DNA of 51,086 nt, from assembly GCA_030527885.1 (NCBI GenBank), contig JAUMZY010000012.1, positions 1-51,086 on the forward strand. Reading direction: 5' to 3'. Origin of the DNA: Corynebacterium sp. GTDB lineage: Bacteria; Actinomycetota; Actinomycetes; Mycobacteriales; Mycobacteriaceae. The notes below the pieces were generated by a model, which saw only the letters and a program-made list of their open reading frames with translations, made no database searches and had not been told where the DNA came from. A program made the translations under genes and the position numbers. Shown in pieces: positions 1-51,086 of the stretch (positions within the stretch are counted from its first letter, which is position 1; every line of letters begins with the position of its first letter).

Positions 1-200
1 TGGTGGAGTCGTTTCCGGAGTGGAAGGCGTACCTGGGCGATCCGGCGTTGTAGTAGCCGGAGTCGAAGGCGTACCAGGACGCTCAGGGGTCGTGGTAGCC
101 GGGGTCGACGGTGTACCAGGCGTATTTGGCTGGCTTGGCGGGGTACCGGGTGTGCCAGGCGTATTTGGCTGGCTTGGCGGGGTGCCAGGCGTGTGCGGAG
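1..200 (-). repeat. Tandem coding repeats in the CHAP protein tail
   Basis: Two repeat types lie in one reading frame. A 42-nt unit encodes PGTPSTPATTTP followed by DR or ER and occurs twice plus a partial copy in about 1-110. A 36-39-nt unit encodes PPSQPNTPGTP and occurs twice in about 111-200. The repeats extend to the window edge, so total copy number is unknown. Such tracts often vary in length between strains. Confidence 0.8.
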
Positions 201-843
201 TGCTGGGCTCACCGGGCTTGTTTGGCTCTGACGGTGGCTTCTCAATACGGGTTGAGCTGTCGCCCGTGATGATCACACCGCCTGAGCGCCGAACCGAACT
301 ATCATCAATGTGGATGAAGTAGCTGGGCATATCCTCGCCGCGGTAGATGATTTGGCGAACAACTGTGCCATCATTCTGGCTGTCCCAGGTGACTTCGATG
401 GAACCGTCGATATTGACCTTCTCAACAATAGCGACATGGCCCCAGCTGTGGCCCCAGTGGGTAGCTGTCCACTGTTCACTCCAATATGCCACGGCACCTA
501 CTGTTGCCGTCTTGTCTTTGACACCTGGTGCACGGTGCAACCATTGCGAGGCGTGCCCCCATGCAACGCCGTAGTCTTTCGTGCCACCCTTTGCTAGCCG
601 GTAAGCGACGTAGCGGGTGCAGTTGTGGTTGCCCTTGTTGCCTGGGTACCAGGTGTCAGCCCAAGTGCCAGTACGCTCACCGTAGCCGCTGAATGACAAG
701 CAGCCGTAGGAGTTCTTTTCGCGGCACAGGTTTTTGCCCTTGGGCGTTGCGCTAGCCACATGTGCTTGTTGCGTTACGAGCGCCAAGCTAGCGGCAACTG
801 CAATGATGCGTCGTACAGTGCGACGTTGAGAGTTTTTCCCCAT
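1..843 (-). CDS. Secreted CHAP-domain protein with Pro/Thr repeat tail (partial, 3' end outside window)
   Basis: The frame stays open from the ATG at 843 to the window edge (281 codons seen, no stop). The N-terminus has a basic stretch (RRTVRR), a hydrophobic core and a likely signal peptidase site near HVASA. A CHAP fold follows: NCTRYVAYRLA carries the likely catalytic Cys and WGHVAIVE the likely His. CHAP domains are amidases or endopeptidases that cleave peptidoglycan peptides. From about residue 200 the protein becomes a Pro/Thr/Ser-rich tail of near-identical units (PGTPSTPATTTP), a usual wall-spanning or linker region. An RBS-like AGGAAGG lies about 10 nt before the ATG. I infer a secreted or surface peptidoglycan hydrolase; whether a wall anchor or second domain follows cannot be seen. 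Confidence 0.85.
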   Translation of the reverse strand, partial: MGKNSQRRTVRRIIAVAASLALVTQQAHVASATPKGKNLCREKNSYGCLSFSGYGERTGTWADTWYPGNKGNHNCTRYVAYRLAKGGTKDYGVAWGHASQWLHRAPGVKDKTATVGAVAYWSEQWTATHWGHSWGHVAIVEKVNIDGSIEVTWDSQNDGTVVRQIIYRGEDMPSYFIHIDDSSVRRSGGVIITGDSSTRIEKPPSEPNKPGEPSTPHTPGTPPSQPNTPGTPGTPPSQPNTPGTPSTPATTTPERPGTPSTPATTTPDRPGTPSTPETTPP

Positions 844-1138
844 TGAAAAAGCCCTTCCTATCGAACTTGGACTCCCAAATTCGATTCCTTATGATTGAAA
901 ATTCGGTTGGCCAACGAGATGATGGTCGCATGCACGAAAGTGTTTTTCAATGGTTGCTTCACATTTGGGGGTGACAAAAAACGCCTGGTAGGCACAAACT
1001 TTATCAATGATTGTGCAGCAAATAAATTTCAGCCGAGTTTCATCTGAATTGTGGAGCAGTAAAAACTGCTACTCTCATAATAAGATTATTAAATTAATTT
1101 ATAAAGGTAACCTGCCATAGGAATCATATTCGCTTTAA

Positions 1139-1157
1139 ATAGGTTAAACTAATATCA
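1139..1157. promoter_or_regulatory. DtxR-box-like sequence (weak)
   Basis: ATAGGTTAAACTAATATCA matches the 19-bp DtxR consensus TTAGGTTAGGCTAACCTAA at 13 positions, including most of the left half-site. It is about 300 bp upstream of the CHAP start. The match is only moderate and the region is AT-rich, so chance similarity is quite possible. Confidence 0.2.
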
Positions 1158-1295
1158 TAATACATGGTCTAAGCTCGATATTTCCAGCAACCACTTAAAC
1201 ATATTATCCTTATCTATCAAATTGCGGAAAACAATTTTACTGAAAAGTTCTTCGCAAGAGATACATATGTTATAAGAAGAACTCACCACTTAGCC

Positions 1296-1318
1296 AAGAT
1301 AATCACAATGATTATCTT
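1296..1318. promoter_or_regulatory. Perfect 10-3-10 palindrome, Fur-family-operator-like
   Basis: Left arm AAGATAATCA, spacer CAA, right arm TGATTATCTT, perfectly complementary. The central 19 bp agree with the classical Fur box GATAATGATAATCATTATC at 16 positions. Fur-family repressors such as Zur or FurA bind sites of this type. No start codon lies close by: the nearest downstream gene is CHAP, about 450 bp away on the minus strand. It could also simply form a hairpin. Confidence 0.35.
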
Positions 1319-1446
1319 TCTAGACACTGGTCAACAACCATGACTTCCTAGGGCACAGCTGAGAATCAAATGATAAGACAGCATCACCGCTACACCCCCG
1401 TGTGTCGACTCCCCTACCCCCTCGGTGTCAAAAATTATCAACACGC

Positions 1447-1483
1447 AAAAACACCAGCCAAAACCATTGTTTAGCTGGTGTTA
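1447..1483 (-). terminator. Rho-independent terminator after mltG
   Basis: On the minus strand, 8-bp arms ACACCAGC/GCTGGTGT enclose a loop of about 15 nt and are followed by a run of T. It lies just past the mltG stop codon and would end the ruvX-mltG transcript. Confidence 0.75.
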
Positions 1484-1505
1484 TACACAATACATAATGC
1501 TGTTT

Positions 1506-2654
1506 TTATCGGTTGGAGTCCAAAACACCATTCCGTTGTGATTGCTCGACCGCATCAAGATGCTGATCGTATGTATCCGTAAAGACCGTCTTTCCTGTCT
1601 TATCCACAGCTACGAAGAACAACCAATTGCCTTCCGCCGGGTTCTCCATTGCCGCAATGGCCTTCAGGGATGCTGCCGCAATCGGGGTTTCCGGCAAGCC
1701 TTCTTTGGCGTACGTATTCCAGGGGGTTTGACGCTTACGGTCCTCATCCGTGGTCGCCACTTCCACCGTGGGCAGGTCGTAGTTCACCGTGGAGTCAAAT
1801 TCCAGCTTCATGGGTTTGTGCAGCCTATTCAAAATCACCCGCGCCACTTTGTCGAAGGCGTCGCCGGGTGCTTCCCGCTCCACCAATGATGCTGCGGTAA
1901 GCAGCTCATAGGGGCTAAGGTCAATGGCTTGAGCGCGTGCCTCAATGTTGGTATCGGCGAAGGTTTTGGCGGACTTCGTGATTAAGTCTTTCAGCACGTC
2001 CTTGGCTGACATCCGCGGATCCACAATGTATTCACCCGGCGCGATGAGTCCTTCTAAGCGTTTGGGGTCGTTGCCGCGGCGAGTGACGGGTTCCATGGCC
2101 CAGGATGGTACGCCTAGGGTTTGGAGGTCGGCGCTGCTGGCTTCTTTTTGTAGTTCTTCTACAGTGATGCAGTTTTCTGTGCCTCCAGAGCAGGTTACTT
2201 CGGAGATTTTGGAGTAGATGCCGAACCGGACGTCGCCGGCGACGACGTTGACGTCGAGAAGCGTGTCGCCACCGTTGATGGTGAGCGGCTGGACTTTGTT
2301 GTCGGGGTTGAGTAGGGCGTCGAGTGCTGATTTGACGCTCATTTCGTGTTCCAACTTATAGACGCCTGGTTTGAAGTTGCTGGCGGCTGGGTTGTTGAAG
2401 GTTGCGGTTTGGAACACAGATTCGTTTGCGATGATGCCGCGTTCTTTTAAGATTGGCCCTAGTTCGGACAGGGTTTGTCCGTCGGCGACGGTGATGAGTT
2501 CTACTTGTCCGTTGCCGTCTCCTTTGTAGTCGCGTGTTGTTGTACTAGCCAGATGTGAGCCTATGTATCCCGCAGCTCCGACAAGGAGTACCAAGGAAGC
2601 AAGCAAGACTGCTATGCTGCGTTGACGTCGCTTGACGTATTTCACCTTGCGCAT
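1506..2654 (-). CDS. mltG: Endolytic murein transglycosylase MltG (YceG-like)
   Basis: A 382-residue protein with a short basic N-terminus, one membrane segment (about residues 13-33) and an extracytoplasmic YceG domain. The signature TAASLVEREA at about 253-262 holds the catalytic Glu, followed by the conserved ILNRL. EGLIAPGEY at 201-209 matches the family's conserved EG..xPxTY stretch. MltG cleaves nascent glycan strands at the membrane and is thought to release or terminate growing peptidoglycan chains. It lies 46 bp downstream of ruvX, the usual actinobacterial order, so the two are probably co-transcribed. In related corynebacteria shikimate genes follow mltG; here a CHAP gene and a long spacer follow instead. 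Confidence 0.93.
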   Translation of the reverse strand: MRKVKYVKRRQRSIAVLLASLVLLVGAAGYIGSHLASTTTRDYKGDGNGQVELITVADGQTLSELGPILKERGIIANESVFQTATFNNPAASNFKPGVYKLEHEMSVKSALDALLNPDNKVQPLTINGGDTLLDVNVVAGDVRFGIYSKISEVTCSGGTENCITVEELQKEASSADLQTLGVPSWAMEPVTRRGNDPKRLEGLIAPGEYIVDPRMSAKDVLKDLITKSAKTFADTNIEARAQAIDLSPYELLTAASLVEREAPGDAFDKVARVILNRLHKPMKLEFDSTVNYDLPTVEVATTDEDRKRQTPWNTYAKEGLPETPIAAASLKAIAAMENPAEGNWLFFVAVDKTGKTVFTDTYDQHLDAVEQSQRNGVLDSNR

Positions 2655-2700
2655 AAGTTTCGAGGCTCTCCTTGCGTTTGATAACTTTTCCGTTACGATT

Positions 2701-3240
2701 TTACTGTTCTTGGTCTGGTGGTGCTGAAACGGGTGTTACCCCCTCTAGGTAGTGGGTGCGCCCATCGAGCCAAGATTGCAGGATTTCCACGGCAGCGGCT
2801 TGATCTATGACTTTTCGTCCCGCTTTTTCGCTAACCCCACTTGCGCGTAGTGCCTGATGTGCTACTACGGTTGTTAGCCGTTCGTCGGCCATGCGGACTG
2901 GAATGTGTTGTTCTAGTTTGGTGAGGCGGCGGTTGATTCGGAAGGCGATTTCTTTTGCGTGTTTGATGCTTTTGGAGCCGTGGTTTTTTAGGCTTCGGGG
3001 TAGGCCGACGACGACTTCGACGACGTTGTTTTCGAGTATGAGTTCGATGAGTCGGTCTATGTCGTGTTTGTCGCGGTCTTTGAAGCCGGTTTCCCGTTTG
3101 ATTGTTTCTAGTGGCATGGCGAGGGTGGCGTCGGTGCCTGATAGTGCGACGCCTATGCGTACAGTGCCAACGTCGATACCTAGGCGGCGGCCCCGACCGG
3201 GGTCGTTGATGCCTGGTTTATCTGGTTGGATTGTTGCCAC
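2701..3240 (-). CDS. ruvX: YqgF/RuvX nuclease, pre-16S rRNA processing family
   Basis: A 179-residue RNase-H-fold protein. The N-terminal [14 protein letters not shown] carries the first catalytic Asp, [13 protein letters not shown] is the conserved central strand and loop, and DERLTTV plus the [13 protein letters not shown] end match the family. YqgF in E. coli trims the 5' end of 16S rRNA; the older label is putative Holliday-junction resolvase. The start is the GTG at 3240, preceded by GAAAGG at good spacing. It lies between alaS and mltG as in other Actinobacteria. Confidence 0.93.
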
Positions 3241-3287
3241 TGTGTGCCTTTCGTGTTGTTGATGCCGGGATTAAGAGTACCCCTTCA

Positions 3288-3316
3288 TTAAGTACTTTAT
3301 TAGTTTATTAAGTCAA
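3288..3316 (-). promoter_or_regulatory. Candidate promoter of ruvX-mltG
   Basis: On the minus strand TTGACT (3311-3316) is followed after 17 bp by ACTTAA (3288-3293), about 48 bp before the ruvX GTG, in an AT-rich stretch. The -35 word is good and the -10 word poor. Confidence 0.35.
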
Positions 3317-3440
3317 ATTATTGTTTTCGGGGGTATTTTAGATTTATTGGCTCTTCAACATTAACCCACAAACTTTAAACTTTAAATTCAACGTTAAGGC
3401 GTGTCGGAGAAATTTTATTACGTCGATATCAGCCGCACCA

Positions 3441-3478
3441 GGCGGGCATCCCCTGCATTCAAGCAGGCAACACCCGCC
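3441..3478. terminator. Nested hairpin downstream of alaS
   Basis: Outer arms GGCGGG/CCCGCC and inner arms CCTGC/GCAGG form a two-part stem 60 bp past the alaS stop. There is no clear T-run on the minus strand, so it may be a weak terminator or an RNA-stabilising element. Confidence 0.4.
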
Positions 3479-3536
3479 CTTACTTTTCGCCAGTTATCGC
3501 CGCTTTTCGACAACCACCGCCGCCAGAACAGCCAAT

Positions 3537-6209
3537 TTACACTGCGGAAATGATGTCGTTCATTGCTTTGAGTCCCGCCGGCAGCCCTTCTGGTTGCGTG
3601 CCGGAACCTTGAGCCATATCGGGCTTACCGCCACCCCGACCGTCAATGTAGGGGTTCAAGACCTTCACCAACTCCCCTGCTTTGATACCGCGAGCAACCG
3701 CTTCCTTCGTTGCCGCAACCACGAAGGGCAGTTTGCCGTCCGCGCCCGGCTCTACGGCGAGGATCACCACGCCGGCTTCATCAGCCAGCCGATTCTTGGC
3801 GTCGGTGGCTAGTGTGCGCAGATCCCCCGCTGCCGTACCCGCCGGCAGCACAGCCGAGGCGATCACGATGCCGTTGTCGGTTTTCGCCCGTGCGATCAAC
3901 CGGCTGCCTTGCGCCAGGAGTTCTGCCCGGTGCATGTGCTCAATGGTTTTTTCCGCTTCCTTGAGCTTCGCCGTCAATTGGGCGATGCGATCCGGCACCT
4001 CATCAGAAGGGGCCTTCAAGGAGCTGGCCAGCCCCGCCACCAATGCGCGTTCCTTGCTCAAGTATTTAAAAGAGTCCAGGCCGGAATACGCCTCGATGCG
4101 GCGCGCCCCGGACCCAATGGAGGATTCGCCCAAAATGGCCACCGGTCCGATCTGGGAGGAATGCCCCACGTGCGTGCCACCGCATAGCTCAATGCTGAAT
4201 GGGCCGCCGATTTCTACAACCCGCACCACATTGCCGTAGTTCTCCCCGAACAGGGCCATGGCGCCCATGGCTTTGGCTTCGTCCAGGGTGGTTTCAATGG
4301 TGTTCACCTGCCAGTCGGAGTCCACCGCCTGGTTGGTGATCAGTTCGATCTGCTCCAGCTGCTGCGGGGTGAGTTGCTCCGTGTAGTTGAAGTCGAACCG
4401 CAGGTAGCCGGGCTTGTTCATGGAACCGGCCTGCACGGCGGTGGGGCCCAGCACCTGCCGCAAGGCAGCGTGAATGAGGTGGGTGGCGGAGTGGGCCTGC
4501 CGGGCGGCATGCCGCCAACCTTGGTCCACGGTGGCCTGCACAGTATCGCCCACAGCAAAACCGCCTTGTTCCACGGTGGCGCGGTGCACCCAGAGCTTCT
4601 TGCCGATCTTCTGCACGTCGTTGACCCGCAGCAGGCTATCGCCCAGGGTGATGGTGCCGCGGTCGCCAATTTGGCCGCCGGATTCCGCGTAGAAGGTGGA
4701 GGCGTCCAAGATGACTTCCACGCCTTGGCCAGCGGCCACTTCCCCGACTTTTTCGCCGCCGCTGAGCAGGCCGATCACCTGGGAGGAGGCAGATAGTTCG
4801 TCGTAGCCGATGAATTCGGTGGGGTGGTTATCCACCCAATCCCGGTAGATGGACAGGTCTGCATGTCCGTGTTTCTTGGCCTGCGAGTCTGCTTTGGCGC
4901 GGGCGCGTTGCTCCGCCATGAGCTGGTCGAAGCCGTCGGTGTCCACCGTGAGGCCAGCCTCAGCGGCCATTTCGAGGGTCAAGTCAATGGGGAATCCGTA
5001 CGTGTCGTGCAGGGCGAATGCGTCTGCACCCACCAGCGTGGTCTTGCCGGCAGCCTTGACTTTTTCGGCGGCTTCTTCGAAGAGTTCCGTGCCGGATTCG
5101 AGGGTTTTCAGGAAGGCTGCTTCTTCTGTCACGGCCACCCGTTGGATGCGTTCCCGGTTATCGGCGATCTCTGGGTAGGAAGGCGTCATGGTGTCCATGA
5201 TGGTGTTCATGAAATTCTCCATGGTCTTCCCCTGCGCACCAAGCAGCCGGGCGGACCGAATGATGCGACGCAACAATCGGCGCAGAATATAACCACGACC
5301 TTCGTTACCTGGGGTGACGCCATCCAGGATGAGCATCATGGCGGTGCGTGAGTGGTCTGCGATCACACGGAAGCGAATATCATCTTCATGCTTAGCCCCG
5401 TACACGGAGCCGGTGAGCTTTTGGGCTTCATCAATCACGGGCCGCAGCAGGTCAGTTTCGTAGACGTTGTCCACGCTTTGCAGCAGGCAGGCGATGCGCT
5501 CCACGCCCATGCCGGTATCAATGTTCTTCTTGGGCAGGGGGCCGAGGATTTCAAAATCGTCTTTGCCGGTGCCTTCGCCACGCTCCTTCTCCATGAACAC
5601 GAGGTTCCAGATTTCGAGGTAGCGGGAATCGTCGGCAACAGGGCCGCCTTCCTTGCCGTAAGCTGGCCCGCGGTCGTAGTAGATTTCTGAGGACGGACCG
5701 CAGGGCCCCGGCACGCCCATGGACCAGAAGTTATCGGCCATTCCGAGCCGCTGGATACGTTCTTTCGGTAGCCCCACGATGTTTTCCCAAATATTGGCTG
5801 CCTCATCGTCATCCAGGTACACGGTTACCCACAGTTTTTCCGGGTCGAAACCATAGCCGCCGTCTTCAACGGAGTTGGTGAGCAGTGCCCAGGCGTGCGT
5901 GATCGCGCCTTCCTTGAAATATTGACCGAAGGAGAAGTTGCCGGCCATTTGGAAGAACGTATTATGCCTGGTCGTAACACCTACTTCTTCAATGTCGAGG
6001 GTGCGCACGCATTTCTGAATGCTGGTGGCAGTACCGTTGGGAAATGGTGGGGTTTGCTGCCCCAGGAAGTAGGGTTTAAACGGCACCATGCCAGCGTTGA
6101 CAAACAAGAGGTTGGGGTCGTCTAAGATCAGCGACGCACTGGGCACAGCCTCATGCCCGGCTTGAACGAAGTGATTGGTGAAACGTTCCCTAATTTCGTG
6201 AGTCTGCAC
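3537..6209 (-). CDS. alaS: Alanyl-tRNA synthetase
   Basis: A class II synthetase of about 890 residues that charges tRNA-Ala with alanine. The N-terminal catalytic domain reads [11 protein letters not shown]...FVNAGMVPF. The middle has [14 protein letters not shown] and [10 protein letters not shown]. The editing domain has the zinc residues in [11 protein letters not shown] and [10 protein letters not shown], and a C-terminal DHHA1-type domain ends the protein with [13 protein letters not shown]. The frame is open up to 6263, but the GTG at 6209 (VQTHEIRER) has AAGGA about 9 nt upstream and matches the family start, so I prefer it. It follows rarA and precedes ruvX. All editing and catalytic motifs look intact. 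Confidence 0.95.
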
Positions 6210-6268
6210 GGTGTTTGTATCCTTAAAGTCCAACTTTGCTTCTAGCCATCTAGAAGCACACAATTTGG

Positions 6269-7621
6269 TTACTTTAGCACTTTGCCCCGCACTAATGCTC
6301 GTAGTTTTTCGACGACCCCCGCTATCCGTCCCTCCTGCCCATGCGAGGTAGGACGATAGTACACAGCATCAGTCAAGGTATCCGGCAAATATTGCTGCAA
6401 TACCACCCCATTCGGATGGTTATGTGGATACTCATAACCCACAGCATTTCCCAGCTTCTTCGCCCCAGCGTAATGCCCATCCCGCAAATGCGGCGGCACC
6501 ATGCCGGCCTTCCCATCCTGTACATCCCGCATCGCCTGCTCAATGGCCATATATGCGGCATTCGACTTTGGTGCCGTCGCCAAGTAAATAGTAGCCTCAG
6601 CCAGTGGAATCTGCGCCTCTGGCATCCCAATCAACTGCACCGACTGCGCCGCCGACACCGCAACCGTCAACGCCTGCGGATCCGCCATCCCAATATCCTC
6701 CGCAGCTTGGATCACCAACCGGCGGGCCACAAACCGTGGATCCTCCCCAGCCACCAGCATGCGGGCCAAATAATGCAAGGCAGCATCCACATCAGAACCC
6801 CGAATGGATTTAATAAACGCACTGGCCACATCATAATGCTGATCCCCATCCCGGTCGTACCGCACCACCGCCCGATCAATATTCGCCGCCACAATATCAA
6901 CGGTCAGCTCCCCACCATCCGGCACAGCCTCAGCAGCAGCCTCCAAATACGTGAGACTGCGCCGGGCATCACCACCAGCCAAAGCCACCAGCTGAGCCGT
7001 TGCCGCTTGATCCATGGTAATGCGCCCACCCAAACCCCGATCATCCGTCAACGCCCGCTGCAAAACTGTGGCGATGGCATCATCATCAAGCGACTGCAAC
7101 TCCAAAATAAGCGACCGGGACAATAACGGTGCCACCACCGAAAAACTAGGGTTCTCCGTCGTTGCTGCAACCAACAGCACCACTCGGTTTTCCACCGCCG
7201 CTAACAACGCATCCTGCTGCGTTTTAGAAAACCGATGCACCTCATCAATGAACAACACCGTGCGCGTGCCATGAATGAGATCCCGGCGCGCCTGGTCGAT
7301 GACCGCCCGGACTTCTTTCACCCCGGAGTTCAGGGCGGAGAGGCCAACGAATTTGCGGGCGGTGGCTTGGGAGATGAGTGACGCAATGGTGGTTTTGCCG
7401 GTGCCGGGCGGGCCGTACAGGATGACGCTGGCTTCGCCGGAACCTTCGATGAGGCGGCGGAGTGGTTTGCCTGCGGCCAGCAGGTGTTGTTGCCCGGCGA
7501 CTTCTTCTAGGGTGCGGGGCCGCATGCGTGCTGCTAGGGGCGCGGAATGGGATACTTTGAAGTAGTCGGTGGTGGGGGTTGGTTGGGCATTGAAAAGCAT
7601 GCCTTCTGTGTCATCCGTCAT
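6269..7621 (-). CDS. rarA: AAA+ ATPase RarA (MgsA), replication-associated recombination protein A
   Basis: A 450-residue AAA+ protein. Walker A is [12 protein letters not shown], Walker B is [10 protein letters not shown], sensor 1 is AATTENPSF, and [12 protein letters not shown] precedes the C-terminal tetramerisation domain, which carries [10 protein letters not shown] and the YPHNHPNG stretch. RarA acts at stalled replication forks and is related to clamp-loader subunits. The ATG is preceded by AGGA. The gene ends 59 bp before the preferred alaS start. Third-position composition changes inside the gene near 7290 (see findings). Confidence 0.94.
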
Positions 7622-7630
7622 AGGGGGTTC

Positions 7631-8884
7631 CTATGTGTTCAGTCGTTTTACTACGTTTTGGGCGAATTGTGCGACTGCGGGGAAGCGTTCATCACTGCCG
7701 CGAGCGGCGAATCGTGCCAAGGCTTCGAAGGTCTCGTAGAGGTCGAGGCGGATGAGTCGCATGTCGTCGCTGGGGGCAGTAGGCTGCTCGGATAGCAGTT
7801 CTATTGCCCATGGGATGTTTGACTCTACCAATTCTACGATGAGTTCGTTGTTGGAGGCGCTAAAATCCACGCCTTTTTCGGTCAATTGTGCGAATCGTTC
7901 GTCGTCGGCGCCGAAGTGCATGAGCGCCATGGAGGAGAAGCACCAACCGATCATGGCGGTGACGATGCGGGCGTTGAGGCGTTGGCGGTTTTTCACATTG
8001 GGCCAGATTCCGCCGACTTCCTGCACCCAGGAGTCGATGAAGACGTCTGCTTCGTCGTCGGCGATGGGGCGGGTGGATAGGTTTTGAGGGAAACCAGAAA
8101 CGACGCAAGCGACGTCGAAAGCGGCATCCCGGAAACCCGCCCACTCGTAATCTAGAAAGTGAGTTCGATCCGAAACGATGATGTTGTCCGGGGCGAGGTC
8201 GAAGGGGGTGAATGCCCGGTGCTGACCGGACGTGAGCCTACGAACCGCATCGCGGGAAAAATCGTGGACTTCGGTGGGAATGGGGATGCCGGCGGACGCC
8301 ACGAGCCGCTCCCCCACGGTGATGGCGGCCGTGAGCATTTGCTCCCGATACTTATTGAAGCTGCGGATTTCGGAGTGTCTGGACAGCATCCGGCCCAGCA
8401 GAATGCGGAAGTCTTGTTCTTTGTCAGCGGTGCCGGCGTGCATTTTTCCAATGGCGCGACCCAGGAGTCGAAGCAGCTCCACCCGGTGGGCTTTGTTGGA
8501 GCTCATGAGGAGTTCGGCGAAGGTGTCGCCGTCGCCGGCATCGGTGATGACGAGCATTTTCTTGCCCACGTCGTGTGCCAGCAGGATGGGGCCGGGTCGG
8601 ATGTCCTCATTCATGCTGGTAGTGAATTGGTAGGCGACGATTTCCCGGATGAGGTTTGCTTGTTCGCCGAGGTGGCCGGCCCCTGGCATGTATTTCAGCA
8701 CTACGGATCGTTGTTGGAGAAATGGTGAGGGCAGCACGCGGGCTCGGAGTACTACGGCATTGCCGGAGCCGGATAGTACTTTGACGTCACTGAGGGTTTG
8801 GGCGCCCCCAAACCGTTGTGATAGCAACGCTTCACCGGTTGCAACGATGTCATGGATTAGTTCATGACTAGGGCTAGCATTCAT
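7631..8884 (-). CDS. Aminoglycoside-phosphotransferase-like (APH/choline kinase fold) protein
   Basis: A 417-residue protein with the APH kinase fold. SVVLKYMPG gives the ATP-binding Lys. FTPFDLAPDNIIV is a variant of the catalytic HGDLxxxN loop, with His-Gly replaced by Thr-Pro but the Asp and Asn kept. FLDYEWAGFRDAAFDVA supplies the metal-binding Asp. The substrate is unknown. A protein of this type sits between rarA and aspS in other corynebacteria, so this is a housekeeping-locus gene and not evidence of drug resistance. It ends 9 bp before the rarA start, so the two are probably co-transcribed. No strong RBS is seen at 8884, so the exact start is uncertain. Confidence 0.8.
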   Translation of the reverse strand: MNASPSHELIHDIVATGEALLSQRFGGAQTLSDVKVLSGSGNAVVLRARVLPSPFLQQRSVVLKYMPGAGHLGEQANLIREIVAYQFTTSMNEDIRPGPILLAHDVGKKMLVITDAGDGDTFAELLMSSNKAHRVELLRLLGRAIGKMHAGTADKEQDFRILLGRMLSRHSEIRSFNKYREQMLTAAITVGERLVASAGIPIPTEVHDFSRDAVRRLTSGQHRAFTPFDLAPDNIIVSDRTHFLDYEWAGFRDAAFDVACVVSGFPQNLSTRPIADDEADVFIDSWVQEVGGIWPNVKNRQRLNARIVTAMIGWCFSSMALMHFGADDERFAQLTEKGVDFSASNNELIVELVESNIPWAIELLSEQPTAPSDDMRLIRLDLYETFEALARFAARGSDERFPAVAQFAQNVVKRLNT

Positions 8885-8966
8885 CAGGCTTATACACCTA
8901 CGACTTGTAAGATTGTGAAGGATATTAACTAAAAATAACTCGCATATAAAGTTAAGAAGTGTCAGT

Positions 8967-9010
8967 AAACGAGCCTACTTTAGGTTTCTTCCCAAAGTAG
9001 GCCCGTTAGT
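8967..9010 (-). terminator. Terminator hairpin after aspS
   Basis: Arms GCCTACTTT/AAAGTAGGC, extended by AACG/CGTT with one mismatch, form a long stem about 100 bp past the aspS stop. Only a short T-run follows on the minus strand. Confidence 0.6.
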
Positions 9011-9105
9011 TAAGATTAACCGAAGAATTTCTTATTGAAAATTCTTAATAGTACAATTTTTTCGACAAATCCGCAGCTCACACCCTCACCGGGGTACTGG
9101 TGTTG

Positions 9106-10884
9106 CTACTTCTTAGGCTTAAAATCCACCCCGGTTTCTTTACGTTGCTGCGGTGGAATGGGCGCTGGGGCGTCGGTAAGTGGATCCACGCCGCCACCGG
9201 ACTTCGGGAAGGCAATGACATCGCGGATGGAGTCGAAACCGCCGAGCAGGGACACGATGCGGTCCCAGCCGAGTGCCACGCCGCCGTGTGGTGGGGCGCC
9301 GAAGGCGAAGGCATCCAAGAGGAACCCAAATTTTTCCTGGGCTTCTTCTTCCGTGATGCCCATGACCTGGAAGGCGCGTTCTTGGATGTCGCGGCGGTGG
9401 ATACGGATGGAGCCGCCACCGATTTCGTTGCCGTTACACACGATGTCGTAGGCGTTGGACAGTGCGGCTCCGGGATCGGTGTCGAAGGTGTCCAAGCATT
9501 CGTCTTTGGGGGCGGTGAAGGCGTGGTGCACGGCGGTCCATGCGGAGTGGCCGAGTGCCACATCGCCGGAGGCTTTAGCGTCGGCGGATGGTTCGAACAT
9601 GGGGGCATCGACAACCCAGGTGAAGGCCCAGTCCCCTTCTTTAATGAGGTCGAGTTTGCGGGCGATTTCGCCCCGGGCGGCCCCCAACAATGCGCGGGAT
9701 GCTTTGGTTTCGCCGGCGGCGAAGAAGATGCAGTCGCCGGGTTTAGCCCCCACGTGGGCGGCGATGCCGTCGCGTTCGGCATCGGAGAGGTTCTTGGCAA
9801 CGGGGCCGCTGGCGGTGCCGTCTTCCCCGATGAGGATGTAGGCCAGGCCTTTGGCGCCGCGTTGTTTCGCCCATTCTTGCCATGCATCTAGTTGCCGGCG
9901 GGGTTGGGAGGCGCCGCCTTCCATGACGACCGCGCCCACGTATTCGTTTTGGAAGACGCGGAAGGGGGTGTCTTTGAAGAAGTCGGTGCATTCCACGAGT
10001 TTGATGTCAAACCGCAGGTCCGGCTTGTCGGAACCGTAGTCGCGCATGGCTTCGGCGTAGGTCATGCGTGGGATGGGCGTGGGGATGGTGTAGCCGATGA
10101 GCTGCCATAGTTCCACCAGGATTTCTTCGACCAGGGCGATGATGTCTTCTTGGTCGATGAAGCTCATTTCGATGTCGAGCTGCACAAACTCGGGTTGCCG
10201 GTCGGCGCGGAAGTCTTCATCCCGGTAGCAGCGGGCAATCTGGTAGTAGCGTTCCATGCCGGCCACCATGAGCAGCTGCTTGAACAGCTGCGGTGATTGC
10301 GGCAGGGCGTACCAGGTGCCGGGCTTGAGCCGGGCGGGCACCACGAAATCCCGGGCGCCTTCTGGGGTGGAGCGGGTCAGGGTGGGGGTTTCAATTTCGA
10401 CGAAGTCGTGTTTGTCGAGGACTCGGCGGGCGGCTTTGTTTACTTCAGAGCGCAGCCGGAGGGCACCGCCTTGGGTGGGGCGCCGCAAGTCCAGGTAGCG
10501 GTATTTCAGGCGGGTTTCTTCGCCCACTTCGCCGCCTTTGGCAGAATCGTCGATTTGGAACGGCAGGGCGGCGGCTTCGTTGAGTACTTCCAGGTCGGTG
10601 ACGTTGACTTCCACCTCGCCGGATGCCAGGTTGGGGTTTTCGGATCCTGCTGGTCGGGGTTCGACAACGCCGGTGACTTTGATGCAGAATTCGCTGCGCA
10701 GGTGGTGGGCTTGATTGGCTACGTCATTCTCGCGGAATACAACCTGGGCGAGCCCAGAGGAATCTCGAAGGTCAATAAAAATGACGCCACCGTGGTCGCG
10801 GCGGCGGGATACCCAACCGGTGAGGGTGACGGTTTGGCCAGCGATTTCCTTGCGGAGTTCCCCCGCGAGATGAGTGCGCAGCAC
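9106..10884 (-). CDS. aspS: Aspartyl-tRNA synthetase
   Basis: A class IIb synthetase of about 592 residues. The N-terminal OB fold ([23 protein letters not shown]) binds the anticodon. Catalytic motif 2 is [14 protein letters not shown], motif 3 is [11 protein letters not shown], and a bacterial GAD insertion lies between. The frame opens at a TTG (10920), but the GTG at 10884 ([10 protein letters not shown]) has AAAGGA 9 nt upstream and fits the usual N-terminus. The metallopeptidase gene is divergent on the other side. I cannot tell from sequence whether it also charges tRNA-Asn. Confidence 0.95.
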
Positions 10885-11148
10885 AGCACCAAGTCCTTTC
10901 GATGATGAAAAATCTTTCAATTGTTGTGGTTACTATGGGTGATTGCCGCCTGGTTGTAGCAGCAGTGAACTCACAGATTCTTGAAAGATACTACTTTGAA
11001 ACTTCCATTTAATCACACCAGACCTCGGCGGTAATAGTTTTCATTGGGGCCGATCACGGCTGTTGCCGCACCACCAACCAACACATTGAGCAGGTTTGAT
11101 AGGCATTGTTGTTTCCGTCTGGGTATAAGGCATGGAAAAATAGATGAT

Positions 11149-11997
11149 ATGACTTTTAAATCTGGGGTGTCTAAAGATGGTGACCGTGTAAATACGTCCG
11201 GTGGGCGGGGCATGGTCATCGGCGGCAGTAGTATTGGTGCGCTCATTTTGGCTGGCATTTTATGGTATTTCGGGATTGATTCCAGCCAAATTACTGACGT
11301 GCTCGGCACTGACACGGGTACAAATCAAACAACTACAAACCAGTCGCACTGTAAGACTGGTAAGGATGCCAATAAATACGCTGACTGCCGGGTGGAGTTC
11401 ACCGCAATTTCACTGGATGGGGTGTGGCAGGAGCAGCTGCCGGCGCAGGCGGGACTTACGTATCAAAAACCCGGCGTCACGATTTTTGACAAGCCCACTA
11501 AGTCAGGGTGTGGGGTTGCTTCCACCGCCACCGGCCCGTTTTACTGCCCAACAGACCAGACAGCATATTTTGATGTGTCGTTCTTCGACCAGTTGCAGAA
11601 TTTCGGGGCGGCGAATACGCCGTTTGCGCAGGAATACATCGTGGCGCACGAATTCGGGCACCACATTCAGAAGCTGCAAAACACATTGGGGATGTCCAAT
11701 TACAATGAGCCCGGCCCAGAATCCAACGCGGTGAAGATCGAGCTGCAGGCCGACTGCTACGCCGGGGTGTGGGCTTACTACGCGGACAAGGGCGACAACG
11801 CGATTTTGGAACCGATCAGCCAGGAGCAGCTAGCTGGCGCCATTGATGCAGCCCGGGCGGTGGGTGACGATAACATCCAGCAGCGTTCCGGCGGTGAGGT
11901 GCGCCCCGACACGTTCACACATGGCACGTCAGAGCAGCGGCAAGCAGCATTCCTGGCGGGCTACCAGAGCGGGCAAATGTCAAGCTGCCCACTCTAA
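11149..11997 (+). CDS. Neutral zinc metallopeptidase, YpfJ/KPN_01571 family
   Basis: A membrane-anchored protein of about 282 residues from the ATG at 11149. A Gly-rich hydrophobic segment (GGSSIGALILAGILWYF) acts as the single membrane anchor. The zinc-binding HEFGHH lies in YIVAHEFGHHIQKLQ, and the downstream LQADCYAGVWA supplies a likely third ligand. Family members are predicted extracytoplasmic metalloproteases of unknown substrate. A -10-like TATAAG lies about 20 bp before the start. The same gene sits next to aspS in other corynebacteria. A copy of the GCTTNTCGACG word begins 10 bp past its stop. Confidence 0.85.
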   Translation: MTFKSGVSKDGDRVNTSGGRGMVIGGSSIGALILAGILWYFGIDSSQITDVLGTDTGTNQTTTNQSHCKTGKDANKYADCRVEFTAISLDGVWQEQLPAQAGLTYQKPGVTIFDKPTKSGCGVASTATGPFYCPTDQTAYFDVSFFDQLQNFGAANTPFAQEYIVAHEFGHHIQKLQNTLGMSNYNEPGPESNAVKIELQADCYAGVWAYYADKGDNAILEPISQEQLAGAIDAARAVGDDNIQQRSGGEVRPDTFTHGTSEQRQAAFLAGYQSGQMSSCPL

Positions 11998-12006
11998 TTG
12001 CTGTCC

Positions 12007-12017
12007 GCTTATCGACG
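12007..12017 (+). repeat. GCTTNTCGACG word, intergenic copy
   Basis: GCTTATCGACG lies 10 bp past the metallopeptidase stop in a convergent gap. It is one of 16 copies in the window (see findings). Confidence 0.7.
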
Positions 12018-12030
12018 CTCGCCACTACGG

Positions 12031-12062
12031 CTTCCGGCTAGAGGGACACCTCCGGCCGGAAG
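12031..12062. terminator. Convergent hairpin between metallopeptidase and YhgE genes
   Basis: Perfect 8-bp arms CTTCCGGC/GCCGGAAG with a 16-nt loop. The stem overlaps the last codons of the YhgE/Pip gene and is followed on the plus strand by TCTTTC. It may end transcription from both sides. Confidence 0.45.
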
Positions 12063-14062
12063 TCTTTCATTCGCCATTGTCGATCCCGGCGCGCTGCGAG
12101 GACGGATGCGGTGAAGAAGAGGATGAAGACGATGAGGAGTGCGAGTAGTGCCTGGGCGGCGCGGTGGTCGAATTGGGCTTCGGTGCCGAAGATCATGTGG
12201 CGTAGTAGGTTGACGGAGTAGGTCATGGGGTCGTAGGTGTGGAACCAGCGGAGGGGTGCGGGTTGGGTTTCGGGTGGGTAGAGGCCGCCGGAGGAGACGA
12301 TTTGTAGGGTCATGAGGGCGATGCAGAGGACGCGGCCGACGGTGATGCCGAAGATGTTGTTGAGGCCTTGGGTGATAGCGATGAAGGTGGCGGCGATGAG
12401 GCACATGCTGGCCCAGAGGCCTAGTTCGTTGACGGCGTGGAGGCCTAGTGCGAAGCGTTGGAGGAGGAACATGATGGTGGCTTGGGTGATGCCGACCAGG
12501 GCTGCGGGGAGGTAGGAGGCGAGGACGCCCCGGAGGGGGATGGCGCCGGAGTCGATGGCGCGGCGTTCTTTAGGCCGTAGCAGCATGAAGGTGATGGTGG
12601 CGCCGAGGAAGAGCCCGATAGAGATGAACATGGGGGCTAGGCCGAGTCCGAAGAGGCCGAGGGTGTCTTTGGGGGTTTGTTGGGCGACGGGGGTGGTGAA
12701 GTTTTTTGAGGCGCCGTCGGCGAATTCGGGGATTTTTTGGGCGTTTTCGTTGAGTTTGAGGGCGAGTTCGCCAGTGCCGTCGTCAAGCTTGACGATGCCG
12801 TCGGCGAGTTGGGTGGCGCCCACGGTGAGCTGTTGGCTGCCTTGGGCGAGTTGGGAGGTACCGTCGGCGAGTTTTTGGGTGCCGATGACGAGGCGTTGGG
12901 AGCCGTCGTTGAGTTTGTGTAGGCCTTCGCTGAGTTGGTTGGCTCCAGCGGTGGCTTTGTTGAGGCCGCCGCGGTATTCGGCGTTGGGGTCGCTGAGTTG
13001 GCGTTGGAGTTCCTGGGCGCCGCCGGCAAGTTTGTTGAGTTGGCTCAGTGGGTCGGTGCCGTCGGCGTTGGGGGTGGTGCTTAGGCCGGTGGCGTTGAGG
13101 GTGGCGATCATGCCGTCGACTTGTTCGGCAAATTGGTTGGTTTGGGGGAGGTTGACGGTTCGGAGTTGGGTGGCGAGGTTGACCAGGATCGTGAGGAGTT
13201 GTTGTTGGGTTTGGGCGAGGTTTTGGGCTGGGCCGACGACTTTGTTCACGCCGTCGCTGATTTGGTCGGCGCCGGCTCCTAGTTTGTCGGTGGCGGCGTT
13301 CAGTTGCGTGAGGCCGTCGGCGAGTTGGGTGGCGGCGGTGTCGGCGGTGCCGAGGTTGTCCGCCAGTGTTTGGGCGCCTTGGTTGACTTCGGCGGCGCCG
13401 TCTTTGGCGGTGGTGAGGTTGTCGTTGAGTTTTTTGCTACCGTCTTTGAGCTGGTTGGCGCCGTCGCGGGCTTTCTTCGTGCCGTCTTTGAGTTGGTTGG
13501 CGCCGTCGCCGGCTTTGTGCAGGCCTTGGTCGATGGTACCGAAGCCCACGAGGAGTTGGTTGACCATTTGGCCGCCTAGGTTTTCGTTCACGGTGGCGAG
13601 CACCCGGGTGACCACTTGGTTTCCCAGGGTGGTGGCGATCAGCCCGTTGGTGTTGTTGAAAATGGCGTTGAGGGTGGCTTGGTGTGGGGTGTCGGTGTTG
13701 GCGCTGGCGACGGATTGGGAGAAGTCGGCGGGGAGTTCGATGGCGAAGTAGTAGGTGCCGTTGGCGATGCCTTCTTTGGCGTCGTCGGCGGTGACTTCGT
13801 GGAAATCCACTGCTTTCGATGCCATGAGCTTGTCGACGATCTGGTCGCCGGCTACCGTGTGTTTGCTGTTGATCTTGGCGCCCTTATCGGAATTCACCAG
13901 GGCCACGGGGAGGTGGTTGAGCCGGCCGATGGGATCCCAGTAGCTCCAGACGAAGAGCCCGCCGAAGAGCAGCGGCAGCATGATGATGACGCTTAAGGCA
14001 ATGGGTGGGAGTTTGCCGCGGCCGAAGCGGCGGAGTTCGGTTCCAATGTGGAAAAGGCTCAT
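12038..14062 (-). CDS. YhgE/Pip-type membrane protein, ABC-2-like permease
   Basis: About 674 residues with the architecture of phage-infection-protein/YhgE homologues. One N-terminal membrane helix (PIALSVIIMLPLLFGGLFV) is followed by SYWDPIGRLNHLPVALVNSD, a long extracytoplasmic coiled-coil-like region, then about five C-terminal helices. The central region repeats units of about 11 residues such as ANQLKDGTKKARDG and GTQKLADGTSQLAQG. The ATG at 14062 overlaps the upstream stop in an ATGA, so it is translationally coupled to the ATPase-like gene, which suggests a two-part exporter. Mycobacterial and corynebacterial relatives are often linked to surface or cell-wall export, but the substrate is unknown. 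It could equally be a structural membrane protein. Confidence 0.8.
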   Translation of the reverse strand: MSLFHIGTELRRFGRGKLPPIALSVIIMLPLLFGGLFVWSYWDPIGRLNHLPVALVNSDKGAKINSKHTVAGDQIVDKLMASKAVDFHEVTADDAKEGIANGTYYFAIELPADFSQSVASANTDTPHQATLNAIFNNTNGLIATTLGNQVVTRVLATVNENLGGQMVNQLLVGFGTIDQGLHKAGDGANQLKDGTKKARDGANQLKDGSKKLNDNLTTAKDGAAEVNQGAQTLADNLGTADTAATQLADGLTQLNAATDKLGAGADQISDGVNKVVGPAQNLAQTQQQLLTILVNLATQLRTVNLPQTNQFAEQVDGMIATLNATGLSTTPNADGTDPLSQLNKLAGGAQELQRQLSDPNAEYRGGLNKATAGANQLSEGLHKLNDGSQRLVIGTQKLADGTSQLAQGSQQLTVGATQLADGIVKLDDGTGELALKLNENAQKIPEFADGASKNFTTPVAQQTPKDTLGLFGLGLAPMFISIGLFLGATITFMLLRPKERRAIDSGAIPLRGVLASYLPAALVGITQATIMFLLQRFALGLHAVNELGLWASMCLIAATFIAITQGLNNIFGITVGRVLCIALMTLQIVSSGGLYPPETQPAPLRWFHTYDPMTYSVNLLRHMIFGTEAQFDHRAAQALLALLIVFILFFTASVLAARRDRQWRMKDFRPEVSL
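13828..13838 (+). repeat. GCTTNTCGACG word within the YhgE gene, antisense to it
   Basis: GCTTGTCGACG on the plus strand. In the gene it reads as the codons for VDK, a different frame use from the other coding copies, which argues for a DNA-level motif. Confidence 0.6.
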
Positions 14063-14763
14063 CGGGGCGTCACCGCCTGCACGTGGTTGGCGCTGCTGGC
14101 TGCAATGATGCTGTGGTCGCACAGGTGCGTGTAGTCGGGGTTAACGCTCATGGCTATGACGGGGGTGGTTTGGGCGTATTTTTGCAGTTTGAGCAGGAGT
14201 TTTTTGCGCAGTACCATGCTGCGGAGTTGGTCGATGTCATCAACGATGAGCACGCTGGCGGTGGGGCGGGACATGATGGCTAACACGATGCGGAGCATGA
14301 GGCGGCTTAAGGTATCCAACTCCCCCACCAAGGTGGTGCGGGCTTTGGTGTTGGGCATGGTGAAACCGAAGAGTTCTGCGACGGTTGTGTAGTAGGGAAT
14401 GTCGTCGATGCTGCGGGGTGTGGGTTTCCACCATGGTTGGTGCCAGGCGGCTTGTTCCCGGATGACGGTGCGCACGGTGACGAGGCGTTCTAGGTTGTCG
14501 ATCTCTGTCACACCGGCTAGGGCGATGCGTTGGAAGCGGTGACGGGTACTGGTGTATGCCTGGTTGTTGCTGGTGGTGAGGGTGATGGTGCCGCGGCGGG
14601 GTTTCATGCGGCCGGCCAGAGTCATGCTGAGACTGGTGGCGGCGTGTTCCCGGCCGGTGTGGATCAGTGTGAGCCCGGTGGCGGGTACGGCGAAGTCACT
14701 AAACGCTATTTTGGATATAACTTCTAGCCCAGTGACTGTCAGAACATTCATGGGGTTTTCCAT
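14059..14763 (-). CDS. Degenerate ABC-transporter ATPase-like protein
   Basis: About 234 residues with the outline of an ABC nucleotide-binding domain but altered motifs. The P-loop position reads TGREHAATSL, lacking the GK[ST] lysine. The signature LSGGQ appears as DTLSRLMLR. Walker B is SVLIVDDID, with Asp in place of the catalytic Glu. The H-loop position (IAMSVNPD) has no His. It overlaps the YhgE/Pip gene by ATGA and probably forms a complex with it. I infer it does not hydrolyse ATP normally and may be regulatory or structural. The frame opens at a TTG (14784); the ATG at 14763 or 14751 is more likely, the latter having GGAAAA upstream. Confidence 0.65.
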   Translation of the reverse strand: MENPMNVLTVTGLEVISKIAFSDFAVPATGLTLIHTGREHAATSLSMTLAGRMKPRRGTITLTTSNNQAYTSTRHRFQRIALAGVTEIDNLERLVTVRTVIREQAAWHQPWWKPTPRSIDDIPYYTTVAELFGFTMPNTKARTTLVGELDTLSRLMLRIVLAIMSRPTASVLIVDDIDQLRSMVLRKKLLLKLQKYAQTTPVIAMSVNPDYTHLCDHSIIAASSANHVQAVTPR

Positions 14764-14885
14764 TGTTGGTCTCGTTGTTGTCAAAACATTTTTTTAGTGT
14801 CACCATGGTGGTTATTCGCTGCGATTGGTCCCTATTGTTCACCCTGAGTTGAATTTTGTCACGTTTTGCAGTTTCAGGCATTTAA

Positions 14886-15659
14886 GTGCAAAAACCCGCC
14901 CAACTTTGGGGTAATGAATATGCTCGACAGTATGGAAAACAGCACACCCACCGGGGCGTACCTTTCCTTGCTGCGTTCAATGAGATTGAGAATTTCCTCC
15001 GCAACCAACGGGGGGCGCAGCGCTCCACATCGTTTAGCATCATGGTACGCAAAGCCAAGCAGGACCAGATCCTCACCGACACCCAAGCCGATAGCCTCCT
15101 GGAATTTGGTGACCTGCGCAACGCCATCAGCCACGGCCGTTACGACCAACAAGGAAACCCCATTGCTGAACCCAACGTGTCCACGGTGGAAGCGATCACT
15201 AAGATCCGAGACAGCCTCATCAATCCAGTCACCGCGTTGCAGATACTGGGTGAACGGCGTGTGCGCGTCTACGCATTCACTGACACCATTGGGGAGCTCA
15301 TCGCCGCCCCGCATGGTAAATATCCGGTGTATTCCGAAGGGAAATTCACGAAATTGTTCGTCGATAGTGACATTGTGGCGTGGATGAACAACCGCACCCG
15401 ATCTGCCCCACAGAAAAACCAAGTGTTGTTGAAACTCAACATGCCCGTGGCGGAACTGGACAAAGTGGCGCCGGCGGCACGGTGCGCATTCGTGGGACGG
15501 CAGGCCTCCCCGGCTGCGGTGATTTCTGCCATGACAACGCCCCGAAGAGGGCATTTCCCGCGGGCGGTCATCATTAATAAATCTGGTCAGCCGAATCAAA
15601 AACCCTTGCAGATTGTTACGGGCACGGAGTTGGCGTTACTCGTCGAAAAGTGCAACTGA
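14886..15659 (+). CDS. HEPN-like plus tandem CBS-domain protein
   Basis: 257 residues from a GTG. The N-terminal helical part (about 25-110) contains LLEFGDLRNAISHGRY, with R78-N-x3-H83, the Rx4-6H motif of HEPN domains, many of which are RNases. Residues about 112-170 (GELIAAPHGKYPVYSEGK...FVDSDIVAWM) look like a CBS motif. A second follows at 185-255 (RAVIINKSGQ...PLQIVTGTELALL), together a Bateman-type ligand-sensing pair. The domain assignments are my reading and are not verified. It stands alone, divergent from the ABC-like gene and 42 bp before sdaA. A long ORF on the opposite strand is judged a shadow. Function unknown; a ligand-gated RNase is one possibility. Confidence 0.65.
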   Translation: MQKPAQLWGNEYARQYGKQHTHRGVPFLAAFNEIENFLRNQRGAQRSTSFSIMVRKAKQDQILTDTQADSLLEFGDLRNAISHGRYDQQGNPIAEPNVSTVEAITKIRDSLINPVTALQILGERRVRVYAFTDTIGELIAAPHGKYPVYSEGKFTKLFVDSDIVAWMNNRTRSAPQKNQVLLKLNMPVAELDKVAPAARCAFVGRQASPAAVISAMTTPRRGHFPRAVIINKSGQPNQKPLQIVTGTELALLVEKCN

Positions 15660-15689
15660 AAATCCGCATAATTGTGATGCATGTTGCTG

Positions 15690-15702
15690 TATCATTCAGT
15701 TA
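15690..15702 (+). promoter_or_regulatory. -10 element suggesting a leaderless sdaA mRNA
   Basis: TATCAT (15690-15695), preceded by TG in GCTG, lies seven bases before the ATG at 15702. No Shine-Dalgarno sequence is present, so transcription may begin at the A of the start codon. Leaderless mRNAs are common in corynebacteria. No good -35 is visible. Confidence 0.35.
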
Positions 15703-17075
15703 TGACCATTAGCATTGTGGACCTTTTTAGTGTGGGTATAGGCCCCTCCTCCTCGCATACTGTTGGGCCGATGCGGGCGGCTAAAAATTTCATGGACGAG
15801 GTTCACGCGGGCACCCCTGGGGCGGACCCGCACTCGGTGGTCATCACGCTGCACGGCTCACTGGCCGCCACGGGTAAAGGCCATGGCACGGACCGGGCCG
15901 TCCTGCTGGGGTTGCAGGGATTAGACCCCGCCACGGTCAGCCCCACCCATCCCCCGGTACCCGGCGCGGTGATTCCCCCGGTGGGACGCATCGGCAACAT
16001 TGAGTACGAACTTATTTTCGACCCAATGGCGTTGCCGGAACACCCCAACGGCATGACGTGCATCAGTGGCACGTTTGGGCAGCGGTATTTTTCGGTGGGT
16101 GGTGGGTTTGTGCTCACGGCGGCGGAATTGGCGGAACGCAACGTTAATTCCGCTGGTGCTGCCGCTGCAGCGCAGAATGTGGAACTCCCCTACCCGTTCC
16201 GTACAGGTGGTGAGCTGCTGGCGCAATGCCGGGCGCATGACCTTAGCATTCCGGAAATCATGGCTGCTAACGAAACCGCATTTCACGGCAGTTCTGATAT
16301 TTATGTTCGTCACCTGGATTTGGTGTGGGAGACGATTCAGTCGTGTGTGCAGGCCGGAATCGACACTGTGGGACCCCTGCCCGGTGGTTTAGGGGTGACG
16401 CGCCGGGCGCCACGGTTGTATCAGCGGCTGACGGACGCGCAGTTCCATGATGCTGGTGATGCGTTGTCGGCGATGGAGTGGGTGAATCTTTTTGCCTTGG
16501 CTGTGAATGAGGAGAATGCTGCCGGGGGCCGGGTGGTGACGGCACCGACGAATGGGGCTGCCGGGGTGATTCCGGCGGTGATGCATTATGCGCGGAATTT
16601 CCGGCCGCCGTTTTCCAAGGAGAAGGCGCGGGATTTCCTGCTCACCGCGGGGGCGATTGGCATGATCATTAAGGAGAACGCCAGCATTTCTGGCGCTGAG
16701 GTGGGTTGTCAGGGGGAGGTTGGTTCGGCGGCGGCGATGGCGGCAGCGGGCTTGTGCCAGGTGTTGGGTGGCACGCCGGAGCAGGTGGAGAACGCGGCGG
16801 AGATTGGGTTGGAGCATAATCTGGGGTTGACGTGCGACCCGGTGGGTGGTTTGGTGCAGATTCCGTGCATTGAGCGGAATGCGATTGCGGCGGTGCAGGC
16901 GGTGAATGCGGCCCGGCTGGCGCGCCTAGAAACCGGGATTCACCGCGTGAGTTTGGATGAGGCGGTGCTCACGATGGCGGCGACAGGCAAGGACATGATG
17001 AGTAAATATAAGGAAACCGCCATGGGTGGGTTAGCGATCACCCTGAGGCTGCCGGTGACTGTGACGGAGTGTTAG
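15702..17075 (+). CDS. sdaA: L-serine ammonia-lyase (L-serine dehydratase), single-chain iron-sulfur type
   Basis: About 457 residues converting L-serine to pyruvate and ammonia. [17 protein letters not shown] at the N-terminus is the hallmark of the beta-domain. The alpha part has [35 protein letters not shown] and [15 protein letters not shown], with cysteines expected to hold a [4Fe-4S] cluster. It is cytosolic. The ATG at 15702 matches the family start; an in-frame ATG at 15681 would add seven residues without an RBS. The 3' part uses mostly G- or T-ending codons while the 5' part uses C. A GCTTNTCGACG word follows the stop. Confidence 0.95.
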
Positions 17076-17096
17076 CTTGCTTATCGACGGCTAACG
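17073..17096 (+). terminator. Small hairpin enclosing a GCTTNTCGACG word after sdaA
   Basis: Arms GTTAGC/GCTAAC just at the sdaA stop codon enclose a loop containing GCTTATCGACG (17079-17089). The stem is only 6 bp and no T-run follows, so termination is doubtful; the enclosed word is the more notable part. Confidence 0.3.
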
Positions 17097-17266
17097 GGGA
17101 AACTCAATTCTGGCGTTCGGCCATCTCTTTCACGACTTGGATGGCGCGTTCAGATTCACCAGTAATAGAGTTTTGTGGCTGAGTGTCTTGCATCACAAAT
17201 AGCATCAAATATTTTCTAGTTTTTCTACGCTCTTCTTGCCGCAAACCTACTATGCTTGTGTACGTT

Positions 17267-18379
17267 ATGAACCAACCGCCCTCCCCCAATCGTAACCAAT
17301 TCCGCCCCAGTTTCGGCATGTCGCCGCTCTACTTAGCCGGCCGGGATGAATGGATCCGTGCTTTCCAACTGGGTTTGTTTGAGCCAGGCAATCCCATCCG
17401 TGCCTCGCTGGTATCCGGGCCGCGGGGCATCGGCAAGACTGTACTTCTGAACGAGTTCGAAGACACCGCAGCCCAGTACGGCTGGGTGGTGTTGCGTGCA
17501 GATCCTCGGCCGGACATGCTTCGCCACCTCATGAACACCGTCATCCCTCGGGCAGTTCTCGATCCCCCACCGGAGCATAAGCGTCGGCTCACCGGCATCA
17601 ACATTGCTGGCCTGGGTGGCATCAATATGTCTGTGGAGCACATCTCCCAGCCGGAACCAACCCTGAACACCATGCTGCGGGATCTGCTTCGCAGCGTTGA
17701 TGGCGTCCTCATCACCATTGATGAGGTGCAATCTGTTCCCATTGAGGAAATGCGGGAACTCGCCACCACCATTCAGGATTTACGCCGTGATGATCTCAAC
17801 ATTGCGTTCAGCGGCGCCGGGCTGGTGCAGGGCATTAATGAGCTTCTCACCCATCCCGGCATGACGTTTTTGCGGCGGGCGGAGACGATTCAATTGAACA
17901 TGGTCACGGATACGGATGTTGCGCGCACGCTCAACGAAACCATGAATGAGAGTGGCAAGCATTTTGATGAGGAAAGTCTCGCTGCTGCGACTGCGTTGAC
18001 GCGGGGCTACCCGTATTTAATTCAAGGTGTGGGGTCGCTCTTATGGGCACAAGCAGAAATTGACCATCACAGCACCATCAGCATCGACACTGTCACTAAG
18101 ATTCATGATGATGTGATTCACCGCATGGGCAACCAAGTCCACCGCCCCGCCCTGGCACATCTGAGCGAACGCGAATTAGATTTCCTCCACCACATGGCGG
18201 AACTCGGGCCGGAACCAGCCAGCACCGCCCAGATTGCCGAGCGCATGGGGTTGAAAGCCAACGTGGCATCCCAAACCCGGTCTAAGTTGCTCAATCGGGA
18301 ATTGATTGCCGTGCCAGTGCGCGGCAAGGTGGATTTCACACTGCCCTACCTTCGGGAATACCTACTAAGCACCACATAA
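17267..18379 (+). CDS. AAA-family ATP-binding protein with C-terminal winged-helix-like region
   Basis: About 370 residues from the ATG at 17267 (MNQPPSPNRN); the frame is open 84 bp further upstream but that part looks unnatural. Walker A is SGPRGIGKTVL (about 50-60) and Walker B is GVLITIDEVQS. A sensor-like stretch is NIAFSGAGLV. The C-terminal 100 residues (LSERELDFLHHMAE...STAQIAERMGLK) resemble a winged helix. This matches the orphan AAA/ATPase_2-like proteins common in Actinobacteria, with no firm function. It is 8 bp upstream of the GNAT gene, which has its own RBS, so the two probably form one operon. Confidence 0.75.
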   Translation: MNQPPSPNRNQFRPSFGMSPLYLAGRDEWIRAFQLGLFEPGNPIRASLVSGPRGIGKTVLLNEFEDTAAQYGWVVLRADPRPDMLRHLMNTVIPRAVLDPPPEHKRRLTGINIAGLGGINMSVEHISQPEPTLNTMLRDLLRSVDGVLITIDEVQSVPIEEMRELATTIQDLRRDDLNIAFSGAGLVQGINELLTHPGMTFLRRAETIQLNMVTDTDVARTLNETMNESGKHFDEESLAAATALTRGYPYLIQGVGSLLWAQAEIDHHSTISIDTVTKIHDDVIHRMGNQVHRPALAHLSERELDFLHHMAELGPEPASTAQIAERMGLKANVASQTRSKLLNRELIAVPVRGKVDFTLPYLREYLLSTT

Positions 18380-18387
18380 AGGACCTT

Positions 18388-18948
18388 ATGAATCATCCGC
18401 CCATGCTCCGGCCCCCGTTTGAATGGCCCATCCCCACCCCAGAACTCAAGAATGATCGGGTGGTGTTACGGCACGTGTCCCTGGCTGATGTTGATGAGAT
18501 ATTCAGCAACGCCATCGACCCGGACACCATTAAATTCACCAATGTGCCCATCCCCTACACCCGCACGCATGCCGAGGATTTTGTCAAAGCCACCAAAGTG
18601 CGGTGGGCCATTGAGGATACCCAGGAGCCGGGCCGGATGGCCGGCAACCTCAAATTTGAGCTGGCCGACCTGCGCGCCTACAGCATCCAAGTTGGGTACA
18701 ACACCAACCCGTGGGCCCGCGGCAAGGGATTGATGACGCATGCCCTGCGACTGGCAACCACCCATGTGTTTAACGAAGGGGTGGAACGCATTGTACTGTA
18801 CACCCGGGTGGATAATGTGGCGTCGCGCCGGGTGGCGGAGAAGGCTGGGTTTCAGTTTGAGGGCGTAGCGCGCGGTGCGGAATTGCACCGCGATGCAAAT
18901 CGCTACGATGTGGCGCAGTATGGGCTATTGGCCACGGATATTTTGTAG
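18388..18948 (+). CDS. GNAT-family N-acetyltransferase, RimJ/RimL type
   Basis: 186 residues. The N-terminal [20 protein letters not shown], the central [19 protein letters not shown] (acetyl-CoA pyrophosphate loop, R/Q-x-x-G-x-G/A class) and the C-terminal ARVDN-like segment [23 protein letters not shown] are standard for this family. It transfers acetyl from acetyl-CoA to an amine, possibly a protein N-terminus, but the substrate cannot be inferred. AAAGGA precedes the ATG. Its last 24 bp overlap the convergent hisS 3' end. Confidence 0.88.
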
Positions 18949-20214
18949 ATGGGTTTGTACGGTGGACACCACGTCGGTGAGTGCCACGTCGGTTTGGGTG
19001 TGCTCGGCCAAGTCTTTGAGGGCCACCACGCCGGTTTCTATTTCCTGGTCGCCTAGGACGAGGGCGAAGCGGGCGCCGGCGCGGTCGGCGCCTTTCATTG
19101 CGCCTTTCAGGCCGCGGTCGCCGTAGCTCATGTCGGCGCGGATGCCGGCGGCGCGGAAGGCGTCGATAAGCTCGGTGAGCTGGTGTTTGGCTGTTGTCCC
19201 CATGGCGACACCATACACGTCGACCCGGGAGCCGTCGACAAGCTGGGTGGCTTCGGCTTCGAGGGCGAGTACGGCTCGGTCCACGCCGAGGCCGAAGCCG
19301 ATGCCGGAAAGTTCTTGCCCGCCGAGTTGGGCCATGAGGCCGTCGTATCGGCCGCCGCCGCCGATGCCGGATTGGGCACCGAGGCCGTCGTGGACGAATT
19401 CGAAACAAGTTTTGGTGTAGTAGTCGAGGCCGCGCACCATTCGGGGGTTGATGACGTAGTTCACGCCCAACGCATCCAGGTATCCGATTACTTGTTCGAA
19501 GTGGTCGCGGGCTTCAGCGGAGAGGTTGTCCAGCATTAAGGGGGCCTCTGCGGTGAGTTCTTGGACTTCTGGGCGCTTATCGTCCAGCACACGCAGCGGG
19601 TTGATTTCGGCGCGGTGCCGGGTTTCGGCATCCAGGGGGAGCTTGAAGAGGAATTCTTGGAGTTTTTCCCGGTAGGCGGGCCGGCAGGTGTGGTCGCCTA
19701 AGCTGGTGATTTCCAGCCGGTAGTCGCGCAGCCCGATGCTGCTGAAGCAGCGGTTAGCCAGCGCTACCACTTCTGCGTCTAGAGCGGGGTCGTCCACGCC
19801 GATGGCCTCAACGCCTACTTGTTGCAGTTGCCGGTAGCGGCCAGCTTGGGGGCGTTCGTAGCGGAAAAACGGGCCGTAGTAGCTGAGTTTCACCGGCAGT
19901 TGGCCCCGGTCGAGATTGTGTTCGATAGCGGCGCGGATGACGCCGGCGGTGCCTTCGGGCCGCAAGGTGACTGTGCGGCCGCCGCGGTCGGCGAAGGTGT
20001 ACATTTCCTTGCTGACAATGTCGGTGGATTCGCCCACGCCGCGGGCAAAGAGATTGGTGTCTTCGAAGATGGGAAGCTCAATGTGCTCGTATCCGGCCAG
20101 TCGTGCCTGATGCGCAAACATGTCGCGCACGGCGATGAACTGTGCGGATGTTGGCGGAACATAATCGGGCACCCCTTTGGGGGCGGAAATCTTATTGAGC
20201 TTCTTATTCGTCAC
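18925..20214 (-). CDS. hisS: Histidyl-tRNA synthetase
   Basis: A 429-residue class II synthetase. KGVPDYVPP at the N-terminus, motif 2 [13 protein letters not shown], histidine-specific [12 protein letters not shown] and GGGGRYDGL, and motif 3 [15 protein letters not shown] are all present, followed by the anticodon-binding domain. The start is the GTG at 20214. The gene overlaps the convergent GNAT gene by 24 bp. Two copies of the GCTTNTCGACG word lie within it (19161-19171, 19233-19243), coding for L-I-D and L-V-D. Confidence 0.95.
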
Positions 20215-20251
20215 ACCTGACTACTTTAGCCCAAACCCCCGCCGGCCTCCC

Positions 20252-20307
20252 CATCAAGCCCCAACTTGAATACGCATCAAACCCTCGGCTTGAATACCCA
20301 TCAAGCG
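20252..20307. repeat. Imperfect tandem repeat at the end of the MBL hydrolase gene
   Basis: Units of 23-24 bp beginning CATCAA and containing CTTGAATAC occur twice (20252-20274, 20275-20298). A third partial unit (20299-20307) contains the stop codon of the hydrolase gene. Each unit junction can form a small CTTGA/TCAAG hairpin. Confidence 0.5.
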
Positions 20308-20939
20308 AACTGCACGAGGAATGGGTTGCTGCGTTTCTCTGCGCGCACAGTGCTCACTGGGCCGTGCCCGGGCAGAACCTGCAAATCGTCAGACAGGCTC
20401 ATGACTTGTTTTTGCAGGCTGGCTTCCATGTCTTCCGGGGAAGAATTGACCAGATCGGTGCGGCCAATGCTGCCTTTAAACAGCACATCCCCCGAGAATA
20501 CGAAGCTATCACCCACCAGCATGACGCAACCTGGCGAATGCCCCGGCGCGTGTTTGATGCGTAGCTCTGTTTCGCCTGCGGTGACGGTGTCCTCGTGCTG
20601 GTAGAAACGCAGATCCGTGATGGGGGTCATGTTTTTGGTGTCGAACAGCAGGAGGGATTCTGGGGAGACGCCGGAGCCGTCGGTGAGCATGAAGGCGTCG
20701 GCTTCGTGGATGTATACGGGTATGCGGTAGTGGGCTGCAAGGATGCCGGCGTCGCGGGTGTGGTCGATGTGGCCGTGGGTGAGCAGGATTTGTTCTGGTT
20801 CGATGCTGTGTTCGGTGAAGTATTCGATCAGTTGTTCGGCGGCGTGCATGCCTGGGTCAATGATGGTGGCTTTCTGGTCCTGGAGGAGAACATAACAGTT
20901 GGTTTTATAGGGGCCGGTGGCAAAACCAAAAATTTCCAT
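20301..20939 (-). CDS. MBL-fold metallohydrolase, glyoxalase II-like
   Basis: 212 residues with the metallo-beta-lactamase metal-binding motif THGHIDHTRD and downstream ligands in HAPGHSPG and LPGHGPVS. The N-terminus FGFATGPYKTNCYVL is typical of the hydroxyacylglutathione-hydrolase-like group found between hisS and ppi in corynebacteria. The true substrate is unknown; thioester or related ester hydrolysis is likely. It ends about 86 bp before the hisS start. Confidence 0.88.
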   Translation of the reverse strand: MEIFGFATGPYKTNCYVLLQDQKATIIDPGMHAAEQLIEYFTEHSIEPEQILLTHGHIDHTRDAGILAAHYRIPVYIHEADAFMLTDGSGVSPESLLLFDTKNMTPITDLRFYQHEDTVTAGETELRIKHAPGHSPGCVMLVGDSFVFSGDVLFKGSIGRTDLVNSSPEDMEASLQKQVMSLSDDLQVLPGHGPVSTVRAEKRSNPFLVQFA

Positions 20940-20987
20940 GCGGATTAGCCTAACACCTGGGGTGGTGTGGGCTGGAACCAGTGCGGC

Positions 20988-21024
20988 AAAAAGCCCCAGC
21001 TAGGAGCTTCCAGCTGGGGCTTTT
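20988..21024 (-). terminator. Strong terminator after tpx
   Basis: 13-bp perfect arms AAAAGCCCCAGCT/AGCTGGGGCTTTT, 29 bp past the tpx stop, give a GC-rich stem and T-run on the minus strand. The symmetric A/T flanks could also work on the plus strand. Confidence 0.85.
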
Positions 21025-21052
21025 ATGGGCAGACTAAAAAACCGGCGTTAGC

Positions 21053-21553
21053 TTAGGAGCTTAGGGCGGCGATTGCTGCTTCGTAGTTGGGTTCGTGGCC
21101 GATTTCGTCAACTAGTTGGGTGTAGATGACTTTGCCGGTTTCGTCAACGACGACGATTGCGCGGGCCAGCAGGCCAGCTAGTGGTGAGTCGGCTAGGGTC
21201 AGGCCGAAGTCTTGGCCGAAGTCAGAGCGGAAGGCGGAGCCCACGGTGACGTTGTTGATGCCTTCGGCGCCGCAGAAGCGGCCAAGGGCGAATGGTAGGT
21301 CGTGGGATACGCACACGACGGTGGTGTTGTCGAGTCGGGAGGCTTCTTCGTTGAAGCGGCGCACGGAGGTGGCGCAGACGCCGGTGTCGACGGAGGGGAA
21401 AATGTTGAGGATGGCGCGCTTGCCAGCGATCACGTCGTTTGTGATATCGGCGAGGTCGGTGCCAACGATGGTGAATGTGGGCAGCGTGGATCCGATGGCG
21501 GGTAATTCGCCGGCGGTGTGAACAGGTTCACCTTGAAATGTAACTGTAGCCAT
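21053..21553 (-). CDS. tpx: Thiol peroxidase (atypical 2-Cys peroxiredoxin)
   Basis: 166 residues, normal length for Tpx. The peroxidatic Cys lies in [15 protein letters not shown] and the resolving Cys in [10 protein letters not shown]; the C-terminus has [15 protein letters not shown]. The enzyme reduces hydroperoxides with thioredoxin in the cytosol. AAGGTGG precedes the ATG. It is divergent from the cyclophilin gene, with a 290-bp shared upstream region that contains a DtxR-like half-site (TTAGGTTA at 21691-21698). Confidence 0.94.
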
Positions 21554-21844
21554 ATGACCACCTTAAAAGGTTTCGGGTTTGGTTGCCACTGAGGCCGGTT
21601 GGGCGCTGGTTGGTTGGTGGATTCCTATGGCTGCATAGTCAATATTTATTGTGGTGATTGGTGCGTGGGCCATTGCGTTTGGTTTTTTGCTTAGGTTAAG
21701 GTTAATGAGCCCAGTGCGGTTTGTGTGTTTTTAGCATGGGAGGCTGCGGGATACAATGGGCGCGTGCAGTGAATGGTCTTGGGCTGATGTCTGGAGCGTC
21801 ACTGATGTTTTGTACTTCTTCTATCGTGTAAGGACAGTTTTAGG

Positions 21845-22720
21845 GTGAGCGATAATAGTGGGCGCCGCAAGGCTGCGATGCAGAGCCTGGATAAGGAAAT
21901 TAAATCCCGGGACCGGGCAGAGAAGATGAAGCCGCTTGGTGTGGTGACTGCTGCTGCGGTCGCAATCCTGGTCATCGTCGGCGGCATAATCATTGCTACC
22001 AAATACACTGGCAATACTGATACGGAGAACCAGGCTGCCAACAGCGATGCGGCGAGCCAGGCTGCCGCTGCGAGCACTACGGCTACCCCTACGGCAAAGC
22101 CGTTGACCTTGAAGCGCGCCAAGGCATTAGCTGACACCGTGACATGTAAGTATGACGAGAGTGGCGAGCAGGCCGCGAAGGAAGTGTCACTTCCTACCAC
22201 GGATAATGTGTCGACGAAGGGCACCGTCAAGGTCAAGCTGACCACTAATCAGGGCGATATTGATATGGAGCTGGATCGGTCGGTATCGCCGTGCACGGTG
22301 AATGCGATTACGCATTTGGCTGAGGCTGGTTATTACAACGATACGGTGTGCCACCGGTTGGTCACTGAGGGTATTAAGGTGCTGCAGTGTGGTGACCCCA
22401 CTGGTAAAGGTTCGGGCGGCCCTGGCTTTAAGTTCGCTGATGAGTATCCGGTTGATGAGGCTAATGGCAGCACCGATCCGGTGAACTACGAGCGTGGCAC
22501 CATTGCTATGGCGAATTCAGGTCGGGGTACCAATGGGTCGCAGTTCTTCCTGAACTGGGGTGATTCACCATTGGCACCGTCGTACACATACTTCGGCAAG
22601 ATTTCGGACAGTGGCTTGCAAGTTTTGGATAAGATCGCCAAGGCCGGGGTGGAGCAAGGTGCTGGTGATGGCAAACCTGCTCAGGAGGTAAAGATTGAGA
22701 AGGCAACGGTAGAGAGCTAA
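21845..22720 (+). CDS. Membrane-anchored cyclophilin-type peptidyl-prolyl isomerase
   Basis: 291 residues from a GTG preceded by AAGGA. A basic N-terminus (RRKAAMQSLDKEIKSRDRAEK) is followed by one membrane helix at about 33-52, a Thr/Ala linker, and the cyclophilin domain with TVCHRLVTEG, GGPGFKFADE and MANSGRGTNGSQFFLN. It isomerises X-Pro bonds, probably on exported proteins. The position between the MBL gene and rel is standard. A clear terminator follows. Confidence 0.9.
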   Translation: MSDNSGRRKAAMQSLDKEIKSRDRAEKMKPLGVVTAAAVAILVIVGGIIIATKYTGNTDTENQAANSDAASQAAAASTTATPTAKPLTLKRAKALADTVTCKYDESGEQAAKEVSLPTTDNVSTKGTVKVKLTTNQGDIDMELDRSVSPCTVNAITHLAEAGYYNDTVCHRLVTEGIKVLQCGDPTGKGSGGPGFKFADEYPVDEANGSTDPVNYERGTIAMANSGRGTNGSQFFLNWGDSPLAPSYTYFGKISDSGLQVLDKIAKAGVEQGAGDGKPAQEVKIEKATVES

Positions 22721-22737
22721 CCCTCCGACGTCCCCGC

Positions 22738-22779
22738 AGCACCACTACCCCTACGAGTAAGTGGTGCTTTAGGTTTTTT
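22738..22779 (+). terminator. Terminator after the cyclophilin gene
   Basis: 9-bp arms AGCACCACT/AGTGGTGCT with a 13-nt loop, then TTTAGGTTTTTT, 18 bp past the stop. Confidence 0.85.
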
Positions 22780-23211
22780 GTGGGTAATTCTTACGTGGGT
22801 GTCGGTTTTTTCTTAATTGACCGGTAGTGCCGTCCCCCGGTTTTTCGCCCCCGGATACCCCCGTTGCAATATAGATCACAGATGAAATTATTGTTCCTAA
22901 AATCAGTTGCAACACTGCTACTGCCGGTTGGCTTTGTACACGTCAGGGCCACAAATTTTCTCCCGCCGGTAGAAATCACGACAGCAGCTGACTAAACATA
23001 ACAATTTCTTCATGTATTGAGTTTTTCTCACTGCTCTTTCTTTCTTGCTACTCGTGACTGAAGGGCATATCTTGTTGGTAGCGATCTTTCATGCATCAAT
23101 TCGATAACAATCGGCATGGCGGATTCGCACCGTTATAGTTCTTAAACCACATATCAACAATGATCATATGGTTTTGACAATGAATTATTCACTTTGGAAA
23201 GTAGGCATTTT
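22780..23211. other. Intergenic region upstream of the small secreted protein pair
   Basis: About 430 bp without a credible gene, AT-rich towards 23211. Apart from the candidate promoter at 23111-23139 I see nothing defined in it. Confidence 0.5.
23111..23139 (+). promoter_or_regulatory. Candidate promoter of the first small secreted protein
   Basis: TCGGCA (four of six matches to TTGACA), 17-bp spacer, TATAGT at 23134-23139. It would leave a leader of about 65 nt. Confidence 0.4.
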
Positions 23212-23592
23212 ATGAAGCGTTTCTTCCGCACGTCGGTTGCCGCTGCCACCGCAACCGCAATCTTGATTTCGGCAACCCCCGCGATGGCGCAGGAGACCAC
23301 CACTCCAGCACAAGACGACAAGAGCAGCGTTGCCTCTCTATCCAACGACGGTAACGGCAGTTCCTCCCTCTCTAGCGACAGCGACCAGAAGGACGGCGCC
23401 ACCGAAACCGGCACCGCTGATGCAACCAAGGATAACGAAGGCTCCGGTGACGGTCTCCTCTCTGGTTTGACCGCCCTCTCTCGTGATGACAAGGGTCTGC
23501 TTAATGCCAAGAAAGTTAAAGACTGGTTGGAGCTCATCAACACTGTTTTCAAGACCCTAACAAGTGTCTTTAGCCTTGTTGGTAAATTCTAA
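23212..23592 (+). CDS. Small secreted protein, paralogue 1
   Basis: 126 residues from the ATG at 23212; an upstream in-frame start adds six unnatural residues. A signal peptide ends at ATPAMA (residue 26). An acidic Ser/Asp/Gly-rich linker follows (about 27-85), then a C-terminal amphipathic segment SRDDKGLLNAKKVKDWLELI...TLTSVFSLVGKF. The end matches paralogue 2 at 23847: SRDDxGxLxAKK, W, and a TSV...GK tail. I do not recognise a named family. It is smaller than typical lytic enzymes and has no cysteine. A helix- or pore-forming envelope peptide is one possibility, but no function is established. Confidence 0.75.
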   Translation: MKRFFRTSVAAATATAILISATPAMAQETTTPAQDDKSSVASLSNDGNGSSSLSSDSDQKDGATETGTADATKDNEGSGDGLLSGLTALSRDDKGLLNAKKVKDWLELINTVFKTLTSVFSLVGKF

Positions 23593-23604
23593 TAATTGAT
23601 AACG

Positions 23605-23629
23605 GGCATGGCGGCCACCCCGCCATACC
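23605..23629 (+). terminator. Hairpin between the two small secreted protein genes
   Basis: GGCATGGCGG pairs with CCGCCATACC (one mismatch) 12 bp past the first stop. There is no T-run, so it may only reduce read-through or stabilise the mRNA end. Confidence 0.4.
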
Positions 23630-23757
23630 GCTTCGCCCATACCATCACTATGGGCACCCGAATTGGGGTAATAATCTGCTGCTCAAGTAATATAACCAAC
23701 CAGGGAATATACTCGATTTGCGAACAGGTGTACCACAATTCAAACCTGAGAATTTTC

Positions 23758-23786
23758 TTGCTTACGTCAATCATCTTCGCTACAAT
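23758..23786 (+). promoter_or_regulatory. Promoter of the second small secreted protein
   Basis: TTGCTT, exactly 17 bp, then TACAAT (23781-23786). The expected start near 23793 gives a leader of about 54 nt containing a CTAGAT/ATCTAG inverted repeat and GAAGGA before the ATG. Its own promoter suggests expression separate from paralogue 1. Confidence 0.6.
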
Positions 23787-23846
23787 TGCCGAAGATTCAC
23801 TCCTAGATGCAATGTTATCTAGTTTCACACTTGAAGGATTAATTCC

Positions 23847-24158
23847 ATGAAACTTTTCTCCCGTAAAGCTCTTATTTCCGTTGCTACCGCTGCCGCTGTC
23901 ACCACTGGCGCTATGACTGCCGCCACCCCAGCAATGGCACAAAGCACCAGCGCTAGCGCTTCTACCTCCGCTGCATCCCCCACCACCTCTGAAGAGGACG
24001 ATTCCTTCAGTGGTCAACTCAAGGGCATGTCCCGCGACGACAACGGCAAACTATCCGCCAAGAAGATCGGTGAATGGATCGCCATCATCGGCACCATCAT
24101 CACCGTGATGACCTCCGTCATCACCTTCATGGGCAAGATGCCAAACTTCGGCCGCTAA
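23847..24158 (+). CDS. Small secreted protein, paralogue 2
   Basis: 103 residues. The signal peptide ends at ATPAMA (residue 31), a short Ser/Ala/Thr linker and an acidic EEDD patch follow, then MSRDDNGKLSAKKIGEW and a hydrophobic helix (IAIIGTIITVMTSVITFMGKM). The C-terminal half aligns without gaps to paralogue 1, while the linker differs in length. GAAGGA precedes the ATG, and promoter and terminator are both clear. The helix after the conserved motif is long enough to span or lie on a membrane. Unknown function; secretion is confident. Confidence 0.78.
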   Translation: MKLFSRKALISVATAAAVTTGAMTAATPAMAQSTSASASTSAASPTTSEEDDSFSGQLKGMSRDDNGKLSAKKIGEWIAIIGTIITVMTSVITFMGKMPNFGR

Positions 24159-24174
24159 GCCACCACGCATCACA

Positions 24175-24206
24175 AAACCCCGGCCCCTCTTTAGGGAGCG
24201 GGGTTT
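24175..24206 (+). terminator. Terminator after small secreted protein 2
   Basis: 8-bp arms AAACCCCG/CGGGGTTT, with inner CCCCT/AGGGA pairing possible, 16 bp past the stop. Confidence 0.7.
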
Positions 24207-24231
24207 GGTTATGCATACCCCCAGCAGGGAG

Positions 24232-24242
24232 CGTCGAAAAGC
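24232..24242 (-). repeat. GCTTNTCGACG word, intergenic copy
   Basis: GCTTTTCGACG on the minus strand, three bases past the rel stop codon, in the gene's own direction. Confidence 0.7.
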
Positions 24243-24245
24243 AAC

Positions 24246-26528
24246 CTAGCCGCCCGACGTCACCCGGTACACATCAAAAACTCCCTCAGTATTGCGCAGC
24301 TGCGTCATCAACGACCCCAACTGCTTCGTATCCGACACCGTGAAGGTAAACCGAATGGTTGCCACCCGGTCCTCTGACGCATGCGAATTCATGGCAACCA
24401 CCGACACCCGCTGCTCATTAATCACCCGGGTCAATTCCATGAGCAACCCCGTGCGATCCAACGCCTCTAGCTGCAAGGTCGCCTGGAAAACCGTCCCCTT
24501 ACCTTCCGACGCCCACGCCACCGAGATCAACCGCTGCGGCTCCTGCCGCAGCTTCTCAGCATTCGTGCAGTCCGTGCGGTGCACCGACACACCCCCACCC
24601 CGGGTCACAAACCCAAAGATGGAATCCCCCGGCACCGGCATGCAACACCGCGCCAGCTTCGCCATCACATCCGGGCTTCCCTCCACCAAAATGCCGGAAC
24701 CATTCTCCGAAGCCTGCGACTTCGCACTCACCAACTCATTAAACGGCGTGCGCGCCACCAGCGTATCCACAGCATCATCAGCATCCCCAAACGCCGCCAT
24801 CAGGCGATTAGCTACATGCTGCGCCGAAATCCCCCCGGAACCAATCGCCGTATACAACGCATCCACGTCGGCATAATGCAGCTCCGTGGCCACCGCCTTC
24901 ATCGACTGTGCCGTAAACAACCGGTGAATCGGCAACCCACCACGCTGCACCTCAGCGGCCAACGCATCCCGCCCGGCCTCCAGAAACTCCTCCCGGCGCT
25001 CCTTCGCAAACCACTGTCGAATCTTCGCCTTCGCCCGCGGCGAAATAACAAACTCCTGCCAGCCCCGCGACGGCCCCGCCTTCGGATCCTTCGACGTGAA
25101 AATCTCCACCCGGTCACCGGATTTCAGCGTGGATTCCAACGCCACCAACTTGCCATTAATCTTGGCACCAATGCACCGATGCCCTACCTCTGTGTGCACC
25201 GCATAGGCGAAATCCACCGGCGTGGCATCCACCGGCAAATTCACCACATCCCCTTTGGGGGTGAACACGAAAATCTGTTGGCTGGTGAGATCGTAGCGCA
25301 GCGAATCGAGGAATTCATTAGGATCTGCGGCTTCCTTCTGCCAATCCAGCAGCTGCCGCATCCAGGCCATTTGGTCAATTTCGGCCTGCTCACCGGAATG
25401 GCTGCCTTTGGTTTCTTTATACCGCCAGTGCGCCGCAATGCCGTATTCCGCATTCATGTGCATCTCATGGGTGCGCACCTGCACCTCCAGGGGGTTACCG
25501 CCATCACCCATCACGGTTGTGTGCAGCGACTGGTACACACCAAATTTAGGGGAGGAAATATAGTCCTTAAACCGGCCCGGCATGGCGGCAAACAGGGAGT
25601 GCACCACCCCAATGGCGGCGTAACAGTTATTGAGGCTGTCGACCAGGATGCGTATGCCAACGAGGTCGAAAATTTCATCGAAATCTTTGCCCCGCATGAT
25701 CATTTTTTGGTAAATCGACCAGTAGTGCTTGGGGCGGCCTTTGACCTCTGCCTCAATGTTGTTTTCTTTTAAGCCTTGTTGCAGGGTGGCGGTGATTTCC
25801 TGGAGGTAGCGGTCCCGGGATGGGGCGCGATCTGCCACGAGCCGCACCACTTCGTCGTACTTCTTGGGGTACAGAATGGCGAATGAGAGATCTTCCAACT
25901 CCCATTTCACGCTGGCCATGCCCAGGCGGTGCGCCAACGGGGCTATGACTTCCAAGGTTTGGCGGGCTTTTTTCGCTTGTTTTTCCGGCGGCAAGAACCG
26001 CATGGTTCGCATATTATGCAGCCGGTCGGCGACTTTGATCACCAATACGCGGGGGTCGTGGGCCATCGCCACAATCATTTTGCGGATGGTTTCCGCCTCT
26101 GCGGCGGCACCCAACGCCACCTTATCCAACTTGGTCACCCCGTCGACGAGGCGGGCGACTTCTTCCCCAAAATCTCCCGCGAGGTCATCCAGGCTGTACT
26201 CGGTATCCTCCACCGTGTCGTGCAACAACGATGCGATGAGCGTGGTGGTGTCCATGCCTATCTCCGCCGCAATGGTGGCGACAGCCAGTGGATGGGTGAT
26301 GTACGGATCCCCGGATTTTCGGAACACTCCTTCATGCAAACGCTCGGCAGTGTCGTACGCGCGGGATAGAGTTTCCACATCAGCTTTGGGGTGGAACTCG
26401 CGGTGGATACTCAGCAGGGGTTCTAGGACGGGGTTTACTTTGACCCGGTTGCCTGTCAGGCTACGGGCCAGGCGCGCCGACATGCTCCGCATAGTATTAG
26501 ACTGCTTAATCGCCCGCGATGAAGTCAT
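24246..26528 (-). CDS. rel: Bifunctional (p)ppGpp synthetase/hydrolase, RelA/SpoT family
   Basis: About 760 residues in the usual order. The HD hydrolase domain has [13 protein letters not shown] and LLHDTVEDT. The synthetase domain has [17 protein letters not shown], and the R-x-K-D form is typical of bifunctional enzymes. It has [11 protein letters not shown], then TGS ([22 protein letters not shown]) and a C-terminal ACT domain. It makes and degrades the stringent-response alarmones. The ATG at 26528 has GAAAGG at good spacing and is preferred over the GTG at 26549. Both catalytic halves look intact. The downstream third of the coding strand is strongly G/T-ending. Confidence 0.95.
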
Positions 26529-26645
26529 GCTGTACGCCTTTCTTGCCACACCTTTAATATCGGTTGTAACTGGTCATTGTAAGTGGTATTTGACTCAGAT
26601 GCATAAGGAATCATAGATAACCTCACCGTGGTGTTGGTGAGGCAA

Positions 26646-26677
26646 AACGCGAGCCCAATGTTGGTCGGGCTCGCGTT
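26646..26677 (-). terminator. Terminator between apt and rel
   Basis: 11-bp perfect arms AACGCGAGCCC/GGGCTCGCGTT, five bases past the apt stop, followed by TTTT-like sequence on the minus strand. A second hairpin CCTCACC/GGTGAGG lies at 26621-26642. rel is therefore probably transcribed from its own promoter. Confidence 0.75.
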
Positions 26678-26681
26678 CAGG

Positions 26682-27230
26682 TCATTGCGGTTCATTGACC
26701 ACAAATAATGGGGTTCCGGCTAGCCGGTCCCGCCCATGCAAGCCGGTTACTTCAAGCACCACGCAATAGCCGGCCACCTCACCACCCAGGTCGGTGATGA
26801 GGTCACGGGCGGCAATGAGCGTGCCGCCGGTGGCAAGCACGTCGTCGATGAGGACCACTTTTTTATCCGTCAGGTCGATGCCGCTGGCAGGCAGCTCCAG
26901 GGCGGCGGTGCCGTATTCCAAGGCATATTCTTTCGTGCATACGGGTGGTGGGAGTTTCCCTTGCTTGCGGATGGCGAGGAGCCCGAGGCCTATTTTGTAG
27001 GCGACTGCAGAGCCCAGGAGGAAGCCGCGGGCGTCAAGGCCGCTGATGAGTTCGGCACCCATGTTTTCGGCTGCGGTGGCGAGGTCGTCGACGAGGAGTC
27101 TAAAGGCTTCTGCGTCCGCGAGCACGGGGGTGAGGTCTTCAAACACGACACCTTCGACTGGGAAATCGGGCACGAGTCGGGTTTTTTGGTGGAGTGCTTC
27201 CCGGACGTGAGAATAACTTTGGGCAGTCAT
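26682..27230 (-). CDS. apt: Adenine phosphoribosyltransferase
   Basis: 182 residues. [17 protein letters not shown] at the N-terminus, [11 protein letters not shown], the flexible loop [14 protein letters not shown], and the PRPP-binding [13 protein letters not shown] are all canonical. It converts adenine and PRPP to AMP in purine salvage. The order lipoprotein-apt-rel is conserved in Mycobacterium and Corynebacterium. Confidence 0.95.
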
Positions 27231-27462
27231 GGTATAAGAATATATGCCTTTACCTATATGCGGATTCTGCCAAGTGACAGCACTTAAGGTGCCGCTTAAC
27301 TTGAAGCAAGGGAACTGTGTATAAACCTAGGTGCTCAACCATCATTGTCACAAATCCACTATTGGCAGCTTGACGACGGGCGGCAGGTCGGCAGCGGGCT
27401 AGGGCCAAGCAGCCCGCGACAAGGCCGACGGCGAGAACCCAAGCAACCGGCCCGCACACGAA

Positions 27463-29097
27463 TCAGTGCATTTCAGTTTCCTTCCACCGGTCCATATTCC
27501 ACCCCACCCCAAACAAGTCAGTGTTTTCGGCAACGCCTTGCACCGACCGGTCCAGGATGAAAACCCGCGGCTGCACCGACAGTGGCACGGTGCGGGTGTA
27601 ATCCCAACTCAAGTTTTCCTCCCGGCGTGCTACCTCAATATCAGAAGCAGGGTTGGCCACGTAGGGGAAGCTGAATTGCGGATCCACAGCCTGGAGGACG
27701 GCATCGGCTTTGCCTTCCGTGGTGAAGTCCACCCCGTCGGCGTCCTTGTAGGTTTGGGGGAGGTTTCCCACGGAGACGGCTTCGCCGGAGACGTCTTCAA
27801 CATTGATGCCGGCGGGGGTGCAGGATGCTTTGATGGCGGCCACCATGGCAGCTTTGCGCACGTCCGGGGCGAAGTAGCCGATGCGGATGGTTTTGCCTTC
27901 GAGGCGTTTGGCTGCCTCAATGTCGACGCCTAGGTGTTGGTCGGAGATTTCTTTGAGGTGTTGGGCGATGGTGTCGCCGGGGCGTACGGTGCGAAGTGCC
28001 ACGGGGTCGACTTGCACGCCGGATTCTTTGGCGGAGGCTTGGGCCACTGCGGTTTGGTCGATGCAGGCGGCGAAGGCGTGCCGGTCTGCTTGGTCGCCGA
28101 GGGTGCCGGCGCTGGCGAGGATGAGCTGTTCGCTGAGTACGCCGGGGACGGATTTGACCACATAGGGGTTTTTGTTGTCGTTGCGGTCGATCCAGTTGGT
28201 TTCGTTGACGCTTTCGACTTCGGCGATTTGGAGATTGCCGTCGGTGGCGAGTTTGCGCAGGTCGGTGCCTTTGGGCCAGATGACGAGTTTGTCTAGCACG
28301 GGGGGTTCGCCGTAGTACTTGTCGTTGCGGGCGAGGGTGACTTCGCTGTTTTCGCCGACGGATTGCACGTAGAAGGGCCCGGAGCTGACTTGGAGGGCGG
28401 GGTCGAATTTGCCGAGTTCGAAGCCGGTGTTCCAGATGTCTGCTATGGGTTGCAGGCGGGGGATGTCGCGGTTGTGGAGGGCGGTGTTGAGGTCGGCTAG
28501 GCTCATATTGGCTTTGGCGGCGATGGCGTGGGCGGGCAGGAGGGTGCCGCCGCTGAAGAGGTAGCGCCAGCGGGGCCCGAAGGTGTCTTTGAAGACGACG
28601 GTTGCAGTTTTGGAGCCGGGTTGGCAGTTTACTGTGTCGATTTGTTCCATCAGGGGGTTGTAGGAATCGAACAGGGGTTTAGTTGTGGCGGCGACGTGGG
28701 CGAGGAGGAAGGCGTCGCAGGTGATGGGTTGGCCGTCGGAGTAGACGGCTTTGTCGGTGATTTTGTATTCGACGCGGAGTTGGGCGCCGGGGAGTGCGCG
28801 GGTTTGCACCAGGTCGGTGTTGGGTATGCGTTGCCCTTCTGGCCCGTTGACGTAGGCGCCGGGATAGAGTCGGCCTACTAATTGGTGTGCATTGCTAGAG
28901 GCGCCGATGCTGGTGGCAACGTTGGTGGTGATGAGGTAGTCATCAATTGCGTAACCAAAATAATTGTGGGTTTGGGGTTCGTCGGTAGTGTTGTTGCTGC
29001 AGGCTGCGATGAGGGTGCAGAGTGCGGATATGCCGGCGATAACTGCGGTTTTGATTGTTCGGTTGTGTGATGCGCTGGGTTTGTGCGATGCCATCAT
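27463..29097 (-). CDS. Family 5 extracellular solute-binding lipoprotein (DppA/OppA-like)
   Basis: 544 residues. A signal peptide with lipobox TLIAAC places the lipidated Cys at about 33. The body shows SBP family 5 features: YKITDKAVYSDGQPITCDAF, SGPFYVQSVGENSEVTLARNDKYYGEPP and a C-terminal domain. It would bind peptides or other ligands outside the membrane, but no permease or ATPase lies nearby, so it is an orphan binding protein or has another role. Position between secF and apt matches the mycobacterial lipoprotein at the same locus. No strong RBS; the ATG at 29097 or 29094 is the likely start. Confidence 0.88.
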   Translation of the reverse strand: MMASHKPSASHNRTIKTAVIAGISALCTLIAACSNNTTDEPQTHNYFGYAIDDYLITTNVATSIGASSNAHQLVGRLYPGAYVNGPEGQRIPNTDLVQTRALPGAQLRVEYKITDKAVYSDGQPITCDAFLLAHVAATTKPLFDSYNPLMEQIDTVNCQPGSKTATVVFKDTFGPRWRYLFSGGTLLPAHAIAAKANMSLADLNTALHNRDIPRLQPIADIWNTGFELGKFDPALQVSSGPFYVQSVGENSEVTLARNDKYYGEPPVLDKLVIWPKGTDLRKLATDGNLQIAEVESVNETNWIDRNDNKNPYVVKSVPGVLSEQLILASAGTLGDQADRHAFAACIDQTAVAQASAKESGVQVDPVALRTVRPGDTIAQHLKEISDQHLGVDIEAAKRLEGKTIRIGYFAPDVRKAAMVAAIKASCTPAGINVEDVSGEAVSVGNLPQTYKDADGVDFTTEGKADAVLQAVDPQFSFPYVANPASDIEVARREENLSWDYTRTVPLSVQPRVFILDRSVQGVAENTDLFGVGWNMDRWKETEMH

Positions 29098-29205
29098 ATG
29101 GTTATTATTACTCCCCTGCCACGGTTGTTTTTGGGTTAATGGCTAAATGGTACCCCATCTAATTGTAATCACCCCGTTATGTGGTTGTTACTTTTTCGTT
29201 GCTTT

Positions 29206-29216
29206 GCTTGTCGACG
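29206..29216 (+). repeat. GCTTNTCGACG word, intergenic copy
   Basis: GCTTGTCGACG between the secF terminator and the lipoprotein start, the only intergenic copy not within about 25 bp of a stop codon. Confidence 0.7.
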
Positions 29217-29252
29217 CCCCTGAGCAGCAATCCTTAGGATAACCAATAAATT

Positions 29253-29294
29253 AAGAACCAAGCACCACCGGTTACGACAGGGTGCTTGGTTCTT
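29253..29294 (-). terminator. Terminator after secF
   Basis: 14-bp perfect arms AAGAACCAAGCACC/GGTGCTTGGTTCTT with a 14-nt loop, 15 bp past the secF stop; TTCTTAATTT follows on the minus strand. Confidence 0.85.
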
Positions 29295-29309
29295 CACCAA
29301 TCGGGGGTG

Positions 29310-30440
29310 TTAGTTATTGCGGCCAGGCCGCCAGCTCACCCCACTGGAGTTGGGGTTCTCGATGGCGGAAAGGCGGCTCTCGGAGGCAGCAACAGCTTGC
29401 GCCAGGCGCTTTTCTTCCTCGTCATCAGGGGTTTCCCCAGATTCCAGCTTGGCGCGGTATTTCGCCACCTGCTCGTTGTGTTCCTTGGTTTTCTTGGTGC
29501 GGTTCTTGACGCTCACCAGGAATGGGGTGGCAAGGAAGATCGACGAGACGGTACCCCACACCACACCGATGAGCTGGATGAGTGCCAGGTCCTTCAGAGT
29601 GCCAACACCCATGAGCCACACGGCGATGACCATCAGCGCCAGGATTGGCAGCACGGAAATCACCGTGGTGGAGATCGACCGCATCACGGTTTGGTTGATG
29701 GCCAGGTTGGCGTGTTCCGCATACGTCATGCGTTTGTTGCCTAAATAGCCGGCCGTGTTTTCCCGCACCTTGTCGAACACGATCACCGTGTCGTACAGGG
29801 AGAAGGCCAGCACGGTGAGCAAACCAATGATGGTGGCGGGTGTGACTTCAAACCCCACTAGGGCGTACAAACCCATGATGGTGATGAGGTCCACGAAGAG
29901 CGCCAGGATGGCGGCGATGGCCATGGCGCCTTGCAGCCGCAGCGCAATGTAGCCGAAGGCCACGAGGAGGAACACACCCATGGAAATCAGCATGCGGGTG
30001 GTGATAGTGCTACCCCAGGATTCGCTCACGGTGGAATCACCAATGGCATCCGGGGTTTGCCGTCCCTCACTGTTGACGGTCTTGTAGGCGTCGAAAAGCG
30101 CCTGCCGTGCCGCATCAATCTGTTCCTGCGTCAACCGCTGCGAGTTGATTTCTAGAATCTGGGTGTCGCCGCTACCCACAATCTGCACCTGTTCGGGTTC
30201 GATGCCTGTGGCGTTTTTGAAGGTTTCCTGCACCTGCGAGGTTTCCAGGTTGGCGGCCGGCATGTTCATCTTCGTGCCGCCCTCGAAGTCAATGCCGAGG
30301 TTAAAGCCGCGCACCAGGATGCCTACCACGCATACCACGATGAGCCCGAGGGTGACCCAATACGCCACCCGTCGCTTACCGACGAAGTCAATATTGCCAT
30401 CACCAGTAAAAATCTGTTCAACCGTGCTTGGTGAAGACAT
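29310..30440 (-). CDS. secF: Protein translocase subunit SecF
   Basis: 376 residues with six expected membrane helices. The first is followed by GIDFEGGTKMNM, the SecD/F signature. Transmembrane motifs FSLYDTVIVFDKVREN and NQTVMRSISTTVISV are typical SecF. A charged C-terminal tail follows. SecDF uses the proton gradient to complete Sec export. GAGGAGAAG precedes the ATG, two bases after the secD stop, so the two are co-translated. A GCTTNTCGACG word lies inside (30089-30099), coding for L-F-D. Confidence 0.95.
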   Translation of the reverse strand: MSSPSTVEQIFTGDGNIDFVGKRRVAYWVTLGLIVVCVVGILVRGFNLGIDFEGGTKMNMPAANLETSQVQETFKNATGIEPEQVQIVGSGDTQILEINSQRLTQEQIDAARQALFDAYKTVNSEGRQTPDAIGDSTVSESWGSTITTRMLISMGVFLLVAFGYIALRLQGAMAIAAILALFVDLITIMGLYALVGFEVTPATIIGLLTVLAFSLYDTVIVFDKVRENTAGYLGNKRMTYAEHANLAINQTVMRSISTTVISVLPILALMVIAVWLMGVGTLKDLALIQLIGVVWGTVSSIFLATPFLVSVKNRTKKTKEHNEQVAKYRAKLESGETPDDEEEKRLAQAVAASESRLSAIENPNSSGVSWRPGRNN

Positions 30441-30442
30441 AA

Positions 30443-32422
30443 TTACTTCTCCTCTTTCGTTGCATCAGCGGTTGGTGGTTCTTGCTCACCGTCATCATCG
30501 TCATCGTCGGGGTCAGCAAGTGCTACTGAAATCTTAGCAAGACGATGCTCCACCTCTTCGAAGCTTTCTGTCGATGATTTCGCCGCATCATCCTTTGCCA
30601 CGGCCGGACCATTCTCCGGCGGCGCAGCGCCCTTCTCCTTCACCAGTTTGAACACTTTACCCAACCCATTCAATGCAGGCTTTGCCGCCCACCGTTTACG
30701 GGAAGCCAGAATAACCAGCGGTGCCGTGAGCAGGTAAGTAACCAGCAAGTCGAATACTGTTGTGAGGCCAAGTGTAAAGGCGAAACCTTTCACCTCACCA
30801 ACAGCCAAGAAGTACACCACGACAGACGCAATCAGCGTGACGAAGTTACCCGTGAGAATGGTTTGCTTAGCGCGATTCCACGCATGCGGCACCGCCGACC
30901 GGAACGTACGGCCATGCCGAATCTCATCCTTGATGCGCTCGTACAGCACCACGAAGGAGTCCGCCGTGGCACCAATACCAATGATCAAACCAGCGATGCC
31001 GGCCAAGTCGAGGGAGTAACCAATCTGGCGTCCCAACAGTACCAACGCACCATAAACCAGCACTTCCGCCAGCACCAGGGCCACCAACGAAATCAGGCCA
31101 AACACCCGGTAGAAGAACAAGGAGAACAAAGCCACCAGGCCAAAGCCCACCACGCCAGCAATCAAACCAGCCTTCAAGGAAGCCACACCCAACGACGCCG
31201 GCACCGTGATCGCGGTACCGCCCGATTCACCATTCTCACCAGCGAAACTCAACGGCAGCGCACCATAACGCAAGTTATTAGCAAACTCCGTGGCTTGCTT
31301 CTGCGTGAAATTACCAGTGATGGACGTAGCCTGCCCCACACCCGTTGCCTGCCGGATCTGCGGGGCCGAAATGATCTTCGAGTCCAACGTGATAGCAACC
31401 TGCTGCTGCAGGTACTCCTGCGTCAACTTCGACCAGGTTTCCGAACCCTTATCCCCATCACCAGCTTTGAACGCAAAGCTGATTTCCATTTCGCCGGTTT
31501 GGGAATTCGGGCCACCCGTAATCGGCCGACCGGAATCAATCTCGTTACCCGTCAACCGCTTACCGTTGACCAGATCCGTCTCCCCCACCAACAGGGGTAC
31601 CTCTCCCAGGATCAACACCTGACCAGTATCAGAATCACAAGCCACCAGCGGCTTCTTAGGATCATCAGAACCCTGCAACGCATCCGGCGCATTATCACAC
31701 ACCATCAACGTCGAAGCCGCAATTTGCTTGCTGGCATCATCAGACTGCCGATCATCCTTGAGCACCTTCAACTGCTCATTCCGCTGCTTCGTCGCCGCAA
31801 TGGAATCAGCTGCCTCTTTCGGCTCCTTCACAGTGAGCTTCAACTCAGGAACCTTAATTTCCTGCGTGACCTTCCCCTGCTGCGCAGACTCCTCTTGCTT
31901 CTTCTTCTGATCCTCAAAAGTCTGCCGCACCTGATCAAACTTCTGCTGCACAGCGGCCGCCGGCATGGCACCAGTTTCCACCCACCGGTTACCCATCGCC
32001 TCCAGGGCCTTGATCACAGTGTCATCATCAACCGCAGCATTGGGTTGAATCACCGGACGGAACAATAACTGTGATGTTTGTCCCACAGCCCGCGCCTGGG
32101 ATGTATCTTCACCAGGCACCGTGATCACCAATGAATCACCATCAGCCACCACATTGGCGCCAGACACACCCATACCATTCACACGATTTTCCAGGATGAG
32201 CTTGGCCTGTTGTAGCTGCTCCTGGGTGGGCTGAGCACCTTGCGGCACCAACGTGATACGAGTACCCCCCTGGAGGTCAATGCCCAACCGTGGGGTGGCA
32301 CTGCGATCGCCCGTTAAGAAAATGAAGGCATAAATAACAATGATGAGCAGCCCAAACACCGCAATTGCCCGTTTAGGCCACGTCTCCCATTGTGATCCGC
32401 CGCTTCGTTGTTTCGAAGCCAA
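30443..32422 (-). CDS. secD: Protein translocase subunit SecD
   Basis: About 659 residues. One N-terminal helix (RAIAVFGLLIIVIYAFIFL) is followed by LGIDLQGGTRITL, a long periplasm-facing P1 region with a Gln/Lys-rich coiled segment, then five helices with GIGATADSFVVLYERIKDE. An acidic C-terminal tail is present. The TTG at 32422 has AAGGAG seven bases upstream and gives an N-terminus of about 15 residues before the helix. A GTG at 32458 with a looser GGGAGGG is the alternative. It pairs with SecF and, upstream, YajC. Confidence 0.94.
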   Translation of the reverse strand: MASKQRSGGSQWETWPKRAIAVFGLLIIVIYAFIFLTGDRSATPRLGIDLQGGTRITLVPQGAQPTQEQLQQAKLILENRVNGMGVSGANVVADGDSLVITVPGEDTSQARAVGQTSQLLFRPVIQPNAAVDDDTVIKALEAMGNRWVETGAMPAAAVQQKFDQVRQTFEDQKKKQEESAQQGKVTQEIKVPELKLTVKEPKEAADSIAATKQRNEQLKVLKDDRQSDDASKQIAASTLMVCDNAPDALQGSDDPKKPLVACDSDTGQVLILGEVPLLVGETDLVNGKRLTGNEIDSGRPITGGPNSQTGEMEISFAFKAGDGDKGSETWSKLTQEYLQQQVAITLDSKIISAPQIRQATGVGQATSITGNFTQKQATEFANNLRYGALPLSFAGENGESGGTAITVPASLGVASLKAGLIAGVVGFGLVALFSLFFYRVFGLISLVALVLAEVLVYGALVLLGRQIGYSLDLAGIAGLIIGIGATADSFVVLYERIKDEIRHGRTFRSAVPHAWNRAKQTILTGNFVTLIASVVVYFLAVGEVKGFAFTLGLTTVFDLLVTYLLTAPLVILASRKRWAAKPALNGLGKVFKLVKEKGAAPPENGPAVAKDDAAKSSTESFEEVEHRLAKISVALADPDDDDDDGEQEPPTADATKEEK

Positions 32423-32777
32423 TGAACTATCTCCTTGAATTATGTGTTTGCTGGCCACCTAACGCTGACCCTCCCCCACCAATACCCCTGAATAACAGCA
32501 GAAGCATTATGGCTATATGGACATGCCGGGTTCCGGCCCATCCACACAGAACGAAGAAATCAACTGTGCCCTAATGAGTGTTACCAGGCAAACATAGCTA
32601 CAACCAGGGGTTTTCACCTCATTGCCTTAGTAACACCTGTGCCTTAAGAAAACCTCAACGCACACACAACGAAATATGCTACGGCATACGGTGTGCGAAA
32701 AGCGATAAGTGCATCACCAACTGCACCCGGTTGCGGCAGAAAATCATCCACCACCCCCACGGCAGCCAGGCAATATT
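32423..32777 (-). other. Structured yajC-secD intergenic region
   Basis: About 350 bp without a gene. It holds an imperfect stem at 32578-32636: GTGTTAC then AGGCA pair with TGCCT then GTAACAC, 12 bp in two blocks around a loop that itself can pair (GGGG/CCCC region). On the minus strand this lies in the secD leader. No T-run follows. Function unknown. Confidence 0.5.
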
Positions 32778-33176
32778 TTACGACGCCCCAGCCTCATCAA
32801 CAGCCTCATCAGCCGGCTTCACGGCCGCAGGCTTAGGCTTCTCCACACTTGCCGGCTTTTCCGCATCCACCAACTCTTCTGCACCATCCGCCGGCTCCGC
32901 CGCCGCAGCAGCCTCCGGCGTCACCTTCTGCACCACCGCAAACTTCTCCCACGTGGAAATCACACCCGGGGACGTCTCCAACTCCACAGTGGATTCAGAA
33001 ATAGAATGCACAGTCGCATGTAACCCAGCAGTGGTGATCACCTTGTCACCAATCACCAAGTTGTCCTGTAGCTGCCGAATTTCATTCATACGGCGGTTTT
33101 GCTTACGCTGAATGATCAAACTCGGAATCATCACAACAGCAAGAACCAGTATAAATAAAATGATTGAGTAATCCAT
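32778..33176 (-). CDS. yajC: Preprotein translocase subunit YajC
   Basis: About 132 residues. One membrane helix (ILFILVLAVVMIPSLII) is followed by QRKQNRRMNEIRQLQDNLVIGDKVITTAGLHATV, the YajC core, and an Ala/Glu/Pro-rich tail. It is an accessory subunit associated with SecDF. The ATG at 33176 gives MDYSIILF; the frame opens at a TTG three codons earlier. Order ruvB-yajC-secD is the actinobacterial norm. Confidence 0.92.
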   Translation of the reverse strand: MDYSIILFILVLAVVMIPSLIIQRKQNRRMNEIRQLQDNLVIGDKVITTAGLHATVHSISESTVELETSPGVISTWEKFAVVQKVTPEAAAAAEPADGAEELVDAEKPASVEKPKPAAVKPADEAVDEAGAS

Positions 33177-33241
33177 ACTGCACAACTATTCCAGAAATCT
33201 GGGCATAATGCTTAGTCGAACCACCAAGCACCCACGTCAGC

Positions 33242-34327
33242 TCAGGTCACCGGCATCCCCACAACCCCCTCCGGCGGCTCCAAACCCAAGTGATACCACG
33301 CCGCCGCAGTAGCCACCCGACCCCGACCCGTACGGCTAATCATGCCCGCCCGCACCAAATACGGCTCACACACCTCCTCAACCGTCGAAGCCTCCTCCCC
33401 CACAGCAATCGCCAACGTAGACACCCCCACCGGGCCACCATTATGCCCCCGAATCAGCGCATTCAACACCGCCCGGTCCAACCGATCCAACCCCATCTCA
33501 TCCACATCAAACACCACCAACGCACTCCGAGTAGCCGCCAAATCAATACGACCATCCCCATGCACCTCGGCATAATCACGAACCCGACGCAACAACCGGT
33601 TAGCAATCCGCGGTGTCCCCCGCGACCGCGATGCAATTTCCACCGCCGCATCCGGATCAATCGTCACCCCCATGATGTTGGCCGCCCTAGTTACCACCTT
33701 GGTTAAATCCGCGGTTTCATAAAATTCCATTTGGGCAGTGAACCCGAACCGGTCCCGCAGCGGGCCCGTCAGCATGCCGGACCGGGTAGTGGCCCCCACC
33801 AGGGTGAATGGCGCTAATTCCAGGGGGATGGAGGTGGCGCCGGGGCCTTTGCCCACGATGACGTCGATGCGGAAGTCTTCCATGGCCATGTACAGCATTT
33901 CTTCGGCGGGGCGGGCCATGCGGTGGATTTCGTCGATGAAAAGGACATCCCCTTCCATCAAGTTGGAGAGCATGGCTGCGAGGTCGCCGGCGCGTTCCAG
34001 GGCGGGCCCGGATGTCATGCGCAGGCTGGTGCCCATTTCGTAGGCGATGATCATGGCCATGGTGGTTTTGCCGAGGCCGGGCGGGCCGGAAAGCAGCACG
34101 TGGTCGGGAGTGACGTTGCGGTTTTTGGCGCCGGTGAGCACGAGGTCGAGTTGTTCGCGGACTTTGGGTTGGCCGATGAATTCGCTAAGCGTGCGGGGGC
34201 GCAGGGTGGTTTCGATGTCGGTTTCTGCCGCGAGTGCGTGTGGATTAATGGCAGCGTTGCTGTCGCGCCCGCCGCCGGTGGGTGGGGGTTCGGGTACGTT
34301 GAATTCGGTTTTTTCCACGTTTGCCAT
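33242..34327 (-). CDS. ruvB: Holliday junction branch migration ATPase RuvB
   Basis: About 361 residues. [18 protein letters not shown] precedes Walker [13 protein letters not shown]. Walker B is LFIDEIHRM, sensor 1 is [10 protein letters not shown], and [19 protein letters not shown] precedes the DNA-binding winged helix. RuvB hexamers drive branch migration with RuvA. The ATG at 34327 has GGAG seven to eight bases upstream and is preferred over the GTG at 34342. Codon third positions switch from mostly C (5') to mostly G/T (3') near 33690. Confidence 0.95.
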
Positions 34328-34396
34328 GTATGTGTGCTCCACTTGTTGTTGGGGTCCCGGTGTTAATCAACTATTAGCATGCGGCCCGGACATGAT

Positions 34397-35008
34397 TTAT
34401 TTTTGCCCCAGGGCGCTCAGGGTGGCGCGTAGCGCTGCGGCGGTGGTGAGCGTGGGGTCGTCGACAAGCACGGTGTGTAGGACGGGTTCGGCGACTTTTT
34501 CGCTGAAGCCTAACCCCACCAACGCCGCTAGTACTTGTTCTGCTACGTCGGTGGTGCCGGTGGGTGCGGTCGTGGGGGTGCTGGTTGTGTCGGGAATGCT
34601 GACGTCGTAGCTCTTGACCTTGTCTTTGAGGTCGACCACCATTCTTTCGGCCATGCGTTTGCCCACGCCGGGGATTTTTTGCAGTGCTTTGGCGTCGCTG
34701 TGAGTGATGGCGTGGGCGAGTTCGCTGGTGGAGTAGACGGATTGGGCGGCGAGCGCGAGTTTGGGTCCGAGGCCGGATACGGTTTGTAGGATGCTGAACA
34801 TTTCGCGGGATTGGGTGTCCAGGAAGCCGTAGAGGGTTTGGGATTCTTCCCGCACAATCATGGTAATCAGCACGAATGCTTCTTCCCCGCGGGTGAATTT
34901 GCCAAGGGTGGCGGGGGTGGCGAGCACTTGGTAGCCCACGCCGCCGCATTCCACTACCGCGTGGTGCAGGGTGATATCAATGATGGTTCCGCGCAGGGAT
35001 ACGATCAT
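34397..35008 (-). CDS. ruvA: Holliday junction DNA helicase subunit RuvA
   Basis: 203 residues. The N-terminal OB fold (MIVSLRGTIIDI...VVECGGVGYQV) is followed by two helix-hairpin-helix motifs (SGLGPKLALA, IPGVGKRMAERMVVDLKDK), a Thr/Pro linker and the C-terminal RuvB-binding domain III. It holds four-way junctions for RuvB. AAGGAG precedes the ATG. A GCTTNTCGACG word lies at 34459-34469 (L-V-D). Confidence 0.95.
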   Translation of the reverse strand: MIVSLRGTIIDITLHHAVVECGGVGYQVLATPATLGKFTRGEEAFVLITMIVREESQTLYGFLDTQSREMFSILQTVSGLGPKLALAAQSVYSTSELAHAITHSDAKALQKIPGVGKRMAERMVVDLKDKVKSYDVSIPDTTSTPTTAPTGTTDVAEQVLAALVGLGFSEKVAEPVLHTVLVDDPTLTTAAALRATLSALGQK

Positions 35009-35038
35009 GCGTTGTTGTCTCCTTGTGTGAGTGCTTGA

Positions 35039-35049
35039 GCTTATCGACG
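35039..35049 (+). repeat. GCTTNTCGACG word at the ruvC stop codon
   Basis: GCTTATCGACG on the plus strand; the last codons and TAA stop of ruvC (35041-35043, minus strand) lie inside it. Confidence 0.65.
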
Positions 35050-35721
35050 CCAGGCGCCGCGGGTGGCCATGCGGTCCTTTTGTTGTAACTGTGCGCGCAG
35101 CTCAGCGGGGGTAGCGGGCTGCTTCGACGCCGCTTGTTGGGTTTGCTTCGCATGTCCAAGCACACCATTAAGGTGGCGGGCGTGCGCTTGCGCCAGGGCT
35201 TGCGCTTCACGGTTTTTAATGAGCAGTGGGGCACGCCAACAGTGGCAGACCGCGAGGGCCAAAGCGTCGGCGGCGTCGGCGGGTTTGGGCGCTTCGCTGA
35301 GCCCCAGGATACGGGTGATCATGGCGGTCATTTGTTTTTTATCGGCGCGGCCGTTGCCACTGATGGCTTTTTTCACTTCGCTGGGCGTGTAAAGATACAC
35401 GTCAATGTCACGTTGGGCGGCGGCGAGCATGAGGACGCCAACGCCGTGGGCGGTGTTCATGACGGTGGACACATTACCGCGTTCAAAAATTCGTTCGATT
35501 GCGACGACGTCGGGTTTGTAGCGGTCCAGCCAGTCGTTCACGGCCTCGCTGAGTTCCAGAAGGCGGTGGGCAATGTCGGCGTCGGCGGGTGTGCGGACCA
35601 CCCCCACGGCGACGGGGATGACGGCGCGGCCGCGGCGGGCTTGGACGACGGAAAGGCCGCAGCGAGTAAGTCCGGGGTCGATTCCCATGACGCGCATGCC
35701 TTCAATTGAGACTCCTGACAT
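35041..35721 (-). CDS. ruvC: Crossover junction endodeoxyribonuclease RuvC
   Basis: About 226 residues. The four acidic active-site residues are visible in [17 protein letters not shown] and [12 protein letters not shown]. It cuts Holliday junctions brought by RuvAB. The frame is open to 35772, but the ATG at 35721 has GGGGAG seven bases upstream. The C-terminal tail, rich in Gln, Ala and Lys beyond residue 180, is longer than in E. coli, as is common in Actinobacteria. Confidence 0.95.
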
Positions 35722-35808
35722 GGTGTTACTCCCCCTGGTTATGTTGTGCGCGCGGCATGCTGAAACTTTCATTATGGCTGGTTAATACCACCCGAAATTA
35801 GCATATTA

Positions 35809-36639
35809 TTGCGGCAGTCGGGGGCAACCATGGTGGTTGTGTCTGCCCGGTCCCGTGACATTTGCACAGTTTATGGAAATAATTATGAGTATGCATCTAT
35901 TAACACGGTGGAACACTGCTTATGTACGTGCTGGGTTATAGGTTTAATATCGTGCTGTGCACTGGGATTATCGGGGTGCGTGTTGATCACCCCCGCCCTC
36001 TTGCTTGGTGATGAGCTAACACCAACGAGCACACTTTCTGAAACATCTAGGAGATTTGCACCATCAGAGTGGCCGACGAGTACCCCAAGTTCGAAAAAGA
36101 CCCCGACCTCTAAGGCCCCCACAGGGGTGCTGGGCGAATCCGAATCCATGACGCTGGGTGATGCGTTCAAAGCTGGTGAAACTACCTTTGACGCCAGCGA
36201 CCCGAACTTCCGGTTGTATAACGTGTGCAAAGTGATCACCACAGAGCAATGGGAGATCATTGGGTTAACACCAGTTGAAGATAAGCCCTACACGGAAAAG
36301 ACTGGCGGTGTGCTCTGCCTCTTCAACACCATAGATCAATCCCCGGGCGGGCTCGTGGGTGTAGCCATGTCCAAGCATTTATTGAAAGAAGAACAACTGG
36401 ACGAAAGCAGCAATTCTGATGCAAGTTTGCCGAAGCCGGACGGATCAGCATTCTTCAAATATGACGACCCAGATGCGGAGCATGTTTGCCATATAGGCAT
36501 AGAAACTTTGGGCGGTAGCTTGAGTTTCATCGCCTACCCTGAAACCGGCAAGCGAAAGGATGGCTGCAGATTAGCATCCTCCCTCTTGCAAACATTCTTA
36601 GATCAACCCGTGGAAGTCACTAAAATCGAGCAACCATGA
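35809..36639 (+). CDS. Lipoprotein of a tandem paralogous set, member 1 (DUF3558-like); start uncertain
   Basis: The frame is 276 codons. The mature part begins after a lipobox, LGLSGC. The body shares with members 2 and 3: FKAGETTFDASDPNFRLYNVCKVITTEQW, a GL.P..E stretch, C.F, PKPDGSAFF, and a late C-x-I segment. The pattern (NVC, W, GL, C.F) resembles DUF3558-type actinobacterial lipoproteins. The residues before the lipobox lack the expected basic start. A likelier N-terminus (ATG 35885, MSMHLLTRWN) lies in another frame and stops just before the hydrophobic core, so a frameshift or a GTG start at 35908 is possible. It overlaps member 2 by ATGA. Function unknown. Confidence 0.6.
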   Translation: MRQSGATMVVVSARSRDICTVYGNNYEYASINTVEHCLCTCWVIGLISCCALGLSGCVLITPALLLGDELTPTSTLSETSRRFAPSEWPTSTPSSKKTPTSKAPTGVLGESESMTLGDAFKAGETTFDASDPNFRLYNVCKVITTEQWEIIGLTPVEDKPYTEKTGGVLCLFNTIDQSPGGLVGVAMSKHLLKEEQLDESSNSDASLPKPDGSAFFKYDDPDAEHVCHIGIETLGGSLSFIAYPETGKRKDGCRLASSLLQTFLDQPVEVTKIEQP

Positions 36640-37273
36640 TTCTTCACCAACGAACTACTATTGCCGTCATCTTGTTGTGCTGCGCCCTCGGGGTGTCTGG
36701 CTGCGCATTAATGATGCCGCTGAGTCTTCTTGATTCCGCAAGCGATTCCGGAACCACCGGCACGGATGCAACAGAAACCAAAGCACCCACCAGCCTGGCG
36801 CTGGGTTCAGTCATTGAGGCGGGCACCGCAACGTTTAATCCTGATTCCCCCGATTTCCGGCTGTTTAACATTTGTACGAAATTGACCACGCAGCAGTGGG
36901 AGGCGGCAGGCTTACGGCCGATGCCAGAGTAAAAACTGAGATAGAAGAAAACCAGGTTACCTGCTTTTTCGAACCCGTAGCTAAAGACACTGTGCAGAAC
37001 ATGGTCATGGTCCTCATGCCTGATATTCCGCAGAAAAATCAGCCCCAAGATGAAAGCAGCAATTAAGATTTTGGGTTGCCGAAACCAACAGGGTCGTCAT
37101 TTTTCCTCACGAGCAATCCTGACCCAGGCTACTGCCGCATCAGCATTGACACCAAGGTGGGAAATTTAAGCTACTGGATGAATCCCAAAAACAGCACCAA
37201 GAAAGAAACCTGCACGGCAGTAGCCACGCACTTGCAGGATATGTTGAATCTGCCCATCTCAAAGGAGGAATAA
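36636..37273 (+). pseudogene. Lipoprotein of the tandem set, member 2 (frameshift plus in-frame stop)
   Basis: It starts with a good lipoprotein signal (MILHQRTTIAV...LGVSGC, Cys23) and continues to FRLFNICTKLTTQQWEAAGLRPM. The frame then ends at 36932. The homologous continuation (EIEENQVTCFFEPV) lies in another frame, and that frame meets a TAA at 37064-37066 exactly where member 1 has a Ser codon (SSNSD). After the stop the similarity resumes in the same frame (LPKPTGSSFF...CTAVATHLQDML) to 37273. So one indel near 36920-36935 and one nonsense change disrupt it. Sequencing error could explain one lesion but hardly both. Confidence 0.75.
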
Positions 37274-37280
37274 CCACGAG

Positions 37281-37934
37281 ATGCCATCAACACGAGGAAG
37301 AAGAATCCACCGGCCGGCCGCAATCGTGGGTGCACTCCTGTGCTGTGCACTGGGGTTATCCGCCTGCATCCTCACCCCCGCTGACCTCACCAACATTGTG
37401 GCCAAGAAAACAACCGTGGGTGGTGTTTTGGAAGCCGGCACAGCCACGTTTGACCCCGACGTACCAGATTTTGAGCTGTATAACATCTGCCAAAACATTG
37501 CGGAAGTGCAGTGGAATGGAATCGGGCTGAAACCAGCAGAGGAGCTCAGCCCGACGATTGAGCCGGATGAAATCAGCTGCATCTTCACCCCCACGGATCC
37601 CAATTCGCACTGGGTAAGCATGGTAGAAATGCGCCCAGACACCCCCACCTACCGGTGGCCGGATACAGGGGAATTGGGCAGCATTCCGAAGCCACCGGGG
37701 TCGTTCTTCTATGAGCCTGATCCCACGGAGGAGGAATCCACCGTGTGTTCCATCGCTCTCGACACCAATGCCGGCAATTTGAGCGTATCGCTCATTCTGA
37801 GCGAGGAGGGTAAGCGGGTATCGCCTACTGATAAGCGCTCGGTCTACGCGGAAACCACCACAATCATGGAGAAGGTTCTGGCTGTGACTGCGCGCAAGCC
37901 AGATAATAACGAGCACGCCGCCGTTAGGCGCTAA
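37281..37934 (+). CDS. Lipoprotein of the tandem set, member 3 (DUF3558-like)
   Basis: 217 residues, intact. The signal peptide RRIHRPAAIVGALLCCALGLSAC has the lipid-modified Cys at 29. VLEAGTATFDPDVPDFELYNICQNIAEVQW, GLKPAEEL, ISCIFTPT, IPKPPGSFFYEP and a late CSIALDTNAGNLS align with members 1 and 2. A strong AAAGGAGG is 12-13 nt before the ATG and lies inside the pseudogene's last codons, a remnant of translational coupling. Surface-exposed lipoprotein; role unknown. Confidence 0.78.
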   Translation: MPSTRGRRIHRPAAIVGALLCCALGLSACILTPADLTNIVAKKTTVGGVLEAGTATFDPDVPDFELYNICQNIAEVQWNGIGLKPAEELSPTIEPDEISCIFTPTDPNSHWVSMVEMRPDTPTYRWPDTGELGSIPKPPGSFFYEPDPTEEESTVCSIALDTNAGNLSVSLILSEEGKRVSPTDKRSVYAETTTIMEKVLAVTARKPDNNEHAAVRR

Positions 37935-37966
37935 CCAGCCCAAAAATACGTGGCTGCTATAACCAT

Positions 37967-38012
37967 AACCGCCGCACTCCCCTACCCAGCGGCAGGATGG
38001 GGTGCGGTGGTT
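37967..38012. terminator. Convergent hairpin between lipoprotein 3 and yebC
   Basis: 11-bp arms AACCGCCGCAC/GTGCGGTGGTT (one G-T pair) with a 24-nt loop, midway between two converging genes. No T-run on either side. Confidence 0.5.
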
Positions 38013-38032
38013 ATCAGGTAGCTAGCGCTTCT

Positions 38033-38788
38033 TTATTCTGCTTCGAGTGCGGCAATGACCTCGGCGGAAAGATCCATGTTGGTGTACACGTTTTGCACGT
38101 CATCGGATTCTTCCAGGGCGTCGATAAGCCGGAAAATCTTTTTAGCATCGGCGAGTTCCAAAGCCACTTCCACGGAAGCCCGGAAGTCCTGTTCGGAATC
38201 GTCCACGTCAATGCCCGCATCAACGAGGGCCGCCTTGATGGCCGGCAGGTCGGTGGGGGCGGAAATGATTTCGAACCTGTCGCCGACTTCGTTGACCTCT
38301 TCAGCACCGGCTTCCAGCACGGCCAGGAGCACGTCGTCTTCGGTCCGGTCACCCTTGAGCACGGTGACTACCCCTTTACGGGTGAACATGTAGCTGACGG
38401 CGCCGGATTCTGCCATGTTGCCGCCGTTTTTGGTCATGGCGGTGCGCACTTCCGTGGCGGCCCGGTTGCGGTTATCGGTCAAACATTCGATGAGTACGGC
38501 CACACCGTTGGGTCCGTAGCCTTCGTACATGATGGTTTGCCAGTCAGCGCCGCCGGCTTCTTCACCGGAGCCGCGTTTGCGGGCGCGTTCGATGTTGTCG
38601 TTGGGGACGGAAGCCTTTTTGGCTTTGCGGATCATGTCATCCAGGGTGGGGTTGGCTGCGGGGTCCCCACCACCGGTGCGTGCTGCAACCTCAATGTTTT
38701 TAATGAGCCGGGCGAATTCTTTACCACGCTTGGCGTCGTTTGCTGCCTTCTTGTGCTTCGTGGTTGCCCATTTTGAGTGGCCTGACAT
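38033..38788 (-). CDS. YebC/PmpR family protein (TACO1-like)
   Basis: About 251 residues. [55 protein letters not shown] and [15 protein letters not shown] are diagnostic. Family members have been described as transcriptional regulators and more recently as translation factors acting at polyproline stalls. The ATG at 38788 has AGGGAG upstream; the frame's earlier start adds 26 unnatural residues. Position next to ruvC is common; here the lipoprotein set has come between. A GCTTNTCGACG word lies at 38119-38129. Confidence 0.93.
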
Positions 38789-38932
38789 GTGCTCCCTTTC
38801 CCTCAACAACACACCGGAAATACGGTTTTGTTCTAACAATGTGCAAATTATACGGCATGAACGCATGTTCGTCGTGTCGGCCTAAGTTTTTGCTGCCGAC
38901 CTGCCGCCGACCTGCGGGGCCCAACGCAAGCA

Positions 38933-38943
38933 CGTCGACAAGC
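38933..38943 (-). repeat. GCTTNTCGACG word, intergenic copy
   Basis: GCTTGTCGACG on the minus strand, about 14 bp past the tesB stop, in the gene's own direction. Confidence 0.7.
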
Positions 38944-38956
38944 CACTGCCCCGAGA

Positions 38957-39838
38957 TCACTGCTGGCCGGATTCCAGATTCTTCAACGGCAATGCCCGCT
39001 TGCCTTCCTTCAGGTCCCGGGTCAGGCCTTCTTGGGTCACGATCGCCACCAAGTCGCCCGCCTGGTTGAACACCCGGCCGTGCGTCAGCGCCCGCCCGGC
39101 GTGCGCGGAGGGCGAAATCTGATCGTACAGGAGCCACTCGTCTGCCCGGAAGGGCCGGAGGAACCAGATGGCGTGATCAAGGGAAGCCAATTGCACGGGA
39201 TGGTTTTTGTGTGGCACCAGGGCGGTGTGCAGCAGCGTCATGTCGGACATATAAGTCAAAGTGCATAAGTGGAGGGTTTCGTCATCCGGCAGGCGGGTTT
39301 TAGTTTTGAACCACACAAGTTGCTGCCCATAGGTGTAGCGGTTGTGTTCGTATTGTTCGGGTGGCACCTGCCTGATATCCCAGTCGGTCCATTCCGCCAG
39401 CAATGCCCGGGAACTAGGAGGCAAGGCATCAACGTTGACTTCGATGGCTTCCGGCGGGGGCACAGCCCGCATGTCGTCGGAATGTTCAATGCCGGTATCC
39501 GTGCGGCGGTGGAAAGAACAATGCATGCTGAAAATCGGGGCGCCGTCCTGTATTGCGGTGATATGCCGGGAAATGAACGACCCGCCTTCCCGAATGGGCT
39601 CCACCATGAAAATGGTGTGTTTAGTGGCGTCACCTGGCCCAACGAAGTAGCCGTGGAGGGAATGCACCCCATGGGTGGGGTTGACGGTGCAAATGGCGGC
39701 GGCTAGCGTTTGGGAGGCTACTTGCCCGCCGAAGGTACGGGTGAAGGTGGTAGGTATGACTGGTCCCCGGAAAATATAGGAATCTAATTGTTCGATATCA
39801 AGCAGCGCGGCAATTTTGGGGATGGGTGCTTGGGGCAT
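38957..39838 (-). CDS. tesB: Acyl-CoA thioesterase II
   Basis: 293 residues, a double hot-dog enzyme. FRGPVIPTTFTRTFGGQVASQTLAAA and VHSLHGYFVGPGD are typical of the N-terminal half. SLDHAIWFLRPFRADEWLLYDQ and VTQEGLTRD in the C-terminal half carry the catalytic Asp and Gln. It hydrolyses acyl-CoA to free acid and CoA. GGAAG precedes the ATG. An orphan hairpin with a T-run lies about 100 bp upstream (39936-39955). Confidence 0.92.
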   Translation of the reverse strand: MPQAPIPKIAALLDIEQLDSYIFRGPVIPTTFTRTFGGQVASQTLAAAICTVNPTHGVHSLHGYFVGPGDATKHTIFMVEPIREGGSFISRHITAIQDGAPIFSMHCSFHRRTDTGIEHSDDMRAVPPPEAIEVNVDALPPSSRALLAEWTDWDIRQVPPEQYEHNRYTYGQQLVWFKTKTRLPDDETLHLCTLTYMSDMTLLHTALVPHKNHPVQLASLDHAIWFLRPFRADEWLLYDQISPSAHAGRALTHGRVFNQAGDLVAIVTQEGLTRDLKEGKRALPLKNLESGQQ

Positions 39839-39935
39839 GGTGGTGAGCTTCCTTCAGGGCCTCATAGATGGTCATCAATGATGATAACCACTGGATTATT
39901 GGTGGGTGGATTTTTTAAGTAGCTTTAACAGTGAA

Positions 39936-39957
39936 AACCACCCGCTCGGGTGGCTCA
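39936..39957 (-). terminator. Orphan terminator-like hairpin upstream of tesB
   Basis: CCACCCG/CGGGTGG with a 2-nt loop is followed on the minus strand by TTTTC. No gene lies immediately upstream in that direction, so it could end a small RNA or act as an attenuator for tesB. Confidence 0.45.
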
Positions 39958-40035
39958 GTGACTGGGAAAACTAGACTTTTGTTTGCAACTTGCTTTAAAT
40001 TCTGAAGTGTTGTTTAGCCTTATTTATGGATAAAT

Positions 40036-40050
40036 CAACATTTCATGTTG
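40036..40050. promoter_or_regulatory. Palindrome CAACAT-TTC-ATGTTG
   Basis: Perfect 6-3-6 palindrome 38 bp upstream of the mannosyltransferase start, in the divergent region with tesB. Candidate operator; no regulator is assigned. Confidence 0.25.
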
Positions 40051-40087
40051 TATTAGACCCAGTTGAGATTGTAGAGGTCGCTCACGA

Positions 40088-41338
40088 ATGCCCAGCACAA
40101 CCACCGTCCCATCAACGTTACGGCCACACGATCGTATAGGTTTATGGGCCTGGTGGTTTATATGCCACATCATTTTGCTGGACATCCTCACCACCACTAC
40201 CGTGCCGGAAGGTGATGTTCACTATTATTTCTCTGGTTTGAGCGGTGAGTTTCCCGGCGCGTTAATGGAGTATCCAGTGGTGGGTACGTGGCCGGCGCAT
40301 GTGGTGTTTTGGTTTAGTCATTATGATGCAAATCATTATTTGGCCATGTTTGAGGGGTTTTGCATGGTGTTGGATGGGTTATTCTTCGCCCTCCTGCTGC
40401 GAAGTACTGTTGCTAAATCCCGGAGTTCGCATATTATCGGGGCGGCGTTTTGGGCAATGTTTGCGGCGTGTACTGGCCATGTGGCGGTGCAGCGGTTGGA
40501 TATTTTTCCGGCGGTGATTGTGGGTGCGGCGGCTTTGTGTTTGTTCCATTATCCCAAGATCAGTGCGGTGTTGGTGGGATTCGCTACCATGATTAAGTTG
40601 TGGCCGGGGGTGTTGGCTGTGGGCTTGGTGCGTGGTTATAGGCAGAAGGTTACGTATTGGTGGATTGCTGCGTTTGTGGGGACTATTGCGGGGGTTGCGG
40701 TTGTTGTTGGGTTGTTTAGTGGTGTGGGGCGGTTGTTGTCGCCGTTTGAGTATCAGAATGTGCGGGGGTTGCAGATTGAGTCGGTGGCGGCGACGTCGTT
40801 GATGTTGCGGGGGGCGTTTGGCGATAGTGGTGTTTATACGGTGGATTATGCGTCGTCGAAGAGTTATGAGATTTATGGCCCGAATGTTCAGGGGGCGATT
40901 GTGATGACGGATGGGTTGATGTTGCTGACGTTGGTGTTGGCTGTTGCATGGGCGGTGCGGGGGTTTGTGAAGAATACGTGGTCGGCGGATGGGACGGTGA
41001 CGGTGTGGATTGCCCTGATTTTCATGTTGATTGTGGCTAATAAGGTGTTTTCGCCGCAGTATTTGCTGTGGGTGGGGCCGATTTTGGCGGTGGCGTTGTT
41101 GCGTACGGAGCGGTCGAAGTTTCCGGTGATTTTGGCGGGTTTGACGTTGGGGATGGCGGTTTTGGGGCAGGCCATGTACCCGTTCTTTTATACTGATTTG
41201 ATTGATTTGGGGATGGGTCGCACGGTTGGTGTAGTGGTTTTGGCGGTGCGTAATGGGTTGATGATTGTGGCGATGGTGGTGTCGTTGTTGTGGGTGTTTG
41301 ATTCACAGTTGAGTAAGCGGGCTCGTCAGTCGAGCTAG
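40088..41338 (+). CDS. GT87-like integral membrane mannosyltransferase (GT-C fold)
   Basis: 416 residues with about ten hydrophobic segments. VHYYFSGLSGEFPGALMEYP resembles the acidic first loop of GT-C enzymes, MIKLWPGVLAVGLVRG is a cytoplasmic loop and ANKVFSPQYLLWVGP near the C-terminus is the characteristic GT87/DUF2029 motif. Such enzymes use polyprenyl-phosphate mannose to extend PIMs or lipomannan. Its position beside pimA, the acyltransferase and pgsA supports a PI-mannoside or lipoglycan role. The 3' two-thirds is unusually rich in TTG, GTG and GGG codons. Confidence 0.82.
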   Translation: MPSTTTVPSTLRPHDRIGLWAWWFICHIILLDILTTTTVPEGDVHYYFSGLSGEFPGALMEYPVVGTWPAHVVFWFSHYDANHYLAMFEGFCMVLDGLFFALLLRSTVAKSRSSHIIGAAFWAMFAACTGHVAVQRLDIFPAVIVGAAALCLFHYPKISAVLVGFATMIKLWPGVLAVGLVRGYRQKVTYWWIAAFVGTIAGVAVVVGLFSGVGRLLSPFEYQNVRGLQIESVAATSLMLRGAFGDSGVYTVDYASSKSYEIYGPNVQGAIVMTDGLMLLTLVLAVAWAVRGFVKNTWSADGTVTVWIALIFMLIVANKVFSPQYLLWVGPILAVALLRTERSKFPVILAGLTLGMAVLGQAMYPFFYTDLIDLGMGRTVGVVVLAVRNGLMIVAMVVSLLWVFDSQLSKRARQSS

Positions 41339-41341
41339 TGA

Positions 41342-41352
41342 GCTTTTCGACG
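41342..41352 (+). repeat. GCTTNTCGACG word, intergenic copy
   Basis: GCTTTTCGACG fills most of the 17-bp gap between the converging mannosyltransferase and LemA-like stops. Confidence 0.7.
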
Positions 41353-41355
41353 CCC

Positions 41356-41814
41356 CTAGGTTGTCAGTTCGAAGTATTCCGGGAGGCGTGCGGTTCCGCC
41401 GAGTCGGAGGATGCGGACGAGTGGTTGGACGCGCAGGGCGCGGGTGTCGGAGACGGCGTCGTTGTAGAAGCGGTGGGCTAGTTGGACGCGGGCTTCGGCG
41501 TCGACGATGCTGGCGGGGGTGTTTCCGGCTAGGGTGGCGATGGCGGTGGAGATGTCGCGTTCTTTTTCGGCGCGTTGGGTGAAGGTGTCGTATTGGAGGG
41601 GGATGGATTCGGCGGCGTGGGCTAGGGCGGTGTGTTGGGGTGCGCAGGCGGCGAGGACGGCGGCTCTGCGGTCGAGGGAGGCTTGGAGGGATTGGCGGGC
41701 GGCGTCGGTTCTGATGTGTAGGCGGTGGAGTCGGGTGGCGGTGCTAGAGGCCCAGTAGAGGGCAATGGTGATGATGACCGCGATGATGATGGCGATGAGG
41801 GTGGTGATGGTCAT
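41356..41814 (-). CDS. LemA-like small membrane protein
   Basis: 152 residues. One N-terminal helix (IAIIIAVIITIALYWA), then a helical domain with RLHRLHIRTDAARQSLQASLDRRAAVL and AHRFYNDAVSDTRALR, resembling the LemA pattern (rFYN.av). The end LGGTARLPEYFEL also fits. No enzymatic motif. It lies 14 bp after pimA and is probably co-transcribed with the PIM operon. Function unknown. Confidence 0.65.
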   Translation of the reverse strand: MTITTLIAIIIAVIITIALYWASSTATRLHRLHIRTDAARQSLQASLDRRAAVLAACAPQHTALAHAAESIPLQYDTFTQRAEKERDISTAIATLAGNTPASIVDAEARVQLAHRFYNDAVSDTRALRVQPLVRILRLGGTARLPEYFELTT

Positions 41815-41828
41815 GTGTCGTGCTTTCG

Positions 41829-42917
41829 TTAGAGGACAGTGACTTTAGTTCCATCAGCTACTGTTTCGTATACTCGTACGACTTCGGCGGCTACGTGGCC
41901 CCAGTCGTATTTGGTGGCGCGGTGCGTGCCGGCTGCTACGAAGCGGGCGCGTAACGTGGGGTCGTCGATAAGCTGTCGTAGTTTCTCGCGCAGGTCGGTG
42001 GGGTCGCCGGTGTGGAAGAGCATGCCGGCGGGGTTGTCGGATTCGATGTCGCATACGGCGGCGAAGGCTTCGAGGTCGCTGGCGACGACGGCGCAGTGGG
42101 CGGCCATGCCTTCGACGAGGACGATGCCGAAGCTTTCGCCGCCGGTGTTGGGGGCGACGTAGATGTCGGCGCGGCCGAGGATGGCGATTTTTTCGGCGTC
42201 GGTGACTCTGCCGACGAAGTTGACGCTGGGGATGTCGCGGGGGGTGCCGCCGCCCATGATGGTGACGCGGACGTCCCTGTCGAGTCCTTCGAGTGCGGCC
42301 AGTAGGATGTCGAGGCCTTTGCGGGGTTCGTCGAGGCGGCCGAGGAAGACGATTTCGGGTGGGGTGTCTCTGTGGTGGGTGACGCCGTTGGCGAAGGCGT
42401 GAGTGTCGACTCCGTTGGGAATGAGGACGGGGTCGCCGCCTAGTTGCTCTACTTGCCAGCGGCGGGCCATTTCGCTGACGGCGATGCCGCCGCGGATTTT
42501 TTCCAGGCGGGGCCGCAGGAGCGGTAGGACGAGTTTGAGCAGTCGGGAGCCCGTTGAGGAGGCATGATAGGTTGCCACGATGGGGCCTTCTGCTACTTGC
42601 AGTGCTGCGAGAGAGAAGCTGGGGGAATTGGGTTCGTGAATGTGGAGGACATCAAAATTGCCCGTGGTGATGAATTCTCTGATGCGGGTGAACGTGCGGG
42701 GGCCAAACGAGAGGCGGGCTACGGATCCGTTGTATGAGATGGGGACGCTAGTGCCGCCGCGGACGACGAAGTCAGGGACGAGGGTGGTGTCGCTGCAGGG
42801 TCCGATGACTTGGACTTCGTGGCCTTGGTTGATGAGGTGGGTTGCGAGGTCGAGGATGTGGGCTTGTACTCCCCCGGGTTCGTCAAAGGAATATGGACAC
42901 ACAAAACCTATGCGCAT
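41829..42917 (-). CDS. pimA: Phosphatidyl-myo-inositol mannosyltransferase PimA
   Basis: About 362 residues, a GT4 glycosyltransferase. MRIGFVCPYSFDEPGGVQAH starts the N-terminal Rossmann domain. VATYHASSTGSR, IPNGVDTHAF and GGESFGIVLVEGMA (the E-x7-E motif) form the donor site. It transfers the first mannose from GDP-mannose to PI at the inner membrane face. The ATG at 42917 has GGGGAG upstream. It is the third step gene of the pgsA-acyltransferase-pimA order conserved in Corynebacteriales. A GCTTNTCGACG word is at 41963-41973. Confidence 0.94.
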   Translation of the reverse strand: MRIGFVCPYSFDEPGGVQAHILDLATHLINQGHEVQVIGPCSDTTLVPDFVVRGGTSVPISYNGSVARLSFGPRTFTRIREFITTGNFDVLHIHEPNSPSFSLAALQVAEGPIVATYHASSTGSRLLKLVLPLLRPRLEKIRGGIAVSEMARRWQVEQLGGDPVLIPNGVDTHAFANGVTHHRDTPPEIVFLGRLDEPRKGLDILLAALEGLDRDVRVTIMGGGTPRDIPSVNFVGRVTDAEKIAILGRADIYVAPNTGGESFGIVLVEGMAAHCAVVASDLEAFAAVCDIESDNPAGMLFHTGDPTDLREKLRQLIDDPTLRARFVAAGTHRATKYDWGHVAAEVVRVYETVADGTKVTVL

Positions 42918-42977
42918 GGTTGTGCTACTCCCCTTTCCTTTGAATAATGATGCTGTCTTCAAAGTGTAGCGACTTTT

Positions 42978-43877
42978 TTACTTATGTTTGCGATCTGATA
43001 CCCAGAATGGTTGTAGTAGGTGCCAGTCTTCTGGGTGCGCCGCAATATTTTGCTCCATGATTGCTGCTTGTGCCTGCACGGTTTCGACCACATCCCCCGT
43101 AGGTAGTGGAGCCGATACGCTTAGGCCCCATTCAGGGGCTGTGATGGTGCCTTCGAACCAGCAGTGCACAACGTGGAGTGAGGCGCCGGTTTCTTGGGCG
43201 AGCCGGGCGGCCCCGGTGGGCATGGTGGTTTCTTCCCCGAAGAAGGTGACGGGCACGCCGGTGCCTTTGATGTCGCGGTCCCCCAGCAGGCAAATGGTGC
43301 CGCCAGCATTGAGAACTTCGGTCAGTTGTTCGGTCACAGGGCGTTCTCCCGGCGCGGGGATGTGCGGTATAACGTGGAAGCCGAGTTGGGTGCGGAAGTC
43401 GACGAAGGCGTCGAAGAGGACTTCGGGCTTGAGTCGTTCGGCGACGGTGGTGAAGGTGCCGTAGGTGTTGGTGAAGTACATGCCGGCCATGTCCCAGTTG
43501 CCGCTGTGGGGTAGGACGAGGATGGTGCCGGTGGGGGCGGTGACGGCTTGGTGGAGGTGGGTTTTGCCGGTGAGGCGGTCGTCGATTCGCTTGACGACGG
43601 TGGGGTCGCCGGCGATTTGGGGGAGGCGGAAGGCTTCGAGCCAGTAGCGGGCGTAGGACCGCATGGAGTCTCGCACAAGTTTTCGGGTAACGTTTTCGGC
43701 GCCGACGATTCTGCTGAGGTTTTTGCGCAGTTGGTTCATGCCTTTGCCGTTGTTGCTGGCGTAGTCAGCTGCGCGAATGCAGAGCGCGGCGCTGAGTTGC
43801 AGGGGCAACCGCCCTATTATTTTCCACCCCAAAAGGTAGGCTTGTGCGGATAACCATTCGGAAGAAAAAATACGCAT
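42978..43877 (-). CDS. patA: PIM acyltransferase, LpxL/HtrB-like (PatA-type)
   Basis: About 299 residues. The acyltransferase motif HSGNWD (H-x4-D) is clear in LVLPHSGNWDMAGMY, followed by GGTICLLGDRDIKGTGVPVTFFG. An N-terminal hydrophobic stretch (AYLLGWKIIGRLPLQLSAAL) suggests membrane association. By context it acylates the mannose of PIM1/PIM2. The ATG at 43877 is used; the frame opens at a TTG three codons earlier, almost touching the pgsA stop. No clear RBS, so translation may be coupled. Confidence 0.9.
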   Translation of the reverse strand: MRIFSSEWLSAQAYLLGWKIIGRLPLQLSAALCIRAADYASNNGKGMNQLRKNLSRIVGAENVTRKLVRDSMRSYARYWLEAFRLPQIAGDPTVVKRIDDRLTGKTHLHQAVTAPTGTILVLPHSGNWDMAGMYFTNTYGTFTTVAERLKPEVLFDAFVDFRTQLGFHVIPHIPAPGERPVTEQLTEVLNAGGTICLLGDRDIKGTGVPVTFFGEETTMPTGAARLAQETGASLHVVHCWFEGTITAPEWGLSVSAPLPTGDVVETVQAQAAIMEQNIAAHPEDWHLLQPFWVSDRKHK

Positions 43878-43888
43878 GCTGATCAAGC

Positions 43889-44542
43889 TTAGTTGTGGGG
43901 GAATTCTGCTGCGCCTGCTGGTGGTTTCACGGGTTTTTGGGCGTCACTGCTGCGTGCGGCAATGAGGAGACGCTGGATCACGGTGAAAACGCTGCCCACG
44001 GCCAGCAGCCACAGGGCAATGTCGATGGCATAGGGCACGCCGAAGCCGGTGAGGCCAATGCCCCCGAGAGCGAGGATGAGGCGTTCTGGGCGTTCGATGA
44101 GGCCGCCGACCATGGTGAAGCCGGAGGCTTCGCCGCGGGCTTTGACGTAGGAGATCACCTGGGAGGTGACCAGAACGACGAAGCTGGCGACGATGAGGCT
44201 GGGGTGGGGTTTGTAAGTGTAGATCAACCACCAGGTAATGGCGCCGAACAGGGCGCCGTCAGTGAGGCGGTCGCAGGTGGCGTCGAGGGTGGCGCCGAAT
44301 TGAGTGCCGGCGCCACGCATGCGGGCCATGGTGCCATCAACCATGTCAAGGGCGGTGAAAATGGCGGAGAGGACCGCCGCCCACACGAGGTGGTTGGTGG
44401 GGATGAGAATCACGACGATGCTGATGGTGACGAGTGTCCCCACGACGGTGACGGTATTGGGGCTCAAGCCGAGTTTGGTGAGCATGCGGGCGATTGGCTC
44501 GATGATGACTGATGCTGGTTTTCGACCCCGGACGCTAAGCAT
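43889..44542 (-). CDS. pgsA: CDP-alcohol phosphatidyltransferase, phosphatidylinositol phosphate synthase
   Basis: 217 residues. The family signature D-x2-DG-x2-AR-x8-G-x3-D-x3-D is complete in DMVDGTMARMRG...FGATLDATCDR. About six membrane helices surround it. It joins CDP-diacylglycerol with inositol-1-phosphate, the first step to PI and PIMs. Its start overlaps the end of the HIT gene by 8 bp, indicating a coupled operon with patA and pimA. Confidence 0.93.
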   Translation of the reverse strand: MLSVRGRKPASVIIEPIARMLTKLGLSPNTVTVVGTLVTISIVVILIPTNHLVWAAVLSAIFTALDMVDGTMARMRGAGTQFGATLDATCDRLTDGALFGAITWWLIYTYKPHPSLIVASFVVLVTSQVISYVKARGEASGFTMVGGLIERPERLILALGGIGLTGFGVPYAIDIALWLLAVGSVFTVIQRLLIAARSSDAQKPVKPPAGAAEFPHN

Positions 44543-45128
44543 GGGCTACACCTGGGAATGTTTCGTCGGCGGCGGCGAGTTCCGCCCAGGTTTGGGCGAA
44601 GAGTCGTCGGGTTTCGCGCAGGAGTTGGGGCAGCACTTTGGTGCCGCTGATGACGGTCATGAAGTTGCTGTCCCCATTCCAGCGGGGTACCACGTGGAGG
44701 TGGAGGTGTTCGGCGACGGAGCCGCCGGCGGAGCGCCCAAGGTTGAAGCCGACGTTGCAGGCGTCGGGGCAGGATGCGGTTTTGAGGACGCGCAGTGCCG
44801 CTTGGGTAAACGCCATGAGCTCTATAGATTCCGCCGGGGTGAGCTCTTCTAGGTTGGGTTCTTCCCGGTAGGGCACCACCATCATGTGCCCGGAGTTGTA
44901 GGGGAAGAGGTTGAGGACGCAGTAGACGTATTCCCCGCGGGCGACGATGAGGCCTTCTTCGTCGCTCAAATGTGGGATTTCTACGAATGGGTTGGTCCGG
45001 TGGCCGGACTGTGATGTTTCGGTACCTTTTTCCACGATGTAGTTCATGCGGTATGGTGCCCAGAGTCGTTCGAGCCGATCGAAGTCGCCTACTCCTCTAT
45101 CGACAAACTCCTCTTGTGGCTTAGTCAC
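44535..45128 (-). CDS. HIT-family nucleotide hydrolase/phosphorylase
   Basis: About 197 residues. The histidine triad is in SVAEHLHLHVVPRW; NLFPYNSGHMMVVPYR and CNVGFNLG also fit. Related mycobacterial proteins act on diadenosine polyphosphates. The GTG at 45128 with GGTGAGG just upstream is preferred over the frame's first start at 45200. It sits between thrS and pgsA as in Mycobacterium and Corynebacterium. Confidence 0.9.
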   Translation of the reverse strand: MTKPQEEFVDRGVGDFDRLERLWAPYRMNYIVEKGTETSQSGHRTNPFVEIPHLSDEEGLIVARGEYVYCVLNLFPYNSGHMMVVPYREEPNLEELTPAESIELMAFTQAALRVLKTASCPDACNVGFNLGRSAGGSVAEHLHLHVVPRWNGDSNFMTVISGTKVLPQLLRETRRLFAQTWAELAAADETFPGVAHA

Positions 45129-45243
45129 AGCTTCCTCACCCCTAGGTTTCGTGTTATTGGGTTTATGCTTCCCCAACTCTACTAAGAAGCTCCACCCCAA
45201 GTGGTTACTTTGGGTGTGGAGCCGCCAGCATGTCGCAAATTTG

Positions 45244-47310
45244 TTACGCCAATCGTTGGGTTACGGCAGCGTCGTTGGGTTGCTCATTGGTGCGCGACCG
45301 CACCCATTCGTCGATAAGCGCAATGGCCTGTTCCACGGGCACGCCGTTGACTTGCGAGCCGTCGAGGAAGCGGAAGCTCACCGCGTCGGCTTCAACATCG
45401 CGGGCACCGGCGAGCAGCATGAATGGTACCTTTGCCTGCGTGTAGTTGCGGATTTTCTTTTGCATGCGGTCGTCTGAGGTGTCGACGGTGGCCCGAATGC
45501 CCTTGTCCCGCAGCCGCGCCGTGATGGCTTCCAGGTGCGGCACGAACGTGTCCGCCACGGGGATGCCGATGACTTGGTGCGGCGCCAACCAGGCGGGGAA
45601 AGCACCCGCGTAGTGCTCCAGCAACACCCCGAAGAAACGTTCGATGGAGCCGAAGAGTGCCCGGTGAATCATAATCGGGCGTTTCTTCGAACCGTCGGAG
45701 GCGGTGTATTCCAGTTGGAAGCGTTCCGGCAAGTTGAAGTCAAGCTGCACGGTGGACATTTGCCAGGTGCGGCCGATGGCATCGCGGGCCTGCACGGAAA
45801 TTTTCGGCCCATAGAAGGCCGCGCCGCCCGGGTCGGGAACCAGATCCAGGCCGGAATTATCGGCCACTCGCTGCAGAATCGTGGTGGATTTCTCCCAGAT
45901 CTCATCGGAACCCACGAATTTATTGGGGTCCTTCGTGGAAAGCTCCAGGTAGAAATCATCCAGCCCATAATCCCGCAGGAGGGAAATGATGAAGTCCAAC
46001 ACCGAGGTGAGTTCGGCTTCGAGTTGATCCTCGGTGCAGTAAATGTGGGCGTCATCCTGGGTGAAGCCGCGGGCGCGGGTGAGGCCGTGAATCACACCGG
46101 ATTTTTCGTAACGGTACACGGTACCAAATTCGAACAACCGGAGTGGTAGCTCGCGGTAAGAACGGCCCCGGGATGCGAAGATGAGGTTGTGCATGGGGCA
46201 GTTCATGGGCTTGGCGTAGTAGTCCACGGCTTGTTTGGTCACGTTGCCGTCGTCGTCTACTTCCCCATCCAGTTGCATGGGTGGGAACATGCCATCGGCG
46301 TAGAAGTCGAGGTGGCCGGATTTTTCAAACAATTCCCCCTTGGTCAAGTGTGGCGTGTTGACAAAGGAGTAGCCGGCGGCCAGGTGGCGGCGCCGGGAGT
46401 GCTCTTCCATCTCCAGGCGCACGATGCCGCCGTTGGGGTGGAACACGGGGAAGCCAGAGCCTATTTCATCCGGGAAGGAGAAGAGGTCCAGTTCTTGGCC
46501 TAGACGCCGGTGGTCGCGTTTTTCTGCTTCGGCTAGTTTGTGCTGGTATTCGGCAAGGGCGTCTTTGGATTCCCAGGCGGTGCCGTAGATGCGTTGCAGC
46601 CCGGCGTTGGCTTGGTCGCCGCGCCAGTAGGCGGCAGAGGACCGGGTGAGGGCGAACGCGGGAATGTACTTGGTGGTGGGCACGTGCGGGCCGCGGCACA
46701 GGTCGTACCATTCGACGTCGCCGGTGCGGGGGTTAAGGTTGTAGTAGCCGGTGAGCTCCCCTGCCCCCACTTCGGTGGCCTCGTCGGAATCAGGGTCGAC
46801 GGAGCCCTTATCAACGATGAGTTCCAATTTATAGGGTTCATCTTTGAGTGCTTCGGAGGCTTCCGCTTGGCTGGCGTAGACGCGGCGTTCGAATTTTTGC
46901 CCCTGCTTGATGATTTTCTTCATGCGCTTTTCAATGCGCTGCAAATCTTCCGGGGTGAAGGGTTCTGCGACGTCGAAGTCGTAGTAAAAGCCGTTGTCGA
47001 TGGCTGGACCGATGCCCAATTTTGTGCCGGGGAATTCTTGCTGCACTGCCTGCGCCAGCACGTGGGTGCAGGAGTGGCGGATGACGGCGCGTCCTTCTTC
47101 AGTGTTGGCGGGGATGGGGGTAAATTCCGCATCACTGGTAGGAACAAATGATAAATCTTTGAGGTTGCCTTCGGTGTCTTTGACCACCACGATGGCTTCC
47201 GGGCCGTTGTTGGGCAATCCCAATTCCCGCATTGCCGCGCCGACGGGGGTGCCGGCGGGAACCGTGAAGGGTGCGTGTGGGTTGGCCTGGGCATCAGTCA
47301 ACTGTGCCAT
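45244..47310 (-). CDS. thrS: Threonyl-tRNA synthetase
   Basis: 688 residues. An N-terminal TGS domain ([18 protein letters not shown]) is followed by the editing-type domain ([26 protein letters not shown]). The class II core has [12 protein letters not shown] with the zinc Cys, motif 2 [22 protein letters not shown] and motif 3 [17 protein letters not shown]. The anticodon-binding domain ends the protein. AAGGAG lies upstream of the ATG. A GCTTNTCGACG word is at 45309-45319. The leader may be structured (see the next entry). Confidence 0.95.
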
Positions 47311-47373
47311 GAGAATGTGCGCTCCTTACTGCGCTCGGGTGATTACGTCATACCTGGACGCAAACACAAAACT

Positions 47374-47498
47374 AAAAATTCCCCTCGCATGTACGCTGAG
47401 GGAACACATCGCCTGAAACAGTAAAGCTCATACAAATAATCGCCACAGCATGCTGCATGTTTTGCGACGATTGTGGTACCAGCCCCAGCAGTTTCAGG
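47374..47498 (-). promoter_or_regulatory. Structured thrS leader with attenuator-like hairpin
   Basis: On the minus strand, CCTGAAAC/GTTTCAGG (47412-47419 and 47491-47498) can close a 70-nt region containing AATCG/CGATT and the palindrome CAGCATGCTG. It is followed by a hairpin TTCCCTC/GAGGGGAA and a run of five T (47374-47404), about 65 nt before the thrS ATG. This layout could be a transcription attenuator. It contains TGGTACC, as T-boxes do, but the upstream space is too short for a full T-box. Confidence 0.35.
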
Positions 47499-47520
47499 GG
47501 TTTATTGTACCCCAAAGCAC

Positions 47521-48825
47521 CTAAGATTCCAGAAGCGTAGCGCCCCAGTATTGATCCCGCCCACTACCATTTTCATCCGTTCCGGGCGGCACCACAAACA
47601 CGGCAGAACCAATGTGCGTGATCCATGTGTTCATGCGGTCATTATCATTGAGCCGCTGCTGCACCGGCACGAATTGGGTGACAGGGTTTTGCTGGAAGCA
47701 GACAAATACCAAACCCACGTTGGTGGTGTGGTCGGATCCCGGAATGTGGGATTCTAAGTAATTGTAGGCGCGGCGGCGCATTTTTTCTTTGGAGTCGTCC
47801 GCTGGTGGTGCAGCCAGAGCGATGTGGCTGCGGGGGTCGATCACCGGCAGGCCAAATTCATCCTTGGCTTTAAAATCCGCCTTATCAAATTCATGTGTGC
47901 CCGTAAGGGGCGCCCCGGATTCCAAAAAGCGGCCCATGGCTACTTCCCGGGAGGTTCGGTCTAATTCTTCCCACGTATCGAGGTTCATGGAGATCCGCCG
48001 CACGATCATGGAGGTGCCGCCGTGCACCCACTCGGGGTCGCCGGACTCCTTGCCGATCCACACGTAACTGTCGTAGTCAGCATCAGATTCGGGATTGACC
48101 GTGCCGTCTTTTTGGCCGAAGAGATTACGGGGGGTGGTGCCGGGTTTCGTGGCGCCACGGGCGTTTAAGAAACCTTGCTGCATCCAGCGGGTTTCGACGA
48201 TTTGGGCGCCGGCCCGGGTCATGTGCCGGGTGGCGAACGCCAACGTCAACGGATCATCGCAGCAGATTTGTAGCACGATGTCGGCTTCGCCCCAGGCGTC
48301 TTCCAATTTGTCTTTGGAGAAAACCGGAATGGGTTTCAACCATTCGGGGCGCTTGTCGGGTTCCCCGATGATGTCAAAGAATCGGGCGCCAAAGCCGCAG
48401 GTGAAAGTAAGATTCGCGGGGATTGTGGTGAGTTCTGGCTCCAGGCTGCCCAGGGGGTTTTCGCCTTTGGTCAGGCGGCGGGCGTCTTCGGTCCAGACGG
48501 TCATCAGCCGGCGGGCATCATTTTTATTGGTGCCGGCGCGCATGGTGAAGGCGATGACGTTGATGTGTGCCTGGCCGGGGGTTTCGATGCCGGCTTGGTG
48601 CAGGCCATCGAAGGGCACCATGTCGGTTGCGAGGAAGGCGCTGGTTTCGGGGTCAGCTTCGGGGTTTTCTGTGGCATGGCCGCAGGCCACTAGGCCGGAG
48701 GCAGAGGCTGCGGCAGCGGCCCCGAGGATGAAGCCCCGTCGAGACACCGTGCTGTGGGTCGGATTGCTCGTTTCTGAATCAACACTTTTATCACCATGGG
48801 GGGTGGGTGACGTGTGAGTGTTCAT
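47521..48825 (-). CDS. Dyp-type haem peroxidase, Tat-exported lipoprotein (EfeB-like)
   Basis: About 434 residues from the ATG at 48825. The N-terminus has a Tat motif SRRGFI (RR at 29-30), an Ala-rich core and a lipobox LVAC (Cys48), so it is probably folded before export and lipid-anchored. The Dyp signature GxxDG is in LFGQKDGTVNP, and the haem-side region WVHGGTSMIVRRISMN is typical. Such enzymes oxidise dyes or aromatics, or take iron from haem. No EfeU or EfeO gene is adjacent; instead the partners are copper proteins. An equivalent trio occurs in C. glutamicum near thrS. Confidence 0.88.
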   Translation of the reverse strand: MNTHTSPTPHGDKSVDSETSNPTHSTVSRRGFILGAAAAASASGLVACGHATENPEADPETSAFLATDMVPFDGLHQAGIETPGQAHINVIAFTMRAGTNKNDARRLMTVWTEDARRLTKGENPLGSLEPELTTIPANLTFTCGFGARFFDIIGEPDKRPEWLKPIPVFSKDKLEDAWGEADIVLQICCDDPLTLAFATRHMTRAGAQIVETRWMQQGFLNARGATKPGTTPRNLFGQKDGTVNPESDADYDSYVWIGKESGDPEWVHGGTSMIVRRISMNLDTWEELDRTSREVAMGRFLESGAPLTGTHEFDKADFKAKDEFGLPVIDPRSHIALAAPPADDSKEKMRRRAYNYLESHIPGSDHTTNVGLVFVCFQQNPVTQFVPVQQRLNDNDRMNTWITHIGSAVFVVPPGTDENGSGRDQYWGATLLES

Positions 48826-48919
48826 GAAAATACCAAGCGCCTTTCGCAAGATATACAACACACAACCATAGAATGTTTGTGCGAAATGAATGTGACTATT
48901 AAGTATGTACCGCAGGCAG

Positions 48920-48959
48920 CATCCAGGCGGTAACCATGGTGCATGATTACCGCTGGATG
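48920..48959. repeat. Long hairpin between PCuAC and Dyp genes
   Basis: CATCCAG plus CGGTAA pair with TTACCG plus CTGGATG, 13 bp with one bulged G and a 13-nt loop. No T-run on the minus strand, so it may be a partial terminator or mRNA-stabilising element that sets lower Dyp expression. Confidence 0.5.
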
Positions 48960-49030
48960 TTGTTTATGTGGTGGTAATGGTCACTTCACGTGAGCGAAAA
49001 TGAAATTCGCACGAGCCACAAACGTGGCTG

Positions 49031-49861
49031 CTAGCCGCGGATGCCCACGGACTTGTCGCCGCCGTTACCAGCGCCGTCGCCCTCACCGTTCTTGTGGGCG
49101 CCGTGGTCGTGGTGCTTACCACCGTGCTTGCCAGCGTTGTCGCCACCATTACCGCCGTTGCCGTTACCGGAACCACCATTAGCCCCGGCGCCTGCACCAG
49201 CTCCTGCGCCGTTGGAATCGCCGCTGTCGCTGTGGTTGTGCTCGGTGTTGCCAGCAGCGCCGTGAGCGTTGCCTTCACCACCGGCACCGCCGTAGTTTTC
49301 TGCGCCGGCAGCTACTTCACGGCCGGCGATTTCCCCGAGGTCGATGCTGGTGCCGTCGGAAAGCTCAGCCTTAACGCTGAACTTTTCGCCTGCCTTGATG
49401 GGAGTCTTCAAGCCCATCAGCATGAAGTGCTCATGACCGGGCTCCAGCTTCAGGGTGCCGTTGGCAGGAATGACGAAGCCGCCTTCCTTCTGCCGCATTT
49501 GGCCGTCCACAACCTCATGCAGTTCGAAGCTGCCGGCATCAGCGTTGGAGGAGAACCCGGTGATGGTGATTTCTTTATCAGTGGTGTTCTTCAGGGTGCC
49601 GAAGATTGCGGTCATGTCTGCCCCGTCTGGTACCGCACGAATATAAGCGTCAGAGAAAGTGACAGGGGTGTTTGTGTTGCTGGATTTGCTTTCGCTGCTC
49701 ATGGCCATTGCACTGGCGGAAGCGGAAGCAGAAGATTTTGCTGATTTACTCGTGGTTGAACGGGTTGCTGACTGTTCAGAGTTAGCGCAGCCGCCAAGGA
49801 TCAAGGCGGAAACTGCCACTGCGCATAGACCGATTCCAGTGCGGCGACGAAGGTTCATCAT
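49031..49861 (-). CDS. PCuAC copper chaperone lipoprotein with Gly/His-rich tail
   Basis: About 276 residues. A lipobox ILGGC places Cys at 25, then a Ser/Ala linker. The PCuAC domain shows the copper ligands in LHEVVDGQMRQKEGG and GHEHFMLMGLK (H-x..-M...H-x-M pattern). From about residue 205 a tail of some 75 residues is very rich in Gly, Asn and His (EHNHSDSGD, GKHGGKHHDHGAHK), unusual for the family and likely metal-binding. It would deliver Cu(I) to cytochrome oxidase outside the membrane. It follows copC closely; the start may be the GTG at 49876 overlapping copC or the ATGs at 49861/49858. Confidence 0.88.
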   Translation of the reverse strand: MMNLRRRTGIGLCAVAVSALILGGCANSEQSATRSTTSKSAKSSASASASAMAMSSESKSSNTNTPVTFSDAYIRAVPDGADMTAIFGTLKNTTDKEITITGFSSNADAGSFELHEVVDGQMRQKEGGFVIPANGTLKLEPGHEHFMLMGLKTPIKAGEKFSVKAELSDGTSIDLGEIAGREVAAGAENYGGAGGEGNAHGAAGNTEHNHSDSGDSNGAGAGAGAGANGGSGNGNGGNGGDNAGKHGGKHHDHGAHKNGEGDGAGNGGDKSVGIRG

Positions 49862-49868
49862 AATTGGG

Positions 49869-50462
49869 TTAATCACTTTCTTGAGGGTTTTTATTCATAC
49901 GATTACGAGCAACGATCATGATAAGCATGGCAAGCACCAAAACAATGCCGGCACCAGCAGCTACTTTGCCCCATGGGCCAGCCATGAGTTCGGCTGCTGG
50001 ATCAGTTGGGGCTTCAGTGGAGCTGGCGGCTGCTGATTCGGTTGAACCAGCAGATTGTGCTTCCGCTCCGGCTCCGCCGATGGTGAAGCTAGTTTTGCCG
50101 CGGGTGGAGTGCCCATCCGAGGATGTGATTTGAAAACCTACGGTATATTCATCTGGCACCAACCTGATATCACTGGGGATATCAATTTTGACATTTCGCC
50201 CATCAACAGTGGGTTCACCACTAAAAAGCACATCACCTTTGCTATTGCTGATAGCTAAGGTATTAAACCCTTCTTTGGGTTCGCCGGAAAATTCCAACGT
50301 GATACTTGTTGGGGCTTGTGTGAGTACTTCCCCATCGGCTGGGGAGCCACCAACAACTGCATCGTGAGCAGATGCAATCGTTGCGGTGACAGCGACGTAA
50401 CATCCTAGCAAAATTGCTGCTAATCGACGTATGATGTTCGCCGTCGAAGCGCTTACAACCAT
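49869..50462 (-). CDS. copC: CopC-domain copper-binding protein with C-terminal membrane anchor
   Basis: About 197 residues from the ATG at 50462. A signal peptide ends at IASA so that mature protein begins with His (HDAVVGGSPADGEVL), as the CopC histidine brace requires. The second site is DGHSTRG (D-x-H). An Ala/Ser/Thr linker and a C-terminal helix (VAAGAGIVLVLAMLIMIVA) then a basic end anchor it. It binds Cu(II) outside the membrane. It overlaps or abuts the PCuAC gene, forming an operon. A perfect -10 box and a GlxR-like site lie upstream. Confidence 0.88.
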   Translation of the reverse strand: MVVSASTANIIRRLAAILLGCYVAVTATIASAHDAVVGGSPADGEVLTQAPTSITLEFSGEPKEGFNTLAISNSKGDVLFSGEPTVDGRNVKIDIPSDIRLVPDEYTVGFQITSSDGHSTRGKTSFTIGGAGAEAQSAGSTESAAASSTEAPTDPAAELMAGPWGKVAAGAGIVLVLAMLIMIVARNRMNKNPQESD

Positions 50463-50631
50463 CCCGGTGACGTGTCCTTTCCACTGCTCAAAACGAAGTG
50501 CGATATTCAAGCGACTTCGCGCATTTAAGCTTAACGTGATTCCTCGGATTATTAGTCGTTACCCGGGTGAAAAAAGTTCCCCATTATGGAAAAAATGTAC
50601 CAAAAATCAGTATCAATGCAGGTAAAACCTA

Positions 50632-50660
50632 ATTATAACAATTACACCACAAAGTGTTTG
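50632..50660 (-). promoter_or_regulatory. Candidate promoter of the copC operon
   Basis: On the minus strand, a perfect TATAAT (50632-50637) with CAAACA (50655-50660) 17 bp upstream. The leader would be about 165 nt. Confidence 0.45.
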
Positions 50661-50672
50661 ATGCTTATCACA
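50657..50672 (-). promoter_or_regulatory. GlxR (CRP-type) site overlapping the copC -35 region
   Basis: TGTGATAAGCATCAAA on the minus strand matches TGTGA-N6-TCACA with one mismatch in the half-sites. It overlaps the candidate -35. GlxR in corynebacteria controls respiratory genes, which would suit a copper-delivery operon. Inferred only. Confidence 0.4.
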
Positions 50673-50724
50673 ATTTCCCACCAGTCACATGTTTTATGCT
50701 ACTAACCTATTTTTAGTGCGAAAA

Positions 50725-50754
50725 AGATGCCAGCCGACAAGGCAACTGGCATCT
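50725..50754 (-). terminator. Terminator of the tRNA cluster
   Basis: 9-bp arms AGATGCCAG/CTGGCATCT followed by TTTTT on the minus strand, about 20 bp past the last tRNA. Confidence 0.85.
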
Positions 50755-50773
50755 AAAAACAGGCAATAAAAAG

Positions 50774-50846
50774 AGCGGATGACGAGACTCGAACTCGCGA
50801 CCCTCACCTTGGCAAGGTGATGCGCTACCAACTGCGCTACATCCGC
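50774..50846 (-). tRNA. tRNA-Gly (GCC)
   Basis: 73 nt. Acceptor arms GCGGATG/CATCCGC, discriminator U, anticodon loop CTTGCCAAG with GCC, T-arm GTTCGAGTC. CCA is not encoded. The 3' 47 nt are identical to the truncated copy at the window end. Confidence 0.95.
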
Positions 50847-50850
50847 AAAG

Positions 50851-50922
50851 TGCGCGATACTGGGATTGAACCAGTGACCTCTTCCGTGTCAGGGAAGCGC
50901 TCTCCCGCTGAGCTAAACGCGC
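50851..50922 (-). tRNA. tRNA-Val (GAC)
   Basis: 72 nt. Anticodon loop CTGACAC with GAC, T-arm GGTTCAATCC, D-arm AGCTCAGCGGGAGAG. The acceptor stem GCGCGTT/ATCGCGC has a U-U mismatch at position 6-67. Only four bases separate it from the Gly gene, so they are co-transcribed. CCA is not encoded. Confidence 0.93.
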
Positions 50923-50931
50923 ATAACAGCG

Positions 50932-51002
50932 AGGTGGAAACGGGAATCGAACCCGTGTGCACGGTTTTGCAGACCGTTGCCTCACCACTCGGCCATTCCA
51001 CC
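50932..51002 (-). tRNA. tRNA-Cys (GCA)
   Basis: 71 nt. Acceptor GGTGGAA/TTCCACC, discriminator U as expected for Cys, anticodon loop CTGCAAA with GCA. Same orientation as the neighbouring tRNAs. Confidence 0.95.
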
Positions 51003-51039
51003 GTGGCGTTGCCGCCTCAGGTGCCCTTCAGGCTACCAG

Positions 51040-51086
51040 AGCGGATGACGAGACTCGAACTCGCGACCCTCACCTTGGCAAGGTGA
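51040..51086 (-). tRNA. tRNA-Gly (GCC), second copy, truncated by window end
   Basis: The last 47 nt of a tRNA identical to the Gly gene at 50774-50846, including the GCC anticodon; the 5' part lies outside the window. Confidence 0.9.

What the first reader, a model, noticed from the sequence alone, without database searches (positions are those of the whole stretch)
2252..45319. Over-represented asymmetric 11-mer GCTTNTCGACG scattered through the window
Reading both strands I found 16 copies matching all ten fixed bases. Plus orientation: 12007, 13828, 17079, 29206, 35039, 41342. Minus orientation (left coordinate): 2252, 19161, 19233, 24232, 30089, 34459, 38119, 38933, 41963, 45309. Two strands of 51,086 positions over 4^10 give about 0.1 by chance at equal base use. 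Seven lie in intergenic gaps or across a stop codon, although such sequence is a small part of the window; six of these are within about 25 bp of a stop. The base N takes A, G, T and C. Eight coding copies use one frame (x-CTT-NTC-GAC-G, L-[ILVF]-D). The copy in YhgE reads in the opposite sense, and the intergenic copies cannot be codon effects. Near-matches occur at 3502 (GCTTTTCGACA), 15641 and 50419. Even spacing, mixed orientation and gene-end preference recall DNA-uptake sequences, Chi-like sites or binding sites of a nucleoid or segregation protein; I know of none described for corynebacteria.
Basis: partly seen in the sequence, partly recalled or inferred. Interest (0 to 1): 0.78.

Follow-up and report, generated by a model that had tools for sequence, protein, structure and literature searches.

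The report
Genus-wide uptake-like DNA tag in Corynebacterium
Many Corynebacterium genomes carry hundreds of evenly spaced copies of an 11-letter DNA tag that is scarce in prophages and changes spelling from clade to clade, which looks like a self-recognition tag for taking up DNA, a kind of system best known from two families of Gram-negative bacteria.

Summary
The incomplete own genome holds 640 (reversed control 21). In 454 kb, synonymous-codon shuffles give about 3 coding copies where 115 exist. The wider form GCTTNNCGAYG is at least 4-fold over control in 113 of 151 Corynebacterium genomes, under 2-fold in 32, and not abundant in 140 genomes of 30 sister genera. Copies ignore replication direction, gather behind genes, are evenly spaced and are scarce in prophages (2 against 51 expected in five stretches; 18 against 73 in all seven). 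Clades have dialects; between two close species one base switched at 12 of 15 shared sites. This fits a DNA-uptake sequence read by a specific receptor, perhaps with the Tad pilus, ComEA and ComEC. No receptor is known, no competence family tested tracks the motif, uptake is untested; chromosome-organising or Chi-like roles remain open. Searches of open papers showed no earlier description.

The parts
2252..2262 (-). motif copy GCTTCTCGACG, coding (YceG-like gene 1506-2654)
12007..12017 (+). motif copy GCTTATCGACG, convergent intergenic gap, 9 bp past a stop
13828..13838 (+). motif copy GCTTGTCGACG, antisense inside ABC2/YhgE-like gene 12038-14122
17079..17089 (+). motif copy GCTTATCGACG, intergenic, 3 bp past the stop of a serine dehydratase gene
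19161..19171 (-). motif copy GCTTATCGACG, coding (histidyl-tRNA synthetase)
19233..19243 (-). motif copy GCTTGTCGACG, coding (histidyl-tRNA synthetase)
24232..24242 (-). motif copy GCTTTTCGACG, convergent gap, 3 bp past the stop of a RelA/SpoT gene
29206..29216 (+). motif copy GCTTGTCGACG, tandem intergenic gap, 93 bp from a stop
30089..30099 (-). motif copy GCTTTTCGACG, coding (SecD/SecF family)
34459..34469 (-). motif copy GCTTGTCGACG, coding (RuvA)
35039..35049 (+). motif copy GCTTATCGACG, across a stop codon between two tandem genes
38119..38129 (-). motif copy GCTTATCGACG, coding (YebC family)
38933..38943 (-). motif copy GCTTGTCGACG, intergenic, 13 bp past a stop
41342..41352 (+). motif copy GCTTTTCGACG, convergent gap, 3 bp from both stops
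41963..41973 (-). motif copy GCTTATCGACG, coding (glycosyltransferase family 4)
45309..45319 (-). motif copy GCTTATCGACG, coding (threonyl-tRNA synthetase-like)

Best explanation
The motif is a DNA-uptake-sequence-like self tag of Corynebacterium. SHOWN: a 10-13 bp motif (general form GCTTNNCGAYG) in 113 of 151 genus genomes at a median of about one copy per 2.3 kb (densest about one per 1.3 kb), kept at the DNA level and not through codon use; in the own genome in both orientations, evenly spaced, richest behind genes; scarce in prophages of four related genomes; with clade dialects and concerted base switching at orthologous sites of two species. INFERRED: a sequence-specific reader imposes it. 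DNA fragments holding the tag are bound and imported preferentially and recombined, so copies are repaired and spread by biased uptake; when the receptor's preference drifts, the whole genome follows.
For: Own genome 640 against 21 control; 113 of 151 genus genomes at 4-fold control or more. Codon-aware null: 115 coding copies against 3.3 in 454 kb. Intergenic 43 of 157 against 12.8% of positions; 1.78 per kb in convergent, 0.76 in tandem, 0.32 in divergent gaps. No polarity, 80:80 by the GC-skew sign of each stretch. Even spacing: CV 0.76 against 0.97 +/- 0.07, 0 of 2000 simulations as low. Prophages: 2 against 51 expected in five 20-kb stretches, 18 against 73 in all seven fetched. Two Corynebacterium phages hold 1 and 0 in 86 kb. 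Dialects. Concerted switch: 12 of 15 shared sites are C in one species and T in the other; the same 5-mer outside the motif switches in 43 of 106, inside in 12 of 14 (p=0.003), and read the other way in 45 of 264 against 12 of 13 (p=2e-8). Machinery: ComEC in 151 of 151, prepilin peptidase in 149 of 151, 141 over the cut-off, TadA in 11 of 12 genomes tried, Tad loci in rich and poor species. In the actinobacterium Micrococcus luteus transformation needs Tad and com genes (PMC8467076, abstract and passages).
Against: No uptake experiment; no receptor candidate. ComEC, prepilin peptidase and Tad genes are also present in species without the motif. TadA was not found in the incomplete own genome. 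Weakly enriched genomes (G041, G062, G119, G128, G131) have comEA and comEC in one frame without stops over the aligned parts. Inverted copy pairs, found in high numbers in Neisseriaceae (PMC3630211, passages), are rare here: 4 inverted of 5 pairs under 120 bp, from about 160 sites. At larger distance site positions are hardly shared: G112 and G006 share 2 of 13 alignable sites (9% of random positions keep the same bases). The listings of my literature searches showed no report of competence in Corynebacterium that I recognised.
Confidence: 0.6

Rival explanations
1. Binding site of a sequence-specific nucleoid or segregation protein that needs evenly spaced sites on the chromosome; its binding preference drifted between clades.
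For: Even spacing, both orientations, site positions shared between close species, scarcity in prophages and dialects all fit a chromosomal reader.
Against: Concerted replacement of many weakly selected sites is hard without a drive such as biased uptake (inference). No reader candidate either. I know of no nucleoid protein with about 1,000 sites of 10-13 bp (recalled).
Confidence: 0.2
2. Chi-like site that tells the AdnAB (or another) end-processing nuclease that the DNA is self.
For: High density; host DNA tagged and prophage DNA mostly not; the PF12705 nuclease domain, which I take to include AdnAB, is in 151 of 151 genomes.
Against: No polarity against local GC skew, 80:80; longer than known Chi sites (recalled); the nuclease domain is equally found in the 32 genomes without the motif.
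Confidence: 0.1
3. Site of a DNA modification or a mutational by-product (HIP1-like), without a reader.
For: A very abundant short motif of unclear function has precedent in cyanobacteria (recalled).
Against: The motif is asymmetric; one-substitution variants are few beside 160 perfect copies (most frequent: T5 to A 20, T5 to C 12, G0 to A 9, G10 to A 6); it is scarce in prophages; and the peptide L-[FLIV]-D-[VADEG] occurs 144 times against 78 expected from residue frequencies alone, so selection seems to reach the proteins.
Confidence: 0.06
4. Codon-context artefact.
For: Two frames hold 86 of 111 coding copies.
Against: Synonymous shuffles give 3.3 against 115; intergenic density is higher than coding.
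Confidence: 0.01

Closest known systems
DNA uptake sequence (DUS) of Neisseriaceae, read by the minor pilin ComP
   Same: Short motif, thousands of copies, intergenic permissive regions favoured, clade dialects sharing a fixed core, some genomes of the family without it (PMC3630211, abstract and passages); length of 10-12 bp and both orientations (recalled)
   Different: Actinobacterial host with a mycomembrane (recalled) and a Tad pilus locus; unrelated sequence with an N2 gap; few inverted pairs; receptor unknown; uptake untested
Uptake signal sequence (USS) of Pasteurellaceae
   Same: About 1,300 copies in H. influenzae, used in terminators (PMC5217627, passages); a receptor was only recently predicted (PMC12616744, listing and start of abstract)
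   Different: Unrelated sequence, Gram-negative outer membrane
Chi sites of RecBCD/AddAB (recalled)
   Same: Core-genome over-representation
   Different: No polarity here; longer; no end-processing nuclease that separates species with and without the motif was found
HIP1 of cyanobacteria (recalled)
   Same: Extreme abundance through a clade
   Different: HIP1 is palindromic; this motif is not

Membership tests
DNA uptake sequence (DUS/USS) | Short motif over-represented genome-wide beyond codon effects | tested here: met
   (codon test on 454 kb of the own genome)
DNA uptake sequence (DUS/USS) | Both orientations, no replication polarity | tested here: met
   (80:80 by GC-skew sign of each stretch); strands mixed inside single contigs
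DNA uptake sequence (DUS/USS) | Marks core DNA, scarce in mobile DNA | tested here: met
   seven prophage places: 18 against 73, five of them 2 against 51; two phages 1 and 0; plasmid pTET3 0 strict and 5 loose matches with 2 in control
DNA uptake sequence (DUS/USS) | Enriched in permissive intergenic gaps behind genes | tested here: met
DNA uptake sequence (DUS/USS) | Frequent inverted pairs acting as terminators | tested here: inconclusive
   4 inverted of 5 close pairs, but only 5 pairs under 120 bp among about 160 sites
DNA uptake sequence (DUS/USS) | Dialects that follow phylogeny | tested here: met
   based on small samples of sites per clade
DNA uptake sequence (DUS/USS) | Competence machinery present | tested here: met
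   ComEC 151 of 151, peptidase 149 of 151, TadA 11 of 12, Tad loci; also present in motif-free species, so not discriminating; TadA not found in the incomplete own genome
DNA uptake sequence (DUS/USS) | Cognate sequence-specific receptor | not tested
   no candidate; comparison of 116 orthologous proteins between two dialect clades gave no clear outlier among Tad/Com proteins
DNA uptake sequence (DUS/USS) | Motif raises DNA uptake or transformation | not testable with these tools
   needs a bench assay
Chi site | Orientation bias with replication | tested here: not met
Chi site | Alters the helicase-nuclease | not testable with these tools
   presence of the PF12705 domain in 151 of 151 is no test of this
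KOPS/FtsK-orienting sequence | Strong polarity from origin to terminus | tested here: not met
HIP1 | Palindromic octamer GCGATCGC (recalled) | tested here: not met
   motif is asymmetric and of another sequence

The most novel reading that the evidence does not exclude
Corynebacterium has its own DNA-uptake-sequence system with evolving dialects: a self-recognition code for transformation that arose outside the proteobacteria, in bacteria with a mycolic-acid outer membrane, probably read by a Tad-pilus or other envelope receptor not yet known, and acting as a barrier to gene flow between species.
Probability: 0.55. Interest if true: 0.93.

Novelty: new variant of a known kind. Interest (0 to 1): 0.85.

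Why it matters
Abundant uptake sequences with dialects were known to me, and appeared in my search listings, only in Neisseriaceae and Pasteurellaceae. A third, independent case in a genus of skin and nose commensals and industrial strains would mean that much of the genus is, or recently was, naturally competent and self-selective. It would give a second natural series of motif-receptor co-evolution and a simple test of whether tagged DNA can be transformed into corynebacteria.

Tried and rejected
Gene correlate: families present in motif-rich and missing in motif-poor genomes were sought by candidates only. ComEC, prepilin peptidase, the PF12705 nuclease domain, the Tad locus and the comEA-comEC neighbourhood of 20 genomes do not separate the groups.

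Loss of competence genes as a natural knock-out: G137 looked broken in comEC, but that stretch holds undetermined bases, so I dropped it. G112 comEC is in one frame over the part aligned. G114 has a frame change in comEC and is still motif-rich. This idea led nowhere.

Long ComEC reading frames in motif-poor genomes suggested an extra domain; the one motif-poor and one motif-rich ComEC scanned show no nuclease domain. Dropped.

Hidden dialects in motif-free species: k-mer searches gave GCTTGCCGATGCC in G053 and G137, but nothing convincing in G010, G014, G066, G147, C. phocae or C. meridianum; G033 has 10 TCACCGACG in 20 kb (0.5 expected), which I did not follow. CGACGCCACC in several species is probably Asp-Ala-Thr codon context (inference). 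C. macginleyi holds 240 GCTTNNTGATG (control 9) where three close relatives hold 93-105: a dialect shift or decay; not resolved.

First gene calls were too sparse (66% coding) and were replaced. The tree holds 36 rows; nine further loci, all its intended outgroups among them, were left out because the script found no full reading frame, so the root is only the midpoint.

Full report
OBSERVATION. The position notes are also right: seven intergenic or stop-crossing copies, six within 25 bp of a stop, eight same-strand coding copies in one frame, one antisense copy in an ABC2/YhgE-like gene.

GENOME-WIDE. The window lies in a 1.64-Mb, 53%-complete genome that holds 640 copies (324 forward, 316 reverse); the pattern read backwards gives 21. 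In 444 kb of it, 157 copies with full flanks give the consensus wGCTT[not C]TCGACG with weak preference for C or A and then C behind it. Third-position C periodicity in the flanks reflects the coding copies (inference).

NOT A CODON EFFECT. In 429 called genes (131,049 codons, 454 kb) the motif occurs 64 times sense and 51 antisense. Shuffling synonymous codons over all genes 200 times gives 0.96 and 2.29 (maxima 4 and 7); a shuffle that also keeps the next base gives 0.80 and 1.85. L-[FLIV]-D-[VADEG] peptides number 144 against 78 expected from residue frequencies alone, and CTT is 73 of 144 leucine codons in the L-[FLIV]-D-G context, 940 of 12,605 overall. So the tag shapes codons and, probably, protein sequence.

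PLACEMENT. 43 of 157 copies are intergenic against 12.8% of random positions; 3 cross a gene end; 111 are coding and use all six frames, two of them for 86. Density is 1.78 per kb in convergent gaps (14 copies), 0.76 in tandem (25) and 0.32 in divergent gaps (5). By the GC-skew sign of each stretch 80 copies point one way and 80 the other; strands are mixed inside single contigs. Spacing is more even than chance: coefficient of variation 0.76 against 0.97 +/- 0.07, 0 of 2000 simulations as low; gaps under 500 bp are 10% against 17%. One-substitution variants are few beside 160 perfect copies: T5 to A 20, T5 to C 12, G0 to A 9, G10 to A 6, G0 to C and C9 to T 5 each, the rest 4 or fewer, with 0.3-1.5 expected for each.

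DISTRIBUTION. In 151 genomes of the genus (drawn from a larger group) the strict form already splits species into rich and poor. The wider form GCTTNNCGAYG, tried after motif-poor species showed a variant spelling, is at least 4-fold over its reversed control in 113 of 151, between 2- and 4-fold in 6, and under 2-fold in 32; the richest has 1,969 copies and the median of the 113 is 0.44 per kb. In 140 genomes of 30 other genera of the family the ratio to control stays at or below about 2.7 (my reading of the table). In 245 other genomes of the phylum (six of them also among the 140) none exceeds about 0.12 per kb, although a few small counts reach 5- to 6-fold over control (my reading of the table). 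Of 33 named Corynebacterium loci 31 were followed to their genomes. Rich ones include C. tuberculostearicum, C. striatum, C. aurimucosum, C. minutissimum, C. pollutisoli, C. lubricantis and C. silvaticum; poor ones C. glyciniphilum, C. falsenii, C. suicordis, C. dentalis and C. phocae. In a tree of 36 helicase proteins beside the Tad locus, rooted at the midpoint for want of outgroups, eight motif-poor rows form one fully supported clade opposite 28 rows; among these 28, G014 and C. phocae are poor, C. meridianum is weak (157 against 70) and 25 are rich. The identity of the genus rests on matching counts and one identical protein between unnamed and named genomes.

DIALECTS. The own form is mostly GCTT[AGT]TCGACG. 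The pooled C. tuberculostearicum-type loci show GCTTNNCGACGNC (C at base 9 in 53 of 62 sites, C at the last place in 62 of 62; these loci overlap in homology, so the sites are not independent). The C. accolens-like G006 shows GCTTNNCGATGNC (29 of 29 at both places), G053 and G137 GCTTGCCGATGCC (mostly), G111, G142 and G143 GCTTNNCGATG (T in 10 of 11, 8 of 8, 19 of 19); C. lubricantis, G027 and G089 favour an A after CGACG (10 of 13, 17 of 21, 13 of 14). In a 22-kb region of seven genomes all 11 sites of each of two accolens-like genomes coincide with sites of at least one tuberculostearicum-type genome. Over 100 kb of synteny at 79% identity, 15 of 30 alignable G006 sites (15 of 28 from the other side) are sites in G004 too, where 17% of random positions keep the same eight bases; in 12 of the 15 base 9 is T in one and C in the other. 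Outside the motif the same 5-mer CGACG reads CGATG in the other species in 43 of 106 cases (one G set aside), inside in 12 of 14 (one A set aside; p=0.003); from the other species, 45 of 264 outside (18 others set aside) against 12 of 13 inside (p=2e-8). These sites persisted while the spelling changed in concert, which points to a reader whose preference changed. Over larger distances sharing fades: G053 shares 6 of 15 with G006 and 4 of 13 with G004 (10-11% at random), G112 2 of 13 and 4 of 15 (9% at random).

MOBILE DNA. Terminase hits were found in 4 of 52 motif-rich genomes searched, at seven places, one of them under the family's cut-off. The seven 20-kb stretches hold 18 copies where the genome-wide densities predict 73. 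Five of them hold 2 against 51; two proteins were tested from each, and 9 of the 10 match phage head or tail families; their edges were not mapped, and the split into five and two was made after seeing the gene calls. In L252 all 10 copies lie beyond 7.7 kb, after portal, head and head-closure genes; the two genes tested there match no phage family. In L251 all 6 lie beyond 11.8 kb, after portal and head genes; two of the three downstream genes tested match endolysin- and ParB-like phage families, which I read as host genes near the origin, untested, while a ribonucleotide reductase-like gene lies just before. Corynebacterium phages BFK20 and phi673 hold 1 and 0 in 86 kb; plasmid pTET3 has no strict copy and 5 loose ones with 2 in control; the densities of their hosts were not measured.

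MECHANISM. A receptor-read uptake tag explains all of this with one process: biased import and recombination of tagged DNA keeps the tag, spaces it on the scale of imported fragments, favours places where it does no harm, leaves new prophages bare, and lets the spelling drift genome-wide with the receptor. The genus carries the parts that Micrococcus luteus, also an actinobacterium, needs for transformation: Tad pilus, ComEA, ComEC (PMC8467076, abstract and passages). This step is inference. Against it: no receptor, no experiment, TadA not found in the incomplete own genome, and none of the gene families tested is missing where the motif is missing. A motif-free relative may simply take up DNA without preference, as many competent bacteria do (recalled). 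A chromosome-organising reader would leave similar traces and gets 0.2; Chi gets 0.1.

PRIOR WORK. Searches with Corynebacterium and uptake sequence, natural transformation, Chi/AdnAB, over-represented motifs, Tad pili, and the 11-mer itself listed no paper that by title or start of abstract describes this motif; several listings were capped (20 of 149, 20 of 310, 15 of 158, 15 of 31, 10 of 98). The 11-mer search found five papers, of which I saw passages of two, both primer sequences for C. glutamicum genes. Passages of PMC5217627 on spaced motifs mention Corynebacterium only for CRISPR patterns. The library holds open-licence papers only, so an earlier description elsewhere is possible.

Noticed in passing
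L096, L098 (G147, G066) against L088-L095: In the motif-free clade tadB and tadC appear as one longer gene (357 and 366 aa called in two genomes; single-frame coverage in six more loci), in the motif-rich clade as two genes.
   Followed up: partly
G297 (C. macginleyi), L111: Four former motif sites read GCTTNNTGATG instead of CGATG, and the genome holds 240 of that form (control 9): a new dialect in the making or CpG decay.
   Followed up: partly
L057, L058, L091 (G053): The 3' half TGCCGATGCC occurs 30 times in 58 kb, only about half of these behind GCTT; the two halves of the motif seem able to part.
   Followed up: no
L139 (C. silvaticum): tadZ, tadA and a tadE-like gene show frame changes or a stop, while the genome keeps 1,162 motif copies: perhaps a recent loss of the pilus.
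   Followed up: no
L188-L207: One or both of two small genes (about 129 and 215 aa) sit downstream of comEC and holA (names of neighbours recalled from usual gene order) in ten of the twelve motif-rich genomes looked at and in G014, but not in G056, G099 or the other seven motif-poor genomes.
   Followed up: no
L088/L089 and L193/L194: ComEA (72% identity), the second TadE-like protein (72%) and TadZ (75%) are below the median of 86% of 116 proteins between two dialect clades; fast evolution or receptor change.
   Followed up: no
G041, G062, G119, G131, G128: Species with only 2- to 5-fold enrichment (144-183 copies) and GC-rich comEC regions: early loss, early gain or an unseen dialect.
   Followed up: partly
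L041 10361-10397: Two copies 26 bp apart (start to start) in inverted orientation can form a perfect 11-bp stem, as in neisserial uptake-sequence pairs.
   Followed up: no
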